Below, piece by piece: positions 1 through 64,000 of a stretch of 64,000 nt of DNA. Origin of the DNA: Oscillospiraceae bacterium (GTDB taxonomy: Bacteria; Bacillota; Clostridia; Oscillospirales; Acutalibacteraceae); NCBI GenBank assembly GCA_902792905.1, contig CADBBH010000003.1, positions 124,001 through 188,000 of the forward strand, read 5' to 3'. The position numbers were made by a program, and so were the translations under genes. The notes beneath the pieces were generated by a model. That model did no database searches, had not been told where the DNA came from, and saw only the letters and a list, made by a program, of their open reading frames with translations. Position 1 is the stretch's first letter; every line of letters starts with the position of its first letter.

Positions 1-198
1 CCCGTTCTTGTCGGCGGTATGTTTGACCTTACTAAAAAATTCACCGCAACAGGTGAAGTCAATTACTGGTCGCTCTTCTTCTATGCCCCTGTCTGCTTCG
101 CTCTTGCGCTTCTCTGCATGAGCCAGGTCAAGCACGGCGAAACACAGACCATTTCCGATGAAATGATAGATCAGATAAGAGAAGAAAACGAAGACTGA
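1..198 (+). CDS. C-terminus of a multi-pass membrane transporter (partial, MFS-like)
   Basis: Open from the first base to the TGA at 196-198, giving 65 residues of the 3' end of a gene that begins outside the window. The visible part has one hydrophobic segment (NYWSLFFYAPVCFALALLCM) followed by a short charged tail rich in Glu and Asp. This resembles the last transmembrane helix and cytoplasmic tail of a major-facilitator-type permease, for example of the nucleoside/sugar proton symporter kind. The family call rests on this one helix and is tentative. The substrate cannot be inferred. A hairpin follows the stop codon at 228-256. Confidence 0.45.
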   Translation, partial: PVLVGGMFDLTKKFTATGEVNYWSLFFYAPVCFALALLCMSQVKHGETQTISDEMIDQIREENED

Positions 199-227
199 TA
201 CTGAAGACGCATATAAAAAACATAATT

Positions 228-262
228 CCCGCAGGGTGTCACAACGGCTCTGCGGGTTAATT
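228..262. terminator. Bidirectional terminator between the transporter and the XRE-AbrB gene
   Basis: Stem CCCGCAG (228-234) pairs with CTGCGGG (250-256). A T-rich run follows on the plus strand and an A-rich run precedes it, so it can stop transcription from both convergent genes. Confidence 0.65.
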
Positions 263-267
263 ATTTC

Positions 268-687
268 TTATTTTGATTTTCTGATTATTTCCGCCATTTT
301 CAGGAAATCAGAACTTTTCATCAGGGCAATGCCCGAGCCCTCGTCACCGAGCACGATCAGCCTGTCTCCCGGATTGATGGCGAAAACCTTGCGTGCTCTT
401 GCGGGAATTACTATCTGCCCCTTTTCGCCCATTGTGACAATTCCGAATAGATGCTTGCCTTTGGGAGGCGTATCAAGTCCGAAATTGCCCTCGGAGCTGA
501 AGTTCACAAGGTCGTCAAGCGTTACGCCGAAAACTTCGGCAATCAGTCTGCTCTTTTCAAGGTCGGGAACTGTTTCGCCGCTCTCCCATTTCGCGACCGC
601 CTGCCTTGAAACGCCGAGCTTTTCGGCGAGGTCTTCCTGAGTCATTGAGTAACGCTTTCTTAAATTCAGCAGATTATCGGCAAACAT
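268..687 (-). CDS. XRE helix-turn-helix / SpoVT-AbrB fused transcriptional regulator
   Basis: About 139 residues. The first ~60 form an XRE-type helix-turn-helix (MTQEDLAEKLGVSRQAVAKW). The C-terminal half carries a SpoVT-AbrB swapped-hairpin segment (GQIVIPARARKVFAINPGD). Both are DNA-binding folds, so this is very probably a transcription factor, and the AbrB part would also dimerise it. I chose the ATG at 687 because GAGGTG sits 7 bases upstream. An in-frame ATG at 702 has poorer spacing. The gene overlaps the end of the acyltransferase gene upstream, so the two are co-transcribed and possibly translationally coupled. Targets are unknown. Confidence 0.85.
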   Translation of the reverse strand: MFADNLLNLRKRYSMTQEDLAEKLGVSRQAVAKWESGETVPDLEKSRLIAEVFGVTLDDLVNFSSEGNFGLDTPPKGKHLFGIVTMGEKGQIVIPARARKVFAINPGDRLIVLGDEGSGIALMKSSDFLKMAEIIRKSK

Positions 688-1774
688 CGGCAGGCACCTC
701 ATCTTTCTTCTTTTTATTGCTCTTTATTCCGAGAACCGCCCACCTGACAAACGGTATGCGGGAGACGATTTCATTGAGGACGAATCCACCCGCAAAGCCG
801 CAGACAAGGACAATCAGATAAACGGCAATCGCGGGAATTCGGGTATATTTTGTCAGCAGGTATGCGCTTGCCGAGAGCGGCAGATAATGGAATACATAAA
901 GACCGAAACTGCGTTTTTTCATAAAACGTGTGAAACCGTTCTCTTTATTGCCGTATTTATACATAAGCCCGAGCTCCGCGAGGCAGAATACCCAGCCGTA
1001 AGCGATTGCGGGGATTGAATTGAAAACGGGATTCTCCGCGTAGTTGTCGCCGAAATGAAGATAAATATATAATCCCGCGAGTATTACCGAGCCGATGCAG
1101 AGAGGAATCGAGAACCTGCTTATGCGCTCAATCACTTCTTCGTGGGCAAAGACGAAATAACCGATAAAGAACGACATCGCATACAAACCGAATCTGTAGC
1201 AGACGATTACGGGCGTATTCAGCACGAAGCTTGAGCCGTAAATTGGGAGAACAAGCGCGAGGGCGACGAGAATATTCGCTTTTCCCGTCAGTCCATAAAG
1301 CTTCCCTTTTTCATATTTTCTGATAAATGCGAGCACCATCGAGAACAGCCAGAGAGTCTGGATAAACCAGAGAACTCCTATACCCGAAACGGCCATTATC
1401 GGGTAGAGAAACGCCTTCGGCGCTTCGATTTTTTCAAAAGCTCCGCTGAGCTGCATATTGAAATAACCCTGAATCCATTGAAAAACGAAAAGCCCGATTG
1501 TCGAAGGGACGAGCAGTTTTGTCGTTCTCGATCTGACGAATTCCTTTGTCGTGTGCTTTTCAAGATAATATCTCGAGCACATACCCGCAACGATAAAAAG
1601 CAGAATCATCATCCACGGATAGAGGATATACTGGACCGAGTCCTGAAATCTGAAGCGGCTTATCGGGCCGACAACGCCCGCGGACGCCTCGGCGTTGAAC
1701 ATATAAATCACATGAAAAATGACAACCGAGATTATTGTGAATGAGCGGATATTGTCGAGGTAATGTTTTCTCAT
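674..1774 (-). CDS. Acyltransferase family 3 (OafA-type) membrane protein
   Basis: About 366 residues with around ten hydrophobic segments. The N-terminus reads MRKHYLDNIRSFTIISVVIFH, with the conserved LDNIR and the membrane His typical of acyltransferase-3 proteins. Family members move acetyl or other acyl groups across the membrane onto sugars of surface polysaccharide, peptidoglycan or teichoic acid. The substrate here is unknown. The start at 1774 is chosen because AAAGGTG lies just upstream. An ATG 21 bases earlier lacks such a site. The gene is the first of a two-gene unit with the XRE-AbrB regulator and has its own promoter at 1842-1870. Confidence 0.8.
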   Translation of the reverse strand: MRKHYLDNIRSFTIISVVIFHVIYMFNAEASAGVVGPISRFRFQDSVQYILYPWMMILLFIVAGMCSRYYLEKHTTKEFVRSRTTKLLVPSTIGLFVFQWIQGYFNMQLSGAFEKIEAPKAFLYPIMAVSGIGVLWFIQTLWLFSMVLAFIRKYEKGKLYGLTGKANILVALALVLPIYGSSFVLNTPVIVCYRFGLYAMSFFIGYFVFAHEEVIERISRFSIPLCIGSVILAGLYIYLHFGDNYAENPVFNSIPAIAYGWVFCLAELGLMYKYGNKENGFTRFMKKRSFGLYVFHYLPLSASAYLLTKYTRIPAIAVYLIVLVCGFAGGFVLNEIVSRIPFVRWAVLGIKSNKKKKDEVPADVCR

Positions 1775-1841
1775 AAAATCACACCTTTCATACACCTTAC
1801 AAACCGGCGGGCGGTTTCGGTCTGCCCGCTTTTACAGGCAT

Positions 1842-1870
1842 ATTATACCCCTTGCGGCGCTCATTGTCCA
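1842..1870 (-). promoter_or_regulatory. Sigma-A promoter of the acyltransferase/XRE-AbrB unit
   Basis: On the minus strand TGGACA (1865-1870), a 17-base spacer and TATAAT (1842-1847) precede the acyltransferase start. Confidence 0.7.
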
Positions 1871-1916
1871 CCAACTGAAGCAAACATTTTTAACATTTTT
1901 TGTTAATTACAGTTGC

Positions 1917-1948
1917 GAAAACCCCGAAGCATTCCGCTCCGGGGTTAT
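1917..1948 (-). terminator. Terminator of the FGGY kinase gene
   Basis: On the minus strand AACCCCG pairs with CGGGGTT across a GC-rich loop and is followed by TTTT, just downstream of the kinase stop codon. Confidence 0.75.
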
Positions 1949-1967
1949 AATACTTTTTCGGGGATAA

Positions 1968-3548
1968 TCAGCCTTCAACCGCGGCCTTTTCGGCGGCGAG
2001 ACCTTTTTTGTAATTTTCAAGGAACGCCGCGAAGCCCTTTTTATCCTCTTCGTCGGGCTTGACTTCAAAGGATTCCTGTTCGCCGAAAACCTTTTTGTCG
2101 AGGTATTCCTCGAGCGTTTCGTCTTCGGATTTGTTTACCACGTAAGAGGCAAGCACCGCCTGACCCCAGGGGCCGCCCTCTCCCGCCGTCTTCATTACGG
2201 AAACGGGGGCGTTCAGCGCTGCGGCCATAACTGCCTGACCCGCAACGGGAGCCTTGAAATATCCGCCGTGGCCGAGCAGACGGTCGATTTTCACATTCTC
2301 GGCATCGAGGATTTCCTTGCCGATGCTCAGAGTTGCCGCCGCGGAATAAAGCTGGGTGCGCGAGAAATTCGCAAGGTTGAATGTTGAATCGGGGCCTCTG
2401 AAAAACATCGGCTTTCCGCTTTCGAGACCTGTGATAACCTCGCCCGAGAGATAGTTGTAGCCGACGAGGCCTCCGCAGTCTTTGTCGCCTTCAAGCGCTT
2501 TTTCGAACATTTTGTCGAGCACCTTGTAAATCGTGACATCGGCGCCCATCTCTTTGCAGATTTCGGTGAATACTCCTGCCCAGGCATCGATTTCGCCCGA
2601 GCAGTTGTTGCAGTGAACCATCGCCACCGGGCTTCCCGAGGGAGTGGTGACCATATCGATTTCGGGATAGAGTTTCGAGAGAGCTTTCTCAAGCACGACC
2701 ATAAGGAAAATCGAGGTGCCGGCTGAGATATTGCCGGTTCTCTGCGCCACTGAATTCGTCGCGACCATACCGGTTCCTGCGTCGCCTTCGGGCGGGCAGA
2801 GCGGGATTCCCGCCTTGAATTCGCCGCTCGGGTCAAGCAGGAGCGCGCCCTCTTCGGTAAGAGTTCCGGCGTTTTCGCCCGCGACAAGAACTTTCGGGAG
2901 AATTTCCCTTATATCCCAAGGATAATCCGATGTAAGCGCGGTGAATTTATCGAGCATGGCCGCATCGTAATCATTGATATTGCTGTCAATCGGGAACATT
3001 CCGCTCGCTTCGCCGATGCCGACAACTCTCTGACCGGTCAGGCGGAAATGGACGTATGACGCGAGCGTGTAAATTGCCGCAATATCCTTCACGTGCTCCT
3101 CACCGTTGAGCATCGCCTGATAAAGATGCGCGATGCTCCAGCGCTGGGGAATGTTGAAATCAAAGAGAGCGGAGAGTTTTTCGGCCGCCTGCGCAGTAAT
3201 CGTATTTCTCCAGGTACGGAATTCCGCAAGCTGATTTCCGTCTTTATCGAATGCGAGGTAGCCGTGCATCATGCCGCTGATGCCGAGAGCTCCCGCGCTC
3301 GTGAGCTTAACGGAATATTTTGCCTCAACATCCGCCTTCAGCTTCGCGAACGCTGTCTGCAGACCGTTTCTGACCTCGTCGAGAGAGTAGGTCCAGATGC
3401 CGTTTTTATAGCTGTTTTCCCAGTCAAAAGAGCCTGAGGCGAGCGGATTCGCTTTATCGTCAATCAGCACCGCCTTTATTCTCGTCGAGCCGAATTCGAT
3501 GCCTATGCTTGTCTGCCGGGAATTGATGATATTTACTGTGTCGGACAT
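1968..3548 (-). CDS. FGGY-family carbohydrate kinase
   Basis: 526 residues, the usual size for a xylulokinase, ribulokinase or related FGGY kinase. The N-terminal phosphate loop [15 protein letters not shown] (~16-30) and the second ATPase-lobe motif [13 protein letters not shown] (~270-282) are both present, as is the late glycine motif [20 protein letters not shown]. It should phosphorylate a pentulose or similar keto-sugar with ATP in the cytoplasm. The exact sugar is not readable and no isomerase lies beside it, so I leave the symbol blank. It is a single-gene unit with its own near-consensus promoter and terminator, divergent from glyA. The ribosome site GGGAGG lies 7 bases before the ATG. 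Confidence 0.85.
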
Positions 3549-3577
3549 AATACTGCCTCCCGAAATTTATTATAGTC

Positions 3578-3606
3578 ATTATATAACAATATCAAATTGC
3601 AGTCAA
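3578..3606 (-). promoter_or_regulatory. Sigma-A promoter of the FGGY kinase gene
   Basis: Minus strand TTGACT (3601-3606), 17-base spacer, TATAAT (3578-3583). It stands back to back with the glyA promoter. Confidence 0.85.
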
Positions 3607-3628
3607 GAAACATTGTTGACATTATCGG

Positions 3629-3657
3629 TTGACAGAAGGCGGCGTAAATGGTATATT
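3629..3657 (+). promoter_or_regulatory. Sigma-A promoter of glyA
   Basis: TTGACA (3629-3634), 17-base spacer, TATATT (3652-3657). This excludes an in-frame ATG at 3648 as the translation start, because it would lie inside the promoter. Confidence 0.85.
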
Positions 3658-3689
3658 TTATAATGATATTTATATGGAAGGTGATTAAA

Positions 3690-4940
3690 ATGTATTCCGA
3701 TATTATGGATTCAATCGGCTTTGTCGCGAAGTATGATCCCGAAGTGGCCGACGGAATGAACGAAGAACTCAAAAGGCAGAGAAGAAACCTTGAGCTCATA
3801 GCCAGTGAAAATATTGTTTCCCCCGCGGTTATGGCGGCTATGGGAAGCATTCTTACGAATAAATACGCCGAGGGTTACCCCGGCAAGAGATACTACGGCG
3901 GTTGCGAATATGTCGATGTTGTCGAGAGCATCGCAATCGAGAGAGCGAAGAAGCTTTTCGACGCGGAGGCGGCAAACGTTCAGCCCCACTCGGGCGCTCA
4001 GGCGAATATGGCGGCCTATGCGGCCATCCTTGAGCCGGGCGATACTGTTCTCGGCATGTCTCTCGCCCACGGCGGTCATCTGACTCACGGCTCGCCCGTC
4101 AACGCGAGCGGAAAGCTCTATAAATTCATCGCCTACGGCGTCAATGACGACGGCTTCATCGATTACGATGAGCTTGAAAAAATAGCGAAGGAGAATAATC
4201 CGAAGCTCATCGTCGCGGGTGCATCGGCTTATCCGAGAATCATTGATTTTGAGAGAATTTCGGCTATTGCAAAAGCTGTCGGTGCGTATTTTATGGTTGA
4301 TATGGCTCATATTGCGGGACTCGTTGCTGCAGGACTTCATCCCTCACCCGTTCCCTATGCCGATATAGTCACAACCACCACTCATAAAACCCTCAGAGGT
4401 CCGCGCGGCGGTCTGATTCTCTGCAAAGAGGAGCTTGCCGCGGCCATCAACAAGGCCATTTTCCCCGGCAATCAGGGCGGTCCTCTTGAGCATATAATCG
4501 CGGCGAAGGCTGTCTGCTTCGGCGAGGCGCTCAAGCCCGAATTCAAGGAATACGCTCAGAGAATCATCGATAACTGTAAGGCGCTTGCCGACGGTCTTAC
4601 AAAAAGAGGAATCAACCTCGTCAGCGGCGGCACTGACAATCATCTGATCCTCGTTGACCTGAGAAACACCGAAGTAACCGGCAAGGAGCTTGAGCACAGA
4701 CTCGATTCCGTCTGCATCACCGCGAACAAAAACGCCGTTCCCAATGACCCGCAGAAGCCGTTTGTTACAAGCGGCGTGCGTCTCGGTACAGCGGCGGTAA
4801 CAACCCGCGGCCTTCAGACTGCCGATATGGATAAAATTGCTGAATACATTGCTCTCTGTGTCACCGATTATGAGGCGAATAAGGACCGCATCCGCGAGGA
4901 AGTCAACGCCCTTTGCGCCAAATATCCGCTGTATGAATAA
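3690..4940 (+). CDS. glyA: Serine hydroxymethyltransferase
   Basis: 416 residues, full length for the family. It interconverts serine plus tetrahydrofolate with glycine plus 5,10-methylene-tetrahydrofolate, using PLP in the cytoplasm. Signatures include [13 protein letters not shown] near the N-terminus, [30 protein letters not shown], and [14 protein letters not shown] with the PLP-binding lysine at about residue 233. The start at 3690 follows GGAAGGTG at a good distance and lies downstream of the promoter. The gene is monocistronic and followed by a hairpin at 4947-4972. There is no glycine riboswitch in the short leader. Confidence 0.97.
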
Positions 4941-4946
4941 TAAATC

Positions 4947-4975
4947 TTCCCCCTGTCATCCGGCAGGGGGAAATT
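4947..4975 (+). terminator. Terminator of glyA
   Basis: TTCCCCCTG pairs with CAGGGGGAA around a short loop. The following U tract is short. Confidence 0.6.
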
Positions 4976-5006
4976 ATTCAGCAAACGGCGCCGCATATAA
5001 AAGATA

Positions 5007-5035
5007 TTGACTTTTTCTTTATTATTTGTTATATT
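5007..5035 (+). promoter_or_regulatory. Sigma-A promoter of the first secreted paralogue
   Basis: TTGACT (5007-5012), 17-base spacer, TATATT (5030-5035), about 90 bases before the start codon. Confidence 0.75.
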
Positions 5036-5122
5036 TAATTCCCCATTATGAATATATATACAGATTTTGAAAAACCAAATAAGCGGAACGCTTAAAATAT
5101 AAATAAAACGGAGGATGGAAAA

Positions 5123-6070
5123 ATGAAACAAGTCAAGAGACTTCTTTCACTCGTAATTGCTCTCACAATGGCATTCGGCATCTTTGCTTTTACTGCTCAG
5201 GCCAAGAGCAAAGCCGCGCCCCTCTCGCTCGATGTAGAGGTCAGCAGCTTTGACAGCGGCTATACCGGCCTTGTTACCGTGGCGGTAACCGTAAAGAACA
5301 CCTCGTCCAAGGATGTCAAAAACATCGTAGTCACTTCCTGCGGCTCAACCGGTCTTTGCATGTATAGGCCGATTGATAAAAATGTTGTGATTACAAATCC
5401 CGGTTCAAAGCCGGTTTCTAAAAAGAACGCAATGGCGGCCTGCCTGAAACCCGGCGGAACAATGAAATACGTTTACTGCGTGCTTCTCGGCTACCAGTAT
5501 GCAAAGAACAAAGTCCCCGAGGCAACCCGTGTTATTATGCTGGAACAGCATAAGCTTCTCAAGACCAAGAATTTCCGACCCCTTTCAATCAAGGCAAATT
5601 ATGTTGAAAGCAAGGGAAACCTCACGTTCGGCAGCATCAAGACCACCCTTGATGTAAAGGCATATTATAATGTTAAGGCCGCTGCCTATGAAAAGATTGC
5701 AGGCGGCTCAAGCGTGGTTCAGAATAAGGCAGTAAAAACCAACGGTAATTATGATACGTCTGCCTCTTCAAGTTCGACAAGAAACACGTCATCTGCATTA
5801 TCGAGTGTAGCTGCGATTGTTAATAGCGTTGCAAAGAACACGACAACGAGATCGGCATCGTCAACAGCTACCTCGTATGATAAAGAAAACGCAAGAAAGA
5901 CAGCTACCGAGTTTATTTACAATAAAAATACAGGTGTGTTTCACACAACAGATTGTTCGCAGTTAGAAAAAATGGATGAGAATAATAAAAAAACGTATTC
6001 AAATACATCTTATGATGAAATGAAAAATGTAAATCACTTTAAGCCTTGTAGCTATTGTCTTGGAGAATAA
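5123..6070 (+). CDS. Secreted protein with C-terminal His-Cys3 putative zinc motif (paralogue A)
   Basis: 315 residues. A classical signal peptide (MKQVKRLLSLVIALTMAFGI, cleavage near AQA-KS) is followed by a beta-rich region to about residue 190, a Ser/Thr-rich linker (~200-250), and a C-terminal motif with H274, C278, C309 and C312 (FHTTDC ... PCSYC). That motif resembles the small metal-binding tail seen on many secreted Firmicutes proteins and ComEC-type C-termini. I recognise no enzyme. The next gene, facing it tail to tail, is a clear paralogue. The ribosome site is GGAGG. The product is probably exported and soluble, since no anchor or LPXTG-type signal is visible. Confidence 0.75.
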   Translation: MKQVKRLLSLVIALTMAFGIFAFTAQAKSKAAPLSLDVEVSSFDSGYTGLVTVAVTVKNTSSKDVKNIVVTSCGSTGLCMYRPIDKNVVITNPGSKPVSKKNAMAACLKPGGTMKYVYCVLLGYQYAKNKVPEATRVIMLEQHKLLKTKNFRPLSIKANYVESKGNLTFGSIKTTLDVKAYYNVKAAAYEKIAGGSSVVQNKAVKTNGNYDTSASSSSTRNTSSALSSVAAIVNSVAKNTTTRSASSTATSYDKENARKTATEFIYNKNTGVFHTTDCSQLEKMDENNKKTYSNTSYDEMKNVNHFKPCSYCLGE

Positions 6071-6088
6071 ATAATAAAGCATAAACAT

Positions 6089-6116
6089 CCCCCTCCCGAA
6101 CGGGAGGGGGAATTCT
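6089..6116. terminator. Shared terminator between the two secreted paralogues
   Basis: CCCCCTCCCG pairs with CGGGAGGGGG (6089-6110), with A/T-rich flanks on both sides, so it serves both convergent genes. Confidence 0.75.
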
Positions 6117-6131
6117 TATTATATAATCATT

Positions 6132-7100
6132 TTATCCTGCGCAGAATTCGCAAAGTGTATAGCCGGCGCTTTCAAGTTTGTTGGCGGTTGTTTCTCTGCT
6201 GACTTTGTTGGTTGAGGGCCAGTGGCCGCAGTTTCTGGAGTGATAAACCTTCGTTTCGGTGTTGAGAACATAAGTTCTTACCGTGTCCTTATCCGGGCCC
6301 GATGACGACGGAGAGGTTTTTGAAGAAGAATCGGCTGTATCCGCAGTTTTCTTTACTGTGCTTGAGGCGGACGAACGGGACGAAGCCGAAGCGGATGATG
6401 AATCCGAAGCCGAAGCGGCAGATGCCTGAGCTGACTCTGCCTGCGAGGTGCGAACGGCAGCCGCGTCATAGTTTCCTCTTGTTCTGACAGCCGGATTCTG
6501 GGCGACGCTCGACCCGCCTGCAATGCTGTCATAAACCGAGTTGCCTACATTGTAATATGCCTTGACATCGAGACAGGTATTTATATCGCCGAATCGGAGG
6601 GTTCCGGAGCTCTCAAGATAGTTTGCCTTGATTGAGAGCTCTCTGAAATTCTTGGTTCCGAGATGTCTGTGCTGCGCGAGCATTATGTTGCGTGTAGCTT
6701 CGGGAACCAGGCGCTTCGCATACTGATAGCCGAGAAGCACGCAGTAAACATATTTCATTGTTCCGCCGGGTTTAAGGCAGGTGGTCAGCGCATCTTTCTT
6801 GGCAAGCGGCATTGAGTAGCCGGGATTGGTGATTACCACATTGTAATCAATAGGCCTGTACATGCAGAGTCCTTCCGAGCCGCAGGAAGTGACCACGATA
6901 TTTTTCACATCTTTGCCCGAAATATTCTTTACGGTAACCGCCACGGTGACGATGCCCGAATATCCGCTGTCGAAGCTGCTTACCTCAACGTTGAGAGAGA
7001 GGGGAGCGGCCTTGCTTTTTGCCTGTGCGGAAAAGCCAAAGAGTCCGAAAGTCATAGTGAGCGCAATAACGAGCGAAAGAAGTCGTCTGACCGGTTTCAT
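6132..7100 (-). CDS. Secreted protein with C-terminal His-Cys3 putative zinc motif (paralogue B)
   Basis: 322 residues. Its signal peptide and first ~190 residues closely match the neighbouring gene at 5123, with the same LSLVIALTM core and the same SKAAPLSL start of the mature protein. The low-complexity linker is Ser/Ala-rich and longer. The C-terminal motif keeps H287, C291, C317 and C320 (VYHSRNC ... LCEFC). The true start is at 7100, where GGAGG precedes ATGAAACC. An upstream in-frame ATG would add 22 residues that hide the signal peptide. It is probably transcribed with the membrane-anchored gene upstream (44-base gap). Function unknown. Confidence 0.75.
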   Translation of the reverse strand: MKPVRRLLSLVIALTMTFGLFGFSAQAKSKAAPLSLNVEVSSFDSGYSGIVTVAVTVKNISGKDVKNIVVTSCGSEGLCMYRPIDYNVVITNPGYSMPLAKKDALTTCLKPGGTMKYVYCVLLGYQYAKRLVPEATRNIMLAQHRHLGTKNFRELSIKANYLESSGTLRFGDINTCLDVKAYYNVGNSVYDSIAGGSSVAQNPAVRTRGNYDAAAVRTSQAESAQASAASASDSSSASASSRSSASSTVKKTADTADSSSKTSPSSSGPDKDTVRTYVLNTETKVYHSRNCGHWPSTNKVSRETTANKLESAGYTLCEFCAG

Positions 7101-7144
7101 TTTTCCATCCTCCTGTAAACTGTATATTAATACGATTGATTTGT

Positions 7145-7681
7145 TTATTCTGTTTCGCCGAGCCACGCCGAGGCGTATTTTGCCGTTATTCTGGCGTGCG
7201 CCGAGGTCATATAATCAACCTCTTCATCAGTAAGTTCTTCACTGCTTTCATATTCCGCCGCCTTTTTGACATAGTTGTTATAACGGTCGTTCAGCGACTG
7301 ATAATCGGGATTGGTTTTATCATTCAATGCCGTTGCGTACTTGCCGATAAAGCTCTCATAGTCATCCCAGAATTTCTTGAATTCCGGTGAAATGCCGCCG
7401 TGCTTAAGTGTTCCCGTTTCGCTTTCTTCCGCAATTTCATCTTCGGCGGTCTCTTCGCTCTCGCTTACGGTTTCGCTGCGGGTACTCTTCGCAGCGGATT
7501 TTTCCGGCTTTGAAGTCGAAGAAACATCCGTAAAATACGTTTCGGTTACGGTTGAAGAAACATCGGCAGAAGGCGTATCGTTACCATCGATTGTTTTTGA
7601 GTAATATATCGCCGCGCCTGCAATCAGACCGACGCCGAGAACGGCAAGTACGGCAATGACAATAAAACTTTTATTCTTCAT
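7145..7681 (-). CDS. Membrane-anchored extracellular protein of unknown function
   Basis: 178 residues. One N-terminal transmembrane segment (FIVIAVLAVLGVGLIAGAAI) is followed by a Ser/Thr/Glu-rich linker and a C-terminal helical domain (~95-178: EFKKFWDDYESFIGKYATAL and onward). The helical part resembles short domains found on membrane-anchored or lipoprotein-like products of gut Clostridia. The linker and exposed domain suggest an envelope role. It has a strong promoter just upstream and is likely co-transcribed with paralogue B. The ribosome site is weak (AAGGA at a long spacing). Confidence 0.65.
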   Translation of the reverse strand: MKNKSFIVIAVLAVLGVGLIAGAAIYYSKTIDGNDTPSADVSSTVTETYFTDVSSTSKPEKSAAKSTRSETVSESEETAEDEIAEESETGTLKHGGISPEFKKFWDDYESFIGKYATALNDKTNPDYQSLNDRYNNYVKKAAEYESSEELTDEEVDYMTSAHARITAKYASAWLGETE

Positions 7682-7712
7682 ATATTGTTATATTCCTTAC
7701 TGACGGAAACCG

Positions 7713-7741
7713 AATATATCACCATTCGGAATGATTGTCAA
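7713..7741 (-). promoter_or_regulatory. Sigma-A promoter of the membrane-anchored protein gene
   Basis: Minus strand TTGACA (7736-7741), 17-base spacer, TATATT (7713-7718). The -35 box overlaps the stop codon of the MurD-like gene. Confidence 0.8.
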
Positions 7742-9066
7742 CTGTCTATCTCGGGCGGCTTTTCGGCGGGAGTCCATTCCCTGACGAGTTTCTTGAAGTG
7801 TTTGCCCTTGTGTTCATAGTCTTTATAGACATTGTAACTCGAGGCGGCGGGGCTCATCAGGCAGGATTTGCCTTTTTCTGTCACGGCGAAGGCCATGCTG
7901 ACCGCCCCTTCCATATCCTCGGCGAGAATGATATTGCCGTTATAGCCCCTGTTCGCGAGGTTTGTGCAGATCTGTCTGCCTGTGTCGGGCAGGCCGATGA
8001 GATTCGTGATTTTCTTTTTGAAGAGATAATTCTCAAAGTCGTCAAACGAAACGCCTACCGACATTCCGCCGAAAATCAGCGTATCCACATCGCCGAGTCC
8101 GTCAACAGCGGCTATTGTCGCCTGTGGGATTGTGGCATCGGCGTCATTATAGAACTTCACGCCGAAATATTCGCCGACCGGCTCGAGGCGATGCTCAATC
8201 CCTTTGAATTCGAGGATTGCGGCGGATATATCCTCATCGCTTATGCCGAGGCGTCTCGCGGCAGCTGCGGCGAGAAACGCGTTGTGTATGCTGTGGTTGC
8301 CGATTAGGCAGGGATTCTGCTCGACCGCCTCGTAAATCCTCTCATATCCGCTGATATCGGATGAAATCTTGATAACGGTTGACGGAATCTGTGAAAAATT
8401 GCAGTATCCGTCATAGCTCTGTGAGGCGTTGCAGATAAAGAAATCTCCGGCATTCTGGTGCCTGACTATATTGAGCTTGGCATTAACATAACCCGTGAAG
8501 CCGTTATGATGCTCAATATGCTCCTGGTAAATGTTCGTTATAAGCGCGATGTTGGGGGACGCGGTCGTGAACTCAAGCTGGCGCGAAGACATTTCGACTA
8601 TCGCTATTTCGGGCTCCTTATCCTCGAGCACATCGAGCGCGGGAAGCAGAACGTTGCCGACGAGCGCGGCATTCCTGCCCGCTTTCACCGCCATTTCATA
8701 TAGAAGAGTCGCGACTGTGGTCTTGCCCTTCGTTCCTGTCACACCGACACACAGACAGTCGGAGAATTTGAGGAAAAGATCGGTCTGGCAGGTGAGGATG
8801 GTTTCGTCGTTCACTATATAGTCCGAAAGCGAGATGCCGGGTGTCTTTATGACGACATCGTATTCGTTGATGCATTTTGTATAATCCTTGCCGGAATAGA
8901 GCACGGCGTGGGAATCGTCGAGCTCAATCTCCTTGATATCGCTGATTCCTATCTCTTTTTCGGGCAGATGCCGCCTGATTATGTCATAGGTCGACCTGCC
9001 CTCTCTGCCGAAGCCGAGAATGAGCACCTTATGATTATTAATAAAATCAATGAAATCTCTGAACAT
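7738..9066 (-). CDS. murD: MurD-type Mur ligase (UDP-MurNAc-L-Ala:D-Glu ligase)
   Basis: About 442 residues. Three Mur-ligase domains can be followed: an N-terminal nucleotide-sugar domain starting VLILGFGREGRSTYDII, the ATPase domain with the P-loop VGVTGTKGKTTVATLLY (~residues 109-125), and a C-terminal domain with the HRLEPVGEYFGVKFYNDADAT motif. The reaction is ATP-dependent addition of D-glutamate to UDP-MurNAc-L-alanine in cytoplasmic peptidoglycan synthesis. It stands alone, away from any mur/fts cluster, so it could be a second copy. The start at 9066 is preferred because GGAGAG lies 7 bases upstream. Confidence 0.8.
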   Translation of the reverse strand: MFRDFIDFINNHKVLILGFGREGRSTYDIIRRHLPEKEIGISDIKEIELDDSHAVLYSGKDYTKCINEYDVVIKTPGISLSDYIVNDETILTCQTDLFLKFSDCLCVGVTGTKGKTTVATLLYEMAVKAGRNAALVGNVLLPALDVLEDKEPEIAIVEMSSRQLEFTTASPNIALITNIYQEHIEHHNGFTGYVNAKLNIVRHQNAGDFFICNASQSYDGYCNFSQIPSTVIKISSDISGYERIYEAVEQNPCLIGNHSIHNAFLAAAAARRLGISDEDISAAILEFKGIEHRLEPVGEYFGVKFYNDADATIPQATIAAVDGLGDVDTLIFGGMSVGVSFDDFENYLFKKKITNLIGLPDTGRQICTNLANRGYNGNIILAEDMEGAVSMAFAVTEKGKSCLMSPAASSYNVYKDYEHKGKHFKKLVREWTPAEKPPEIDS

Positions 9067-9157
9067 AAGAACTCTCCGCATTCAAAAATTGAAATAAATG
9101 CCGTACATTTTATTTTAATATATTGAAATATAAAAGTCAAGCGCGTCAGAAGAGTAT

Positions 9158-9185
9158 AAAAAATACCCGCAGCCGTAGCTGCGGG
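9158..9185 (-). terminator. Terminator of the 76-residue small gene
   Basis: Minus strand CCCGCAGC pairs with GCTGCGGG and is followed by a T-rich run (TATTTTTTAT). Confidence 0.85.
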
Positions 9186-9204
9186 GTTCGGGATTTTGCC
9201 TTGA

Positions 9205-9435
9205 TTAAAAGTTTGCAAACGCTGCAAGGAACTTGTTGACCATTTCCCAGATGGGATTCCAGATTGCGCTGTACTTTGTAAGAAGCTCGGCGATCGTGGT
9301 GGTGTCAACCGTTCTGATATCAAAGTTATTTACCATCAGCGAGAACATGTTATAAATCATTTCCTGGATGCCGCTGGTGTCAACAGCCTTGAATACCTCA
9401 ACGAGTTCTGTGAAAAAGAGCTGTATGTTTTCCAT
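9205..9435 (-). CDS. Small orphan protein, 76 residues
   Basis: A short product of amphipathic helices (MENIQLFFTELVEVFKAVD at the start, IWEMVNKFLAAFANF at the end), with no signal peptide and no cysteine. It is credible as a gene because a consensus promoter (9495-9523), a strong ribosome site (AGGGGG) and a good terminator frame it. The pattern fits a peripheral membrane peptide or a partner of the neighbouring small protein. I recognise no family. Confidence 0.6.
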   Translation of the reverse strand: MENIQLFFTELVEVFKAVDTSGIQEMIYNMFSLMVNNFDIRTVDTTTIAELLTKYSAIWNPIWEMVNKFLAAFANF

Positions 9436-9466
9436 AGTTATATCCCCCTGTTTTATTTCTCAAAAA

Positions 9467-9478
9467 CTCCCGAGGGAG
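9467..9478 (-). promoter_or_regulatory. Leader hairpin followed by a T run, possible attenuator
   Basis: Minus strand CTCCCTCGGGAG followed by TTTTT lies between the promoter at 9495-9523 and the start codon at 9435. The stem is short (4 bp) and its role is uncertain. Confidence 0.3.
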
Positions 9479-9494
9479 CCCTTTGAGTGCCTAA

Positions 9495-9523
9495 ATTATA
9501 TAAAAAAGGCGCAAATTTGTCAA
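9495..9523 (-). promoter_or_regulatory. Sigma-A promoter of the 76-residue gene
   Basis: Minus strand TTGACA (9518-9523), 17-base spacer, TATAAT (9495-9500): a perfect consensus at both boxes. Confidence 0.9.
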
Positions 9524-9550
9524 GTGGGCAAATTTTCGGATGTGTACAGC

Positions 9551-9579
9551 AACAAAAACAGCCCTCATTGAGAGGGCTG
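9551..9579 (-). terminator. Terminator of the small secreted/membrane protein gene
   Basis: Minus strand CAGCCCTC pairs with GAGGGCTG and is followed by TTTTTGTT. Confidence 0.85.
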
Positions 9580-9597
9580 CGGATGATCCGGCTGATA

Positions 9598-9912
9598 TCA
9601 GTCTCTGTCAAACATTCTGGTGAATATATCTTTGACCACATAGGGGATCTCATAGAACATCAGGAACGGGGTCATGATGATGAGAAGCACGGGGAAGCGG
9701 TCAAGAAGATTCGCCATAGCGGGGCTGACTTCCCAGAGGCCGAAGATTGTCATCTTGGTATCGGGAATCTGACCTTCATCTGCGGGCTCTTCGGTTTTCT
9801 CTGCCTGAACGACGGTTTCGGGAAATACGAAAGCGGAAGATGCGACTGAGAATATGCCTGCCATAACTGCAAGGCAGAGCAGAAGCGAAACAATTTTCTG
9901 AATAGTTGACAT
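9598..9912 (-). CDS. Small exported or membrane protein, 104 residues
   Basis: The N-terminus is a signal peptide or anchor (KIVSLLLCLAVMAGIFSVAS). A short acidic, Pro-rich stretch follows (~35-52). The C-terminus has a second hydrophobic segment (FPVLLIIMTPFLMFYEIPYV) and a charged tail. No family is recognised. The start at 9912 is preferred over 9918 because AGGAG then sits 8 bases upstream. It has its own promoter and terminator. Together with the 76-residue gene it forms two adjacent, separately promoted small genes on the same strand. Confidence 0.6.
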   Translation of the reverse strand: MSTIQKIVSLLLCLAVMAGIFSVASSAFVFPETVVQAEKTEEPADEGQIPDTKMTIFGLWEVSPAMANLLDRFPVLLIIMTPFLMFYEIPYVVKDIFTRMFDRD

Positions 9913-9968
9913 AATCATTTCTCCTTATATGAGTATTAGCGGTGCACAACCGCTGTTTATTACGCCTT

Positions 9969-9998
9969 ATTATACACAATAATCCCTGTATTTGTCAA
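9969..9998 (-). promoter_or_regulatory. Sigma-A promoter of the 104-residue gene
   Basis: Minus strand TTGACA (9993-9998), 18-base spacer, TATAAT (9969-9974). It lies over the 3' end of hflX. Confidence 0.75.
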
Positions 9999-11217
9999 TA
10001 ATTTCTACATCGGCGGTTATATCAAGATAGAGACCGTCCTCACGGTAGGCCTCTTCGGCGATGACGCCGTCCCTGCGAAGGACTGCAGCCGCAGCTCCGT
10101 CTGTATACGGAATGAGCATTTTCACTCTTGCTCTTGAAGGCGGCAGTGCCTTTGCAATCGCGTTGAGAAGGTCGTCGAGCCCCCTGCCGTCGAGCGCCGA
10201 AATTTCAACTGCTCCGGGAAGATTTGAGGGGAGCGAATCCGAGCGTGGCAAATCGCACTTGTTGAGTACCGGGATTACGGGCTTACCGGCGCAGCCTAGC
10301 TCGTCGAGGAGTTCCTCTGTTACTTTAAGATGCTCGCCGCATTCGGGATCCGACGCATCGCAGACATTGAGAATAAGCTTTGCGCCGACCGCCTCTTCGA
10401 GAGTTGACTTGAATGCCTCAACGAGATTATGGGGAAGGCGGCGGATGAATCCGACCGTGTCTATGAGCATTATCTTTCTGCCGTCCGGCAGGGTGAGCGC
10501 CCTCGAGGTCGGGTCAAGCGTTGCGAAAAGCTTGTCCTGAGCGAGCACGCCCGCCTGAGTAAGCGTATTCATAAGAGTTGATTTGCCGGCGTTTGTGTAG
10601 CCGACTATTACGACTGTTTCGACTCTGTCCTTCTCGCGCCTTGCTCTTTGGAGATTGCGGCGCTTGCCGAGTTCTTCCAGCTCATCCTCAAGCGTTTTTA
10701 TGCGCCTGCGGATATGACGCTTGTCGCTCTCGAGTTTTGTTTCGCCGGGACCTCTTGTTCCGATGCCGCCGCCGAGACGCGAGAGCTTATGCCCCTGCCC
10801 GATAAGGCGGGGAAGAGAATATTTCAGCTGCGCGAGTTCAACCTGAAGCTTGCCCTCGTTGCTGACCGCGCGCTGGGCGAAAATATCGAGAATCAGCGTG
10901 GTGCGGTCTATGACCCTGACATCGAGCGCGTTTTCCATATTCCGCTGCTGAACCGGAGAGAGCTCGCTGTCAACAATCACCACTTCTATTTCATTATTTT
11001 CGCAGAATTCCCTGAGCTCATCGAGTCTGCCGCTGCCGAGGAACAGTGCGCCGTCGGGGCGCTCCCTCTTCTGAGAGACAAAGCCGACAACTTCGGCTCC
11101 CGCCGTCATTGCGAGCTCCTCAAGCTCTGCGAGGGAGGAATCGCAGTCATATTCGCCCGTATCCACCGCGACCAGCACGGCCTTTTCGGGCTCCTGTTTG
11201 TTTTCGTAATATTCCAT
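9970..11217 (-). CDS. hflX: GTPase HflX
   Basis: 415 residues. Order: N-terminal HflX domain (~10-130, with GFVSQKRERPDGALFLGSGR), a linker with GIGTRGPGETKLESDKR, and a GTPase domain with P-loop VGYTNAGKSTLMN, switch II DTVGFIRRLPHNLVEAF and NKCD. HflX binds the 50S ribosome and helps split or rescue stalled 70S particles. The ATG at 11217 is chosen. A TTG 27 bases earlier would start inside the terminator stem of the upstream gene. The ribosome site is weak (AAGAA). Confidence 0.93.
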   Translation of the reverse strand: MEYYENKQEPEKAVLVAVDTGEYDCDSSLAELEELAMTAGAEVVGFVSQKRERPDGALFLGSGRLDELREFCENNEIEVVIVDSELSPVQQRNMENALDVRVIDRTTLILDIFAQRAVSNEGKLQVELAQLKYSLPRLIGQGHKLSRLGGGIGTRGPGETKLESDKRHIRRRIKTLEDELEELGKRRNLQRARREKDRVETVVIVGYTNAGKSTLMNTLTQAGVLAQDKLFATLDPTSRALTLPDGRKIMLIDTVGFIRRLPHNLVEAFKSTLEEAVGAKLILNVCDASDPECGEHLKVTEELLDELGCAGKPVIPVLNKCDLPRSDSLPSNLPGAVEISALDGRGLDDLLNAIAKALPPSRARVKMLIPYTDGAAAAVLRRDGVIAEEAYREDGLYLDITADVEIIDKYRDYCV

Positions 11218-11224
11218 AATTTCT

Positions 11225-11252
11225 TGAAAAAGGGGCGACTGCAAGCCGCCCC
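11225..11252 (-). terminator. Terminator between the large membrane protein gene and hflX
   Basis: Minus strand GGGGCG pairs with CGCCCC and is followed by TTTTT. hflX translation begins just after it, so hflX depends on read-through or a local promoter. Confidence 0.8.
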
Positions 11253-11258
11253 GTAATA

Positions 11259-13076
11259 TCAGTTGATTTTCAGTGAATCGGCATTGATTATCTTACCATT
11301 GCCGCTTGCCTTGATTGTTACACTGTCACCCTTATTGAGAATAACGGCTTCCTCTGCCTTTGTGGCGGAAATCACATAATATGCTTCGACGGAATCGAGC
11401 TTGATATAGTAATAGGTTTCGCCGCCCTTGACCGCCTCTCTGATTTCGGTGACCTTGCCGGTAACCGTGCCATCTTCATCGGGAGTGACGGGCTCGGTCT
11501 TATCGGTTTCTTTGCCCTCCTCGTCTTCGCTGTCTTTATTTGAGACGTCGATGACATCCTCGGGATTGATATCGACCTTAATGCCTGTGCTTTCAAGAGC
11601 ATTCTTATAGATGGAAAGACACTCGGCGAGGTCTCTGCCGTTTGCGCCCATCTTGTTGTTGTTATACTGCTTGACGTTGATAAGCGCATACTGCTGGACT
11701 ATGCTGCTGCCGCTGCTGACATCTTTGAGCGAGAGGAAATATGTGGGCTCTCCGCCGATATTAAGGAGCAACGGGAAGGTTGCCGTATAGCCGAGGTCCT
11801 TGACTCTGCCTTCCGCGGCACTCTGAGCCGATGCTTCTGTACCGCCCGTGACGTTATAGTAAACAGCCTCCTTGGTTCTCTGGTTTACGAGAACGAAGCC
11901 GATGATACTCTGGTCCGCGGTAACGGAGGTAACGCCCGTATACATCCATACATCGTCATCCTTCGCTATGTAGTTATAGCCGGATGTGGTGTTGATAACG
12001 TTCTTCTGGCCGAGGATTGAGTTCCAGAAACCGTTTCTGTATCTGCCGTAATAATCATACTGCTGAACTATCAGGTCGGAATCAAAGACTCTGTCAATCC
12101 ACTGGAGCTCGGGATCGTTTTTGAATTCCTCAACCGTGTAGTATTTGCTCTCGCCGTCGGGGCTGTCCGCTTTGACAACTACCGCGCCGATAACGTCTGT
12201 TCCGCCGAAGAGGCCGATGGTATTGTCGAGACGGGCGCAAATCCAGTAAGGGTTGCCCTCATCGTCAATTTCAAATGTCGCGTCCGCGAAGAGATAGGTC
12301 GGGTAGTCAAATCTCAGATGTCTCTTGAGAAGCTTGTTGAAATGCTCTGCGGGCGAATATCTGATTTTATTCTCGAGAGTCTTGAATTCCGCGCTCTCGT
12401 TTGCCATATCGATTATGACATAGCCCGGGAAGCCTTCTTTGGTATTGAAAAACCACTTGATTATGCTTGCATACTGGAGCGGAGCGACTCTGACGGGTGT
12501 GCCCTTATAGTTAATCTGGGTATTCTCGCTGTAAACGGTGAACTGCGAAACATAGCCCATTTCGCCGAGGTCGCCGAGAGCTCTCGCTGCTATCTGTGAA
12601 GCGGAATCCTCGTCAAGGCGCGGAATAGCGCTGAAGGAGGAGGCGTCCTCTTCGGGAATTTCCTTTGAAAAATCACTGTCGGTGCGGACATCGATTATTC
12701 TGCTGTATGCCTTGGCTCTGAAAAACTGTGAGCCGACAATGTATCCGATAAGCGAAACAACAACGAGAATTGCGATGCAGATGCCGGGGACGATAGCTCT
12801 TCTCTTGACATAGGGAGTGTATTCGGGCTTGGTGAGCGCCTTTGAGAGCAACGCCTGGAATACCACATAAGAAGCGGCTACCACGCCGAGATACATGTAG
12901 AGAGTCGTGTCCTTCGGATTGAGCGCGGGCAGCATGATATAATACGCAATAAATGCGGTAATTGCTGTCAGCACAAGGCCAATAACAATTTTAAGCCCCG
13001 CGTTTTCGGGAGGGATAACTATCTCCTTCTGAGCGGATTTGCCCTTGTTTGAAAAATCAACTTTAATAGGGTCCAT
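11259..13076 (-). CDS. Large membrane-anchored protein of unknown function
   Basis: 605 residues. Three hydrophobic segments occupy the first ~125 residues (IVIGLVLTAITAFIAYYIML; YMYLGVVAASYVVFQALL; GICIAILVVVSLIGYIVGSQ). A large, probably extracellular region follows (~130-500) with repeated beta-strand-like and Tyr-rich stretches. An acidic linker (SEDEEGKETDKTEPVTPDED) then leads to a C-terminal OB-fold-like strand domain (~525-605, GTVTGKVTEIREAVKGGETY). Similar layouts are annotated only as hypothetical in Clostridia. Ribosome site GGAGATG; own promoter upstream. A surface or envelope role is inferred from topology only. Confidence 0.7.
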   Translation of the reverse strand: MDPIKVDFSNKGKSAQKEIVIPPENAGLKIVIGLVLTAITAFIAYYIMLPALNPKDTTLYMYLGVVAASYVVFQALLSKALTKPEYTPYVKRRAIVPGICIAILVVVSLIGYIVGSQFFRAKAYSRIIDVRTDSDFSKEIPEEDASSFSAIPRLDEDSASQIAARALGDLGEMGYVSQFTVYSENTQINYKGTPVRVAPLQYASIIKWFFNTKEGFPGYVIIDMANESAEFKTLENKIRYSPAEHFNKLLKRHLRFDYPTYLFADATFEIDDEGNPYWICARLDNTIGLFGGTDVIGAVVVKADSPDGESKYYTVEEFKNDPELQWIDRVFDSDLIVQQYDYYGRYRNGFWNSILGQKNVINTTSGYNYIAKDDDVWMYTGVTSVTADQSIIGFVLVNQRTKEAVYYNVTGGTEASAQSAAEGRVKDLGYTATFPLLLNIGGEPTYFLSLKDVSSGSSIVQQYALINVKQYNNNKMGANGRDLAECLSIYKNALESTGIKVDINPEDVIDVSNKDSEDEEGKETDKTEPVTPDEDGTVTGKVTEIREAVKGGETYYYIKLDSVEAYYVISATKAEEAVILNKGDSVTIKASGNGKIINADSLKIN

Positions 13077-13126
13077 TTATTCATCTCCTGTGAATCAGAT
13101 TGAATTTCGGATAAAAATACATATTA

Positions 13127-13155
13127 AGTATAACTTATTTTACACAATAATACAA
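13127..13155 (-). promoter_or_regulatory. Promoter of the large membrane protein gene
   Basis: Minus strand TTGTAT (13150-13155), 17-base spacer, TATACT (13127-13132), divergent from the T-box promoter at 13209. Confidence 0.6.
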
Positions 13156-13208
13156 GAATAAATTTATTACAATATAATACCCCGGTTATCCCGCAGGCAA
13201 AATTTTTC

Positions 13209-13237
13209 TTGACAAACCGGGTTGTTTAGAGTATATT
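13209..13237 (+). promoter_or_regulatory. Sigma-A promoter of the leucine T-box unit
   Basis: TTGACA (13209-13214), 17-base spacer, TATATT (13232-13237). Confidence 0.9.
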
Positions 13238-13243
13238 ATACGC

Positions 13244-13509
13244 AATAACGCAAATGCAGAGATGATATTAAGCGCTTTGAGCAAGCTTTCAGAGAGCCGC
13301 CGGCAGGTGAGAGGCGGTAAGAATCCCAAAGGGCTGTCTCGTATCGGAGCAGGGTCTCTGAATTCATAGGAGATCACGGGTGATCCCGTTACAGGTCGGG
13401 AACTTGATGGAGTTCTGTGAGTGGCCGTTTCGGCGGCAATACGGGTGGTACCGTGGTTATTATGCAATAATCATCCCGCAGGGTTTTTACCTTGCGGGGT
13501 TTTTGTTTT
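13244..13509 (+). promoter_or_regulatory. T-box riboswitch, specifier read as CTC (Leu)
   Basis: Stem I carries the AGAGAG bulge motif and distal loop GGTGAGAGGCGG. The antiterminator T-box is ACGGGTGGTACCGTGG (13441-13456). The terminator follows: CCCGCAGG/CCTTGCGGGG (13474-13499) then TTTTTG. In the 3' strand of the specifier loop I read CTC at 13338-13340, then G, TATC and GGAGC. TATC pairs with GATA on the 5' side, and an upper helix pairs AGCGCTTTG with CAAAGGGCT with one mismatch. The acceptor-pairing bases TGGT imply a tRNA with discriminator A, as in tRNA-Leu. Presence of a T-box is certain; the codon assignment is by manual pairing. Confidence 0.9.
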
Positions 13510-13566
13510 GATATAACGCGGGCGCACTCATCATCTGCAAATCATAATCTCAAAGGAGAACTTATA

Positions 13567-14961
13567 ATGAGAAAGATTTATGTATCCGATTTCACTTTGA
13601 AGCAGCTGGCTCAGGACAGAAAAAATCCCCTGCTTTTCAGGGAGAAGGTCGCAATCGCCTCCGCCATTGACGGCATGGGGGTTGATACGATTGAGCTTGC
13701 GCCGGTCGCGAATTTCAAAGAGGACAGAATTATATATAAAACCATCTCCGCGGCGGTAAAGAATGCTTCTGTGGCGATTCCCGCCGGCTCAACCGAGGAG
13801 GAGGTTGCCATGGCGTGGGAGTGCATACAGACCGCGCAGAAACCCGTTCTCCAGATAGTCCTGCCGCTGAGCACGGTCACCATGGAATACACCTATCATC
13901 TCAAGGCTCCGAAGATGATGCTCCTTATCGAAAAGCTCGTCAAGGCGGCGAAGGAAAAGTGCGAAAATGTTGAATTCATCGCGCTTGACGCCACCAGAGC
14001 CGAGGAGAAGGTGCTCGACGAGGCTCTCGCTCTCGCCGTCAGCTGCGGCGCGACTGCGGTCACTCTCTCCGATGACGCGGGCACGCTCTTCCCCTATGAT
14101 TTCGCGAAATTCGCGAAGGGCGTGAAGGCGAAGCTGAGCGTTCCCGTATATGTTAAGGTTTCGGGCGCTCTCTATATGGAGACAGCTACTGCTTTCGAGA
14201 GCATTATTGCGGGCATCGACGGCGTGAAAGCGGTTGTCGAGGGCCACACCCAACTCAAGATTCACAAGATTGCCGCGGTTATCGCAGCTAAGGGCGAGTC
14301 TTATGAAATCTGCTCATCGCTCGACGCGACCAGAATTGCGACGGATGTAAAGGCGCTCACAGCGAAGGTTGACAGCACCGAGCAGGAGGAGGAATCCTCA
14401 CTACCCGCTGCTAATACCGACATATACCTTGACGGCGATTCAACCATCGAAGCCGTTTATGCCGCAGCCGAAAAACTCGGCTACGCGCTCACCGAAGAGG
14501 ACGCGGGCAATGTGCTCAGAGGGCTCAGACGCGTCTGCGAAAACAGAAGCGGTATAGATTCCAATGAGTTTGAGGCGCTCATCGCATCCTACGCGCAGCA
14601 GGCGCCCTCAACCTATCATCTTGAATACTACACAACCACAAACAGCAATCTGACATCCGCCATGGCGCACGTTGTGCTGACCAGAGACGGCGAAATAAAA
14701 ATTGAGGGAATGGGGACGGGAGACGGCCCTATCGACGCGGCGTTCGGCGCAATCGAGCAAGGAATCGGTTTCCACTATGAGCTTGACGATTTCAGGATTC
14801 ATACCGTCAGCCGCGGCAAGGAATCGCTCGGCTCCGCTCTTATCAAGCTCCGCCACAACGGCAAGGTTTATTCTGGCAACGGCCTCTCTTCCGATATAGT
14901 CGGTTCCTGCATCAGAGCATATATAAACGCTCTCAATAAGATAGTTTACGACGAAGACTGA
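13567..14961 (+). CDS. Isopropylmalate-synthase-like protein with degenerate active site and intact leucine-regulatory domain
   Basis: 464 residues. An HMGL-like TIM barrel (~1-265) is followed by a linker region and a LeuA-type dimer/regulatory domain (~350-460; KIEGMGTGDGPIDAAFGAIEQ, then GNGLSSDIVGSCIRAYINAL). The barrel keeps family landmarks (VEFIALDATRAEEK, VTLSDDAGTLFPYDF). It has lost the catalytic core: the usual DTTLRDGEQ is DFTLKQLAQ (8-16), the metal-binding HCHND is VKVSG (196-200), and GERAGN is absent. It is therefore unlikely to condense acetyl-CoA with a 2-oxoacid. I infer a leucine-sensing partner of the following ligase or a changed activity. It is first in the Leu T-box unit; AAAGGAG precedes the ATG at 13567, and 22 bases separate it from the next gene. 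Confidence 0.85.
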   Translation: MRKIYVSDFTLKQLAQDRKNPLLFREKVAIASAIDGMGVDTIELAPVANFKEDRIIYKTISAAVKNASVAIPAGSTEEEVAMAWECIQTAQKPVLQIVLPLSTVTMEYTYHLKAPKMMLLIEKLVKAAKEKCENVEFIALDATRAEEKVLDEALALAVSCGATAVTLSDDAGTLFPYDFAKFAKGVKAKLSVPVYVKVSGALYMETATAFESIIAGIDGVKAVVEGHTQLKIHKIAAVIAAKGESYEICSSLDATRIATDVKALTAKVDSTEQEEESSLPAANTDIYLDGDSTIEAVYAAAEKLGYALTEEDAGNVLRGLRRVCENRSGIDSNEFEALIASYAQQAPSTYHLEYYTTTNSNLTSAMAHVVLTRDGEIKIEGMGTGDGPIDAAFGAIEQGIGFHYELDDFRIHTVSRGKESLGSALIKLRHNGKVYSGNGLSSDIVGSCIRAYINALNKIVYDED

Positions 14962-14983
14962 TTTTCCGGTCAAGGAGATTAAT

Positions 14984-17440
14984 ATGAAACTCGGTTTTTC
15001 AACTAAAAACATAAATCCCGGCTCGTTTACCGAAACCTGCAATATGGCAAGGGATTACGGCTTTGCGGGCTTTGAGATATTTGACGCAAAGGCGGAGAAT
15101 AAGCGCCATTCCGATTCCGTTCTCAGAGACGGCTCGGCGGACGCGAAAAGAAAACTGCGCAACAGAGACCTGGCAGTCTCCGCAATCGTCTATCCCTTCC
15201 CCGTCGAGGATGAGAAGGCGGACGGCAACGTAATAAAGCAGTATGTTGACTGGGCTTATGCCGCAGGCATCGAAGCGGTTATTGTTTCTCTCGCCGGGGA
15301 GCCGGATTATGCCCTGCTGAGGGAAAAACTTACTCCCGCTGTTGAGAGAGCGGAAAAAACGGATATCAGCATTCTGCTTGAAACTTCGGGCCCGCTTGCC
15401 CACTCGGCGAAGGTGCTTGAAATCATCAATGAATTCGCAGCTGTTCCTCTCGGCGCGGCCTGGAATATCAGAGAGACTTATTTTGCCGCCGGTGAAACTC
15501 CCGAAAAGACGATTGAAACCCTCGGCGCTCATATAAAATATGTCCGCATCGGCGATAAGAACGGCGATGTGAACTGCCTTATCGGCGAGGGAACCCTGCC
15601 CGTAAAGGATTTCATCAACGCCATCCGTTCGCTCAATTATGACGGCTTTGTCTGCGTTGACTGGAATGACGAAATTGACGATCCCGATATAGTTCTCACT
15701 CATTTTGTAAACTATATGGCGGAAATCGAGGACCCCGTAAAAGAGAATACCGGTCTTTACTATAACAGGGCGCATACCGGCGCCTTTCCGTGGAAAAAAT
15801 ATGATATGATTGACAAGACCTTCTCGCAGGTTCTTGACACGATGTGCGATATTTTCCCGGATCAGCTGGCATTCAAATATACCACCCTCGATTATACGAG
15901 GACCTATACGCAGTTCCGCAAGGATGTTGACGACCTTGCCGCTGCTCTGATTTCACTCGGAGTGAAACCCGGACACCATGTCGCAATATGGGCGACCAAT
16001 GTACCCGCCTGGTATCTGACCTTCTGGGCGACCACAAAAATCGGAGCTGTGCTCGTAACCGTCAACACAGCATATAAAATCAACGAAATCGAGTATCTGC
16101 TCAGGCAGTCCGATACGCATACGCTCGTTATGATAGAATCCTGCAAGGATTCAAACTATAAGGAAATCATAAAAGAGCTCTGCCCCGAGCTTGAGAATCT
16201 TACGCCCGGAAAGCCCCTGTATTCAAAGCATCTGCCGTTCCTTCGCAACGTGATAACGGTCGGCTTCCGTATGGAGGGCTGTCTCACGTGGGAGGAGGTT
16301 ATGGCGAGAAGTTCGCTCATTCCTCACGAGGAAGTGCTCAGAAGGGCTGCCACCGTAAAACCGGACGATGTATGCAATATGCAGTATACTTCGGGCACGA
16401 CCGGTTTCCCGAAGGGCGTTATGCTCACTCACAGAAACGTAGTCAACGACGGCAAGATTATCGGCGACAGAATGGATTTATCGACTGCGGACAGAATGAT
16501 GATTCAGGTGCCGATGTTCCACTGCTTCGGAATGACTCTCTCGATGACTTCTATGATGACTCACGGCGGAACGCTCTGTCCGATGCCGTATTATTCGCCC
16601 AAATCCTCGCTCGCCTGCGTAAACGATGAAAAAATCACCTGCTTCAACGGCGTGCCGACAATGTTTATCGGTATGTTCAACCACGAGGATTTCGCAAAGA
16701 CCGATTTCTCGCATATGAGAACGGGCATTATGGCGGGTTCAAACTGCCCTCCCGACCTTATGAGGCAGGCGGCGCGTGAGATGCATATGATAGAGATTCT
16801 CTCCGTTTACGGAATGACCGAATCCGCCCCCGGCAGTACGATGGGCGAGGTCAACGAGGATGAGGATCACAGAGTTGAGACCGTCGGCTCCGCATTCCCG
16901 GGTGTTGAGTGCAAAATTATCGATCCCGAAACGGGCGAAGAGCTTCCCGACGGCGAAAACGGCGAATTCGTCGCGCGCGGCTTCAATATAATGAAGGGCT
17001 ATTATAAAATGCCCAAGGCGACTGCCGAAACGATTGACAAAGACGGTTGGCTTCACAGCGGTGATATCTGCTGCCGCACTCCCGATGGCTATTTCAAGGT
17101 CACGGGCCGTCTCAAGGATATGATAATCCGCGGCGGCGAAAACCTTTATCCGCGCGAGATTGAGGAATTCTATCTCACTCACGAAAAGGTACGCGATGTT
17201 CAGGTTGTCGGTGTTCCCGATGAGAGATACGGCGAGGAGGCTTGCGCCTGGATAGTGCTTCACGACGGTGAGGAATCCACTGAGGATGAGATGCGCGAAT
17301 TCGGCAATTCCCATATAGCGAGGCATAAGGTTCCGAGATATTTCATCTTTGTCAAGGCGCTCCCGATGAACGCCGCAGGCAAGATTCTCAAATATAAAAT
17401 GCGCGAGGAATCAATTGAAATGCTCGGGCTGAAGAAATAA
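14984..17440 (+). CDS. Xylose-isomerase-like TIM barrel fused to acyl-CoA synthetase (Leu unit)
   Basis: 818 residues. Residues ~1-255 form an AP-endonuclease-2/xylose-isomerase-like barrel (GYGFAGFEIFDAK-type start, VRIGDKNGD, GEGTLPVKDFINAIRSLNYDG). Residues ~270-818 form a complete AMP-dependent ligase: YTSGTTGFPKGVMLTHRN (~468), MTESAPGS, GRLKDMIIRGGENLYPREIEE, and the C-terminal catalytic lysine in AAGKILKYKM. The ligase half makes an acyl-CoA from a carboxylic acid, ATP and CoA. Under a Leu T-box the likely substrate is isovalerate, which is inference. The barrel's role is unknown, and its fusion to a ligase is unusual. Start at 14984 follows AAGGAG. A terminator follows at 17461. Confidence 0.88.
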   Translation: MKLGFSTKNINPGSFTETCNMARDYGFAGFEIFDAKAENKRHSDSVLRDGSADAKRKLRNRDLAVSAIVYPFPVEDEKADGNVIKQYVDWAYAAGIEAVIVSLAGEPDYALLREKLTPAVERAEKTDISILLETSGPLAHSAKVLEIINEFAAVPLGAAWNIRETYFAAGETPEKTIETLGAHIKYVRIGDKNGDVNCLIGEGTLPVKDFINAIRSLNYDGFVCVDWNDEIDDPDIVLTHFVNYMAEIEDPVKENTGLYYNRAHTGAFPWKKYDMIDKTFSQVLDTMCDIFPDQLAFKYTTLDYTRTYTQFRKDVDDLAAALISLGVKPGHHVAIWATNVPAWYLTFWATTKIGAVLVTVNTAYKINEIEYLLRQSDTHTLVMIESCKDSNYKEIIKELCPELENLTPGKPLYSKHLPFLRNVITVGFRMEGCLTWEEVMARSSLIPHEEVLRRAATVKPDDVCNMQYTSGTTGFPKGVMLTHRNVVNDGKIIGDRMDLSTADRMMIQVPMFHCFGMTLSMTSMMTHGGTLCPMPYYSPKSSLACVNDEKITCFNGVPTMFIGMFNHEDFAKTDFSHMRTGIMAGSNCPPDLMRQAAREMHMIEILSVYGMTESAPGSTMGEVNEDEDHRVETVGSAFPGVECKIIDPETGEELPDGENGEFVARGFNIMKGYYKMPKATAETIDKDGWLHSGDICCRTPDGYFKVTGRLKDMIIRGGENLYPREIEEFYLTHEKVRDVQVVGVPDERYGEEACAWIVLHDGEESTEDEMREFGNSHIARHKVPRYFIFVKALPMNAAGKILKYKMREESIEMLGLKK

Positions 17441-17460
17441 GCTATATTGTAATAAAAATG

Positions 17461-17487
17461 AACCCTCTCCCGGCGGAGAGGGTTTTT
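17461..17487 (+). terminator. Terminator of the leucine unit
   Basis: AACCCTCTCC pairs with GGAGAGGGTT, followed by TTTTC. Confidence 0.85.
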
Positions 17488-17563
17488 CATTCAGAACGAG
17501 CGTTTGCAGACGAAGAATTTGTATATTCTGCAATACAGGCAAGGAATTTTTTGTAAAAAATGC

Positions 17564-17592
17564 TTGACAAATGCGTTGTGCGGTGATAGAAT
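17564..17592 (+). promoter_or_regulatory. Sigma-A promoter of the isoleucine T-box unit
   Basis: TTGACA (17564-17569), 17-base spacer, TAGAAT (17587-17592). Confidence 0.85.
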
Positions 17593-17598
17593 ACGGTC

Positions 17599-17866
17599 AA
17601 TCAAATATGCAAAGGCAATGACGAAGACGGCAAAAGCAGGTAGTTTTCAGAGAGTCGGGGGTGCTGTGATCCCGGCAGCGAGCGTTTTTAAGCCCATCCC
17701 TTCCGAGCCGGAGGTCCAAAAGCGAAAGCAAGTAGATGCCTCCCGAGTCTGCTGCGTTAGTGCATAGGGTTTGTCTGAACCCGAAGAGCGGCGTGAAAAC
17801 GCAAATTGAGTGGTACCGCGGGAATTATATCTCGTCTCAAGTTATCTTGAGACGGGATTTTTTATT
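17599..17866 (+). promoter_or_regulatory. T-box riboswitch, specifier read as ATC (Ile)
   Basis: Stem I opens with GACGAAG and contains AGAGAG followed by a hairpin with GGTGCTGTGA in the loop. The T-box is GAGTGGTACCGCGG (17809-17822). The terminator is CTCGTCTCAAG/CTTGAGACGGG then TTTTTT. GAAG on the 5' side pairs with CTTC (17700-17703), and the codon just before it plus one base is ATC (17696-17698). This is the same geometry used to read the other two leaders. TGGT again calls for discriminator base A, as in tRNA-Ile. The T-box is certain; the specifier is a manual reading. Confidence 0.9.
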
Positions 17867-17903
17867 TGTAATTTGTATTGCTCACAGAAAAGGAGAAAAT
17901 AAT

Positions 17904-20180
17904 ATGGATGCCAAAGCTCTCAACGAAATGAACCGACTCACTCTCATAGCGGAGCGTATCAAGGAGATGCGCGACATTCTCGGCTATACTCCCGAAGAGA
18001 TGGCCGAAAAGACCGAGGTTTCCCTCGACGAATACCTTGAATATGAGAAGGGTAAAACGGATATGCCGTTTACCTTCCTTCATAAGTGCTCAATCGCCCT
18101 TAAAATTCAGCTTACCGAGCTGCTTGAGGGCTCCTCCGCTCACCTTTCATCCTATACCGTAACCCGCAAGGGCAGAGGCGAAAATACCGCCGAGGAAGAC
18201 GGAATAATGATTCAGAATATGGCTCCGAATTTCAAGGAAAAAATCGGCGAGCCGTATTATGTGACCTATAAATATTCCGAAGAGCTCCAGAATAAGCCGA
18301 TTCATCTCACGAAGCACGACGGCCAGGAATTCGACTTCATCGTTTCGGGCTCACTGCTCGTTCAGATAGGCAAAAAGCAGGAGCTCCTTCATGAGGGCGA
18401 CAGCATTTTCTATAATTCCTCCACGCCTCACGGCATGATTGCCGTTGACGGTAAGGACTGCGTATTTATCGCGATGATTCTGCCCGGCGAAAAGAAGGCA
18501 AACGAAGAGGATTTCCGCCGCACCATCGCCGATACGCGCCCCACGACCGGTCTCATCGTTGACCATTACGCGAAATGCGAAGAGGATGAAAACGGTTCGC
18601 TTAAAAGTATTCATTTCGAGAACACCGAAAAATTCAATTTCGGCTATGATATAGTCGATAAAATCGCGAGAAAATACCCCGACAAGCTCGCGATGATTCA
18701 CCTCGACATCAATAAGACCGAGAGAAGATATACCTTCCGCCAGATTATGCAGGAGAGCGACAGAGTCGCGAATTACTTCGCCTCGCTCGGCATCAAGAAA
18801 GGCGACAGGGTAATGCTCGTCCTCAGGCGTCATTATCAGTTCTGGTTCGCGATGATTGCGCTTCATAAGATGGGCGCAGTCGCGATTCCCGCCACCTACC
18901 TTCTCAAGGATCACGATTTCATTTACAGATACAATGCCGCCCATGTAAACACGATAGTCTGCACCGCCTTCGGCGACACCTGCGAAATAGCCGAGAGAGC
19001 GGCGGCGGAGTGCCCGAGCGTCGTCAACAAGATTCTTGTCGGCGGCAAGCGCGAGGGCTGGCACGATTTCGATGAGGAATATCCGAGATTTTCCTCACAC
19101 TTCCCGAGAACCGATGATACCCCCGGCGGAGACGACACCGCGCTGATATTCTTCTCATCGGGAACTACCGGCAACCCCAAGATGGTCGAGCATAAGCATA
19201 CCTATCCTCTCGGCCACTTCGTGACTGCGAAATACTGGCACTGCTGCGAGCCCGACGGTCTGCATTTCACGATTTCAGATACGGGCTGGGGCAAGGCTCT
19301 CTGGGGCAAGCTCTACGGTCAGTGGATGTGCGAGGGAGCGGTATTCGTCTATGATTTTGACCGCTTCAATTCCGCAGACATCCTTCCGCTTTTCGCTCAG
19401 TATCAGATAAAGACCTTCTGCGCACCGCCCACGATGCTCAGAATGCTTATCAAGGAAGATATAACGAAATACGATTTCTCATCCGTCAAACATATGACAA
19501 CGGCAGGCGAGGCGCTCAATCCCGAGGTCGCCATCCAGTTCAAGAAGGCTACGGGTCTCGAGATAATGGAGGGCTTCGGCCAGACAGAGACTACGCTTGT
19601 TATCGGCAATCTCATCGGTTCGACGGTCCGCCACGGCTCAATGGGCAAAGCGTCACCGCAGTATGATGTTGATATAGTCGATCCCGACGGAAATCCCGTT
19701 GCTGACGGCGAGACAGGCGAAATCGTTATCAGAATCGACAAGGGAGATCCTGTCGGCCTCTTCAAGCAGTATATCGATGAGGAAGAGAAGAATATCGAGT
19801 GCCGCAGGCAGAATATGTATCATACAGGCGACACCGCCTGGCGCGATGAGGACGGAAACTTCTGGTATGTCGGCAGAGTCGATGACGTCATCAAGTCCTC
19901 GGGCTACCGCATAGGGCCGTTCGAAATCGAAAGCGTAATTATGGAGCTTCCCTATGTCCTTGAATGCGGCGTTTCCGCAGCTCCCGATGAAATCAGGGGT
20001 CAGATAGTCAAGGCGAGTATAGTGCTGACCAAAGGTACCGTCGGCACGGAAGAGCTCAAAAAGGAAATCCAGAATTATGTCAAGGAGCATACCGCTCCAT
20101 ATAAATACCCTAGACTGGTTGTATTCCGCGATGATTTACCCAAGACAATAAGCGGTAAAATCATAAGAAATCAGCTGTAA
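17904..20180 (+). CDS. XRE-cupin-acyl-CoA synthetase fusion (Ile unit)
   Basis: 758 residues. Order: XRE-type helix-turn-helix (~12-70), cupin_2 barrel (~105-182; HDGQEFDFIVSG, GDSIFYNSSTPHGM), and a complete AMP-dependent ligase (~235-758) with FFSSGTTGNPKM (~417), SDTGWGKALWGKLYGQW, GQTET, GRVDDVIKSSGYRIG and the lysine of ISGKIIRNQL. The ligase half resembles the medium/short-chain ACSM type. XRE-cupin is a layout normally found in stand-alone small-molecule-responsive repressors, so here a regulator appears welded to an enzyme. Under an Ile T-box the inferred substrate is 2-methylbutyrate. The ATG at 17904 is preceded by AAAGGAG and lies after the T-box terminator. Longer in-frame openings run through the riboswitch and are rejected. 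No terminator is seen before the next promoter. Confidence 0.9.
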   Translation: MDAKALNEMNRLTLIAERIKEMRDILGYTPEEMAEKTEVSLDEYLEYEKGKTDMPFTFLHKCSIALKIQLTELLEGSSAHLSSYTVTRKGRGENTAEEDGIMIQNMAPNFKEKIGEPYYVTYKYSEELQNKPIHLTKHDGQEFDFIVSGSLLVQIGKKQELLHEGDSIFYNSSTPHGMIAVDGKDCVFIAMILPGEKKANEEDFRRTIADTRPTTGLIVDHYAKCEEDENGSLKSIHFENTEKFNFGYDIVDKIARKYPDKLAMIHLDINKTERRYTFRQIMQESDRVANYFASLGIKKGDRVMLVLRRHYQFWFAMIALHKMGAVAIPATYLLKDHDFIYRYNAAHVNTIVCTAFGDTCEIAERAAAECPSVVNKILVGGKREGWHDFDEEYPRFSSHFPRTDDTPGGDDTALIFFSSGTTGNPKMVEHKHTYPLGHFVTAKYWHCCEPDGLHFTISDTGWGKALWGKLYGQWMCEGAVFVYDFDRFNSADILPLFAQYQIKTFCAPPTMLRMLIKEDITKYDFSSVKHMTTAGEALNPEVAIQFKKATGLEIMEGFGQTETTLVIGNLIGSTVRHGSMGKASPQYDVDIVDPDGNPVADGETGEIVIRIDKGDPVGLFKQYIDEEEKNIECRRQNMYHTGDTAWRDEDGNFWYVGRVDDVIKSSGYRIGPFEIESVIMELPYVLECGVSAAPDEIRGQIVKASIVLTKGTVGTEELKKEIQNYVKEHTAPYKYPRLVVFRDDLPKTISGKIIRNQL

Positions 20181-20215
20181 TTGTCAATAATACCTAAAAA
20201 TTCAAAAATTTTGTA

Positions 20216-20244
20216 TTGACAATTCACAAAAGTTGTTTTATTAT
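20216..20244 (+). promoter_or_regulatory. Sigma-A promoter of the valine T-box unit
   Basis: TTGACA (20216-20221), 17-base spacer, TATTAT (20239-20244). Confidence 0.8.
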
Positions 20245-20250
20245 ATTTTA

Positions 20251-20496
20251 TACTTATAAAGGCTGTGACGAAGAGGGATTATATCCTATGCCTTCAGAGA
20301 GGCGGCGTATGGTGCGAGCCGCCGGCGGATGATATGAATCTGTAGCTTCCGAGCCGGGAGGAAGAAAGCGCTTTTGCAAGTAGAACCTCCCCGTAAAGCT
20401 GCGTTAAAGTATTCGAGAGGCGTTTTATGCGCAATTTGAGTGGTACCGCGGGAAATGTATCCCGTCTCAAGTTTATCTTGGGACGGGATTTTTTAT
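20251..20496 (+). promoter_or_regulatory. T-box riboswitch, specifier read as GTA (Val)
   Basis: Stem I starts GACGAAGAGG and carries AGAGAGGCGGC with the distal loop GGTGCGA closed by GCCGCC. The T-box is GAGTGGTACCGCGG (20438-20451). The terminator is CCCGTCTCAAG/CTTGGGACGGG then TTTTTT. GAAG pairs with CTTC (20346-20349), and the codon before it plus one base is GTA (20342-20344). ATC also occurs four bases further upstream (20338-20340), but it does not fit the spacing seen in the other leaders. TGGT implies discriminator A, as in tRNA-Val. Confidence 0.88.
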
Positions 20497-20528
20497 TCTT
20501 TTCATATACCATCTGAACGGGGGTAATT

Positions 20529-22817
20529 ATGGAACTTACAAATCTTGACACACGAATAAAGGAGATGGCTGCCCGAATAAGGGAGCTTCGCGAGGTGGAG
20601 GGAATCTCCGCCGAGACGATGGCTGAGAAAACGGGCGTTTCAGTAGAGGAATACCTTGCCTGCGAAAACGGCGAGAGCGATCTGAATTTCGCTTTCCTCT
20701 ATAAATGCGCCGCGGCTTTTTCGGTTGACGTAACCAACCTTATTGAAGGCCATACCCCGAAGCTTTATTCCTACTTTGTCAACCGCAAGGGCGACGCTCC
20801 GAAAATTTCGGACGCTCACGGTATGACCTACTATAATATGGCCTATGCCTTCAGGAACAGAATTTCCGAGCCGCTTTTCGTCGTCAGCAAATATGACGAA
20901 GAGGCGCAGCACAAGGCGATTGAGCTTACGAGCCACAGCGGCCAGGAGCTTGATATTGTCGTTGACGGCTATCTCTGCGTTCAGGTCGGCGAGCATAAGG
21001 AAACTCTCGGCCCCGGCGACAGCATTTATTATGATTCGGGCACTCCTCACGGAATGATTGCGGTCAACGGAGCGGATTGCTCATTCTACGCAATAGTCCT
21101 CAATCCGACCGGCGAACCGATTCCCGAGCTTGTTGCCGCTAAGAAGGTCGATGCTCCCCCGAAGGGCCATATCCGCGACACCAAAGACAGAGTCTATAAG
21201 AGATATATCGAAACCGAAGAGGATGAGAACGGAACTCCGCTCTCGGTGAAATTCAAAAACGAGGAAAAATTCAATTTCGCATTTGATATCATCGACGAGA
21301 TTGCGAATAAGGATCCCGAAAAAATCGCTCTTCACTATGTTTCAAACGATAAGGAATACAGAGCTTTCACTTTCAAGGAGATAAAGCAGAATTCTAACCG
21401 CTGTGCCAACTATTTCAAGAGTCTCGGCATAAAGAAGGGCGACAGAGTGATGCTCGTTCTCAAGCGCCATTACCAGTTCTGGTTTGCGATTCTCGGTCTC
21501 CACAAGCTCGGTGCCATTCCGATCCCGGCCACAAATCAGCTTCTCGTTCACGATTTTGAATACAGATTCAAGGCGGCGAATATTACCTCGATAATCTGCA
21601 CTGCGGACGGCGAGGTCTGCGACAATGTTGACGAGGCCCTCAAGAATTATGACGGCATGGTCAATAAAATGATAGTCAACGGCTCGCGCGAGGGATGGAG
21701 AAGCTTCAACGAAGAATACCTGATGTATTCAAGCCATTATCCGCGCCCGGCGGATGCTCCCTGCGGCAAGGATTATATGCTGATGTATTTCACATCCGGC
21801 ACTTCGGGCTATCCCAAAATCGCGACTCACAATTATCTCTATCCGCTCGGACAGTTCCACACCGCGAAATACTGGCACGATGTCGATCCCGAAGGAATTC
21901 ACTTCTCGATTTCCGATACCGGCTGGGCAAAGGCGGCCTGGGGCAAGCTCTACGGCCAGTGGATGTGCGAAACATCGCTCTTTGTCTATGACTTTGACCG
22001 CTTCCATGCGGAGGACGTGCTCCCGATGTTCGCGAAATACAATATCACCACCTTCTGCGCTCCGCCGACAATTCTCAGAATGCTAATCAAGCAGGATATA
22101 ACCCACTACGATTTATCCTCAATCCAGCATATGACGACGGCGGGCGAGGCGCTCAACCCCGAGGTTTACAAGCAGTTCGAAAAGGCGACGGGCCTTCAGA
22201 TTCTCGAGGGCTTTGGCCAGACGGAAACCCCCGTTCTGCTCGCAAACTTCAGAGGAGCGGACCACAAGGTCGGCTCGATGGGCAAGGCGGCCCCGCACCT
22301 GAATATCAAACTTCTCGACTCCGACGGTAAACCCGTTCCCCCGGGCGAGACAGGCGAAATCTGCATAGACATCAGCAACGGCATCCCCTACGGCATCGCG
22401 GTCTGCTACTTCGGCTCCGAGGATAAAACTCAGGAGACCTGGTGCAACGGCTGGTATCATACCGGCGACACGGCCTGGATGGATGAGGACGGCTTCTTCT
22501 GGTATGTCGGCAGGGTTGACGATGTCATCAAGTCCTCCGGCTACCGCATCGGCCCCTTCGAGATTGAGAGCGTCATCATGGAGCTTCCCTATGTTCTCGA
22601 ATGCGGCGTTTCCCCCGCTCCCGATCCGGTCAGAGGCCAGATTGTCAAGGCGAGCATCGTGCTCACCAAGGGCACCGAGGGCACCGAGGAGCTCAAGAAG
22701 GAAATTCAGAACTACGTCAAGGTTCATACCGCTCCTTATAAGTATCCCCGCCTTGTCGTTTTCAGGGATGAGCTTCCCAAGACGACCAGCGGCAAGATTA
22801 TGAGAAATCAATTATAA
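20529..22817 (+). CDS. XRE-cupin-acyl-CoA synthetase fusion (Val unit)
   Basis: 762 residues and a close paralogue of the Ile-unit fusion. XRE domain (~12-72), cupin (~107-185; HSGQELDIVVDG, GDSIYYDSGTPHGM), then AMP-dependent ligase with YFTSGTSGYPKI (~418), SDTGWAKAAWGKLYGQW, GQTETP, GRVDDVIKSSGYRIG and TSGKIMRNQL. The last ~85 residues differ from the Ile paralogue at only about eight positions. Under a Val T-box the likely acid is isobutyrate (inference). It heads an operon: the aminotransferase, ATPase and oxidoreductase genes follow without an intervening terminator. Start at 20529 is close behind the T-box terminator and has a GGGGG ribosome site. Confidence 0.9.
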   Translation: MELTNLDTRIKEMAARIRELREVEGISAETMAEKTGVSVEEYLACENGESDLNFAFLYKCAAAFSVDVTNLIEGHTPKLYSYFVNRKGDAPKISDAHGMTYYNMAYAFRNRISEPLFVVSKYDEEAQHKAIELTSHSGQELDIVVDGYLCVQVGEHKETLGPGDSIYYDSGTPHGMIAVNGADCSFYAIVLNPTGEPIPELVAAKKVDAPPKGHIRDTKDRVYKRYIETEEDENGTPLSVKFKNEEKFNFAFDIIDEIANKDPEKIALHYVSNDKEYRAFTFKEIKQNSNRCANYFKSLGIKKGDRVMLVLKRHYQFWFAILGLHKLGAIPIPATNQLLVHDFEYRFKAANITSIICTADGEVCDNVDEALKNYDGMVNKMIVNGSREGWRSFNEEYLMYSSHYPRPADAPCGKDYMLMYFTSGTSGYPKIATHNYLYPLGQFHTAKYWHDVDPEGIHFSISDTGWAKAAWGKLYGQWMCETSLFVYDFDRFHAEDVLPMFAKYNITTFCAPPTILRMLIKQDITHYDLSSIQHMTTAGEALNPEVYKQFEKATGLQILEGFGQTETPVLLANFRGADHKVGSMGKAAPHLNIKLLDSDGKPVPPGETGEICIDISNGIPYGIAVCYFGSEDKTQETWCNGWYHTGDTAWMDEDGFFWYVGRVDDVIKSSGYRIGPFEIESVIMELPYVLECGVSPAPDPVRGQIVKASIVLTKGTEGTEELKKEIQNYVKVHTAPYKYPRLVVFRDELPKTTSGKIMRNQL

Positions 22818-22844
22818 TTTTCACATATTGAAAGGATGACGACA

Positions 22845-23918
22845 ATGGATATGGAAATCAAAATCACAAAGACAACTTCCCCCAAGGCTAAGCCCGCAGA
22901 TGAATCGAAACTCGGCTTCGGCAAAGTATTTACCGACCATATGTTCGTAATGGACTACTCCGCCGACCAGGGCTGGCACGATGCAAGAATCGTACCTTTC
23001 GACTATCTTCCGATTCACCCCGCAGCAAGCGTTCTCCACTACGGCACCGAGATTTTTGAAGGTCTCAAGGCCTACAGAACGGTCAACGGCGATATCGCCC
23101 TCTTCCGTCCTATCGAAAACATCAGAAGAATGAATAATTCAGCAGAGCGTCTCTGCCTGCCCCAGATTGATGAGGATTTCGCTCTCAAGATTTTCGACAC
23201 TCTCGTTGAGCTTGAGAAGGACTGGGTTCCCCATTCCGAAGGCACCTCGCTCTATATCAGACCCTTTATGATCGGCAATGACGAGAATCTTGGCGTTCAC
23301 GCGGTTCACAACGCAAAGTACGTTGTAATTCTCTCTCCCTCGGGCGCATACTACGCAGAGGGCATCAACCCCGTTAAAATCGCTATCGAGGCAGAGGATG
23401 TCAGAGCGGTCAGAGGCGGCACCGGCTACGCAAAGTGCGGCGGCAACTACGCAGCTTCCCTTCGCGCGGGTCAGAAGGCAGAGGAGAAGGGATTCACCCA
23501 GGTTCTCTGGCTTGACGGCGTTGAGAGGAAATATATCGAAGAGGTCGGTTCAATGAACGTTATGTTCAAGATCGGCGGCGAAATCGTTACCCCGAAGCTT
23601 ACCGGCTCCGTTCTTCCCGGCATCACCAGAAAATCCTGCTGCGAGCTTCTCAGAGACAAGGGCTACACCGTTTCCGAGCGTCTGCTCTCCATCGACGAGC
23701 TTGAAGACGCTGCGAGACAGGGTACTCTCGAAGAGGCGTGGGGCACCGGCACAGCCGCCGTTGTCTCCCCAATCGGCTGGCTCAGCTACAAGGACGACGA
23801 ATTCGAAATCAGCAACGGCAAAATCGGCGATGTCACCCAGATGCTCTATGATGAACTCACCGGCATCCAGTGGGGCAAGCTCGAGGATAAATACGGCTGG
23901 ATTCACAAGGTATGCTGA
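22845..23918 (+). CDS. ilvE: Branched-chain amino acid aminotransferase
   Basis: 357 residues, fold-type IV PLP aminotransferase of the longer, eukaryote-like BCAT type. Landmarks are LHYGTEIFEGLKAYR, YIRPFMIG, the PLP lysine K197 in GTGYAKCGGNYAASL, and EEAWGTGTAAVVSPIGW. It interconverts 2-oxoisovalerate, 2-oxoisocaproate and 2-oxo-3-methylvalerate with Val, Leu and Ile using glutamate. Second gene of the Val T-box operon, so it should be raised on valine starvation, which supports the biosynthetic direction. The ATG at 22845 has AAAGG nine bases upstream. An ATG at 22836 abuts the ribosome site and is less likely. The gene overlaps the next by 7 bases. Confidence 0.93.
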   Translation: MDMEIKITKTTSPKAKPADESKLGFGKVFTDHMFVMDYSADQGWHDARIVPFDYLPIHPAASVLHYGTEIFEGLKAYRTVNGDIALFRPIENIRRMNNSAERLCLPQIDEDFALKIFDTLVELEKDWVPHSEGTSLYIRPFMIGNDENLGVHAVHNAKYVVILSPSGAYYAEGINPVKIAIEAEDVRAVRGGTGYAKCGGNYAASLRAGQKAEEKGFTQVLWLDGVERKYIEEVGSMNVMFKIGGEIVTPKLTGSVLPGITRKSCCELLRDKGYTVSERLLSIDELEDAARQGTLEEAWGTGTAAVVSPIGWLSYKDDEFEISNGKIGDVTQMLYDELTGIQWGKLEDKYGWIHKVC

Positions 23919-24580
23919 ATCTGACTCCCAAAAGAGTAACTCTTTTCTGCGGCCACTACGGCACGGGCAAGACCAACGCCGCGGTAAACTACGCGTTTTT
24001 TCTTAAACGCGCTCTCGGCAAAAATGTAAAAATAGCGGATATGGATATAGTCAATCCGTATTTCCGCACCAAGGACAGCGAAAAGGAGCTCGGCGAAGCG
24101 GGAATTGAACTGATTTCCCCGCATTACGCGAATACGAATGTCGATCTGCCCGCTCTCCCGCAGGAGCTTTACGGTCTGTTTGAATTCAGGGATTCTTATG
24201 CCGTGCTCGATATAGGCGGCGATGACAGAGGTGCTTACGCGCTCGGCAGATTCGTGCCGCTGATTCTTGAGGAAAATGATTACGACAACTTTTTCGTCGC
24301 GAATTTTTACAGACCTCTGACCGCGAATGCCGCCGACGCCTTCGAAGTGATGAAGGAAATAGAGGTAGCGGGCAAGGTTCCGTTTACCGGAATTGTCAAT
24401 AATTCGAATCTCGGCGACGAGACGACGGCGCAGGATATTTTAAAAAAGATTCCGCTTGCCGAAGAACTCGCCTCAATGAGCGGTTTACCCGTAGTGATGA
24501 CCTCGGCAAAGAGAAGTATTGCGGAAAATCTCGGCATCGGGAACATTCTTCCGCTTGATTTACAGGCAAAATACTATTGA
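23912..24580 (+). CDS. MinD/ParA-like P-loop ATPase in the oxidoreductase operon
   Basis: 222 residues. The N-terminal P-loop FCGHYGTGKTN (12-22) is followed by VKIADMDIVNPYFRTKDSE and YAVLDIGGDDRGAY, which fit the SIMIBI/MinD-ParA class. No DNA-binding or membrane-targeting helix is obvious. It overlaps the aminotransferase gene by 7 bases and precedes the ferredoxin subunit gene, so it should be made together with the oxidoreductase. A role in iron-sulfur cluster insertion or assembly of the oxidoreductase is possible, as for other MinD-like ATPases such as the Nbp35/ApbC group. I see no CxxC cluster motif to prove it. Confidence 0.75.
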   Translation: MLNLTPKRVTLFCGHYGTGKTNAAVNYAFFLKRALGKNVKIADMDIVNPYFRTKDSEKELGEAGIELISPHYANTNVDLPALPQELYGLFEFRDSYAVLDIGGDDRGAYALGRFVPLILEENDYDNFFVANFYRPLTANAADAFEVMKEIEVAGKVPFTGIVNNSNLGDETTAQDILKKIPLAEELASMSGLPVVMTSAKRSIAENLGIGNILPLDLQAKYY

Positions 24581-24595
24581 GAAAGGAATGTTTAT

Positions 24596-24802
24596 ATGCC
24601 TAAAGTAACCTTTGATACGGATATGTGCAAGGGCTGCGGACTCTGTGTCAGCGCCTGCCCGAAGCATATTCTTGTTATCGCCAGGGATAAAATAAATAAA
24701 AAGGGACATTCCCCCGCCGAAATGACAGATCAGTCTCAGTGCATCGGCTGCGCCTTCTGCGCGACCATGTGCCCCGACTGCGTCATAACGGTAGAGAAGT
24801 GA
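24596..24802 (+). CDS. 2-oxoacid:ferredoxin oxidoreductase, ferredoxin-like delta subunit
   Basis: 68 residues with two 4Fe-4S motifs: CKGCGLCVSACP (~11-22) and CIGCAFCATMCP (~49-60). It is the electron-transfer subunit of the four-subunit oxidoreductase encoded directly after it, passing electrons between the TPP/Fe-S centre and external ferredoxin. Ribosome site GAAAGGA; 9 bases separate it from the alpha-subunit gene. The order delta-alpha-beta-gamma is common for VOR/KOR-type complexes. Confidence 0.93.
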   Translation: MPKVTFDTDMCKGCGLCVSACPKHILVIARDKINKKGHSPAEMTDQSQCIGCAFCATMCPDCVITVEK

Positions 24803-24811
24803 GGTGCAGAC

Positions 24812-25876
24812 ATGGCTGAAAAAGTTCTTATGAAAGGTAATGAGGCAATAGCCGAAGCCGCAATCAGAGCCGGCTGTCTCCATTACTTCGGATATCCCAT
24901 CACCCCGCAGACCGAACTCGCGGCTTATATGGCAAAGAGAATGCCCAAAATTGAGGGCGGAGTCTTCCTTCAGGCAGAGAGCGAAATTGCTGCTATCAAT
25001 ATGGTTTACGGCGTCGCCTCCACCGGCAAGAGAGTTATGACCTCGTCATCGAGCCCCGGAGTTTCCCTCAAGCAGGAGGGTATCTCCTATATCGCGGGCG
25101 CGGATCTTCCCGCCCTGATAGTCAACGTTCAGAGAGGCGGCCCCGGTCTCGGCGGCATCCAGCCCTCCCAGTCCGATTATTTCCAGGCGACCAAGGGCGG
25201 CGGCCACGGCGACTATCATCTGATAGTTCTCACCCCCGCTTCGGTTCAGGAAATGGCTGACCTCACAGGCCTTGCATTTGACCTCGCGGATAAATACCGT
25301 ATGCCCGCAATGCTTCTTGCGGACGGCACTATGGGCCAGATGATGGAGCCTGTTGAGCTTCCCGAAACCGCACCCGAAATGATTGAAAAACCCTGGGCGG
25401 TCACCGGAACTCAGATGAAGAGAAAGCACAATATCATCAACTCCCTCTACCTCGTTCCCGATGAGCTCGAGAAGATGAATTTCGAGCGCTATGAGAGATA
25501 TAAACAGGTAGAGGCAAATGAAACAAGATACGAAGAATACATGATGGACGACGCTGAAATCTGCGTAGTCGCATTCGGTATCGCCGCGCGCGTTTCGAGA
25601 AACGCGGTTGTCGAGGCGAGAAAGCAGGGCATAAAGGCCGGCCTTATCAGACCGATTACCATCTGGCCCTTCCCGAAAGAGGCGATTGCCAGGGCGGCGA
25701 CTCACTGCAAAGAAATCATCTCCGTTGAGCTTTCAATGGGTCAGATGATTGAGGATATCGCGCTCTCCGCTCAGTGCAAGGTTCCCGTAACCCTCTGCAA
25801 CAGAGCCGGCGGCATGATTCCTTCGCCCGATCAGGTCTTCGACGCAATCAAAAAAGCTGCAGGAGGTAATGAATAA
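24812..25876 (+). CDS. vorB: 2-oxoacid:ferredoxin oxidoreductase alpha subunit (VorB-like)
   Basis: 354 residues, the usual length of VorB/KorA alpha subunits. It begins LMKGNEAIAEAAIRAGC and contains FGYPITPQTELAAYM, TSSSSPGVSLKQEGISYIAG and the C-terminal IRPITIWPFPKEAI domain. The complex interconverts a 2-oxoacid plus CoA with acyl-CoA, CO2 and reduced ferredoxin. Sequence alone cannot separate branched-chain (VOR) from 2-oxoglutarate (KOR) enzymes. The BCAT, the acyl-CoA ligases and the Val T-box favour branched-chain substrates, run reductively. The stop overlaps the beta start (TAATG). Confidence 0.88.
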   Translation: MAEKVLMKGNEAIAEAAIRAGCLHYFGYPITPQTELAAYMAKRMPKIEGGVFLQAESEIAAINMVYGVASTGKRVMTSSSSPGVSLKQEGISYIAGADLPALIVNVQRGGPGLGGIQPSQSDYFQATKGGGHGDYHLIVLTPASVQEMADLTGLAFDLADKYRMPAMLLADGTMGQMMEPVELPETAPEMIEKPWAVTGTQMKRKHNIINSLYLVPDELEKMNFERYERYKQVEANETRYEEYMMDDAEICVVAFGIAARVSRNAVVEARKQGIKAGLIRPITIWPFPKEAIARAATHCKEIISVELSMGQMIEDIALSAQCKVPVTLCNRAGGMIPSPDQVFDAIKKAAGGNE

Positions 25877-26628
25877 TGGCTGTCGTATTTGAAAAACCCA
25901 AATCACTCACCGATGCGCCGCTCCATTACTGCCCCGGCTGCACTCACGGAATAATCCACCGTCTCGTTGCTCAGGCGATTGACGAACTCGGTATCGAAGG
26001 CAGAACAATCGGCGTCGCGCCGGTCGGCTGCGCGGTTATGGCATATAATTATTTCAGCTGCGATATGGTTGAAGCCGCCCACGGCAGAGCCCCCGCAGTT
26101 GCGACAGGTCTCAAGAGAAGTCTGCCCGAAAATATCATCTTCACATATCAGGGCGACGGCGACCTCGCTTCAATCGGTATGGCGGAGACGGTCCATTCCG
26201 CAACCAGAAACGAGAATATCACAATCATTTTCGTAAACAATGCGATTTACGGTATGACAGGCGGCCAGATGGCCCCGACTTCTCTTCCCGGTCAGGTCAC
26301 CCAGACCTCGCCTTACGGCAGAGATGTCACCACCGCCGGCTTCCCGATCAGAATCTGCGAACTCCTTTCCACTCTTGACGGACCCGAATACATCGAGAGA
26401 GTTGCTGTCAACAATGTAAAGAATATAAAGCAGGCACAGAAGGCAATCAAGAAGGCGTTTGAGAATCAGGTCAACGGCAAGGGATTTTCGCTTGTAGAAG
26501 TTGTTTCTTCCTGCCCGACCAACTGGGGAATGACTCCCGATGACGCTCTCAGATGGATTGACGAGAAAATGATTCCCTATTATCCTCTCGGCGTTTATAA
26601 AGACAGAAGCGCAAAGGAGGGCGAATAA
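25876..26628 (+). CDS. 2-oxoacid:ferredoxin oxidoreductase beta subunit (TPP-binding)
   Basis: 250 residues. The thiamine-diphosphate motif runs from GDGDLASIGMAE to NNAIYGMTGGQM. The N-terminal CPGCTHG (19-25) is the conserved Cys pair of this subunit. It binds TPP and Mg2+ and performs the acyl transfer chemistry with the alpha subunit. It overlaps the alpha gene by one base and is followed by the gamma gene after one base, so the stoichiometry is likely held by translational coupling. Confidence 0.93.
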   Translation: MAVVFEKPKSLTDAPLHYCPGCTHGIIHRLVAQAIDELGIEGRTIGVAPVGCAVMAYNYFSCDMVEAAHGRAPAVATGLKRSLPENIIFTYQGDGDLASIGMAETVHSATRNENITIIFVNNAIYGMTGGQMAPTSLPGQVTQTSPYGRDVTTAGFPIRICELLSTLDGPEYIERVAVNNVKNIKQAQKAIKKAFENQVNGKGFSLVEVVSSCPTNWGMTPDDALRWIDEKMIPYYPLGVYKDRSAKEGE

Positions 26629-26629
26629 T

Positions 26630-27160
26630 ATGACTACTGAGATTCTTATTGCCGGTTTCGGCGGTCAGGGTGTGCTCTTCGCGGGCAAATTCCTTGCTTA
26701 TAAAGCGCTCCTTGAGAACAAGCAGCTCTCCTGGCTCCCCTCCTACGGCCCCGAAATGCGCGGCGGCACCGCAAACTGTTCGGTCATCATCAGCGATGAA
26801 CCGGTCGGCTCACCGATAGTTTCAAAGCCCGATGTGCTTATCGTCATGAATCTCCCGTCCCTTGATAAATATGAGGACGATGTAGTTCCCGGCGGCAAGA
26901 TTTTTGTTGACTCCACTCTCATTGAGAGAAAGGTCAACAGGACCGATGTCGAGGTTCATTATATCCCCGCGACCAAGCTCGCGAACGATATTGAAGCTCC
27001 GACTCTCGCCAATATGATTATGATAGGCAAGGTTATCAAAGAGACAGGCGTCGTTCCCTATGATAATATCGACAAGGCACTCGACAAGGTTGTCTCTGCA
27101 AGAAAGGCCGCCCTGAAGGAAATCAACTTCAAGGCGCTTGACACAGGTTATAACAATTAA
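26630..27160 (+). CDS. 2-oxoacid:ferredoxin oxidoreductase gamma subunit
   Basis: 176 residues, standard gamma-subunit length. [19 protein letters not shown] at the start and [16 protein letters not shown] are the family signatures, the latter part of the CoA-side active-site region. It completes the delta-alpha-beta-gamma set and is the last gene of the Val T-box operon. AAAGGAGG lies just upstream of the ATG, and a strong terminator follows. Confidence 0.93.
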
Positions 27161-27173
27161 CCGCACAATAATT

Positions 27174-27204
27174 CAGCCCTCCCGCAAGGGAGGGTTGTTT
27201 TTTA
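27174..27204 (+). terminator. Terminator of the valine T-box operon
   Basis: CAGCCCTCCC pairs with GGGAGGGTTG around GCAA, followed by TTTTTT. Confidence 0.9.
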
Positions 27205-27213
27205 CCGTATAAC

Positions 27214-27242
27214 CAAAAGAGCAGGCACGGAGCCTGCTCTTA
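27214..27242 (-). terminator. Terminator of the HtrA protease gene
   Basis: Minus strand AGAGCAGGC pairs with GCCTGCTCT and is followed by TTTT. Confidence 0.85.
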
Positions 27243-27248
27243 AAAATA

Positions 27249-28934
27249 TCAATATCCGAAATCGAAGGGATTGTTGCCGTTTCCGTTTCCGTTACCGCCG
27301 CCGTAGAAGTACTCGAACGGATCGATTACCTGCTGGGTGGTGGTCTGTTCGGAATCGCCTCTGTCCTCAACGAGCGTCGCTTCAACCTCAAACTCCTCAA
27401 TGGAGTAGTTGCTGCCGACTCTGCAGAGCGTGAGCGTGAACTTATCACCGACCTTGCCGTTGTCAATAAGGCTGATGAGAACATCTGCCGTAGTAAGATC
27501 TTTGCCGTTGACCTTGGTTATCATATCATATTTCTGCGCCTTTGTGCCGTTGAGCGAAGAATCGGCGCTGATTTCGTTTATGATAAGCGTGCCTGCGGGC
27601 AGTCCCTTGAGCTGGGCGATCATATAATACTGAGTGCTTGCGGAGACGGGATAATAGGTAATGCCGAGTTTCGGCCTGTCGGGAATGTAGCTGTACTGGA
27701 TAAGGTCGTCAATGATTTCCTTTGCCGATGAAATCGGAATCGCGAAGCCCATACCTTCATACTGTGTGCTGGCTATTTTCTGGGAGTTGATGCCGATAAC
27801 CTGGCCGTATTGATTGATAAGCATTCCGCCCGAGTTGCCGGGGTTAATCGCGGCGTCGTGCTGTATACATTTCATTGTGTATCCGATTTCGCTGCTGACG
27901 GGACGGTTGATTGCCGAAATGAATCCGCCGGTAAAAGAGCCGAAGAATTCAACTCCGCCGGGGTTGCCTACCGCATATACAGGGTCGCCGATGACGAGCT
28001 TATCGGAATCGCCGAATTCAGCCGCCTGGAAGCCTGTCTTCTTTACCTTGACCACGCCGATATCGGTTCTTGTATCAAAGCCGACTATATCCGCGTCGTA
28101 GGACTGACCGTCCTCGGTCTGAATCGTTACTTTTATGCCGGAGCCGTTGATAACGTGGGCGCAGGTAATGATATAGGTGTAGGTGCCGGTGCTGTCCTCG
28201 CCCATGATGATTCCGCTTCCTTCGCCGGCTGCGGAATTTGATGAGCGATTGGAATAGACGACTATGCCTACGTTGCTCGCTCTGACCTTCTCGGCTATCT
28301 GAGCCGGAGTCAGCGCTCCGTCTGATGACTTTGTTTTTGTCTTCGGCGTATCGGCTATCGTGAGCTCCGCTGAATCTGTCTGTGTTCTGCTTTCTTTCTC
28401 GGGAATAAGGCTGCCGTTTCTGTTGTTGAATATTGAAGCGACGCCGATTCCGAGCGCAAATACAAGCACGAGAGCAATAATCGCAATGAAAACTTTAAAG
28501 CCGTTCTTTTTCGGTTTTTCGGGCTGAACGGGAGGAGGTGTCTGCCCGGGGTAGCCGCCGTAAGCCGGCTGCTGATATGAAGTATAGGGGTTGCCGGTCG
28601 GCTGAGCGCCGTAGCCGTAACCGTATCCGCCTTGTGGGGGAGTAACGGGCTTAGTTCTCTGCTGAGCCTCAACATATTCGGGTCCGGTAACAGGTTCCGT
28701 CGTTTCTTCGGCGGTCTCTTCAGCGAAGCTTTCTGCTTCGGGAGAGGAATATCCGCTTGAAACATCGCTGTAAACCGGTGAGTCATCTTCCTGCGCGGGT
28801 GCGGTGTGTTCCGGCTCGTATGCCGGAGTTTCCGGCGTTTCGGTTACTTCTGTGTTTTCAGTGTTTGCGGCGCCTGTTTCTTCGGCTGCCGTATTCTCCT
28901 CATCGGGGATATAATTGCCGTTTTCGTCAAACAT
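27249..28934 (-). CDS. HtrA/DegP-type membrane-anchored serine protease with PDZ domain
   Basis: 561 residues. A Glu/Thr/Pro-rich cytoplasmic segment (~1-145, with Gly/Tyr/Gln repeats) precedes one membrane helix (VFIAIIALVLVFALGIGVAS). A chymotrypsin-fold protease domain follows with the triad His260 (TCAHVINGS), Asp291 (TDIGVV) and Ser368 (NPGNSGGM), then a C-terminal PDZ domain (~430-530), and a Gly/Asn-rich tail. This is the surface quality-control protease type of Firmicutes, degrading misfolded exported proteins. The ribosome site is AAAAGGAG. The two-component system upstream on the same strand may regulate it, a common arrangement. Confidence 0.93.
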   Translation of the reverse strand: MFDENGNYIPDEENTAAEETGAANTENTEVTETPETPAYEPEHTAPAQEDDSPVYSDVSSGYSSPEAESFAEETAEETTEPVTGPEYVEAQQRTKPVTPPQGGYGYGYGAQPTGNPYTSYQQPAYGGYPGQTPPPVQPEKPKKNGFKVFIAIIALVLVFALGIGVASIFNNRNGSLIPEKESRTQTDSAELTIADTPKTKTKSSDGALTPAQIAEKVRASNVGIVVYSNRSSNSAAGEGSGIIMGEDSTGTYTYIITCAHVINGSGIKVTIQTEDGQSYDADIVGFDTRTDIGVVKVKKTGFQAAEFGDSDKLVIGDPVYAVGNPGGVEFFGSFTGGFISAINRPVSSEIGYTMKCIQHDAAINPGNSGGMLINQYGQVIGINSQKIASTQYEGMGFAIPISSAKEIIDDLIQYSYIPDRPKLGITYYPVSASTQYYMIAQLKGLPAGTLIINEISADSSLNGTKAQKYDMITKVNGKDLTTADVLISLIDNGKVGDKFTLTLCRVGSNYSIEEFEVEATLVEDRGDSEQTTTQQVIDPFEYFYGGGNGNGNGNNPFDFGY

Positions 28935-29027
28935 AAAATCTACTCCTTTTCTGTGAGTATCTTCCCTTTACATACTAAAATATAAACTTAATTTTTTACA
29001 TTATTTTGAACAGCGGGTAAATAAAAA

Positions 29028-30515
29028 TCACATAAGAGGCAAGCGGAATATGAACTCCGTCCATTCGCCCTCCTCACTTCTTGCGACTATATCGCCGCCG
29101 TGCAGTTCGACTATGGTTTTGCAGAGATACAGGCCGAGACCCGCGCCCTTGACATCGTAGCTTCTCGATTTGTCAATTTTGTAGAAGCGCTCGAATATGC
29201 GGTCGATTTCATCGGGAGCGACACCTCTGCCGCTGTTGCGGATGCGGATTATTGCCTTCTCGGAATCGTGTTTTGAATTTATCTCAATATATCCTTCAGG
29301 CGGCGTGAACTTGACCGCGTTGTCGATAAGGTTATATACAACCTGATTTATCATATCCTTGTCGGCGAAGATTTCATTTTTATCAATCGTATCGAGGCCC
29401 TTGATTTCAATGCCCTTTTCATCAATTTTCTGTTCAAAGGTCAGCAGAGTGGTGAAGAGCATTTCGCTGATATCAAACTTCACCGGTTTTATGTCGATTT
29501 TGCCCGCCTCGATTTTGCTCATATTGAGCATTCCCGTTACCAGACGGGAGAGGCGCTTGACCTCCTCGGAGACGATGCCGAGATAATAGCCGTGCTCGGA
29601 TTCGGGAATTGTTCCGTCGAGAATTCCGTCGATGAATCCGCTTATGGAGGTCATCGGAGTTTTAAGCTCGTGAGAAACGTTTGAAACAAAGCTGCGCCTT
29701 GACATCTCAAGATCCGATAAATCCTTTGCCATTGAATTGAATGAATCGGCGAGCTCATCGATTTCGGTCCTCGTTCTGCTTTTGATTTTTATTCTCTGGG
29801 AGAAATCGCCGAGAGCGTACTGCTGAGCCGCTTTAGACATCTGGCGCAGAGGCCGTATCATTCGTGATGTTGAAATATAAACAAGGGCAAACGCGATAAC
29901 AAACGAGAGCAGTGTTGCGAAAAGAAACAGGCTGAAAATAGTGGTAACATAGGGAACAAGGCCTGTTGCAATCGGTTTTGTCGCGACCACCGCGCCGCGA
30001 AGAGTTTCACCCGACATTATCGGGACAGCCACAATAAAGCTCTGATTTACCAGATGACCGCCGAGGTCGCCGCCTGATGAGCGGAAGTTTTCTCCGTCCT
30101 TCATAGCGAGCATAATATCTTCGGGGACCTGATAGTTGCCGTGAACAATGCAGTCGCCATCCGCGTCAATCAAACCGTTTGCGCGTATGAGATCTTTGCA
30201 GTAAACGGCTTCTCCCGCCTCGTTGACGATAAAATAATCGGCGTCCGTCGCGTTTGAAATCTGCAGGAGATTGTTGCAAATCATAATAACCGAGCCGCGG
30301 CTGTTACCCTCAAGATAGTTTGAGATAAGCAGCTCCTCGGTGCTGTTGCGGATGTTGACGGCGTTTTCCTCGAGCATTTCCATACGCTCGTTCATCCACA
30401 CGCCGGAGACCATCAGCATCAGCCCCGCGCCCGTGAAGAAAAAGGCGACCAGTATTATGCCCATAGTTATAAAGAAGTATTTTCTGAAAAGACCGGATTT
30501 ACGTTGCTTTTTCAA
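29028..30515 (-). CDS. Sensor histidine kinase
   Basis: 495 residues. Two membrane helices (~15-40 and ~190-215) frame an extracellular sensor region. A HAMP segment follows (STSRMIRPLRQMSKAAQQY), then HisKA with the phospho-acceptor His282 in SNVSHELKTPMTS, and HATPase_c with NLIDNAVKF and KGAGLGLYLCKT. The start is TTG at 30513-30515 with GGAG about 10 bases upstream. It is encoded downstream of its response regulator, separated by a hairpin that may lower kinase expression relative to the regulator. The signal is unknown; cell-envelope stress is plausible given the adjacent HtrA gene. Confidence 0.93.
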   Translation of the reverse strand: MKKQRKSGLFRKYFFITMGIILVAFFFTGAGLMLMVSGVWMNERMEMLEENAVNIRNSTEELLISNYLEGNSRGSVIMICNNLLQISNATDADYFIVNEAGEAVYCKDLIRANGLIDADGDCIVHGNYQVPEDIMLAMKDGENFRSSGGDLGGHLVNQSFIVAVPIMSGETLRGAVVATKPIATGLVPYVTTIFSLFLFATLLSFVIAFALVYISTSRMIRPLRQMSKAAQQYALGDFSQRIKIKSRTRTEIDELADSFNSMAKDLSDLEMSRRSFVSNVSHELKTPMTSISGFIDGILDGTIPESEHGYYLGIVSEEVKRLSRLVTGMLNMSKIEAGKIDIKPVKFDISEMLFTTLLTFEQKIDEKGIEIKGLDTIDKNEIFADKDMINQVVYNLIDNAVKFTPPEGYIEINSKHDSEKAIIRIRNSGRGVAPDEIDRIFERFYKIDKSRSYDVKGAGLGLYLCKTIVELHGGDIVARSEEGEWTEFIFRLPLM

Positions 30516-30536
30516 TCCGTTCCACTCCTCTTAAAA

Positions 30537-30566
30537 GCAAAACGCTTGCGGTCACAAGCGTTTTAC
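30537..30566 (-). terminator. Intercistronic terminator/attenuator between response regulator and kinase
   Basis: Minus strand AAACGCTTG pairs with CAAGCGTTT, followed by TTTTGC. It probably allows partial read-through into the kinase gene. Confidence 0.7.
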
Positions 30567-30591
30567 CTGATATTATTCAATCAATAATCAA

Positions 30592-31281
30592 TCATTCCGT
30601 GGTCGCGAATTTATAGCCGACTGACCAGACGGTTTTGAGCTCCCATTTATCGGATACTCCCTCAAGCTTTGCGCGAAGGCGCTTAACGTGAACGTCAACC
30701 GTTCTCGAATCGCCGTAGTAATCAAAGCCCCAGACCTCGTCGAGCAGCTGATCTCTGGTGAAAACTCTGTTCGGATTGCTCGCAAGGTGGTAGATGAGCT
30801 CAAGCTCTTTGGGAGGAGTGTCAATCTTTTTGCCGTCAACGACGAGCTCGTAATTTGTGAGGTTGATTATGAGCTTGTCAAAGCGAACCTCTTTGATATC
30901 CTGCTTGTCGGCGCCGCCGGTTCTGCGCAGAACCGCCTTGACTCTCGCCATAACCTCTTTGGGCTCAAAGGGCTTTACGATATAATCATCGGCACCAAGC
31001 TCAAAGCCGAGCACCTTGTCGAAGGTCTCGCCCTTGGCGGTAATCATGATAATCGGCTTCTCCGAGAATTTGCGGACTTCGCGGCATACCTGCCAGCCGT
31101 CGAGTACGGGAAGCATTATATCGAGGAGCATGAGATCGGGCTCTTTTTCTTTATAAACCTTAACGGCATCGCCGCCGTTGTTTGCGGTGAAAACTTCGTA
31201 GCCTTCTTTTTCAAGATAGAGTCTGAGTAATTCGGCGATGTTGCTGTCATCATCAACCACAAGAATTTTTTCGGTTGCCAT
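30592..31281 (-). CDS. OmpR-family response regulator
   Basis: 229 residues. Receiver domain with acidic pocket D10-D12, phospho-acceptor D54 (LLDIMLP) and K in DDYIVKPFEP, followed by a winged-helix DNA-binding domain (TPPKELELIYHLASNPNRVF, SRTVDVHVKRLRAKL). It is activated by the sensor kinase encoded next and probably controls envelope genes. A strong AGGAGGG site precedes the ATG. Upstream on the minus strand TATAAT at 31344-31349 is the best -10 candidate, but no good -35 box accompanies it. Confidence 0.95.
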   Translation of the reverse strand: MATEKILVVDDDSNIAELLRLYLEKEGYEVFTANNGGDAVKVYKEKEPDLMLLDIMLPVLDGWQVCREVRKFSEKPIIMITAKGETFDKVLGFELGADDYIVKPFEPKEVMARVKAVLRRTGGADKQDIKEVRFDKLIINLTNYELVVDGKKIDTPPKELELIYHLASNPNRVFTRDQLLDEVWGFDYYGDSRTVDVHVKRLRAKLEGVSDKWELKTVWSVGYKFATTE

Positions 31282-31418
31282 ACAATAAACCCTCCTGTTA
31301 ATGCTGTTTATTTAAAAATGCTTTTAATTCATTTTACAATTCCATTATACATACGAATATAGAATTTTTATGAATTCGAGAATAAAGATTTATGAATTCG
31401 GGGGAAACGATGAGCAAT

Positions 31419-31919
31419 TTATTTGCCACAATACTCATCTTTTTTCAGCAGCCACTGAGCCGGATTGCCCTCGATGTAATCCCTTTTTATCTGCAAATCA
31501 TCAATATCCCGCACGACATGATCATAGAATCCTTTTTGCCATATTGAAAAACCCGCTCTCCTTGAAACAATGCGTTTAAGGCTTCCGACGACCGTAGGGG
31601 CGGATATTATCCGCCCGCCGACATCCTCAATTGAAATCAGCAGATGAATGTGGTTCGGCATAATGACATAATTCACAAGCGACACATTTTCATAATGATT
31701 CTCAATATCGTTGACAGCATTGTTTAATATTCTGCCGATACTGCTAAGCTTTATTTCGGGAGCAAGCGCATCGTTTGCGGCAGGATAAACCTTTGAAAAT
31801 ATACATTTTTTATCCTTGGAGCATATTGTAATGAAATACACTCCGTTTTCGGTATAGTTGATATTTTCAAGTCGGTTTTTCTTTCTTGACGGTAACTGAT
31901 TCATAGATAATGTTTTCAT
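31419..31919 (-). CDS. REP-associated tyrosine transposase (RAYT, Y1/HUH family)
   Basis: About 166 residues. The HUH motif is present as MPNHIHLLISIE, and the catalytic Tyr lies in WQKGFYDHVVRDIDD. The N-terminus SRKKNRLENINYTENGVYFITIC is typical of the family. RAYTs nick single-stranded DNA at palindromes and are thought to spread REP-like repeats. A palindrome GGGCGGAT-3-ATCCGCCC lies just upstream of the gene (31940-31958), and a second copy is inside the coding region (31598-31616). Start uncertain: 31919 is chosen, with 31928 and 31904 also possible. Confidence 0.85.
   Translation of the reverse strand: MKTLSMNQLPSRKKNRLENINYTENGVYFITICSKDKKCIFSKVYPAANDALAPEIKLSSIGRILNNAVNDIENHYENVSLVNYVIMPNHIHLLISIEDVGGRIISAPTVVGSLKRIVSRRAGFSIWQKGFYDHVVRDIDDLQIKRDYIEGNPAQWLLKKDEYCGK
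31598..31616. repeat. REP-like palindrome inside the RAYT coding region
   Basis: GGGCGGAT ATT ATCCGCCC, a perfect 8-bp inverted repeat preceded by GTAGG. It matches the element at 31940-31958. Confidence 0.75.
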
Positions 31920-31939
31920 GCTCCGCATATCCTGTTTGC

Positions 31940-31958
31940 GGGCGGATGATATCCGCCC
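31940..31958. repeat. REP-like palindrome upstream of the RAYT gene
   Basis: GGGCGGAT GAT ATCCGCCC followed by CTACG, the reverse-oriented counterpart of the copy within the gene. Confidence 0.75.
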
Positions 31959-32011
31959 CTACGAATGTGCTTTATTTAAAAAATCTGCTTCATGTTTTAT
32001 TAAACCTTAAT

Positions 32012-32038
32012 TCCGCATTCCGAAATCCGCATTCCGAA
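32012..32038. repeat. Tandem 13-bp direct repeat
   Basis: TCCGCATTCCGAA occurs twice with one base between, in the short gap before the end of galM. Confidence 0.6.
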
Positions 32039-32045
32039 TTGGAAC

Positions 32046-33080
32046 TTATTCTCTGACCGAGAATCTGAATACAGTTGTGCTCTCAAATTTCTCACCTGCG
32101 TCAAATGTGCACTGCGGGAATTCGGGCATATTCGGGGTGTTGGGATAATACTGAGTCTCGAGACAGAAGCCGCAGTACTGAGTAAGCGGTTCGCCGCCCT
32201 TGCCGGGCCTTGTGCCGTCAAGGAAATTGGCGCAGTAGAGCTGAACGCCGGGAAGGTCGGTGAAGACTTCCATCACTCTGCCGCTTGAGGGGTCGTAAGC
32301 AACTGCCGCAGGGCCGTCGCCCTCATTGAGGCAGAAATTATAATCGTATCCCCTGCACTGCTTCAGCTGCTCGTCATCGGCGTTGATATCTCTGCCGATG
32401 GGCTTCGGCTTTCTGAAATCAAAAGGAGTGCCCTCGACCTTTCTTATTTCGCCGGTCGGAATTGAGCGGGCATCCGTCGGGGTAAAAGCGTCCGCGTTTA
32501 TCATAAGCTCGTGAGAGAGTATGTCGCCTTTGCCCGCGAGATTGAAATAGGCATGGTTAGTCATATTGATAACGGTCTTCTTATCGCTGACCGCTGAGTA
32601 TTTGATTTCGAGTGCGTTGTCCTCGTGGAGAGTGAAAACAACCTTGAAATCGACCTTGCCTGGGAAGCCCATTGCGCCGTCGGGGCTGGTGTAGCTCATT
32701 TCAAGGGAATTGTCGTCAATGATTATCGCGCTCCAGACCGCATGGGAGAGCTCTCCGCCGCCGTGAAGGCAGGTTATGCCCTTCTCGTTTTTGACAAGTT
32801 CATAGGTTTTGTTATCTATTTCAAATTCGCCGTCGGCAATTCTGTTTGCGTATCTGCCGACAGTCAGTCCCTGATAATTTGAATATTTCTCGTGGCCCTC
32901 AATTGTGTCAAATCCCTTGAGCACATCGGCAAATTCGCCGCTTTTATCCGCAGCATAGATGCTGTTTATCGCCGCGCCGTAAGTGATGATATCAGCGGCC
33001 GTGCCTTTTGAATTGCTCAGGGTATATAAATCGACCTGAACACCATCTGAGGTTTTTCCGAAATCTTTTTTGACTATCAT
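32046..33080 (-). CDS. galM: Aldose 1-epimerase (galactose mutarotase)
   Basis: 344 residues, standard length. Landmarks are GRYANRIADGEF, LHGGGE, NMTNHAYFNLAG and the C-terminal LETQYYPNTPNMPEFP, which carries the catalytic Glu region. It interconverts alpha and beta anomers of free hexoses released by glycosidases, which fits the GH3 gene upstream on the same strand. AAAGGAG precedes the ATG, and the gene begins 3 bases after the EFR1 stop, so it is the last gene of this run. Confidence 0.95.
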   Translation of the reverse strand: MIVKKDFGKTSDGVQVDLYTLSNSKGTAADIITYGAAINSIYAADKSGEFADVLKGFDTIEGHEKYSNYQGLTVGRYANRIADGEFEIDNKTYELVKNEKGITCLHGGGELSHAVWSAIIIDDNSLEMSYTSPDGAMGFPGKVDFKVVFTLHEDNALEIKYSAVSDKKTVINMTNHAYFNLAGKGDILSHELMINADAFTPTDARSIPTGEIRKVEGTPFDFRKPKPIGRDINADDEQLKQCRGYDYNFCLNEGDGPAAVAYDPSSGRVMEVFTDLPGVQLYCANFLDGTRPGKGGEPLTQYCGFCLETQYYPNTPNMPEFPQCTFDAGEKFESTTVFRFSVRE

Positions 33081-33083
33081 GTT

Positions 33084-33836
33084 TTACTCTCCTTTATTGA
33101 TATCGGCTATGTAGTATCTGCCGCGTTTTTTTGTGCCGAAGCCGAACTGAATCGCCCTCTGCGGACAGCGGTTTATACACGCCGTGCAGTGCTGACATTT
33201 TTTATGAACCCATACGGGTTTGCCGTTTTTGATTTCAATCGCCTTGTCCGGGCAGATTTTTTCACAGAATCCGCATCCGTTGCATTTTGAATCCGCCTTA
33301 TAGAGCAGGGTGGTGCGGAAAAAGTTATAGAAGGGATACATAAACGCGGTGACAGCGCTCTTTTTGAATGTGTTTTTGATATATACCCCGCGCTGATTGA
33401 CCGCCTCGGCAATTTTGTCGAGCTTGGCATCTGCCTTAGCAAGTGTTTCGCGCGCCTCTTCGGCGGTTGACGGCTCATAAGCGATGACGTAGTTGTCGGG
33501 CATTCGCAGGGAGACGCTTAAATCCGGCTCTCTGCCGAGCGCCTTCGCGAGCTGCTTATCTGCCGCCGCGGTTTCCGCCCCGCAGGTGATGACGCAGAAG
33601 ACATATTCGCCCAGATTATCCCTTATCTGCGGATTTGAGGCGAAACGTTTCACCATTTCGGGCAGGCCGGAGTAGTAAACCGGAAACACGAAGCCCGTCA
33701 CATCGGATTTGCCCTCGACGGATTTTACGGTGCCGTTATATATCGAGGCGATATTTACGCTTTTGTCTTCGGTAAGCACGGCAAGCTTCTGCGCCGCAAA
33801 ACGCGAATTGCCCGTGCCGGAAAAATAGTAAATCAT
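33084..33836 (-). CDS. EFR1-family flavodoxin-ferredoxin fusion
   Basis: 250 residues. The N-terminal half is flavodoxin-like (YYFSGTGNSRFAAQKL, with the FMN phosphate loop SGTGNS). The C-terminal half has two 4Fe-4S clusters: CNGCGFCEKICP and CQHCTACINRCP. This is the EFR1 layout found in strict anaerobes, a soluble electron carrier of unknown partner. It overlaps the pseudouridine synthase gene by 4 bases and precedes galM. Confidence 0.92.
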   Translation of the reverse strand: MIYYFSGTGNSRFAAQKLAVLTEDKSVNIASIYNGTVKSVEGKSDVTGFVFPVYYSGLPEMVKRFASNPQIRDNLGEYVFCVITCGAETAAADKQLAKALGREPDLSVSLRMPDNYVIAYEPSTAEEARETLAKADAKLDKIAEAVNQRGVYIKNTFKKSAVTAFMYPFYNFFRTTLLYKADSKCNGCGFCEKICPDKAIEIKNGKPVWVHKKCQHCTACINRCPQRAIQFGFGTKKRGRYYIADINKGE

Positions 33837-34477
33837 AAGGAATAATCCTCCGTTTCAAACAGATTCCACGGAAAACGCTCCGGGTCGGGTTTCTCCGCGA
33901 AAGCCATCCTTTTTCCCGTAACGGGGTGGGTAAAAGCGAGCGAATAAGCAAAAAGAGCGAGCTCGCCGCTTCCTCCTCCGTATCTCCCGTCGCCGTAAAC
34001 GGGGCAGGAACGGGATGAAAACTGGACTCTTATCTGATGGGTTCTGCCTGTCTGAAGAGCAATATCCGCAAGGCAGAGCCCTTGATTTTCAGCTTTGATT
34101 TTGTATTCAAGGAGCGCTTTTTTCGCTCCGTCTTCTTTTTCTTTGCAGACGCGGGAAATGTTTCTGCGCGCGTCTCTTTTAAGCCAATCCTCAAGAGTTC
34201 CCGAATCCGCTTCGGGTCTGCCTCTGAGAACGGCGTAGTAATTCTTTTTGAATTCTCCGCCTCTTATCTGCTCCGAGAGAGCGGCGGCGGAGCTTTTACT
34301 GAGCGAATATACCATAATACCGGCGGTTTCTCTGTCAAGGCGGTGAACGGTGAAAAGCTGCATATCGGGAAACATATCCGCAACGGATTTCCCCGCCTTA
34401 TCCTCCGCCCTTTCGCTGAGAATGCCCGCAGGCTTTACAATTACGAGAATATCGTTGTCTTTATACAGAACCTGCAT
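33833..34477 (-). CDS. RluA-family pseudouridine synthase
   Basis: 214 residues, short for the family because the N-terminal S4 domain is absent. The catalytic Asp48 sits in VHRLDRETAG. Other family motifs are VIVKPAGILS and LQTGRTHQIRVQF. It isomerises uridine in an RNA, and the target (rRNA or tRNA) cannot be told. The start overlaps the TetR gene by 17 bases, and the end overlaps EFR1 by 4 bases (ATGA). AAAGG lies 7 bases before the start. Confidence 0.9.
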   Translation of the reverse strand: MQVLYKDNDILVIVKPAGILSERAEDKAGKSVADMFPDMQLFTVHRLDRETAGIMVYSLSKSSAAALSEQIRGGEFKKNYYAVLRGRPEADSGTLEDWLKRDARRNISRVCKEKEDGAKKALLEYKIKAENQGLCLADIALQTGRTHQIRVQFSSRSCPVYGDGRYGGGSGELALFAYSLAFTHPVTGKRMAFAEKPDPERFPWNLFETEDYSL

Positions 34478-35036
34478 CCTTCTGCCTTTCGATTGCGCGG
34501 TCTATGGTGCTGACGAGCCCTTCAAACATAAGCATGAACTCGCCGAGAATCTCATCCGGCGTCTCTCTCATACCCGTGCGGTACCATTCAGTGAGGCATC
34601 CGCTGACCGCGTAATGATAAAACGAAACGACGAATTCAACTATCTGATCGGGCAGGTCCTGACCCTCAACGAGTTTGTGAACATAATCGTTGAGAATCAT
34701 TTTACTGCTCTTGAACATATAGGTTTCAAGATATTCATAGCTTCGCGAAGCGCAGATATTATTGATTATCTTCTTGTTGTTGTAAGAGACTTCGAGCAGA
34801 TTTGAGAACGCGACGAGCCAGCGGAAGCCCTCGGAATGGGTTTCCACCATCTTGCTCTCCTCCATATTGAATATCTCTTCGAGAAGTTCATAAATGTCGC
34901 TGTAATAGTAATAGAAGGTGTTGCGGTTGATATTCGCCGCGTCGACTATGTCCCTGACCGTTATTTTATCAAACGGCTTCTGGCGGAGCAGGTCGAGGAA
35001 GGTCTGATATATCAGTTCCTTTGTTGTTGTTGCCAT
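34461..35036 (-). CDS. TetR/AcrR-family transcriptional regulator
   Basis: 191 residues. The N-terminal helix-turn-helix (ITVRDIVDAANINRNTFYYYYSD, ~25-47) is classical TetR. The C-terminal region is all-helical and binds an unknown ligand. It lies directly after the GPH symporter gene in the glycoside operon (18-base gap), so control of that operon is a reasonable inference. AAAGGCGGTG precedes the ATG. Confidence 0.92.
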   Translation of the reverse strand: MATTTKELIYQTFLDLLRQKPFDKITVRDIVDAANINRNTFYYYYSDIYELLEEIFNMEESKMVETHSEGFRWLVAFSNLLEVSYNNKKIINNICASRSYEYLETYMFKSSKMILNDYVHKLVEGQDLPDQIVEFVVSFYHYAVSGCLTEWYRTGMRETPDEILGEFMLMFEGLVSTIDRAIERQKDAGSV

Positions 35037-35054
35037 AAAGTCACCGCCTTTGCT

Positions 35055-36473
35055 TTATTGTTCGCTTTCGAGCGCCTGTTTCTTTGCAGTAACGGCGTCG
35101 AGAATCTCTCTCTTGTAATCGCCGTAAATTTTATATCTGCCCGCGAATATGATATGGGAAATCACCAGCATAATCGGAGGCACTATAAACATCATAAAGG
35201 TAATCGCGTTGTTTGCCGCGTGGTTTACGACAGTCTCCTTCGCGCCTTTGCTGAAATCGTATTTCGTGGCGACGAAGGCGGAATACATGATAATAGACTG
35301 CAACGTGTATGCCATCTTCTGAAGGAAACCCTTCATAGAGAAAGTCAGACTCTGGTTTCTCGTGCCGAGCTTATATTCGCCGTAGTCAACAATATCAGCG
35401 AGCATGACGGTTTGATTGACGAACATCGAGCCGATTCCGATTGAAGCGATAAGGTAGCAGATGCCGAGCGCAAGCACGTTTCCGCCGAAAAAGTAGCCGA
35501 CAACCGCCATGCCGATATATCCGAGAGTCGCCGCAGAGAGGGAGAGGCGGTAGGTCGAGCGGTTGGTCATAAATTTATCGCAGATCGGGATAACGAGAAT
35601 CGAGAGCACCGAGCCGACCGAGCCGAGCAGGTTGAATTTTGACTGCAGGGTGAGGTCGCCCCTGACCTGCAGGAAGTAGTAGCTGCTGATGCCCGAAGTC
35701 ATATAGTAGCCGCAGTTCGAAATCATCGCAAAGAGCATAAAGGTCAGCAGCTGGTCGTTATGCCTGATAACTCCGAGCGCCTTGCGGAAGGAGAATTTCT
35801 CTCCTGATTTCACAGACGACGTCTCCTTGGTTGAGACAACCGTTATCATCGCGAAGAAAATGAGGGCGGCCGAAGCGATAATGCTCCATTTTCCGAAGCC
35901 CCTGCTGAGCCCCTGAGCGCTGAGAGTCTCGAGCTTTGCGCCCGATTCGCCCGCGAATTTCACTACGATAATCGAGGTGAAAATCGAGACGATCCCCTGA
36001 CCGAGGCCCGAGAAGGTTCTCGCTATGGTAGAGACAAGGTTTCTGCCCTTCTCCTCGGTTGCGAAGGTCGGAATCATACTCCAGAAGGGAATGTCGGCGA
36101 GAGTATTCGTCATACCCCAGAGCACATAGAATACCGCGACGAGCACATAGACGACCGCCGTCTTCGCGTTGAATCCCGCGATATTGAAAAGCAGGGAGAG
36201 GACAATCGCGTTGAATATCGCTCCAGTCATAATCCACGGGCGGTATTTACCCATCTTCGTATTTGTCCTGTCAACTATCGAGCCCATCATCGGGTCATTC
36301 ACACCGTCCCAGATTCTTGCGAGCGGGGCGAGAATCAGCAGGAAGACAGGGCTGATTTTAAGGGCGTTTGTCAGATACAGCGAGAGATATGAATAGAACA
36401 GGCCGTAGCTTAAATCAAGGCCTATCGCGCCTACGCCGTATCCGATTTTTTCGGAAAGAGGAACTTTTTTCAT
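35055..36473 (-). CDS. GPH-family glycoside/hexuronide:cation symporter (MFS)
   Basis: 472 residues with about 12 membrane helices. The loop DGVNDPMMGSIVDRTNTKMG is the diagnostic GPH-family motif between helices 2 and 3. These symporters import glycosides, pentosides or hexuronides with Na+ or H+. Its position between a phosphoesterase/GH3 pair and TetR suggests import of a beta-glucoside-type sugar. AAAGGAA lies 11 bases before the ATG. Confidence 0.93.
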   Translation of the reverse strand: MKKVPLSEKIGYGVGAIGLDLSYGLFYSYLSLYLTNALKISPVFLLILAPLARIWDGVNDPMMGSIVDRTNTKMGKYRPWIMTGAIFNAIVLSLLFNIAGFNAKTAVVYVLVAVFYVLWGMTNTLADIPFWSMIPTFATEEKGRNLVSTIARTFSGLGQGIVSIFTSIIVVKFAGESGAKLETLSAQGLSRGFGKWSIIASAALIFFAMITVVSTKETSSVKSGEKFSFRKALGVIRHNDQLLTFMLFAMISNCGYYMTSGISSYYFLQVRGDLTLQSKFNLLGSVGSVLSILVIPICDKFMTNRSTYRLSLSAATLGYIGMAVVGYFFGGNVLALGICYLIASIGIGSMFVNQTVMLADIVDYGEYKLGTRNQSLTFSMKGFLQKMAYTLQSIIMYSAFVATKYDFSKGAKETVVNHAANNAITFMMFIVPPIMLVISHIIFAGRYKIYGDYKREILDAVTAKKQALESEQ

Positions 36474-36488
36474 GGTTTATGAATTCCT

Positions 36489-39400
36489 TTATGCGTTAAT
36501 TGTAGAGAGAAATCTGCTGAAAAGCATCATAACGGGAGCCAGCATCTTGATAATTATTCCCGTGAATTTCCAGGTGGATTTAAGACTGAGCTTTGAAAGA
36601 ATCGTTGAGATGATTCTGCCGAGCAGCGAATCGCCGAAGATATCACCAGGACTCTTAATGTTACCGGTTTTTGAAATTCCGAAGGAATCCGCGAGCTTTG
36701 CTTCGCCGTCGATAATCTGATAAGCGTTGTAATAGAGCTTATTGCCGTCAACGGTAATCGCCGAGAACATCGGATAATCGTTTTCAACTATACATTCGGC
36801 GCGGTCGAAGTATTTATCGCATTTCTCCGCCTCGACCTCCTGATATTCCTTGACTCCCGACGAGCAGATAATCGAATAAACCGTGCCCTGCGGATCGAGC
36901 TTCATATCGTATTCGACGCCGTTGTAGGTTTCCTTCGCTGTCTGAGTCGGCACGGCCGCATTTGCGTTCATGACTCCCGTGCGGGTATAGACGTGATTAT
37001 GCCCTTCAAGCACGAGGTCAACCCCGAGATAGGGAAGCAGAGCGGAGAGCTGATTGCGCAGATTGACAGTCTCTTTATCCTTGTAGTAAATGCCGTCGGC
37101 ATAGAGCGCCTTGTGGAGAACGACTATATGCCAGTCCGCATCGGAGGACTGAATATCCTTCTTCATCCAGTCGAGCTGTTTGTCGCTCAGTTTCTTGTCA
37201 TCCATATCGTTGGTGTTGAGCACCGTAAAATGGACATAATTGTAATCGTATGAATAGAATACGCCCGAATCGAGATCCTGTTCGGGAACATTTGCGAGCG
37301 AGAAATAATTTGAAATCACATTCTCGGCATCCTCGTGATTGCCCGAAGCCGGCATAAACGGCATTGAGCGGAATGTATCGGAGGAATTGAAGAAATAATT
37401 CCAGTGTTTCATATTTTCGCCGAGATCGACCTGGTCACCGTTTGAAACGGTGAACCGCGCATCGGGATAGAGCGAGGTTGCCGCGTCCATAACCGAAGCA
37501 TAGGTTTCATAATGGCTCGGTCTCTGCGCCTGAGGATCTGTTATATTGATGAAGGTGAACGCCTCATCTTTGCCGCCCGAGGTTGTTATCACGCCCGGCT
37601 CGCTCCACCAGCCTTTTTCGGCGGAGCCGACTCTGTAGGAATACTTTTTGCCCGGTTCAAGCCCCGTCAGAGTGACTGTATGCTTGATATAATCCTTGCC
37701 GAAGGGCAGAATTCCTATGAATCCGAGATCGGCGCCGGGATATTTCAGAATCACGCTTTCGCTTGAAGCTTTGATTCCGCCGCCTGTTGTTGCTCTGCCG
37801 GTGAACTGCGGGTTTTCGCTGTAATCGAGAAGTTCGATATCCGTATCCTCAATGCTGTATTTTGTAATCCAGCTTATCGTTGCGCCGGTTGACGGATCCG
37901 CGGCGAGAGTCATATTCAGGTCGTTCGGCAGGCGGTAATCGTCTTTCGTCGCCTCAAAATCAACCGAACCCGAATATGTTATCGTAATATTGTTATCCCT
38001 GACCTTGTCGGGGTTATCGTCGAAAACGAGGGACTTAATCATCCACTTGATTGTCGCGCCCCACGCCTCAAACTGTGATTTTGTGAGATATTTGTCAAGA
38101 AGCAGGGTGTTGAGAATATTGTCAATTGAACTGTAATCCTCGGGAACGAGAGGAATGGAGAGGACTTTATCGACAATATTGATAAGCGAATTGTCTCCGC
38201 CGAAAATTCTGATGAATATCGCGTTGAGCAGTCTGCCGAAGAGAGAGAAGAGACTGCCTTCTGGGAAGAGCTCGCCCGGATTGAGATCGATATTTTTGAG
38301 AATCTCACCCTGAATCAGGTCGTGGTCGAGCACATCAATCAGCAGGCGGAAAAAGGCCTCGGTTGTGACTCCGCTGTCAAAGCCCTCGAGAGCGTCCTCA
38401 AGATATTCGTAGCCCTCTTTGCCGTAGATATCCTCGTCGCCGCCGTAATAGAGAAGCAGGGCTGTTGTCGCGTATTCGCCGAGAGTGCAGCCTTTGCCGG
38501 TCAGCGGAGTACCGAGAATTTCGTTGTTATAGGTGCAGGGATAGGAGCTGACCTCGAAATCCATCAGCTTCTTTATCATCACCATAACCTTATCGAGAGT
38601 CTCTTCGGGCTTGGTGATGTATTCCGCCATTATCTGCCTGTCGATATCGTGGATAAGCCCCATAAGATTGGTTCTCACGGTGACAATATCCATATTGCCG
38701 AGAGCGAGGCCGTTTGTGCCGATAAGACCGATGAGCAGCTGTTCAACATCGATGTTTTTGGTCTTAAGGAACGGAATAAGTCCGCCGGCCTGCGCAATCT
38801 GAGTGAAATACTTGTCAACGACGCCCGCGAGAGTCCTGTAGAGGAAATCGTTTATATCGTTGCCGAAGGTGCGGTCAAATGATTTTGTGAATTTATAAGG
38901 AACGGCAAATTCCTCGCCCTCGTCTGTTTTCACGGGAGGAAGCTCAAGACGTGTGTCGTCAACATCCCAGTTTATCATATCAAGGGTTGTATTCTCACCG
39001 TCTGTCGTCATATCGACGGTCCTGAAATAATTCGGATAACCCGAGAGAGTCGGGGTGAGAATATCGGTGAGCATTTCGCCGTTATCATTGATGTGTGAGC
39101 TTGTGTCGCTCGAATGGAGATGGCCGGAATAGACATAATGAATGCCGGCATCCGCGTAGGTTTCGCAGACTCTGAGCCAGTCTTTGAGTACGAAGGCAAA
39201 GAAGGTTGCCTCCTCAATCTCCATATGGGGAACTATATTATGATGCTGCATAACGAAGGGGGTTCTGCCCTCGCGCTTTGCCTTTTCGGCTTCTTTGACA
39301 ACCCATTTGAGGAGTTCGGGACCTACTGTGCCGTCAGTCACGTGTTCCTCTTCCTTCGCTCCGTTATCTACGGTGTAGATGTTTGTATCTACAACTATCA

Positions 39401-40013
39401 GCCGGAAGGCGTCGCCCAGATTTGCGGCGTAGGAGAGCATGCCGCCTTTTACCGCGGGATAATCGGCGGGCGTGAAGAAGGAATCGGCCTCGTCAAAGCC
39501 GAGATTCTTATAAATCTCCCTGAACTGCTCGGGCGAAGTTTTTTCTCCCTGCTCCTCGATTCCGTTTACAAAGGTGGAAGCGTCGGAATTGTTGATATCG
39601 TGGTTGCCGTTGGTGACAAATACGGGGATGCCCGTTCTTGCCTCCCATTCCTCGAGCTTCGCCGCGAGCTCCTTATGTCCTTCAAGCTCGCCGTCCTTGG
39701 TGAGGTCGCCCGGAATCAGCAGGAAATTTGCGCCCTCCTCTTCATATTCGGAGAGGACTTTCTCGATTCCCTCAAGCGCGTTTGAAACCTGGGAATCGTG
39801 CTCGTCATATTCCTTGTTTTTATAATAATTCTTTTTGAAAAACGCTTCATTATTGCCGCCGCTCAGGCTGTTCGGAAAATAGTGAGGGTCGGAAAACACT
39901 CCGAGATGGATTGTTCCCTCCTCTGCGTGCGCAACCACAAGAGGCAGCGAAGAGATAAGGATTGCCAGCGCGAGCAGAATTGCGGTAAGCTTTGCTTTGT
40001 TTGATTTCATCAT
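36489..40013 (-). CDS. Secreted tandem metallophosphoesterase (calcineurin-like plus purple-acid-phosphatase-like)
   Basis: 1174 residues. Signal peptide (TAILLALAILISSLPLVVAHA). Domain 1 (~35-380) is a calcineurin-type phosphoesterase with SDPHYF, PGDLTKDGE, TNGNHDIN, MQHHNIVPH and SGHLHSSD. A mostly helical middle region follows (~400-660). Next comes an Fn3-like N-domain (~690-800) and a purple-acid-phosphatase-type catalytic domain (~815-1080) with NGDQVDLG, ASGNHED, VVLHKALY and LEGHNHVYTR. A C-terminal hydrophobic helix (IIIKMLAPVMMLF) may anchor it. All metal-ligand motifs are intact in both domains. Each half is usually its own protein; the substrate is unknown. ATG at 40013, or the next codon, follows GGGG. 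Confidence 0.85.
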   Translation of the reverse strand: MMKSNKAKLTAILLALAILISSLPLVVAHAEEGTIHLGVFSDPHYFPNSLSGGNNEAFFKKNYYKNKEYDEHDSQVSNALEGIEKVLSEYEEEGANFLLIPGDLTKDGELEGHKELAAKLEEWEARTGIPVFVTNGNHDINNSDASTFVNGIEEQGEKTSPEQFREIYKNLGFDEADSFFTPADYPAVKGGMLSYAANLGDAFRLIVVDTNIYTVDNGAKEEEHVTDGTVGPELLKWVVKEAEKAKREGRTPFVMQHHNIVPHMEIEEATFFAFVLKDWLRVCETYADAGIHYVYSGHLHSSDTSSHINDNGEMLTDILTPTLSGYPNYFRTVDMTTDGENTTLDMINWDVDDTRLELPPVKTDEGEEFAVPYKFTKSFDRTFGNDINDFLYRTLAGVVDKYFTQIAQAGGLIPFLKTKNIDVEQLLIGLIGTNGLALGNMDIVTVRTNLMGLIHDIDRQIMAEYITKPEETLDKVMVMIKKLMDFEVSSYPCTYNNEILGTPLTGKGCTLGEYATTALLLYYGGDEDIYGKEGYEYLEDALEGFDSGVTTEAFFRLLIDVLDHDLIQGEILKNIDLNPGELFPEGSLFSLFGRLLNAIFIRIFGGDNSLINIVDKVLSIPLVPEDYSSIDNILNTLLLDKYLTKSQFEAWGATIKWMIKSLVFDDNPDKVRDNNITITYSGSVDFEATKDDYRLPNDLNMTLAADPSTGATISWITKYSIEDTDIELLDYSENPQFTGRATTGGGIKASSESVILKYPGADLGFIGILPFGKDYIKHTVTLTGLEPGKKYSYRVGSAEKGWWSEPGVITTSGGKDEAFTFINITDPQAQRPSHYETYASVMDAATSLYPDARFTVSNGDQVDLGENMKHWNYFFNSSDTFRSMPFMPASGNHEDAENVISNYFSLANVPEQDLDSGVFYSYDYNYVHFTVLNTNDMDDKKLSDKQLDWMKKDIQSSDADWHIVVLHKALYADGIYYKDKETVNLRNQLSALLPYLGVDLVLEGHNHVYTRTGVMNANAAVPTQTAKETYNGVEYDMKLDPQGTVYSIICSSGVKEYQEVEAEKCDKYFDRAECIVENDYPMFSAITVDGNKLYYNAYQIIDGEAKLADSFGISKTGNIKSPGDIFGDSLLGRIISTILSKLSLKSTWKFTGIIIKMLAPVMMLFSRFLSTINA

Positions 40014-40049
40014 ATTTTCCCCGTTAAAGTTTAAAATTGCCTTAAAATA

Positions 40050-42467
40050 TCAGATGCTCTTCATAAGCGGCCCGATGCCCTTGATTGCTTTGGGAATCTG
40101 GCTGAATATCTTTCTCAGGCCGCCCTTGCCGTCACTGAGATAGGTTACAAGGCCCTCGGCCATCTTATCATTGAAGACGCCGCCGCTCATTGAGATGAAA
40201 TCCCTGAACGGAGTCTGCAGAGCGATGCCCTTTGCCATTCCCTCGGGAACGAGCTTATCGAGGAGCTTGTACATCTTTGCGCCGTGTTTTGAAGTGCGGC
40301 AGTATTCGAAGTTATCCTCGATGGAGAAGGGCTTCGCGGGATCTCTGTCCTTCGCGGGAATAGCTCTGCCGAGCACTGCGGTATACTGATTATCGGGAAC
40401 ATCCTGAACCTTGCCGGTATAGTAAACGGGAGCAGTCTTTGAATAATCGGGAATCTCAGTCTGCGCCGCTTTGATATTGACTTCGGCCGTGAGGCGGATA
40501 TCTGCGCTGGATGCGCCGACGAGAATCTCAAATGCGCCGCTTTCGACAGTCCAGTCATTTGCGTTGACATTCCAGAACGCGAACGCTCTCTTGCCGAGCT
40601 TGATTGAAATCTCTTTCTCCTCGCCTGCCTCAAGGAATACCTTCTTGAAGCCTTTGAGTTCCTTGACCGGGCGGAAGATAGTGCTCTCTTTATCGGCGAC
40701 ATAGAGCTGAGCGATTTCAGCGCCTGCGACGGTGCCGGTATTCTTTACTTTGAAGGAAACGGTGATTTCATCGTTTTCATCGGCATCGGTCTTGTCGAGC
40801 TTTATGTCGGAATATTTAAAGGTGGTATATGAAAGACCGTGGCCGAAGGGGTAGCGGACCGCCTGACCGGCCTTCTCATAGTATCTGTAACCGATATAGA
40901 TGCTCTCCCTGTGTTCAACAGTAGCGGGGTTGCCGGGGAAATTGTTGACAGCGGGAGTGTCGGCGTAAACGAGCGGATAAGTCTCGGGAAGTTTGCCCGA
41001 GGGGTTGACCTTGCCGGTCAGAATATCAGCAACTGCGCCGCCGCCTGCCTGACCTCCGAGATAGCTGTTGAGAACTGCCTTGACGCTGTCGTTCCACGGC
41101 ATTTCAACGGGCGAACCGCCTGCGAGGACAACTACGGTATTCGGATTCGCCTTCACGACTTCTTCAACGAGTTTATCGTGTGCGTCGGGAAGCTTCATAT
41201 GGGTTCTGTCATAGCCCTCCGCCTCGTATTCATCCGTAAGGCCGATGAAAACAACGGCTGTGTCAACCTTGCCGGCAAGCTGAGCCGCTTCAGCGATGAG
41301 CTTGTCATTATTCTTCGCTTTCTTCGCGGTGAGCTCATAGCCCTGCGCGTATTCTGCATTTATGCCGAGCTTCGCAAGCTCATCAAAGGCGTTGTCAAGC
41401 TGTGTCGGAACTATATGAGATGAGCCCGCGCCCTGGTATCTCGGTGTTTTGGCGAGCGCGCCGATAACGGCGATTTTCTTTGATGTATTGAGCGGAAGGA
41501 TGCCGTCGTTCTTCATGAGGACCATGCAGCCTGCGGCGATTCTTCTCGCGAGCGGTTGATCGTCGGCATCGTTGTATTCATAATTCTCTTTTGCGCCGTC
41601 AACGCATTTTTTCATAAGCATAAGAACGTTGAGCGCTCTCGCGTCAACTACCGCCTCGTCGAGTTCGCCGTTTTTGACTGCCTCAACTATTTTTGCGGTG
41701 CCCGTGCCGGAAGATGAGGGCATTTCAAGATCATTGCCCGCCTTCATACCGTCAACTCTCTTGTTGACGGCGCCCCAGTCGCTGACTACAACGCCGTTCC
41801 ATCCCCACTCGTTGCGCAGAATTTCGGTCTGGGTATGATAATTCTCGGAGCCGTGATAGCCGTTTATCTTATTATATGAATTCATAACCGTCCAGGGGGC
41901 GGCCTTTTTTGTCGCAATTTCAAATGCTCTGAGATATATTTCGCGAAGCGCTCTCTCGTCAACCACCGAATCGACAACCATTCTTCTGGTTTCCTGGCTG
42001 TTGACCGCGAAATGCTTGAGAGAAGTACCGACTCCCATCGACTGAACGCCGTTTATGAAGCCTGCAGCCATTTCGCCCGCAAGCTCGGGATCTTCCGCAA
42101 AATACTCAAAGTTTCTTCCGCAGAGAGGAGATCTCTTCATGTTGACGCCGGGTCCGAGAAGAACGCCGACCTGCTCCTTGAGGCACTTCTTGCCGAGCGC
42201 CTGTCCCATCTCATAGACGAGTTCGGGATCCCAGGAAGCCGCTGTGGTCGCCGCGGTCGGGAATGAAATTGAAGGAACGGAAGTAGAGAGACTGCTGCCT
42301 TTCTTCTCATAATCCTTTTTTCTGAGGCCGTGAGGGCCGTCACATACCATAATTACGGGTATGTCATATTTCTCCATTCCCTTGAGATGCCAGAAATCGC
42401 TGCCGTCGCAGAGAGCGGCCTTTTCTTCAAGTGTCATTTCAGCTAAAATCGCATTGGGGTCTTTCAT
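40050..42467 (-). CDS. Glycoside hydrolase family 3 (beta-glucosidase-like)
   Basis: 805 residues. GH3 N-terminal barrel with KHFAVNSQETRR and the nucleophile Asp230 in VVSDWGAV, GH3 C-terminal domain (GAGSSHIVPTQLDNAFDELA, YEAEGYDRTHM, GGSPVEMPW), and a fibronectin-III-like domain (~590-660). No signal peptide, so it is cytoplasmic and would hydrolyse imported beta-glycosides, matching the GPH symporter downstream. A C-terminal extension of ~110 residues beyond the Fn3 domain is unassigned. AGGAGG precedes the ATG. Confidence 0.93.
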   Translation of the reverse strand: MKDPNAILAEMTLEEKAALCDGSDFWHLKGMEKYDIPVIMVCDGPHGLRKKDYEKKGSSLSTSVPSISFPTAATTAASWDPELVYEMGQALGKKCLKEQVGVLLGPGVNMKRSPLCGRNFEYFAEDPELAGEMAAGFINGVQSMGVGTSLKHFAVNSQETRRMVVDSVVDERALREIYLRAFEIATKKAAPWTVMNSYNKINGYHGSENYHTQTEILRNEWGWNGVVVSDWGAVNKRVDGMKAGNDLEMPSSSGTGTAKIVEAVKNGELDEAVVDARALNVLMLMKKCVDGAKENYEYNDADDQPLARRIAAGCMVLMKNDGILPLNTSKKIAVIGALAKTPRYQGAGSSHIVPTQLDNAFDELAKLGINAEYAQGYELTAKKAKNNDKLIAEAAQLAGKVDTAVVFIGLTDEYEAEGYDRTHMKLPDAHDKLVEEVVKANPNTVVVLAGGSPVEMPWNDSVKAVLNSYLGGQAGGGAVADILTGKVNPSGKLPETYPLVYADTPAVNNFPGNPATVEHRESIYIGYRYYEKAGQAVRYPFGHGLSYTTFKYSDIKLDKTDADENDEITVSFKVKNTGTVAGAEIAQLYVADKESTIFRPVKELKGFKKVFLEAGEEKEISIKLGKRAFAFWNVNANDWTVESGAFEILVGASSADIRLTAEVNIKAAQTEIPDYSKTAPVYYTGKVQDVPDNQYTAVLGRAIPAKDRDPAKPFSIEDNFEYCRTSKHGAKMYKLLDKLVPEGMAKGIALQTPFRDFISMSGGVFNDKMAEGLVTYLSDGKGGLRKIFSQIPKAIKGIGPLMKSI

Positions 42468-42510
42468 CGTATTTCCTCCTGATATATTGAATTGTATTTT
42501 ATTATCGTTT

Positions 42511-43827
42511 TCAATCGGAGCCGTCGGTTATTCCGAGCAGGTCTCCGGCTTCACTTTCGTCTATGGATTCGACCTTACCGAGTTTCTTGCGTATTATGTT
42601 GTTGCGCTTGTCCGCCTCGTCGAGCGCGCTGCCCGCCTCATCAATCTTCTTGCGTGCCTTCTGCAGCACATCGCCGAATTTTTCATACTGCTGTTTTGCC
42701 GCGGCGAGGAGCTGGCGCACTTCGTTTGCCTTCTCGTTTATCGCAACTGCTCTGTAGCCGTAGGAGAGCGAGCTGAGAAGCGCGGTAACGGTTGACGGGC
42801 CGGCTATCATAATATTGTAATCCGCCCGCACTCTTTCTGCTATGCCGTTTTTGGATGAGGCAATTTCGGCATAGAGTCCTTCTGTCGCAAGGTACATAAT
42901 CGCATAGGGTGTTGTCAGCGGTTCGTTGATATATTTTGAAATATCCCTGGCTTCGCCGAGCACTCTCGTCTCAAGCGCCTTTCGCGCTGCCTTGAGTGCC
43001 TCGGCATCTGCTGCGTCCGCGGCATCGCAGACTTTTATGTAATCCTCCATCGGGAACTTGGAGTCTATGGGCAGATAAGTGACCCTGCCGTCATTCGACG
43101 GGAGTCTGACGGCGAATTCAACCCTGTCCTGAGTGCCGGGAACGCAGACAAAGTTAGTCTCATACATACCGGGAATAGTCTGGTCGAGAATTCCGCCGAG
43201 CTGAACCTCGGCCCAGGTGCCTCTCGCCTTGACATTGGTCAGTACTCTGTTGAGCGCCGTGACATTGGCGGTCACGCCCGTGGAGAGTTCTTTCATTTCG
43301 CCGAGTGATTTGTTTACGCTTTCAAGCCGCTCGGAAACGGTTTTGAAGGATGAATCCAGTCTCGTTGAGAGGGTGGCGGTCAGCTTTTCGTCAACGGTCA
43401 TTCTCATCTGCTCGAGTTTCTTCTCGTTGCTCTCACGCATTTTTTCAACCGCGTCGGAGAGCGCCTTTCCCTGTTTGACGGTCTGTTCAAGGTTTTCAAC
43501 CTTGATTTCATTCAGCGTATTCTTTATTTCGCCCTCGAGCTTGGTAATTCTCTCGGTATTCTCCGTGTTCTGTTTTTCAAGTCTGGAACCGAGCTCGGTT
43601 CTCACGGCATTCTGACCCGCCGTGAATTCTCTGCGCGAGCGCTCAAATTCCGTGTCAATCCTTGTCGAGAAATCGTTGACCTTATCCTCGATATCCTCTA
43701 TTCTTGCCGAATCCGCTCCCGACTTTTTGCGCGTTGCGAGCAATATCACAAGCAGGATAATCAGCAGAATAATTGTCACGGCCGAAAGGATAATGAAAAC
43801 TATGTTATCCAGAGCATACACCCCCAT
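42511..43827 (-). CDS. rmuC: RmuC family protein
   Basis: 438 residues. One N-terminal membrane helix (IVFIILSAVTIILLIILLVI), a long coiled coil (~40-200), then the RmuC nuclease-like core (VKARGTWAEVQLGGILDQ, YLPIDSKFPMEDY). RmuC proteins limit DNA inversions and are predicted nucleases of the restriction-endonuclease fold. The ATG at 43827 lacks a ribosome site, and a -10 TATAAT lies only 14 bases upstream, so the message could be nearly leaderless. It is divergent from mtnN. Confidence 0.9.
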   Translation of the reverse strand: MGVYALDNIVFIILSAVTIILLIILLVILLATRKKSGADSARIEDIEDKVNDFSTRIDTEFERSRREFTAGQNAVRTELGSRLEKQNTENTERITKLEGEIKNTLNEIKVENLEQTVKQGKALSDAVEKMRESNEKKLEQMRMTVDEKLTATLSTRLDSSFKTVSERLESVNKSLGEMKELSTGVTANVTALNRVLTNVKARGTWAEVQLGGILDQTIPGMYETNFVCVPGTQDRVEFAVRLPSNDGRVTYLPIDSKFPMEDYIKVCDAADAADAEALKAARKALETRVLGEARDISKYINEPLTTPYAIMYLATEGLYAEIASSKNGIAERVRADYNIMIAGPSTVTALLSSLSYGYRAVAINEKANEVRQLLAAAKQQYEKFGDVLQKARKKIDEAGSALDEADKRNNIIRKKLGKVESIDESEAGDLLGITDGSD

Positions 43828-43915
43828 AATACAATATAATTATTATAATATTAACATATTCAATTAAAATAATCAATAACTTTTTGTGCAAATCGGAAAC
43901 CGGCCGGAGATTCTG

Positions 43916-43944
43916 TTTGCATTTTTTCCGATTGTGTGTATAAT
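43916..43944 (+). promoter_or_regulatory. Promoter of mtnN
   Basis: TTTGCA (43916-43921), 17-base spacer, TATAAT (43939-43944). Confidence 0.65.
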
Positions 43945-43969
43945 TGAAACGACAGGAGGATTTGTTATT

Positions 43970-44662
43970 ATGATAGGAATAATCGGAGCGATGAAAATCG
44001 AGATTGAGAAGACGGAAGCTCTTCTTGAGAATAAATCGGAGAAAACCGTTTCGGGAGTCAGGTTCGTTACGGGCACTCTTCACGGCAGGGAAATCGTGAC
44101 CGCGGTCTGCGGTATCGGCAAGGTCGCCGCGGCAATCTGTACGGAGGCGATGATACTCGAATATAATCCCGAATGTATCATCAATACAGGGGTTGCCGGC
44201 GGGCTGGCAGAGGATATTGATGTATGCGATGTCGTAATCGCCGAATCCCTTGTGCAGCACGATATGGACACCACCGCGATAGGCGATGCACCGGGCCTTA
44301 TTTCGGGTCTGAATATAGTATATATACCCGCCGATGAAAAGGTAAGCTCGGCGCTCTTCGCCGCCGCGGAAACCGCCGGAACATTCAAAGTAAAACGCGG
44401 AAAAATCGCTTCGGGAGACCAGTTCATAGCCGATGCGGGAAAGAAGGATTTTATAATCAAAACCTTCGGGGCCTCCGCCTGTGAAATGGAGGGCGCTTCC
44501 ATCGCTCAGGTCTGTTATTCCAACTCGATGCCTTTCGGAGTTGTCAGGGCAATAAGTGACAGAGCCGACGGCAGCGGTCACATTGACTATTCACAGTTCC
44601 TGCCGCTCGCCGCGGAAAATGCCGCGAAAATTATCGAAAACTTCGTCAACATATACAAATAA
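43970..44662 (+). CDS. mtnN: 5'-methylthioadenosine/S-adenosylhomocysteine nucleosidase
   Basis: 230 residues. It cleaves MTA and SAH to adenine and the thioribose product in methyl-group and polyamine recycling. Signatures are GIIGAMKIEIE with catalytic Glu11, NTGVAGGL, the nucleoside-binding ACEMEGAS, and AISDRADG with the catalytic Asp. The start at 43970 is set by AGGAGG at 43953-43958 and lies downstream of the promoter. Monocistronic, with its own terminator. Confidence 0.95.
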   Translation: MIGIIGAMKIEIEKTEALLENKSEKTVSGVRFVTGTLHGREIVTAVCGIGKVAAAICTEAMILEYNPECIINTGVAGGLAEDIDVCDVVIAESLVQHDMDTTAIGDAPGLISGLNIVYIPADEKVSSALFAAAETAGTFKVKRGKIASGDQFIADAGKKDFIIKTFGASACEMEGASIAQVCYSNSMPFGVVRAISDRADGSGHIDYSQFLPLAAENAAKIIENFVNIYK

Positions 44663-44683
44663 AGCAATAAATTTTCTACACAA

Positions 44684-44716
44684 AAAAGATGCTCTTCACG
44701 GGCATCTTTTCTTTTT
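44684..44716 (+). terminator. Terminator of mtnN
   Basis: AAAAGATGC pairs with GCATCTTTT, followed by CTTTTT. Confidence 0.85.
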
Positions 44717-44768
44717 GGAATTATTGTCAAAAGTTTATAGAAAAATTGCACGGATATCAAATATTTTG

Positions 44769-44797
44769 TTGACAGTGCATAATCTATCTGTTAAAAT
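44769..44797 (+). promoter_or_regulatory. Promoter of the SCP2/aminotransferase/transketolase operon
   Basis: TTGACA (44769-44774), 17-base spacer, TAAAAT (44792-44797). Confidence 0.8.
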
Positions 44798-44814
44798 AAA
44801 TTTATTATATTGGG

Positions 44815-44833
44815 CATCATATTATATATGATG
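44815..44833. promoter_or_regulatory. Operator-like perfect inverted repeat
   Basis: CATCATAT TAT ATATGATG, 8-bp arms around 3 bases, placed between the promoter and the ribosome site of the operon. Its position just past the start of transcription suits a repressor site. Confidence 0.5.
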
Positions 44834-44851
44834 TAACAGGAGGAATTCAAA

Positions 44852-45610
44852 ATGAATGATCAGAAGACCCTTGCGTACATTAATCTTTACGCTGTTCTGG
44901 GCGCTCTCGAAAACCTCTGTGAACTTGTTCCCGAGGCCGGTGAAATCCTCACCAACAAAAAGCCGATTTCAATCGGTTTTGAGGTAAAGGGCGGCCCGAG
45001 CGCAACCCTCACCTTCTATCAGGGCAAGTGCAGAATGGAACAGGGATGCAGGAACTGCGACGTAAAACTGCCGTTCAGCTCGTGCGAAAAATTCAACGGC
45101 CTGATTGACGGCACCGTGACACCCATCCCCTCAAAGGGATTCACCCATATCGGATTCCTTCTGAAGGATTTCACAAAGCTCACCGATCTTCTCAATAAGT
45201 ATATGAGACCTTCGGAAGAGGATATGAAGGATCCCGATTTCTACAGAATCAACACAGAACTCACCCTCTATGTTGTCGGCGTTGCCATCGCGCAGGTCGG
45301 CAATAATGACGAGATAGGCAAATTCTCCGCGGATCATATCCCCGACGGCAGCGTCATGATAGAAATCAAGGGCGGTCCGGCGGTTGAAATCATCGCGAAG
45401 AATCACCGCCTGCTCTGCCTCAAAAAGAGACCCGAAAAATACCGCTGCTCAATGGTATTCGATTCCTATGAAACGGCAAACGATCTCTTCAACGGAAATG
45501 TCAACGCCATTGTCTGCATAGGCACCGGCAAAGTTGAGATGCACGGCCTCAACGCCATGCTCGATAACGTAAACCGTATTCTCGACCGCGTCGCGCTCTA
45601 TCTTGGTTAA
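44852..45610 (+). CDS. SCP2-like lipid-carrier-type protein (operon gene 1)
   Basis: 252 residues, no signal peptide or membrane helix. Two similar halves can be traced, each with a GGP strand: FEVKGGPSATLTFYQG (~43-58) with FNGLIDGTVTPIP, and IEIKGGPAVEIIAKN (~170-184) with LFNGNVNAIVCIG. The pattern (beta strands with GGP, FNGxI/V, small-residue ends) matches SCP2 sterol-carrier-like folds that shelter acyl or lipid ligands. Cysteines C61, C66 and C69 form a possible extra site. First gene of the operon, followed after 13 bases by the aminotransferase. Ligand unknown; the fold call is by pattern only. Confidence 0.6.
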   Translation: MNDQKTLAYINLYAVLGALENLCELVPEAGEILTNKKPISIGFEVKGGPSATLTFYQGKCRMEQGCRNCDVKLPFSSCEKFNGLIDGTVTPIPSKGFTHIGFLLKDFTKLTDLLNKYMRPSEEDMKDPDFYRINTELTLYVVGVAIAQVGNNDEIGKFSADHIPDGSVMIEIKGGPAVEIIAKNHRLLCLKKRPEKYRCSMVFDSYETANDLFNGNVNAIVCIGTGKVEMHGLNAMLDNVNRILDRVALYLG

Positions 45611-45623
45611 GGAGGAATTGAAA

Positions 45624-46889
45624 ATGAGTAAAACATTTCCGCTCTATGATGTCACAAAATCAAACGAGATGTATAACAGAGCCGTCAAGGTAATTCCTTC
45701 CGGTGTTTACGGCCATCTCGGCCCCGCAGAAGGTCAGTTTATTCCCGTCAGCCGCTGGCCCAAATTCTCCGAAAAGGCGAAGGGCTCCTATTTCTGGGAT
45801 GTTGACGGCAACAGATATATCGATTATATGTGCGCTTACGGCCCGAACGTTCTCGGCTATAACGATCCCGATGTTGACGCGGCCGCTATCAAGCAGATTG
45901 AAATCGGCAACTGCACAACCTCGCCCGGCAAGATCATGGTTGAATGCGCGGAGCTGCTTGTCGATACAGTCAAGAGCCCCGACTGGGCGTTCTTCGCGAA
46001 AAACGGCAACGATGCCACAATGGGCGCGATTCTCACCGCTAGAGCACATACCCACCGCAAGAAGCTGATTTTCTTCAACGGCTTCTATCACGGTACATCT
46101 CCCTTCGTTCAGAAGGTTGACTATCCCGGAATCACTCCCGAGGATGTTGAAAACAATATCTATGTAAACTGGGATGATATCGAGGGCTTCAAGAAGGTCT
46201 GCGAAGAGAACAAAGGCGAAATCGCCGCTCTTATCGCCCAGCCCTATGATCACGGTAATTTCTACGACAATAAATTCCCCAAAGAGGGTTTCTGGCAGGC
46301 AATCAGAAAGATCTGTACCGATGAAGGAATCGTTCTTATTGTTGACGATGTCCGCGCCGGCTTCCGTCTTGATATTCAGGGCTCCGACCATTATTTCGGA
46401 TTTGAAGCGGATATTCTCTGCTTCTGCAAGGCCCTTGCAAACGGCTATAATATGAGCTGCTTTATGGGCAAGGAATTCCTTATGAGCGCGGCTTCGAGCC
46501 TCTCCTACACCGGCTCCTACTGGATGAGCTCCGTTCCGTTCGCGGCGTGTATCGCCTGCGTCAACAAGCTCAAGAAACTCGACGCTCCGAAGCTCTTCAA
46601 GGAACTCGGCACAAAACTTACCGACGGCTTCAAAGAGGCAGGCAAGGCAAACGGCTTCGATCTTGTCGTTTCCGGCGCCCCCGCTCTCTTCTATCTCAGA
46701 ATTGCAAACGATGACAGCATGATGCTTCATCAGGAGTGGATTGCGGAATGCGTAAACAGAGGTCTCTTCCTCGCTTCGCACCATAACCACTTCATAAACG
46801 CTTCGCTGACCGATGAGGATATCAAGGAATCCATCGAAATCGCAGAGGATGCCTTCCACGCGGTTAAGAAGAATCACCCCGAACTGTAA
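45624..46889 (+). CDS. Class III PLP aminotransferase (glutamate-1-semialdehyde aminomutase-like)
   Basis: 421 residues. Fold-type I, class III: YFWDVDGNRYIDYMCAYGPN, FAKNGNDATMGAILTARAHT, FYHGTSPF, VDDVRAGFR, and the PLP lysine K269 in CFCKALANGYN. It resembles the HemL/omega-aminotransferase group, but no haem-synthesis gene is near, so it is probably a transaminase or aminomutase acting on an aldehyde or ketone made or used by the transketolase pair. AAGGAGG precedes the ATG at 45624; an earlier in-frame ATG at 45603 overlaps the previous gene and lacks a site. Confidence 0.88.
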   Translation: MSKTFPLYDVTKSNEMYNRAVKVIPSGVYGHLGPAEGQFIPVSRWPKFSEKAKGSYFWDVDGNRYIDYMCAYGPNVLGYNDPDVDAAAIKQIEIGNCTTSPGKIMVECAELLVDTVKSPDWAFFAKNGNDATMGAILTARAHTHRKKLIFFNGFYHGTSPFVQKVDYPGITPEDVENNIYVNWDDIEGFKKVCEENKGEIAALIAQPYDHGNFYDNKFPKEGFWQAIRKICTDEGIVLIVDDVRAGFRLDIQGSDHYFGFEADILCFCKALANGYNMSCFMGKEFLMSAASSLSYTGSYWMSSVPFAACIACVNKLKKLDAPKLFKELGTKLTDGFKEAGKANGFDLVVSGAPALFYLRIANDDSMMLHQEWIAECVNRGLFLASHHNHFINASLTDEDIKESIEIAEDAFHAVKKNHPEL

Positions 46890-46925
46890 TTGTGTAATAT
46901 CTGAAAATATAAGGAGGAATTTCCC

Positions 46926-47804
46926 ATGGCATTAACAAAACAGGAATGGCTTGACCTCGAAAAAAAGGTCAATGACCTTCGCCACCTGACCCTTCAGACT
47001 ACTGTCTGGGCGGGCAGCGGCCATCTCGGCGGCGGTATGTCCGTGCTCGACCTTCTCACCGTTCTCTATTATAAGTATCTCAACATCAAGGTTGACGATC
47101 CCAAGTGGGAAGACAGAGACAGATTCATCCTTTCAAAAGGTCATGCAGCCATTGCCTATGCTCCCGTACTCTGCGACAAGGGCTTCAACGATCCCGAAAT
47201 GCTCAAGACCTTCAACCTCTCCGGCTCGAAGATGGGTATGCATCTTGACTCAAACAAGGTTGTTGGCGTTGACGCTTCCACCGGTTCACTCGGCCACGGC
47301 GCGTCAATAGCGGCAGGCACCGCTCTCGCCGCAAGAATTCTCGGCAAATCCTACCTTACTTATATAGTCACCGGTGACGGCGAGCTTGACGAGGGTTCAA
47401 ACTGGGAAGCATTCATGACAATGAATCATTATAAGCTTTCCAACTGCATCGTTTTTGTTGACAGAAACCACAATATGATTGACGGTAACACAGAAGACGT
47501 TATGGCTCTCGAGCCTCTCGCTGATAAATTCGTCGCATTCGGCTTCAACACAGTAACAGTTGACGGCAACAATATCAAAGAACTCTGCTGCGCGATTGAC
47601 GCCGCTATCGAGCGCTCAAAGGAAGCTCAGGCTCCGACCTGCATCATCATGGATACGCTCAAGGGCGCAGGTCTTACCAGCGTTCAGGGCGATTACCATA
47701 CCCACTACATGGCAATCGACGATCCCACTTTCGAGAAATATAATGCGGAACTTGACGCTTACTATGCCGAGCGTGTAGCACGCGTAGAAAAGGAGGCTGA
47801 ATAA
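46926..47804 (+). CDS. Transketolase, N-terminal (TPP pyrophosphate-binding) subunit
   Basis: 292 residues, half the size of a one-chain transketolase. SGHLGGGMSVLDLLTVLYY, the TPP motif GDGELDEGSNWEAFMTMNHY and DRNHNMIDG are present. It needs the partner subunit encoded next. Two-chain transketolases move C2 ketol units between sugars or to other aldehydes. Here the companion genes suggest a specialised rather than a pentose-phosphate role. AAGGAGG precedes the ATG. Confidence 0.93.
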   Translation: MALTKQEWLDLEKKVNDLRHLTLQTTVWAGSGHLGGGMSVLDLLTVLYYKYLNIKVDDPKWEDRDRFILSKGHAAIAYAPVLCDKGFNDPEMLKTFNLSGSKMGMHLDSNKVVGVDASTGSLGHGASIAAGTALAARILGKSYLTYIVTGDGELDEGSNWEAFMTMNHYKLSNCIVFVDRNHNMIDGNTEDVMALEPLADKFVAFGFNTVTVDGNNIKELCCAIDAAIERSKEAQAPTCIIMDTLKGAGLTSVQGDYHTHYMAIDDPTFEKYNAELDAYYAERVARVEKEAE

Positions 47805-47805
47805 T

Positions 47806-48813
47806 ATGGCAGGCGGATTTGTTTATAACGCAATAGACCAGACCGAAGTTGCAACAGCCGAAATTTACGGCAAGGCAATTGCGGATATTATGCTCAACGA
47901 CCCCAAGGTTGTCGCCATCACAGCCGACCTTGCGAAATCAACAAAACTCGGCGACGTTCTTAAAGTCTGCCCCGAAAGAGTTATCAATGTAGGTATAGCT
48001 GAACAGGATATGATGGGCGTTGCCGCAGGTATGGCAAAGGCCGGCATCATCCCCTTTGTTTCGGGATTTTCCGCATTCTGCTCAATGAGAGCGTGTGATC
48101 AGCTTCATACCGATATCTGCTATCAGAAAGCGAATGTTAAAATCGTTGCAACCCATTCGGGCACTTCCTTCGGCCAGGCGGGCTCAACCCACCACGCCAT
48201 CGCGGACCTCGCAATCACACGATCCCTTCCGAATCTCACCGTTATCTGCCCCGCAGACGGTTTTGAGACGGCAAACGCAGTAAACGCGGCTTACAACACC
48301 GAAGGCCCGTTCTATATCAGAATCAACCGCGGTTTCGACCTCGTTCTCTATGATAATATGGATTACGGCTTCGAGGTCGGCAAGGCTGTTACAATCAACG
48401 AGGGCACCGACATCACCGTCATCGCCTGCGGCTCCTGCGTTGCGCAGGCCAAGAAGGCGGCCGAATTCCTCAAGAATGCGGACGGTCTGAGCGTCAGAGT
48501 TCTCAATATGCATACAATCAAACCCATCGATAAAGAAGCTATTCTCAAGGCGGTTCTTGAAACCAGAAGAATCATCACGGTTGAGGATCACCTCACCACC
48601 GGCGGTCTCGGCTCGGCAGTTTCCGAAGTCGTCGTCGAGAGCGGCAAGGCCTGCGCATTCAAGATGCTCGGCCACGAATCCTTCGCAATGATCGGCCTTC
48701 AGGAAGACATCATGGCAGACGCGGGCATCGATGCCAACGGCATTATCGCCTCTGTCCGTGAGGTTATGAAGAAAGACTTCGAAGAAGATAACGACTGGGA
48801 CGACGAATATTGA
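47806..48813 (+). CDS. Transketolase, C-terminal (pyrimidine-binding) subunit
   Basis: 335 residues. Catalytic Glu66 in NVGIAEQDMMG, FVSGFSAFCSMRACDQLHTD, THSGTSFGQAGSTHH, and a C-terminal domain with TVEDHLTTGGLGSAV. Starts one base after the stop of the N-terminal subunit (TAATATGG), so the two are made together. It ends with an unusually acidic tail (DFEEDNDWDDEY). Confidence 0.93.
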   Translation: MAGGFVYNAIDQTEVATAEIYGKAIADIMLNDPKVVAITADLAKSTKLGDVLKVCPERVINVGIAEQDMMGVAAGMAKAGIIPFVSGFSAFCSMRACDQLHTDICYQKANVKIVATHSGTSFGQAGSTHHAIADLAITRSLPNLTVICPADGFETANAVNAAYNTEGPFYIRINRGFDLVLYDNMDYGFEVGKAVTINEGTDITVIACGSCVAQAKKAAEFLKNADGLSVRVLNMHTIKPIDKEAILKAVLETRRIITVEDHLTTGGLGSAVSEVVVESGKACAFKMLGHESFAMIGLQEDIMADAGIDANGIIASVREVMKKDFEEDNDWDDEY

Positions 48814-48847
48814 TATTTCGTAATCCCGATACGAAAGGATGATTTAT

Positions 48848-49660
48848 ATGGCTTCAAGAGATGATATGTTTACCAATAAACTGTTTCTCTGCGGCGCTCT
48901 TCCTCTTATGAAAACGATTGCAACGGATGTTCCCGACCTCGCCAAAAAGTTCGCGAATACCCACGCGGTTGTTCAGATAAGCGCGGATGACCCCGACGCT
49001 CCCGACGGCAAGTATGCCACGCATTTCATCATTAATTCGGGCGAATGGGTAGTTCACGCGGATAAGGTGAGCGACAAAGAGCATACGGATATTGAGCTTG
49101 AATTCAAGAGCGTGGAGCAGATGAACGCCTTCTTCAAGGGCACAATCGGTCCAAAGACTCTTCCGAAAATGCACGGAATTGCAAAGAAACCCGGCGTATT
49201 TCTTTCCTTCATGATGGTGCTGCTCAAGATGAGCTCACTCCTGACCGCGAAAGAGGCGCCCGAGGATGAAGATACCCAGCGTCTTATGGTCAAGTGCTTC
49301 TTCTATCTGCTCACGAGCGGTATCAGCACCCTGAACAAGCAGGGTCACGATGAGGTTCACGAGTGGACGCTTAAAAGCCCCGACAGAGTCTATGCTCTCG
49401 CTGTTGAGAACCACCCCGAGGTTTCGGCGTTCATCAGAATCAAAGCGGGCCATTCCAAGGCCGGCAGAGGCGAATACAAGAGAGCTATGCCTTTCTTCAC
49501 CCTGCGCTTCGATTCTTTCAAGAGTGCGCTCGGCACCCTTCTCGGCACAGACGATATGCTTGACGCAACCAAGAACGGCAGAATCGTAATGGACGGCGGC
49601 CCCGAATTCGGTGCTCAGTTCGGCGGATTCCTGCTCACCGTCGGCGGTTACGTTCAGTAA
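48848..49660 (+). CDS. SCP2-like lipid-carrier-type protein (operon gene 5)
   Basis: 270 residues, soluble, no signal peptide. Contains THFIINSGEWVVHADKVSD and TDIELEFKSVEQMNAFFKGTIGPKTLPKM, an SCP2-like core, followed by a helical segment (~125-170) and a second strand-rich part with GGPEFGAQFGGFLLTVG at the end. It is related in design to the first gene of the operon but clearly divergent. Start at 48848 has AAAGG ten bases upstream. Terminator at 49699. Function unknown. Confidence 0.55.
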   Translation: MASRDDMFTNKLFLCGALPLMKTIATDVPDLAKKFANTHAVVQISADDPDAPDGKYATHFIINSGEWVVHADKVSDKEHTDIELEFKSVEQMNAFFKGTIGPKTLPKMHGIAKKPGVFLSFMMVLLKMSSLLTAKEAPEDEDTQRLMVKCFFYLLTSGISTLNKQGHDEVHEWTLKSPDRVYALAVENHPEVSAFIRIKAGHSKAGRGEYKRAMPFFTLRFDSFKSALGTLLGTDDMLDATKNGRIVMDGGPEFGAQFGGFLLTVGGYVQ

Positions 49661-49698
49661 TGACTTTATAACCCGTGGGGTTGAATAAATGCGGCAAA

Positions 49699-49728
49699 GC
49701 CCTCTCCGTAACCGGAGAGGGCAATTTT
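49699..49728 (+). terminator. Terminator of the SCP2/transketolase operon
   Basis: GCCCTCTCCG pairs with CGGAGAGGGC around TAAC, followed by AATTTTTA. Confidence 0.8.
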
Positions 49729-49740
49729 TATAAACCGAAA

Positions 49741-49786
49741 AATCTATTAAAAAGATCAGGAGCCCTGCTGAAAAGCAGGGCTCTGA
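49741..49786 (-). terminator. Terminator at the end of the ylmH 3' untranslated region
   Basis: Minus strand AGCCCTGC pairs with GCAGGGCT, extended by flanking pairs, followed by TCTTTTTAATAG. Confidence 0.7.
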
Positions 49787-49870
49787 CCATGGGGTTGAAT
49801 TGAGGAGGGGTATTGCTTGGACTTCGGGAGTTGCGGCTCTCCCTGAGTCCGTTTATATAGTAACCGATAC
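49787..49870 (-). ncRNA. Structured 3' UTR or small RNA candidate with an anti-Shine-Dalgarno-like C-rich stretch
   Basis: On the minus strand, a hairpin GGACT/AGTCC with inner GGGAG/CTCCC (49819-49850) is followed by unpaired CCCCTCCTC (complement of 49802-49810) and then the terminator at 49741-49786. No protein reading is convincing. It could be the 3' end of the ylmH message or a separate small RNA. No promoter of its own was found. Confidence 0.35.
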
Positions 49871-49944
49871 TTATTAAGCCGATATGAACAAAAATTAAAA
49901 GATTAGCAGACAATTTGTGAATTCGTTTTTTGAAAAAAGGAGAG

Positions 49945-50748
49945 TTATTTCACCGTAAATCTTATAATATTAACGATATCCCTGCCTTTTTTGCTTTTGC
50001 CGGGGAGGGCGGAGATTATTATTCTGCCTTTGTGGCGAAGAGAAATCTTATCACCCTCGCCGATTCTCTTATCGGGTTTTTCGCATTCAATATCATTCAG
50101 AAAAACGAGGCCCTTTGAAATTGCCTCGCAGGCGTTTTCACGTGAAATGCCGAAGCCGTTCCTGACGATGCTGTCAAGGCGCGGAGATGAAACCGTAAAC
50201 GAATCGGGCACGCCCTCGCTTTTTACGACGTTTTCGATGTTCCACGGTTCAAGAATCTTGATATTCAGCGTGCCTCTGCCTGCGGATGTCAGGTTTTCGG
50301 AAATATATGCACCCATTGTTTTCAAAACTGCAATATGGCAGCCGTCCTTTGAAACCATGATGTCGCCGGTCATATCGCGGTTGATTCCGAGACTCATGAG
50401 CGCGCCGAGATAGTCCCTGTGGGTAAGTTCCTTTGAGAATTTATCCTTTTTGATTTCCAGGATTGAAACCGGGCAGTCGTCCGGCGAATTCTCAAAGAAT
50501 TCCGACAACGATGAACAGTCTACCGCCTCGACGTATTCGGGCAGATATACCGCTATACTGCGCTCCGCTTCCTCAAACCCGCCGTAGAACAATCGCCTGA
50601 CACCGTATGGCAGTCGCATGCCTGCAGCGAGGGATTTTTCGTGCATATCAAGGAATTTGGATGAGGTTATCATCTGATTCGAGGCACACTGCTCTGCCTT
50701 TTCACCCAGAAACGATGTCAGTATTCTGTCTTCAGGTGTCATTTTCAT
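49945..50748 (-). CDS. ylmH: YlmH-family S4-domain RNA-binding protein
   Basis: 267 residues. The N-terminal and middle parts follow the YlmH layout (RLPYGVRRLFYGGFEEAERSI, THRDYLGALMSLGINRDMTGDI). The C-terminal S4 domain (~185-250) reads SPRLDSIVRNGFGISRENAC and GDKISLRHKGRI. YlmH homologues bind the ribosome/nascent tRNA complex and rescue stalled translation. The start overlaps the upstream gene by 17 bases; the ATG two codons later (50742) is an equally good start. A 3' UTR of ~150 bases follows. Confidence 0.9.
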   Translation of the reverse strand: MKMTPEDRILTSFLGEKAEQCASNQMITSSKFLDMHEKSLAAGMRLPYGVRRLFYGGFEEAERSIAVYLPEYVEAVDCSSLSEFFENSPDDCPVSILEIKKDKFSKELTHRDYLGALMSLGINRDMTGDIMVSKDGCHIAVLKTMGAYISENLTSAGRGTLNIKILEPWNIENVVKSEGVPDSFTVSSPRLDSIVRNGFGISRENACEAISKGLVFLNDIECEKPDKRIGEGDKISLRHKGRIIISALPGKSKKGRDIVNIIRFTVK

Positions 50749-51235
50749 AAACTTTCAGGATTTCTCCGACATACATTTTATGCATATCTCCGCCCGCATA
50801 CATGCTGCTTATTGACGGGTCGATAAAACCGGCCGCCTCAATTTCCTGCGAGCCGACAACCCTGCAGACCAGCGTATATTTTGCCTCGGCGTAGGTTACC
50901 GCACCGTCTGTAAATACGGGCGTGAATCCGGATTCGGCGGTTTTGTCGGTATCTCTGCCGCTCTTAGCGCCGTAAATTCTGCCGAGAACACCCTTATATT
51001 TTTCATCAAAAAATGAAAGCGTAAAAGGTTTGCCGTTTTCAAGAAATTCATAGGTGTATCTTGAGTGCCGGATGAATATGAACGCCGCGTCCTTGTTCCA
51101 GATTTCCCCGAGAGCACCCCAGCTGACGGTCATCGAATTGAATTTCTCTTCATCTCCTGCGGTTACAAGCCCCCAGCAATCATTGATAAGCTCCACCGCG
51201 CTTGTTTTTATATCCCTGATGTTAATTTCTTTCAT
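50732..51235 (-). CDS. Flavin-reductase-like FMN-binding split-barrel protein
   Basis: 167 residues. The region CWGLVTAGDEEKFNSMTVSWG and FIRHSRYTYEFLENGKPFTLSF match flavin-reductase-like split barrels that bind FMN non-covalently. A role in small-molecule reduction is expected but the substrate is unknown. GGGAGGT precedes the ATG. It is co-transcribed with ylmH by overlap. Confidence 0.85.
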   Translation of the reverse strand: MKEINIRDIKTSAVELINDCWGLVTAGDEEKFNSMTVSWGALGEIWNKDAAFIFIRHSRYTYEFLENGKPFTLSFFDEKYKGVLGRIYGAKSGRDTDKTAESGFTPVFTDGAVTYAEAKYTLVCRVVGSQEIEAAGFIDPSISSMYAGGDMHKMYVGEILKVYENDT

Positions 51236-51309
51236 GGTTTTACCTCCCGGATTGATAGATTAATTATAATGCTTTTTTCAAAAAAAATAAAGGGATAATT
51301 TCAAAACTA

Positions 51310-51338
51310 TTGACTTTATTATTATGTTATGATAAATT
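51310..51338 (+). promoter_or_regulatory. Promoter of the amino-acid ABC transporter operon
   Basis: TTGACT (51310-51315), 17-base spacer, TAAATT (51333-51338). Confidence 0.65.
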
Positions 51339-51374
51339 TTAATAGCAGTTAATTTAAATATCGGAGGGTTATTT

Positions 51375-52223
51375 ATGAAAAAAAGAATAATTGCACTCGT
51401 CCTGGCAACGCTTATCGCCGCTCTTACCTTCGGCCTCGCAGGTTGCGGCTCAAAGACCGATGACGGCAACACCACTGCGGCGCCCGACGCTTCAACTCCC
51501 GCTGGCACAACTGAAACCAAGACATTCACAATGGGTATCGATCCCGAGTATCCCCCGTTCAGCTATCTCGGCAAAGACGGCGAATATACCGGCTTTGATG
51601 TTGAAGTCTGCAAAGCGGTCTGTGACAAACTCGGTTGGGAATTCAAAGTGTTCGCGGTCAACTGGGATGAGAAACTCGTTCAGCTCGATTCAAACGAATG
51701 CGACTGCGTATGGTCGGGTATGACAATTCTCGATTCCATGAAGGAAGCGGGCTATGTTATTTCAAGACCTTATTTTGACAATGAGCAGGTTCTTCTTGTA
51801 AAAGAGGGCAGCGGCTTTGCTTCATCCAAAGATCTCGCGGGCAAAGCAGTAGCGGTTCAGCTCGGAACTTCCGGCGAATCCCTTCTCAATGAAGACCTCA
51901 AGGATCTTGCCGATACCTTCAGCGAAGTTGTTACCTGTGACAGCTTCCTCAAATGCTTCACCGAGCTTGAGGGCAACGCTGTTGATGCTGTATTCGTTGA
52001 CAGACCTGTTGCGGACAGCTATGTAGCTGAGCACGAAGGATTTGTCATTATCGACGAGGATCTCGGCGCCGAGCAGTACGGTATTGCATTCCGTTCGGGC
52101 GATAGAGCACTCTGCGCAGAGGTTGAAGGAGCTATTGACGCTCTCGTTGCAGACGGCACTTATGCGAAGATTGCGGCAAAGTATGAAGATATTGATGCCG
52201 GAAACCTTCTTTTCCTCAAATAA
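51375..52223 (+). CDS. Amino-acid ABC transporter substrate-binding lipoprotein
   Basis: 282 residues. Lipoprotein signal with lipobox FGLAGC (Cys24), a Thr/Ala/Asp-rich linker, then a family 3 solute-binding domain (FTMGIDPEYPPFSYLGKDGEYTGFD is split across strands; WSGMTILDSMKEA; VQLGTSGESLL). This group binds polar amino acids, cystine, Glu/Gln or basic amino acids. The ligand cannot be fixed. A hairpin between this gene and the permease likely makes the binding protein more abundant than the membrane parts. Confidence 0.93.
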   Translation: MKKRIIALVLATLIAALTFGLAGCGSKTDDGNTTAAPDASTPAGTTETKTFTMGIDPEYPPFSYLGKDGEYTGFDVEVCKAVCDKLGWEFKVFAVNWDEKLVQLDSNECDCVWSGMTILDSMKEAGYVISRPYFDNEQVLLVKEGSGFASSKDLAGKAVAVQLGTSGESLLNEDLKDLADTFSEVVTCDSFLKCFTELEGNAVDAVFVDRPVADSYVAEHEGFVIIDEDLGAEQYGIAFRSGDRALCAEVEGAIDALVADGTYAKIAAKYEDIDAGNLLFLK

Positions 52224-52245
52224 AATCAAACCGCAATGCCTGAAT

Positions 52246-52278
52246 CCTGAAGGCGCAGAAATGTGCCTTCGGGTTTTT
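52246..52278 (+). terminator. Intercistronic attenuator after the binding-protein gene
   Basis: CCTGAAGGC pairs with GCCTTCGGG, followed by TTTTTG. It probably permits partial read-through into the permease gene. Confidence 0.75.
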
Positions 52279-52334
52279 GATTGAAACATAACAAAACAGT
52301 CTTTCCAATAATCCGTTTAAGGAAGAAAAACTAT

Positions 52335-52985
52335 ATGACCTTAATGACAATAATCACGAAAATGGCTGTCGGTCTCGAAAAAACCTGCGCCATTTTCTTC
52401 CTGACACTGCTTTTTGCGATTCCTCTCGGAATGATTGTTGCTTTACTGCGCGGCAGCAAAATCAAGATTGTTTCGTGGATAGCAAAAGCATACATATCCG
52501 TTCTGCGCGGCACCCCGCTTATGCTTCAGCTGATAGCGGTCACCTACGGACCCTATTATCTTTTCGGCATCAGCATTTCAAGAAACAAGCTCATCCCCGT
52601 TGTTATTGCCTTCGCAATAAACTACGCGGCGTATTTTGCCGAGATTTACCGAAGCGGCATTGAATCAATGCCCGTCGGCCAGTACGAGGCGGCGCAGGTG
52701 CTCGGTTACAGCAGAATTCAGACATTTTTCAAGATAATTCTGCCCCAGGTTATCCGCAGAATTCTGCCGAGCGTCACAAACGAAATCGTCACCCTCGTCA
52801 AGGATACTTCTATGGCGTTTACCGTTTCATATCAGGAGATGTTTACCATCGGTAAGCAGATTGCGAATTCGCAGACGAGTTTCGTGCCGTTTATTGTTGC
52901 GGGCGTATTCTATTATGTATTCAACGCGATAGTCGGCTTTGTTATGGGCAGGGTCGAAAAGCGTATGAATTATTATAAGATGTAA
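52335..52985 (+). CDS. Amino-acid ABC transporter permease
   Basis: 216 residues with about five membrane helices. The HisMQ-family cytoplasmic loop EIYRSGIESMPVGQYEAAQVLG contacts the ATPase (EAA motif). Start at 52335 is set by AAGGAAG. Upstream in-frame ATGs run into the attenuator. A single permease implies a homodimeric pore. Confidence 0.93.
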   Translation: MTLMTIITKMAVGLEKTCAIFFLTLLFAIPLGMIVALLRGSKIKIVSWIAKAYISVLRGTPLMLQLIAVTYGPYYLFGISISRNKLIPVVIAFAINYAAYFAEIYRSGIESMPVGQYEAAQVLGYSRIQTFFKIILPQVIRRILPSVTNEIVTLVKDTSMAFTVSYQEMFTIGKQIANSQTSFVPFIVAGVFYYVFNAIVGFVMGRVEKRMNYYKM

Positions 52986-52997
52986 GGGGGAGCGGCT

Positions 52998-53753
52998 ATG
53001 AGTATTCTTAAAATGACAAATATTCAGAAGTCCTTCGGCGACAATCACGTGCTGAAAGATATCTCCCTGCATGTTGACAAGGGTGAAGTTGTCTCAATTA
53101 TCGGCCCCTCGGGCTCGGGCAAATCGACCCTTCTGCGCTGCGCAACTTTTCTTGAAACGATTGACTCGGGAACTATAACATATGACGGAAAAAACGCTGC
53201 CGAAATGAGAAACGGCAGATGCGTTTATGCCAAAAAGCTCAATGATTTCCGTCACATTTTCGGTTTGGTCTTTCAGAATTTCAATCTTTTCCCGCACTAT
53301 ACGGTGCTCAAGAATATGATGGATGCTCCCGTCTCTGTTATGAAGCGCGACAAAAACGAGGTCAGAGAGGAATGCCTTGCCCTGCTTCGCAAGATGGGTC
53401 TCGAGGATAAGGCGGATTCTTACCCCGGATTGCTCTCCGGCGGTCAGCAACAGCGTGTTTCAATAGTCCGCGCTCTTGCGATGAATCCCGAAATTCTCTT
53501 CTTTGACGAGCCGACATCGGCGCTCGATCCCGAGCTTACGGGCGAAGTGCTCAAGGTTATAAAACAGCTTGCCGAGGAGAAAATGACAATGGTTATTGTC
53601 ACTCACGAGATGGCCTTTGCCCGCGCCGTTTCAGACAGGGTAATCTTTATGGACGGCGGTCTGATAGTCGAGCAGGGAGACCCCGAGGAGGTCTTCGGCA
53701 ATACGCAGAGCGAAAGAATGAAGCAGTTCCTTCAGAATTATAATAAAGTATGA
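52998..53753 (+). CDS. Amino-acid ABC transporter ATP-binding protein (GlnQ/HisP type)
   Basis: 251 residues. Walker [15 protein letters not shown]-loop [13 protein letters not shown], signature [12 protein letters not shown], Walker [15 protein letters not shown] and the H-loop VTHEM are all intact. It powers import by the preceding permease. It overlaps the racemase gene by 4 bases. Confidence 0.95.
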
Positions 53754-54502
53754 TTTCTTATTATTATATAAATCCGATGGGCAACATCACGCTGCTGGTC
53801 GATTCACCCGTTCCCCCATCAGAGCGTGTAAAAATCGCGGAAGCGCTGATGCGCGCGGAGCCCGATGCGGAGCAGGTCGGGTTCATTGACGGCAGGAATC
53901 TCAATATGGCGGGCGGCGAATTCTGCGGAAACGCGACCCTGTCGGCCGCCGCTGTTTACTGCCTGAAGAATAAACTTGACACAGCGCAGGTTGATATGAA
54001 TGTCAGCGGAGCGAACGGTCCCGTCAGAGTAACGATCGGAAAGACGGATGAAAACGTATATTCGGGCGAGGTTGATATGCCGTTCCCCGAAAGCGTTTCC
54101 GAAATCGCGCTGACACTCGGCGGCAGGACAATCACCGCGCCGATAGTAAATTTCGGCAGCATTTCGCATATTATCCTAACGCAAAAAGCCGAAAAAACCG
54201 AATGCGAAAGAGAAATTGTGCGCCTGTGCAGAAAGTTTTGTCCGGGTGGTCTGGGATTTATGCTTGTTGAAGATGAAAAACTCACCCCGCTTGTATATGT
54301 TCCCGAACCCGAAACGCTTGTGTGGGAAAGTTCCTGCGCAAGCGGAACCACAGCGACGGGCATATATTTCGCCTCGCTGAACGGCGGCTCATTTTCAGGC
54401 TCATTTACCGAGCCCGGCGGCACACTCGGTATAACCGTCTCACCGGATGTTCCTCCGGTTCTCAGCGGCAGAGCGGAAATCAAATCAATAAAACAAATCT
54501 GA
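53750..54502 (+). CDS. DapF-fold amino-acid racemase/epimerase (histidine-racemase-like)
   Basis: 250 residues, two-lobed diaminopimelate-epimerase fold. Both catalytic cysteines are present: Cys59 in [11 protein letters not shown] and Cys196 in [11 protein letters not shown]. The GGEFCGNAT form resembles the CntK histidine racemase branch more than true DapF (NGNEMCGNG-type). The gene overlaps the ABC ATPase gene by 4 bases, so it is translated with an amino-acid importer. This suggests racemisation of an imported amino acid. Substrate unknown, and a true DapF role is less likely. Confidence 0.8.
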
Positions 54503-54506
54503 ACTA

Positions 54507-54532
54507 TTCCCTCCCTCGCGGAGGGAATTTTC
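54507..54532 (+). terminator. Terminator of the ABC/racemase operon
   Basis: TTCCCTCC pairs with GGAGGGAA around CTCGC, followed by TTTTC. Confidence 0.8.
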
Positions 54533-54568
54533 AATCCGAAAATATTTTTATCCGACCTCATTTTTTTA

Positions 54569-54597
54569 TTGAAATGCAGATATAATTGCAGTATAAT
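54569..54597 (+). promoter_or_regulatory. Promoter of the GMP synthase gene
   Basis: TTGAAA (54569-54574), 17-base spacer, TATAAT (54592-54597). Confidence 0.8.
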
Positions 54598-54639
54598 TAT
54601 TTTGTTAATTTAATTTTGCAATCTATGGAGGGAAAGCGT

Positions 54640-55623
54640 ATGACAGACATCAGAAGACCCGAAAACATGGAAAGAATCACGACTCCCGAGCTTGCTCAGG
54701 CGTTCATTGACGAGCAGGTTAAGCTGCTCCGCGAGCAGATTGGCTCCGATAAGGTTCTCCTCGCTCTCTCGGGCGGCGTGGACTCATCGGTAGTCGCGGC
54801 CCTGCTTATCAAGGCGGTCGGCGATCAGCTCGTTGCCGTTCACGTAAACCACGGCCTTCTCAGAAAAGGTGAGCCCGAACAGGTTCAGCGCGTATTCCGC
54901 GATGAAATGAAGGCAAATCTCGTTTATGTTGACGCAGTTGACAGGTTCCTTGACAAACTTGCGGGTGTTTCAGATCCCGAACAGAAGAGAATGATTATCG
55001 GCGGCGAATTCATCGAAGTTTTCGCCGAGGAAGCCCGCAAACTCGACGGCATAAAGTTCCTTGCCCAGGGTACTATCTGGCCCGACATTCTTGAGAGCGA
55101 AAAGGGTATCAAGGCGCATCATAATGCAGGCGGCCTTCCCGATGATCTTAAATTTGAGCTTGTTGAGCCCGTGCGCATTCTCTTCAAGGATGAAGTCAGA
55201 GCAGTCGGCTCGGCTCTCGGCCTGCCCGACAGCATGGTTTACCGTCAGCCGTTCCCGGGTCCCGGCCTCGGAGTACGCTGCCCCGGCGCTATCACAAGAG
55301 ACAGACTTGAAGCGGTCAGAGAGGCCGACGCGATTCTGCGCGAGGAATTCGCGAAGAACGGTCTTGAAGGCAAGGTATGGCAGTATTTCACCGTTGTTCC
55401 CGATTTCAAATCGACCGGCATAAAAAACGGCGAGAGATGCTTCGAATGGCCCGTAATCATCAGAGCGGTCAACACCCGCGACGCTATGACCGCGACGGTA
55501 GAAAACGTTCCGTTCGACCTTATGCAGCATATCACTCAGCGCATAATCACCGAGGTTAAGGGCGTAAACAGAGTCCTCTACGATTTCACCCCGAAGCCCA
55601 CCGCAACCATAGAATACGAATAA
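54640..55623 (+). CDS. guaA: GMP synthase, ATP-pyrophosphatase and dimerisation domains only
   Basis: 327 residues. ATP pyrophosphatase P-loop VLLALSGGVDSSVVAALL, IKAHHNAGGLPDD, FPGPGLGVRCPGAI, and the C-terminal dimerisation domain ending KPTATIEYE. It aminates XMP to GMP. The N-terminal class I glutamine amidotransferase domain of ordinary GuaA is missing, and no separate amidotransferase gene is in the window. The enzyme therefore works with an unlinked subunit, as in archaea, or uses ammonia. The start at 54640 follows GGAGGG and lies after the promoter. Confidence 0.92.
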   Translation: MTDIRRPENMERITTPELAQAFIDEQVKLLREQIGSDKVLLALSGGVDSSVVAALLIKAVGDQLVAVHVNHGLLRKGEPEQVQRVFRDEMKANLVYVDAVDRFLDKLAGVSDPEQKRMIIGGEFIEVFAEEARKLDGIKFLAQGTIWPDILESEKGIKAHHNAGGLPDDLKFELVEPVRILFKDEVRAVGSALGLPDSMVYRQPFPGPGLGVRCPGAITRDRLEAVREADAILREEFAKNGLEGKVWQYFTVVPDFKSTGIKNGERCFEWPVIIRAVNTRDAMTATVENVPFDLMQHITQRIITEVKGVNRVLYDFTPKPTATIEYE

Positions 55624-55633
55624 TGAATAAAGA

Positions 55634-55665
55634 AACTCCCGAAGCAAACCGCTTCGGGAGTTTTT
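55634..55665. terminator. Bidirectional terminator between guaA and the membrane protein gene
   Basis: AAACTCCCGAAGC pairs with GCTTCGGGAGTTT, with TTTTT on one side and AAA on the other. Confidence 0.9.
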
Positions 55666-55673
55666 AATATCTT

Positions 55674-56219
55674 TTACAGCATCAGCACAATATGCAGAAC
55701 TATGAATACAATCGCAAGCAGGAAATTTATGCAATTCTTTTCGCAGAAGGCGCCGATTCTTGTGATAAGCGCGAGAGGAAAAGAAAGAATTTTAAAAATA
55801 ACCGGCACACGCTTTTTGGTATGGTACGCCATATCCCAGTAAGTCAGTATATCTTCTGTCAGAGGGAAGAGACTGCAGAGGAACGACACGCCGAGATAAA
55901 TCAGAATAACATAGAAGATAAACATTCCGATTGAATCATAGGGAGTGATGCCCATATAGAAGATATTGAGCACTCCGGCGTAGAGGAACGCCATTCCGGC
56001 ATTGAACATCATAAAGCCGGGGCCGGTCGCCATAAGCCAGGCGGACCAGGGGGTGGTGGCGAGCGCGTGCTCAACATGACCGCAGGCCTCGTCGGCTCTC
56101 AGATATCCTTCGCTCTCGACGGGCAGGTGAAGGATTTTGCAGGTCAGGTGCTCCCAGAAGCCGCGGATGTATGTGCCCGGGAACAGTATGAATTTGAAAA
56201 TGACATAAATCAGTCTCAT
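55674..56219 (-). CDS. Multi-pass membrane protein of unknown function
   Basis: 181 residues with about four hydrophobic segments (ATGPGFMMFNAGMAFLYAGV; IFYVILIYLGVSFLCSLFPL; IFKILSFPLALITRIGAF; NFLLAIVFIVLHIVLML). A conserved-looking PGTYIRGFWEHLTC near the N-terminus may be functional. No family recognised. It overlaps the zinc-ribbon gene by 4 bases (ATGA), so the two products probably work together. Confidence 0.7.
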   Translation of the reverse strand: MRLIYVIFKFILFPGTYIRGFWEHLTCKILHLPVESEGYLRADEACGHVEHALATTPWSAWLMATGPGFMMFNAGMAFLYAGVLNIFYMGITPYDSIGMFIFYVILIYLGVSFLCSLFPLTEDILTYWDMAYHTKKRVPVIFKILSFPLALITRIGAFCEKNCINFLLAIVFIVLHIVLML

Positions 56220-57811
56220 ATAAGGTCACACACTCCTTTCGTCACGGCATCCCTGACATCGAGCTTGCCTTCGATAATCTGACGGACCGTATCGCTCGTA
56301 AAATTGCGGTCCTTGAAGGAATCGATGATATCCTTGATATGCTCAGCGTTTTCGGTATCTTTCTTTCCGCATTTATCGGCAAGGAAAGCACTGACATAGA
56401 GGGTTGCATAAATCTCCTCCGACATAGCGCTCGGGTCATTGTAGTAAGACACGCGGTAGTATGCCTTCTCGTCGGCAAGATATGCCTGCTCAAAAGCTTC
56501 GTCAAATTTATCCTGAGCGAGATAGGCGAGAGCGAGCTGGCGGTTGAATTCGGGAATAAGCTCGTAGAGCTGCTGCGCGGTCTCGACGGTTTCTTCGACC
56601 TCGTCATAATCGCCCTTTACTCTCGCGAGCCAGATGAGAAGCTGATACCCCGTATCCGAAAAGGTGTTTTCGATAGTGAGGTTATTCGCGCAGTAATTGT
56701 TGATTTCCTCTTCCGCTTTATCGAGTTCGTTTTTCTTGAGACAGATTCTCGCGAACTGTTTTACGGGTTTTTCGTTGGAGAGGTCCTGCTTCATGAGCTC
56801 TTCAATGATTTCCGCCGCCTCATCGTCTCTGTCACGCTTTATCAGCGAATCAATATATGCGTCGATATAGAGGAATTCCCAGTCGGTATCGTTCTTGTCT
56901 CTTGTTTCGTAGGTCTTGTCGAGATAGCCGTAAATAAGATCGTCGCCCATCTCGCACATTCCCGCGATATCGTAGCCGTAGAGGTTGAGGAGCTGTTCAT
57001 CGATGCCGTCCTGACCGCGGAGTTTTTCAAGTTCTTCCAGCGCGGGCTTGCCGTCTTCGGGCGTGGTCTTTTCTTTGTTTACGATTTTTTCGTAAATCGA
57101 CTCGACCTTGTGATACATATCCTCGTATTTTTTGAAAACGGCCGAATTATTTTTGACGGCGCGACTGTGTTTCTGATACTCCGCCGCTCCGGGGCTGTCA
57201 AAAATATACTGTTTATACTGCTCGGCGACAAGCGGATTGTAGAATTTTATGCTCGCCTTGAAAATCTTATTGTCGAGCGAGGAGCCGGTCTGCAAAAATC
57301 TGTCGGCGAATGAAACGCCCTGAAGAGCGCCGCTGACATTTGAGGCGACCTCATCCGCCTTCCTGAAGGATTCAATGGAGGAATATACAATTCTGCCGGC
57401 CTGATAGATATGGCCCTCAAAGACCTGCAGCGAGGGGAGCGCCGAGATGCAGATGATTATGAACGCGAAAAGAGAGCCGAGAAGGGCGATTGCGCCGGCG
57501 ACATAGCGGAAAAATCCGATGTGTGTTTTGACATATTTGCGCTCACACTTGCGGCAGTATTCGTGACCGCGGGCAACTGTGTTTTCCTTACAGCCCGGGC
57601 AGATTTTTTCCTCGTCCTCGTCCTCGTCTTCCTCTTCCTCATCGGAATCGGAGCTTTCTTCAGGCGATTCCGGTGTTTCGGCGGAATCCTCTTCATCTGC
57701 TTCTTCCTGCGAAACAGCTTCTTCAGCAGTATCCTCTGCCTCTTCGATGGCTTCCTCTGTTTCTTTCTTGATTTCTTCTTCGGGGATATTGTTCAAGTTT
57801 TCGTTATCCAA
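56216..57811 (-). CDS. Membrane protein with acidic N-terminus, zinc ribbon and helical-repeat domain
   Basis: 531 residues. Residues ~5-68 are a Glu/Asp/Ser run. A zinc ribbon follows, with CPGCKENTVARGHEYCRKC (two CxxC pairs, ~70-90). One membrane helix (AIALLGSLFAFIIICISALP) is next. The rest is helical and TPR-like (~170-520), with repeated short helices such as PVKQFARICLKKNELDKAEE. The start is TTG at 57809-57811, supported by AAAGGGG 8 bases upstream; no in-frame ATG is available. Possibly a scaffold or chaperone at the membrane with the partner gene downstream. Function unknown. Confidence 0.7.
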   Translation of the reverse strand: MDNENLNNIPEEEIKKETEEAIEEAEDTAEEAVSQEEADEEDSAETPESPEESSDSDEEEEDEDEDEEKICPGCKENTVARGHEYCRKCERKYVKTHIGFFRYVAGAIALLGSLFAFIIICISALPSLQVFEGHIYQAGRIVYSSIESFRKADEVASNVSGALQGVSFADRFLQTGSSLDNKIFKASIKFYNPLVAEQYKQYIFDSPGAAEYQKHSRAVKNNSAVFKKYEDMYHKVESIYEKIVNKEKTTPEDGKPALEELEKLRGQDGIDEQLLNLYGYDIAGMCEMGDDLIYGYLDKTYETRDKNDTDWEFLYIDAYIDSLIKRDRDDEAAEIIEELMKQDLSNEKPVKQFARICLKKNELDKAEEEINNYCANNLTIENTFSDTGYQLLIWLARVKGDYDEVEETVETAQQLYELIPEFNRQLALAYLAQDKFDEAFEQAYLADEKAYYRVSYYNDPSAMSEEIYATLYVSAFLADKCGKKDTENAEHIKDIIDSFKDRNFTSDTVRQIIEGKLDVRDAVTKGVCDLI

Positions 57812-57891
57812 ACATATCGCCCCTTTCTTATGTGATAAATAAATGTCAATTTATTTTAATTTATAAAACTTAATGCAACCTTAATCCGTCT

Positions 57892-59421
57892 CTATTCTCT
57901 CCAGAATTTTCTGTCGAGTGAGCGGAACTGCACCGCCTGAGCAATGTGCGACGCCTCGATATTCTCGCTTCCCTCGAGGTCGGCTATTGTGCGTGAAACG
58001 CGCAGCACCTTGTCATAAGCTCTCGCAGAGAGATCGAGCTTTTCAAAGACTCTCTCGAGCATTTTCATTGCCTCGGGAGTCGGATTGCAGTATTTCTTTG
58101 TCATCGCCGAATCCATCTTTGCGTTGCAGGAAATGCCCGTGCCTTCGAGACGTGCCTGCTGGATTTTCCGCGCGGCATTCACTCGTTTCTTGATATCTGC
58201 CGAGCACTCTCCGGGAGTTTTCGCCGAGAGTTTTTCAAAATCAACCGGCGGCACTTCAATATGAATATCTATTCTGTCGAGCATCGGTCCCGATATTTTG
58301 GCAAGGTATCTTTTTGCCGCGCCCTCGGGGCAGGTGCATTTTCTTTTCGGATGCCCGTAATATCCGCAGGGGCAGGGATTCATCGCGCACACGACCATCG
58401 CCGAGCAGGGATAGGTTACAGATGCGTTCACGCGCGAAATCGTGATTCTGTTATCCTCAATCGGCTGTCGGAGAACCTCCATTGACTGCCTTGAGAACTC
58501 GGGCAGTTCGTCGAGGAACAGAACTCCGTTGTGCGCAAGCGATATCTCGCCCGGTCTCGGTATCACTCCGCCTCCCGAAAGGCCTGCGGGGGAAACGGTA
58601 TGATGCGGCGAGCGGAAAGGCCGCTCTCTGATAAGTGAAATACCTTCGGGCAGTGCGCCCGCAATGGAATATATTTCGGTGGTTTTGATGCTCTCGTCAA
58701 AGGTCATGTCCGGCAGAATTGACGGCAGGCGCTTTGCGAGCATGCTCTTGCCCGAGCCGGGAGGGCCGACCATCAGTATATTATGTCCTCCCGCGGCGGC
58801 AATTTCAAGAGCGTATCTTGCCTCCTGCTGACCCATAACATCCCTGAAATCGGGCATCGGCGGGCGGTTCAGAAGCTCGGTATTCTCATCGTAAACCGCT
58901 CTTTCAAGGTCGATTTCGCCTTTGAGATGCTGAATGACTTCCTTTACGGTCTCCACGCCGTAAACCTCGATTCCTTCAACCACCGAGCTTTCACGCTCAT
59001 TGGCTTTGGGAACGTATACTCTCTCGAGTCCCTCCTTCCGGGCTTTGATAACCATCGGCAGGGCGCCGTTTACATGGCGCACGAGGCCGTCGAGTGAGAG
59101 TTCACCGATGAAGGCGAATTCGTCTGTATTCACATTGAGTGAATGCCCCGCCTTGAGAAGCGCGATAAGAATCGGCAGGTCATAGAGAGGGCCTTCCTTC
59201 CTGACATCCGCGGGTGAAAGATTTATTGTTACTCTGCTCTGAGGGAATTCATATCCGCTGTTTTTCATTGCCGAGCGGACTCTGTTTCTCGATTCGCTGA
59301 CCGCCGTATCGGGCAGGCCGACCAGATCAACGCGCGGAAGCCCCTGGCCGAAGTCAACCTCGACACCGACCATATAACTGTCTATTCCGAAAAGCCCCAT
59401 ACTGTTGATTCTGGCAAACAT
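57892..59421 (-). CDS. YifB/ComM-family Mg-chelatase-like AAA ATPase
   Basis: 509 residues. N-terminal Lon-protease-like ChlI domain (INSMGLFGIDSYMVGVEVDF; VTINLSPADVRKEG), AAA+ core with Walker A MVGPPGSGKSMLAKRLPS, Walker B GVLFLDELPEF, and a C-terminal Mg-chelatase domain (LSARAYDKVLRVSRTIADLE). The cysteine-rich NPCPCGYYGHPKRKCTCP segment is a family feature. Related proteins act as branch-migration helicases in transformation. CGGAG precedes the ATG. Confidence 0.94.
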   Translation of the reverse strand: MFARINSMGLFGIDSYMVGVEVDFGQGLPRVDLVGLPDTAVSESRNRVRSAMKNSGYEFPQSRVTINLSPADVRKEGPLYDLPILIALLKAGHSLNVNTDEFAFIGELSLDGLVRHVNGALPMVIKARKEGLERVYVPKANERESSVVEGIEVYGVETVKEVIQHLKGEIDLERAVYDENTELLNRPPMPDFRDVMGQQEARYALEIAAAGGHNILMVGPPGSGKSMLAKRLPSILPDMTFDESIKTTEIYSIAGALPEGISLIRERPFRSPHHTVSPAGLSGGGVIPRPGEISLAHNGVLFLDELPEFSRQSMEVLRQPIEDNRITISRVNASVTYPCSAMVVCAMNPCPCGYYGHPKRKCTCPEGAAKRYLAKISGPMLDRIDIHIEVPPVDFEKLSAKTPGECSADIKKRVNAARKIQQARLEGTGISCNAKMDSAMTKKYCNPTPEAMKMLERVFEKLDLSARAYDKVLRVSRTIADLEGSENIEASHIAQAVQFRSLDRKFWRE

Positions 59422-59454
59422 GTATTAACTCCGTATAATAAAAATTTCCGGTTT

Positions 59455-59511
59455 GGCCCTCTCCGAGAACGGAGAGGGTGGCACGGCGTAAGCCGTGACG
59501 GGTGTGGCGAT
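59455..59511 (+). repeat. Left 57-bp inverted repeat flanking the GIY-YIG gene
   Basis: Contains two small palindromes (CCCTCTCCGAGAACGGAGAGGG and CACGGCGTAAGCCGTG). Its reverse complement recurs at 60290-60355, identical apart from a 9-base insertion. Confidence 0.85.
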
Positions 59512-59527
59512 ATATATTTGCTGAATT

Positions 59528-60238
59528 TTACTCTTCTGAATCCTGATTCAGAGCAAGTTTTCTGTATATGTCAATTGGTTTACCGTCTTTATTCTTCCAA
59601 TCATCCCAACCATTGTTTGACTGGTTCATAACAACCGTTCCTGCATGGGATGATGAGCATACACCCAGTTCAAAGTCTTCAAGCAATTTTCCGTTATTAT
59701 CCATTGGTGCTACAGCTCTTGCCGCTTTAGCTTTAGCTGAAACGCCTTTATCTTCAGTAATTCCCAAAACGCTACCTTTAATAAGGGTCCAACATCCGTT
59801 TTCTACAATAGCAGTAGCTTTTACAAGCTTATTGCCGTCTGATTTTTTTCTTCTCTCGAAGGTGTATTTCCCGTTGGGGATAATGCTGCTGGTTCTGTTA
59901 TCGGCGGCTTCTTTAAAAACTTCATTCTTTCTCTCATCTTTGGGATATATCATTTTGCCTTCAAATGAAGATAAAAGTTGAATTACAATATTTTTATCAA
60001 CAGCGAACAGTTCGGTATCGCTGACACGGCTTTTCTCAAAAATAGTGTCAAGAAGGTTTTCTTTATTCTTGTATTCTTCAACTTCAATGGCAAATTCTCT
60101 TTTAAGCCCCGTTACATTTCTGTATCCGTTTTGCTCAAGGTTATACATCCTTTGCTCAAAGTTATCCGAGCCGGTTCTGCCAATTTTGATAAGGCCCGGA
60201 ACGGCAGTAGTCATTACATAAATTATACCTTTTTCCAT
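59528..60238 (-). CDS. GIY-YIG endonuclease-like protein with C-terminal DUF4357-like segment
   Basis: 236 residues. The N-terminal GIY-YIG core reads GIIYVMTTAVPGLIKIGRT, of the T5orf172/Meiotically-up-regulated type, with Arg in the expected helix (FEQRMYNLEQNG) and Glu in VSDTELF. The C-terminal end carries NGWDDWKNKDGKPI, typical of DUF4357. The gene is noticeably more A/T-rich than its neighbours and sits alone between inverted copies of a 57-bp repeat, suggesting acquisition as a unit. AGGAAGG lies upstream of the ATG. The role (mobile DNA, defence or repair) is unknown. Confidence 0.8.
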   Translation of the reverse strand: MEKGIIYVMTTAVPGLIKIGRTGSDNFEQRMYNLEQNGYRNVTGLKREFAIEVEEYKNKENLLDTIFEKSRVSDTELFAVDKNIVIQLLSSFEGKMIYPKDERKNEVFKEAADNRTSSIIPNGKYTFERRKKSDGNKLVKATAIVENGCWTLIKGSVLGITEDKGVSAKAKAARAVAPMDNNGKLLEDFELGVCSSSHAGTVVMNQSNNGWDDWKNKDGKPIDIYRKLALNQDSEE

Positions 60239-60289
60239 ATTGTATAACCCTTCCTGTAAACAGAATAACTTTTTAACAAAACGCTTTGT

Positions 60290-60355
60290 ATCGCCACACC
60301 CGTCACGGCTTATATCCTTGTCGCCGTGCCACCCTCTCCGTTCTCGGAGAGGGCC
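60290..60355 (-). repeat. Right inverted repeat flanking the GIY-YIG gene
   Basis: Reverse complement of 59455-59511, with the 9 bases TATCCTTGT inserted in the small-palindrome region. Confidence 0.85.
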
Positions 60356-60379
60356 GCAAGCGGATTATTTGATTATATG

Positions 60380-60432
60380 ATGCTCCGCATATCCTTGGGG
60401 CGGGGCGCCGCGGTCGTCGCCCCCTACGATTG
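60380..60432. repeat. RAYT-linked palindromic repeat copy
   Basis: Begins with ATGCTCCGCATATCCT, identical to the 16 bases at the RAYT start (31918-31933). It continues into a GC-rich imperfect palindrome (GGGGCGGGGCG ... CGTCGCCCC) and CTACGA, the same ending as the element at 31940-31964. Confidence 0.6.
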
Positions 60433-60524
60433 CATTATAATTCTGAATTCTTAACTCTTAATTCTGAATCATACTCGCAAACTTGCGATTCTTCGGCATA
60501 AATGCCTCAGAATGACAGTATCGT

Positions 60525-61064
60525 TTATACGTCGCTGTCTTTGAGCAGCGGCGCGTTTCTGTCCTTATCGCTGAGAACCGGGTCAATCTCTCCCCAGTCT
60601 ATACCGATATCGGGATCGTCGTATTTTATGCTTCTGTCATTTTCCGGCGAATAGAGATTGTCCACCTTGTAGGATAATTCAACATTATCCGTCAAGGTTA
60701 TGAAGCCGTGAAGACAGCCCTTAGGTATATAAAGCATAAGCTTGTTTTCTGCCGAGAGCAGAACCTTGACATGCTTCATATATGTCGGAGAATCTCTGCG
60801 GATATCGACCGCGACATCGATGATTTCTCCGCGTGTGCAGGAGACGAGCTTCGCCTGTGCAGAGGGCGCCTTCTGGCAGTGAAGGCCTCTGAGGGTGCCT
60901 TTTTTTGCCGAGAACGAGCGGTTATCCTGCACGAATACAGTGTCTATGCCGAGCAGCGAAAACGCTTCGGTCGAATAGCTCTCGTAAAACCAGCCTCTGC
61001 TGTCGCCGAAAACCTTCGGCTCAATTATATAAACTCCGTCAATCGCGGTTTCTTTTTTATTCAT
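60525..61064 (-). CDS. rfbC: dTDP-4-dehydrorhamnose 3,5-epimerase
   Basis: 179 residues, cupin-type fold. Catalytic His62 in LRGLHCQ, and [12 protein letters not shown] and [19 protein letters not shown] for the active-site Tyr region. Converts dTDP-4-keto-6-deoxyglucose to dTDP-4-keto-rhamnose for surface polysaccharide. GGAG precedes the ATG; it overlaps rfbA by 8 bases. rfbB and rfbD are not in the window. Confidence 0.95.
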
Positions 61065-61995
61065 AGATTACTCCGTTTTCGGTACCCCAGCGCGGTCTCT
61101 CGCCGGGTTTGTCGGATGAATAGAGGATTTTGCTCTCGGCGACCGCCATCAGATGCTGACCGTAGCTCGAATTGCCGTATTTTTTCGCTGCGGCAATGAG
61201 CTTCTTCTTGGTTATCCATCTCATATTATAGGCGATTTCCTCGGGGGCGGAAATCTGGATGCCCTGAAGCTTCTCAATCTGTCTTATGAAATTCGATGCG
61301 TCGTTGAGCGAATCGACTGTTCCCGTATCGAGCCAGGCATAGCCTCTGCCGAGGAGCTTGACATCAAGGTCGCCGTTGTCGAGATAAATCTGGTTTATAT
61401 CGGATATTTCAAGCTCGCCTCTCGCCGAGGGTGTCAGATTCTTTGCGTATTCAACAACTCGGTTGTCATAGAAATAAAGGCCTGTTACAGCGTAATTGGA
61501 TTTGGGCTCGGCAGGTTTTTCGACTATTGAAACAGGAGCCCCGTTTTCATCGAATTCAACCACGCCGAACTGCTGCGGATTATCCACATAGTAGCCGAAG
61601 ATGGTAGCTCTGCCCTCGTTTTTTGCCGCCATGCGCAGCAGATGACCGAGGCCGCTTCCGTAGAAGATGTTGTCGCCGAGCACCATCGCAACGCTGTCAT
61701 CGCCGATAAAGCTCTCGCCGATGATGAACGCCTGGGCGAGGCCGTCGGGGCTGTCCTGAACCGCGTAGTTCAGATTAAGTCCGAACTGCGAGCCGTTGCC
61801 GAGAAGCTCAAGGAACTTCGGCGTATCGGTCGGAGTGGATATAATGAGGATATCCCTTATGCCCGCGAGCATAAGAGTTGAGAGCGGATAATATATCATC
61901 GGTTTATCGTAAACGGGAAGAAGCTGTTTACTTGTGACAAGAGTAAGGGGATAAAGCCTTGTGCCGGAGCCGCCTGCAAGAATTATGCCTTTCAC
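61057..61995 (-). CDS. rfbA: Glucose-1-phosphate thymidylyltransferase
   Basis: 312 residues, slightly longer than the usual ~290. Nucleotidyltransferase motif [36 protein letters not shown], and [20 protein letters not shown]. Makes dTDP-glucose from dTTP and glucose-1-phosphate, the first step to dTDP-rhamnose. The start is GTG at 61993-61995 behind AAGGAAG. First gene of the rfbA-rfbC unit. Confidence 0.95.
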
Positions 61996-62061
61996 GTTAT
62001 CGCTTCCTTTTTTGGGAAATCAGGTTGTGCCGACGATTTCCCATTATAAAATATTTAATAA

Positions 62062-62090
62062 ATAATATCATTTTTTATTTTAAAAGTCAA
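62062..62090 (-). promoter_or_regulatory. Promoter of the rfbA-rfbC unit
   Basis: Minus strand TTGACT (62085-62090), 17-base spacer, TATTAT (62062-62067). Confidence 0.75.
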
Positions 62091-62116
62091 TTACAGTGTT
62101 GTAACCGCCGATTAAC

Positions 62117-62145
62117 TTGACAATTACGCTTTATGATTATATAAT
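62117..62145 (+). promoter_or_regulatory. Promoter of the glycosidase-like gene
   Basis: TTGACA (62117-62122), 17-base spacer, TATAAT (62140-62145): full consensus. It is divergent from the rfbA promoter. Confidence 0.9.
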
Positions 62146-62176
62146 TTATGATACGTAGATTTGAGGAGTATATAAA

Positions 62177-63781
62177 ATGCAGGAAGTTATATATAAAGAG
62201 ATTAAGAAGGTTACCGGATTCAATAATCCGGGCAGCAGTTACAGCCCGATGTTTTCGACAATCGGCCTGTGCGTTTCGCCCAACAGAAACGGCGTGAGCA
62301 ACCTCTGGCTGAGCTACAATTCCGCCACGAGAAGCATATTCAACGAGCTGATAGCTCTTCCCTATCCGCTGAATACCAGGGAATCCAGCATTTACAGATT
62401 GGTTTTCGGATTCAATAAAGGCCGCCTCTCATTCTGGAAAAATGACGGATTCGTCTTTGAATGCGAGGGAGTCGACGAGCTCAGAATGCTGACCTCCGTC
62501 TCATCCGGTACCGCTGATTTATGGAAGGAATCGGACTCCGACAGCGAGTATCTTATCCTTCACGGCTATTCGCTCAATCAGGCGCCCGAGGATCCCGATT
62601 CGGTAGTTCCGTTTATATTCGGAGTGCGCGCAATAAGCGGAAGCATAGACACTTCAGACGGCTATAAAATCAAGGCGGGAGCAGACGGCAAAATTGCCAT
62701 TGCCTGCGATTTTGAGGCACTCAAGGCCACATCGAAGTATGTAAGGAATATTCTTATGACCTCTCCGGCAACGGTCGATGAAGCAGCGCTTCTCTGCCGC
62801 AGATGGCTCAGGAACAATTCCCGCTCATTCGAGTATGAGGCTAAGAACGAAACCGAAATCAAAGCAATTGCCCGCGCGGTCAAGGGTATGCTTTTCAACT
62901 ATTCCAAGGCGCAGGGCTCCCTTGAAAACTGTGTGACGCCGTTCCCCTCAAGAGGAACGAAGGCATATACGTCCGTCTGGGATGTCTTTTTCGGCAATTT
63001 CGGATACGGTCTGCTCGGCACTAACAACAGCAAGGATTTCATCAAGCAGATTGCCCGCAGGTCGAGAGCGGACGGCAAGATTTCCGGAAAGCTCTGCTCT
63101 ACCTATGAAAGCAATGATTACCGCCTCTATCCGCTTTTCGGCAGGGCGATAATCAGAGAGATGGATTTTGATTTCGGCTTCGGCTGGGATGTGCTTCCCG
63201 CGCTCGAGGAGAATAACAAATGGTGGCTGACAGCAAGAATTTCCGATTGCGGGCTGATATTTGAAGAGATTGAAAAGCGACCGGTTATCACTATCGCAGT
63301 CAACGCGTTTTTCCTTGACCAGCTCAGAGCGACCGCGGAGCTCGCGACAATGCTCGGACTCGAGGAAAAGGTTGAAAAATGGACTGAAGATGCGGCCCGC
63401 CTCGAAGAGAATATCATAAAGAATTTTTATGACAAAGAGAATAACGTTTTCAACACCGTTTACTTCAATATTGAAAACGCGACCAGACTCGATGTTGACA
63501 ATTCCGACGAATTTGCGTCATTTGTCCCTCTTTGGGCGGGAATAAATATCGGCGAAGAGAATGCAAAGAATATGGTTGAGAAAATAGTTATTCCCTGCGA
63601 AACCGTAAAACCCGAGCAGACGGCAATCAAGCTGGAAATTCTCAGAAAATACGGTTTTTCGGAGGAATATGACAGGGTTAAAGGTGACTTCCTTAATTCC
63701 TGCGCCGCTCCCGGCACCTTCGATAACAGCCTCGCCTGCGCTCTCTATCTGCATCTGATAAGCGAGGATGAAGAAGTATAA
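62177..63781 (+). CDS. Alpha/alpha-barrel (six-hairpin) glycosidase-like protein
   Basis: 534 residues, no signal peptide. A beta-rich N-terminal part (~1-200) is followed by a helical region (~210-534) typical of six-hairpin glycosidases (GH37/GH63/GH15-like): TSVWDVFFGNFGYGLLG, the hairpin YPLFGRAIIREMDFDFGF, and NKWWLTARISDCGLIFEEIE. I cannot identify the catalytic acids with certainty or assign a GH number. It is cytoplasmic and faces a GH130 phosphorylase, so a mannoside or other beta-linked oligosaccharide is a possible substrate. GAGGAG precedes the ATG. Confidence 0.65.
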   Translation: MQEVIYKEIKKVTGFNNPGSSYSPMFSTIGLCVSPNRNGVSNLWLSYNSATRSIFNELIALPYPLNTRESSIYRLVFGFNKGRLSFWKNDGFVFECEGVDELRMLTSVSSGTADLWKESDSDSEYLILHGYSLNQAPEDPDSVVPFIFGVRAISGSIDTSDGYKIKAGADGKIAIACDFEALKATSKYVRNILMTSPATVDEAALLCRRWLRNNSRSFEYEAKNETEIKAIARAVKGMLFNYSKAQGSLENCVTPFPSRGTKAYTSVWDVFFGNFGYGLLGTNNSKDFIKQIARRSRADGKISGKLCSTYESNDYRLYPLFGRAIIREMDFDFGFGWDVLPALEENNKWWLTARISDCGLIFEEIEKRPVITIAVNAFFLDQLRATAELATMLGLEEKVEKWTEDAARLEENIIKNFYDKENNVFNTVYFNIENATRLDVDNSDEFASFVPLWAGINIGEENAKNMVEKIVIPCETVKPEQTAIKLEILRKYGFSEEYDRVKGDFLNSCAAPGTFDNSLACALYLHLISEDEEV

Positions 63782-63801
63782 AAGCAATTGAATACAGACT
63801 T

Positions 63802-63836
63802 AAAAGGACTTGAGCATCCGCTCAAGTCCTTTATTG
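63802..63836. terminator. Terminator between the glycosidase-like gene and the GH130 gene
   Basis: AAAGGACTTGAGC pairs with GCTCAAGTCCTTT around ATCC; usable from both sides. Confidence 0.85.
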
Positions 63837-63842
63837 TTTGTG

Positions 63843-64000
63843 CTATTTAATCATATCATGCTTCAGAATATAATCAACCGTTTCATCAATTGTTGTGAAA
63901 GCGAGAGCTACCGACGTATCGGCCGCGCCGTAGTAAATCGCGATTCTGCCTGTTTCAGCGTCCGCGAGAGCGGCACAGGGGAAGACGACATTCGGCACAT
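63843..64000 (-). CDS. GH130-family glycoside phosphorylase, C-terminus (partial)
   Basis: About 51 residues up to the TAG at 63843-63845; the gene enters from beyond the right edge. The sequence [20 protein letters not shown], followed by [21 protein letters not shown], matches the end of the five-bladed propeller of GH130 beta-mannosyl phosphorylases. These split beta-mannosides with phosphate to mannose-1-phosphate. The catalytic residues lie outside the window. Confidence 0.85.

Follow-up and report, generated by a model that had tools for sequence, protein, structure and literature searches.

Which task is fulfilled by three acyl-CoA ligases whose genes lie under T-boxes for leucine, isoleucine and valine, in the company of an aminotransferase and a 2-oxoacid:ferredoxin oxidoreductase? 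The locus belongs to a gut bacterium of the Oscillospiraceae (Acutalibacteraceae; GCA_902792905.1, contig CADBBH010000003.1), and the window, that is, the whole stretch of 64,000 nucleotides analyzed, covers positions 124,001-188,000 of the forward strand. Our comparisons of genes, leaders and genomes indicated that the locus is very probably a T-box-controlled biosynthetic salvage module of three units, in which branched acids would be reductively carboxylated and which would replace the classical branched-chain amino acid pathway.

Layout of the locus and amino acid assignment of its units

Three promoter–T-box–terminator units (Leu, Ile and Val), all on the + strand, occupied positions 13209-27197 of the window (Table 1). 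The best three + strand promoter-like sites found by consensus scan in 13000–27400 directly preceded the three leaders, and the four top-scoring terminator-like hairpins of the same interval corresponded to the ends of the leaders and to the end of the gene string; the scan totals were 26 promoter-like sites vs. 13.5 ± 3.8 in shuffled sequence and 28 terminator-like hairpins vs. 15.9 ± 4.2. T-boxes 1 and 3 scored above the RF00230 gathering score (94.3 and 104.3 bits vs. 93). T-box 2 remained below this value (76.2 bits, E 7.5e-17), yet the whole model was covered, the AGAGA motif, the T-box core and the terminator were all present, and the leaders of Ile-ligase orthologues lay in the same place. 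The sequence-only reading had described three acyl-CoA ligases, each behind its own T-box; three ligases and three T-boxes were indeed found, but ligase 1 is not the first gene of its unit, being preceded by a LeuA-related gene. Its description of the last unit, running through a BCAT, a MinD-like ATPase and a four-subunit oxidoreductase to one terminator, agreed with the domain matches and with the closing hairpin. VorB reached its family cut-off and the oxidoreductase had the four-subunit make-up of a VOR, whereas the MinD-like ORF had no family match in Pfam or NCBIfam.

Table 1. Features of the three units, in window coordinates, with the evidence for each.
Feature	Position	Strand	Evidence
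Promoter-like site, Leu unit	13209..13237	+	TTGACA-17-TATATT; consensus scan, 11/12
T-box 1, specifier CUC (Leu) at 13338-13340	13250..13481	+	RF00230 94.3 bits; alignment with the genome's other T-boxes
Terminator hairpin, leader 1	13473..13500	+	12 pairs and T run
LeuA-derived protein, 464 aa, HMGL-type barrel and LeuA_dimer	13567..14961	+	Pfam; below LeuA cut-offs; IPMS fold of model
TIM-barrel (AP_endonuc_2) and AMP-forming acyl-CoA ligase, 818 aa; proposed isovalerate-CoA ligase	14984..17440	+	Pfam; PRK12583 659.8 bits, under cut-off 832
Promoter-like site, Ile unit	17564..17592	+	Consensus scan, 11/12
T-box 2, specifier AUC (Ile) at 17696-17698	17609..17842	+	RF00230 76.2 bits, E 7.5e-17; alignment
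Terminator hairpin, leader 2	17829..17858	+	13 pairs and T run
HTH, cupin and AMP-forming acyl-CoA ligase, 758 aa (Ile); proposed 2-methylbutyrate-CoA ligase	17904..20180	+	Pfam; best solved match 3etc, 597.8 bits; Gly at GW[G]K
Promoter-like site, Val unit	20216..20244	+	Consensus scan, 11/12
T-box 3, specifier GUA (Val) at 20342-20344	20256..20472	+	RF00230 104.3 bits
Terminator hairpin, leader 3	20459..20489	+	13 pairs and T run
HTH, cupin and AMP-forming acyl-CoA ligase, 762 aa (Val); proposed isobutyrate-CoA ligase	20529..22817	+	Pfam; best solved match 3etc, 594.8 bits; Ala at GW[A]K
Branched-chain aminotransferase (BCAT; IlvE type II)	22836..23918	+	NF009897 480.7 bits vs. cut-off 307; TIGR01123 390.3 vs. 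250
MinD-like P-loop ATPase, frequent VOR neighbour	23912..24580	+	P-loop by eye; gene order
Two-cluster ferredoxin (VOR delta), 68 aa	24596..24802	+	Pfam Fer4; below NCBIfam delta-subunit cut-offs
VorB (2-oxoacid:ferredoxin oxidoreductase alpha)	24812..25876	+	NF005507 548.9 bits vs. 399
TPP-binding beta subunit	25876..26628	+	PF02775; below all curated cut-offs listed
Gamma subunit	26630..27160	+	PF01558; TIGR02175 84.6 bits vs. 81.1
Operon terminator	27174..27197	+	10 pairs, 7 GC, T run after

The specifier position was calibrated on cmscan alignments of six other T-boxes of the same genome, which precede PheS, AlaS, ValS, ThrS, a TrpB-like gene and CysE followed by CysS (identities read from the translations); the expected codon was found in all six, and the GUA of T-box 3 was also the specifier of the T-box before the ValS-like gene. 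As judged from these alignments, the codons CUC, AUC and GUA assign the units to Leu, Ile and Val. Across the deduplicated set of 80 named-record loci, a Val specifier preceded the Val-type ligase in 69/69 leaders read (79 copies, 10 unread), an Ile specifier the Ile-type ligase in 43/43 (53 copies, 10 unread) and a Leu specifier the LeuA-like gene in 19/19 (25 copies, 6 unread). Codon and gene thus agreed in all 131 cases read, the leader being unreadable or not found in 26 of 157. The script alone had given 68, 42 and 18 for Val, Ile and Leu; the misfits (L128, L174, and L148) agreed after re-reading by cmscan, whereas the fits were read once. This script gave no reading of the CysE/CysS leader of the own genome and misread some other leaders; the Leu leader of a congener (L090 in genome G015) agreed with its gene when rescanned by cmscan. 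Odd readings by script only, outside the 80 named loci, were 'AGT' before an Ile-type ligase (L057) and 'ATC' (L066/L096, one locus) and 'AAA' (L075) before LeuA-like genes. In other families, the LeuA-like gene retained the Leu codon wherever a reading was obtained, and two ligases of such loci that scored best against the Val type were preceded by the Ile codon 'ATC' (L211 and L215; script only).

Ligases of the Ile and Val units

The solved structure closest to ligases 2 and 3 was that of MacsMa from M. acetivorans, whose preferred substrate is described as 2-methylbutyrate (PMC10455477). One position of the catalytic domain split the two types, with Gly in 51/51 Ile-type and Ala in 80/80 Val-type ligases, and MacsMa presented Gly at this position in the alignment. 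The same position aligned with V310 of E. coli Acs, which we take to be a residue of the acetate pocket. Mapped onto a tree of the ligases, the Val label required 8 changes and the Ile label 10, vs. means of 47.0 and 39.9 for shuffled labels. Both fusion ligases of the window displayed Gly in the column of E. coli Acs W414 (GFGQTET), and the Trp of AKYW, aligned to the 3etc Trp taken for Trp259 of MacsMa, occurred in 51/51 Ile-type and 80/80 Val-type ligases; the combination that marks MacsMa-type ligases, Gly at the Acs Trp414/416 position together with Trp259, was therefore found in both window enzymes. The Gly of TTAGEALNP was discarded as the replacement of the Acs Trp, since the alignment with Acs puts this position at GFGQTET. 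The N-terminal HTH and cupin of these two ligases, and the N-terminal TIM barrel of ligase 1, did not figure in the sequence-only reading.

In NCBIfam, ligases 2 and 3 matched NF047394 (MbcS) best, with 436.9 and 402.7 bits; the cut-off of 850 was not reached, and on these scores the two enzymes are relatives of MbcS, not MbcS itself. The match agrees with a role in which the ligases would mainly supply branched acyl-CoA for the synthesis of membrane fatty acids, the function of MbcS in S. aureus (PMC10026030), VOR and BCAT having a separate task; we regard such a role as very unlikely, since the MbcS cut-off was missed, each ligase is tied to the tRNA of one amino acid, and BCAT and VOR come directly after the Val ligase. 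MbcS is described as an AMP-forming ligase for 2-methylbutyrate and also isobutyrate that is poor on isovalerate (PMC10026030), which fits the presence in the Leu arm of a ligase from a different family.

Classical pathway genes and the proposed route

Searches of the own genome (G000, 84% complete) and of the congener (G015, 97% complete) for four classical genes, KARI (IlvC), IlvD, LeuB and true IlvB, gave no convincing-score match. IlvB stayed below its cut-off in both genomes, and a weak Rossmann match in G000 touched the KARI cut-off (20.1 bits, or 20.7 with frame neighbours, for a cut-off of 20.6) as compared with 252–271 bits for 41 clear KARIs. In 80 genomes of the family, KARI was present in 1/23 genomes with the LeuA-like gene, the marker of the Leu unit, vs. 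40/57 without it (p 3.4e-8), in 4/26 with the fusion ligase vs. 37/54 without it (p 9.8e-6) and, once lower-scoring fusion ligases were added, in 6/31 vs. 35/49 (p 8e-6), whereas the LeuA-like gene and the fusion ligase co-occurred in 22 genomes (p 1.2e-14; Fisher tests in all cases, kinship ignored). LeuB was not found in 22 of the 23 genomes carrying the LeuA-like gene. As far as these gene searches tell, those of the 80 family genomes that carry the module seldom have KARI or LeuB as well. Four genomes (G003, G012, G040, and G056) had the fusion ligase together with KARI and LeuB, and an IlvD match was present in G060. Of the 80 genomes, 17 had neither KARI nor the fusion ligase, and completeness was 90% or more in 10 of these; KARI loss alone therefore does not imply the module. 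Searches with the LeuA-like query (E 1e-20) did not recover LeuA in most LeuB-bearing genomes. The own genome also has a prephenate dehydratase and a tyrosine T-box locus, the first ligase of which occurred in 27/80 genomes.

According to the route that we propose, when charged tRNA-Leu, -Ile or -Val became scarce, the matching T-box would read through and its ligase would be raised; the ligases would activate isovalerate, 2-methylbutyrate or isobutyrate from the surroundings to acyl-CoA, the VOR complex would carboxylate these esters with reduced ferredoxin to 2-oxo acids, and BCAT would transaminate the latter to Leu, Ile or Val, all three arms using one VOR and one BCAT. We infer which acid each ligase takes, in which direction VOR runs, that all arms draw on a single VOR and a single BCAT and, as a proposal, that a LeuA-derived leucine sensor acts on the Leu-arm ligase. 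The order of activation, carboxylation and transamination, already put forward from the sequence, gained support from the specifiers, the lack of convincing matches to the classical genes searched, the MacsMa-like character of two of the three ligases and the sign of T-box control: a T-box is on when charged tRNA is scarce, which fits biosynthesis and not breakdown.

Breakdown would mean the oxidation of Val, Ile and Leu to acyl-CoA by BCAT and VOR, with the ligases working in reverse to yield branched acids and ATP in a fermentation. VOR and BCAT are reversible enzymes and BCAT/VOR/ligase gene sets are known in amino acid fermenters, both of which would accommodate this direction; it is nevertheless highly unlikely, as T-boxes for Leu, Ile and Val switch on at amino acid shortage, the wrong sign for a catabolic route, and as the own genome and the congener had no convincing matches to the biosynthetic genes searched. 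The characterised relatives MacsMa (PMC10455477) and MbcS (PMC10026030) are, moreover, described as making acyl-CoA. Several observations count against the salvage module: VOR and BCAT were present only in the Val unit here, so that a shortage of Ile or Leu alone would raise just a ligase; the units of G015 were scattered over contigs; and to these are added the 84% completeness of the own genome, its weak Rossmann match at the KARI cut-off, the genomes that combine the fusion ligase with KARI and LeuB, the IlvD match of G060 and the Ile codons of L211 and L215. In favour of the module, a Leu T-box, the LeuA-like gene, the TIM-barrel ligase, BCAT, MinD, ferredoxin, VOR and a ligase all stood in a single string at a locus of another family (L206).

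The LeuA-derived protein of the Leu unit

The LeuA-like gene adjoined the Leu ligase in 37/37 loci scored. LeuA enzymes are recognized by a metal-binding Asp, an HxH motif and a GERAG loop, all of them observed in three real LeuA. For the LeuA-like protein, none of the 69 rows (66 distinct; gaps taken as not kept) retained the metal Asp, either metal His or the Arg of GERAG, whereas the column of the catalytic Arg held Arg in 15/69 and that of the GERAG Glu held Glu in 10/69. The protein scored 212.9 bits against the LeuA family, where the cut-off of 532 was not reached, and 88 bits vs. 24.9 for the LeuA_dimer domain (PF08502); its predicted model has the LeuA (IPMS) fold. Conservation was higher in the LeuA_dimer domain than in the barrel (63 vs. 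39%; 22 rows), as opposed to 54% in the allosteric domain and 67% in the barrel of the three real LeuA. A working isopropylmalate synthase, through which leucine would arise by the classical branch from 2-oxoisovalerate and acetyl-CoA, would agree with the fold, the LeuA_dimer domain, the upstream Leu T-box and the residual Arg and Glu, but is extremely unlikely in view of the lost metal ligands and GERAG Arg, the low family score and the lack of a LeuB match in 22 of the 23 genomes with the gene.

We propose that the LeuA-like protein is a leucine-sensing pseudoenzyme and partner of the adjoining ligase. It may be that a catalysis-dead LeuA has been retained as a receptor that binds leucine with its LeuA_dimer domain and restrains the adjacent TIM-barrel–ligase, so that classical feedback would have been carried to other enzymes, with the HTH–cupin parts as the matching Ile and Val regulators; the chances for and against this extended scheme seem to us evenly balanced. 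If true, each arm would combine a T-box for charged-tRNA supply with a protein sensor, and an enzyme of the lost pathway would have turned, in a conserved manner, into an apparent regulator of its replacement. In the predicted model of the TIM-barrel–ligase, the ligase part was of low quality (mean pLDDT 69.7), and phmmer with the TIM barrel alone retrieved three weak matches.

Comparison with known systems

The role of branched-chain acids as precursors of Val, Leu and Ile in the rumen is long established; in this route, acyl-CoA, CO2 and reduced ferredoxin give a 2-oxo acid that is then transaminated. The proposed module would share with rumen anaerobes the acids, the amino acids and the route. 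This chemistry goes back to Allison and co-workers (papers of 1966 and 1971, as given in the reference list of PMC7356843), and formation of Ile from 2-methylbutyrate is described for M. ruminantium (PMC2812497). Searching titles and the first part of abstracts, we found no publication in which the rumen route is given a gene set of dedicated ligases under T-boxes specific for single amino acids, nor any assignment of ligases to acids or control of the route in these Clostridia. The claim that an operon of this form is new has consequently to be narrowed: gene set and regulation appear new, whereas the chemistry was already known. If the proposal is true, it would supply genes and regulation for a route whose chemistry has long been described for rumen microbes, and it would give genomic markers for organisms dependent on cross-fed isoacids; many records of these bacteria come from herbivore guts, according to their titles. 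Through its T-box each gene is marked with its end product, which makes the question testable gene by gene.

With T-box-controlled amino acid genes (PMC2494555) the locus shares leader architecture, specifier logic and terminator control; that survey treats tRNA ligases, transporters and classical biosynthesis, and its main text has no word starting with CoA, ferredoxin or oxidoreductase. The window ligases 2 and 3 are of the same AMP-forming type as MbcS and MacsMa and keep the presumed Trp259 and the Gly in place of the Acs Trp, but they differ in being fused to HTH and cupin, in forming Ile-type and Val-type paralogues, in their ties to VOR and BCAT and in their T-box control. Finally, the LeuA-like protein has the model fold and the leucine-allosteric domain in common with 2-isopropylmalate synthase LeuA, whereas it is without the catalytic metal site and its conservation has moved to the allosteric domain.

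Organization and specifiers of the three T-box units

Three consecutive transcription units, all comprising promoter-like site, T-box leader and leader terminator, were located in the window (G000:C3:124001–188000), which belongs to a 2.07 Mb draft genome (G000) that is 84.4% complete. The three-unit organization noticed in the sequence-only reading is real, with one amendment: each acyl-CoA ligase does have its own T-box, but in unit 1 a gene for a LeuA-derived protein (LeuA-like) lies between the T-box and ligase 1. The gene content of unit 3 agreed with what had been described, from the ligase through a branched-chain aminotransferase (BCAT), a MinD-like ATPase and a 2-oxoacid:ferredoxin oxidoreductase (VOR) to a terminator. 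The transcription-factor-like part fused to ligases 2 and 3 suggests a second, protein-level control. The MinD-like P-loop ATPase gave no Pfam or NCBIfam match; it adjoins VOR in most relatives seen, even where the surroundings contain no ligase (G001, G009, and G079), and perhaps serves in metallocluster or electron supply.

Location of the features described in the window, in G000 and in compared loci (L-numbers)
Feature	Location	Strand	Content
Three units	window 13209-27197	+	
Unit 1 (Leu)		+	LeuA-like gene, then TIM-barrel–acyl-CoA ligase fusion (TIM-ligase)
Unit 2 (Ile)		+	single HTH–cupin–acyl-CoA ligase
Unit 3 (Val)		+	second HTH–cupin–acyl-CoA ligase, BCAT, MinD-like ATPase, ferredoxin, VorB, TPP subunit, gamma subunit, terminator
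Ligase 2, fused part	window 17904-18600		HTH and cupin domains
Ligase 3, fused part	window 20529-21230		HTH and cupin domains
MinD-like ATPase	window 23912-24580		P-loop ATPase
BCAT fragment	L190 1-453 (G015:C12)	reverse	contig-end fragment
Methionine-pathway pair	L043 15819-18055		predicted
Methionine-pathway pair	L048 5529-7776	reverse	predicted
Tyr T-box locus	G000:C1:162491 on (L088 9500-15475)		AMP-forming ligase, IorA-like, IorB-like, PaaK-like ligase, ACT-domain protein

The specifier position was calibrated on six other T-boxes of G000, whose genes were named from their translations: PheS (UUC), AlaS (GCC), ValS (GUA), ThrS (ACC), a TrpB-like gene (UGG), and CysE followed by CysS (UGC). 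At this position units 1, 2, and 3 displayed CUC (Leu), AUC (Ile), and GUA (Val), respectively. The same correspondence was obtained in 80 loci from named records, where all leaders read carried a Val codon before the Val-type ligase (69/69; 79 copies), an Ile codon before the Ile-type ligase (43/43; 53 copies) and a Leu codon before the LeuA-like gene (19/19; 25 copies). A script provided 68 Val, 42 Ile, and 18 Leu readings, and the remaining three, which it had misread, were re-read by cmscan; this second reading covered the three misfits, the fitting leaders being read by the script alone. Since the script goes by pairing and nearby motifs, whatever the amino acid, it is not biased toward the expected answer. 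The 26 unread copies were at contig edges, presented a T-box core only or had no visible leader; some of them (L165, L168, and L178) have Ile-type and Val-type ligases head to tail, at most 30 bases apart. In the isolate Ruminococcaceae bacterium YRB3002 (L146), a T-box with the codon GTA precedes the Val-type ligase.

Of the 140 ligases placed on a tree, 81 lay to one side of a branch with support 93; they comprised all 71 Val-labelled ligases and 10 unread ones, and no Ile-labelled row. In two loci of other families (L211 in G167 and L215 in G140) the script read the Ile codon AUC before a single ligase, beside a Leu unit, whereas these ligases matched the Val type best (919 and 934 bits, respectively); the Ile/Val split may not be held in other families, or the script may have misread these leaders.

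Outside the window, a T-box whose specifier reads UAC (Tyr) precedes an AMP-forming ligase and four further genes, named from translations and not by family search. We read this locus as probably following the same logic, with aromatic amino acids made from aryl acids. Homologues of its first ligase occurred in 27 of 80 family genomes, and prephenate dehydratase is also present in G000.

Classical pathway genes and gene order in relatives

The sequence-only reading had seen no IlvBN, IlvC, IlvD or LeuBCD gene in this region, and the rest of G000 gave no convincing match either in a search for KARI (PF07991), IlvD (PF00920), LeuB, and acetolactate synthase, with LeuA proper, LeuC, LeuD, IlvN, and IlvA outside its scope. 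The set contains a single congener of G000, the 97% complete G015. In both genomes KARI gave weak Rossmann matches only (about 20 bits), IlvD at E 1e-20 and LeuB at 1e-60 gave none, and no acetolactate synthase passed the cut-off (one weaker TPP enzyme each, 216 and 240 bits).

Among the 80 family genomes compared, KARI was present in 41 (252–271 bits). It appeared in only one of the 23 genomes with a LeuA-like gene (two fragments in one of them) vs. 40 of the 57 others (P = 3.4e-8), and in 4 of 26 genomes with an HTH–cupin fusion ligase (≥770 bits) vs. 37 of 54 others (P = 9.8e-6; 6/31 vs. 35/49 and P = 8e-6 when five lower-scoring fusions were added); restricted to the 58 genomes with a completeness of 90% or more, P was 2.3e-6 for the LeuA-like gene and 3.5e-4 for the fusion ligase at ≥770 bits, kinship being ignored in all these tests. 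As exceptions, G056 combines KARI, IlvD, and LeuB with both the LeuA-like gene and the fusion ligase, G003, G012, and G040 keep the fusion ligase alongside KARI, IlvD, and LeuB, and G060 has IlvD. Both KARI and fusion ligase were missing from 17 of the 80 genomes.

In relatives the components remain together, whereas their exact order varies. A frequent arrangement consists of an Ile T-box with ligase, a Val T-box with ligase, MinD, ferredoxin, VOR, and BCAT, and a Leu T-box with LeuA-like gene and TIM-ligase; Val units with BCAT first, as in the window, also occur. The TIM-ligase followed the LeuA-like gene in 25/25 named loci and 12/12 loci of other families, a count that leaves out short or contig-edge family loci (such as L061–L083). 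In L206, which comes from a different family, the order behind a Leu T-box is LeuA-like gene, TIM-ligase, BCAT, MinD, ferredoxin, VOR, and ligase, and VOR follows an Ile-type ligase in L056, L057, L058, and L092 (Ile codon read for L056 and L092). G015 carries ligases, LeuA-like pair and BCAT–VOR string each on different contigs, its three ligase units having Val, Ile, and Leu T-boxes. In G001 and G009, with LeuB and without KARI, an Ile T-box is followed by an unfused form, in which the HTH–cupin part and the ligase occupy separate adjacent frames.

The BCAT fragment of G015 was 97% identical to the window BCAT over 150 residues, in contrast with 57% for the neighbouring MinD and 66–79% for ferredoxin and the VOR genes; this difference could stem from a recent transfer, from gene conversion or from faulty binning. 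In two relatives a predicted methionine-pathway pair (sulfhydrylase-like and homoserine succinyltransferase-like, named from translations) adjoins the module. The module was also found under Spirochaetales, Lachnospiraceae, Solobacterium or Erysipelotrichaceae labels (L132, L178, L125, L135, L142, and L148), as a result of either horizontal transfer or wrongly labelled bins.

Predicted ligase specificity

Ligases 2 and 3 matched MacsMa, the acyl-CoA ligase of M. acetivorans (3etc), with 598 and 595 bits, respectively (next chain, 343), and both have, like MacsMa, Gly in the column of the Acs pocket Trp. According to an excerpt of PMC10455477, MacsMa prefers 2-methylbutyrate and has Gly at this Trp position. 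When 51 Ile-type and 80 Val-type ligases were compared (window pair included; class given by best BLAST match to that pair), 14 positions were at least 85% conserved within each class and different between classes. Thirteen of them belong to the HTH–cupin region with its linker, two being fixed in every sequence; the single one in the catalytic domain, in the motif GW[G/A]K, is Gly in 51/51 Ile-type and Ala in 80/80 Val-type ligases. Its counterpart in E. coli Acs is V310, which we take to be an acetate-pocket residue, and MacsMa has Gly there, as in the Ile type. The extra pocket methyl of the Val-type Ala would suit isobutyrate, which has one carbon fewer than 2-methylbutyrate. MbcS, an S. 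aureus relative of ligases 2 and 3, is described as poor on isovalerate in an excerpt of PMC10026030, in keeping with a Leu arm whose ligase belongs to a different family.

Proposed route and known systems

Specifiers, gene families and context support the earlier proposal of reductive carboxylation by ligase, oxidoreductase and transaminase, in which branched acids would give Leu, Ile, and Val. In T-box regulation, shortage of charged tRNA leads to leader read-through. Scarce charged tRNA-Leu, -Ile or -Val would make the matching leader read through; as we infer from families and context, the ligases would then yield isovaleryl-, 2-methylbutyryl- or isobutyryl-CoA, VOR would carboxylate the acyl-CoA using reduced ferredoxin, and BCAT would transaminate the product. 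As VOR and BCAT are encoded in the window in the Val unit only, the Ile and Leu arms would have to use their basal or Val-controlled level.

The literature searched (open-licence papers only) yielded no paper on a ligase–VOR–BCAT gene set under T-box control or on a LeuA pseudoenzyme. The chemistry of the route is already known: the reference list of PMC7356843 contains entries on the precursors that anaerobes use, namely isovalerate for leucine (1966), isobutyrate for valine (1971), and 2-methylbutyric acid for isoleucine, and a passage of PMC2812497 gives reductive carboxylation as the probable route to Ile in M. ruminantium.
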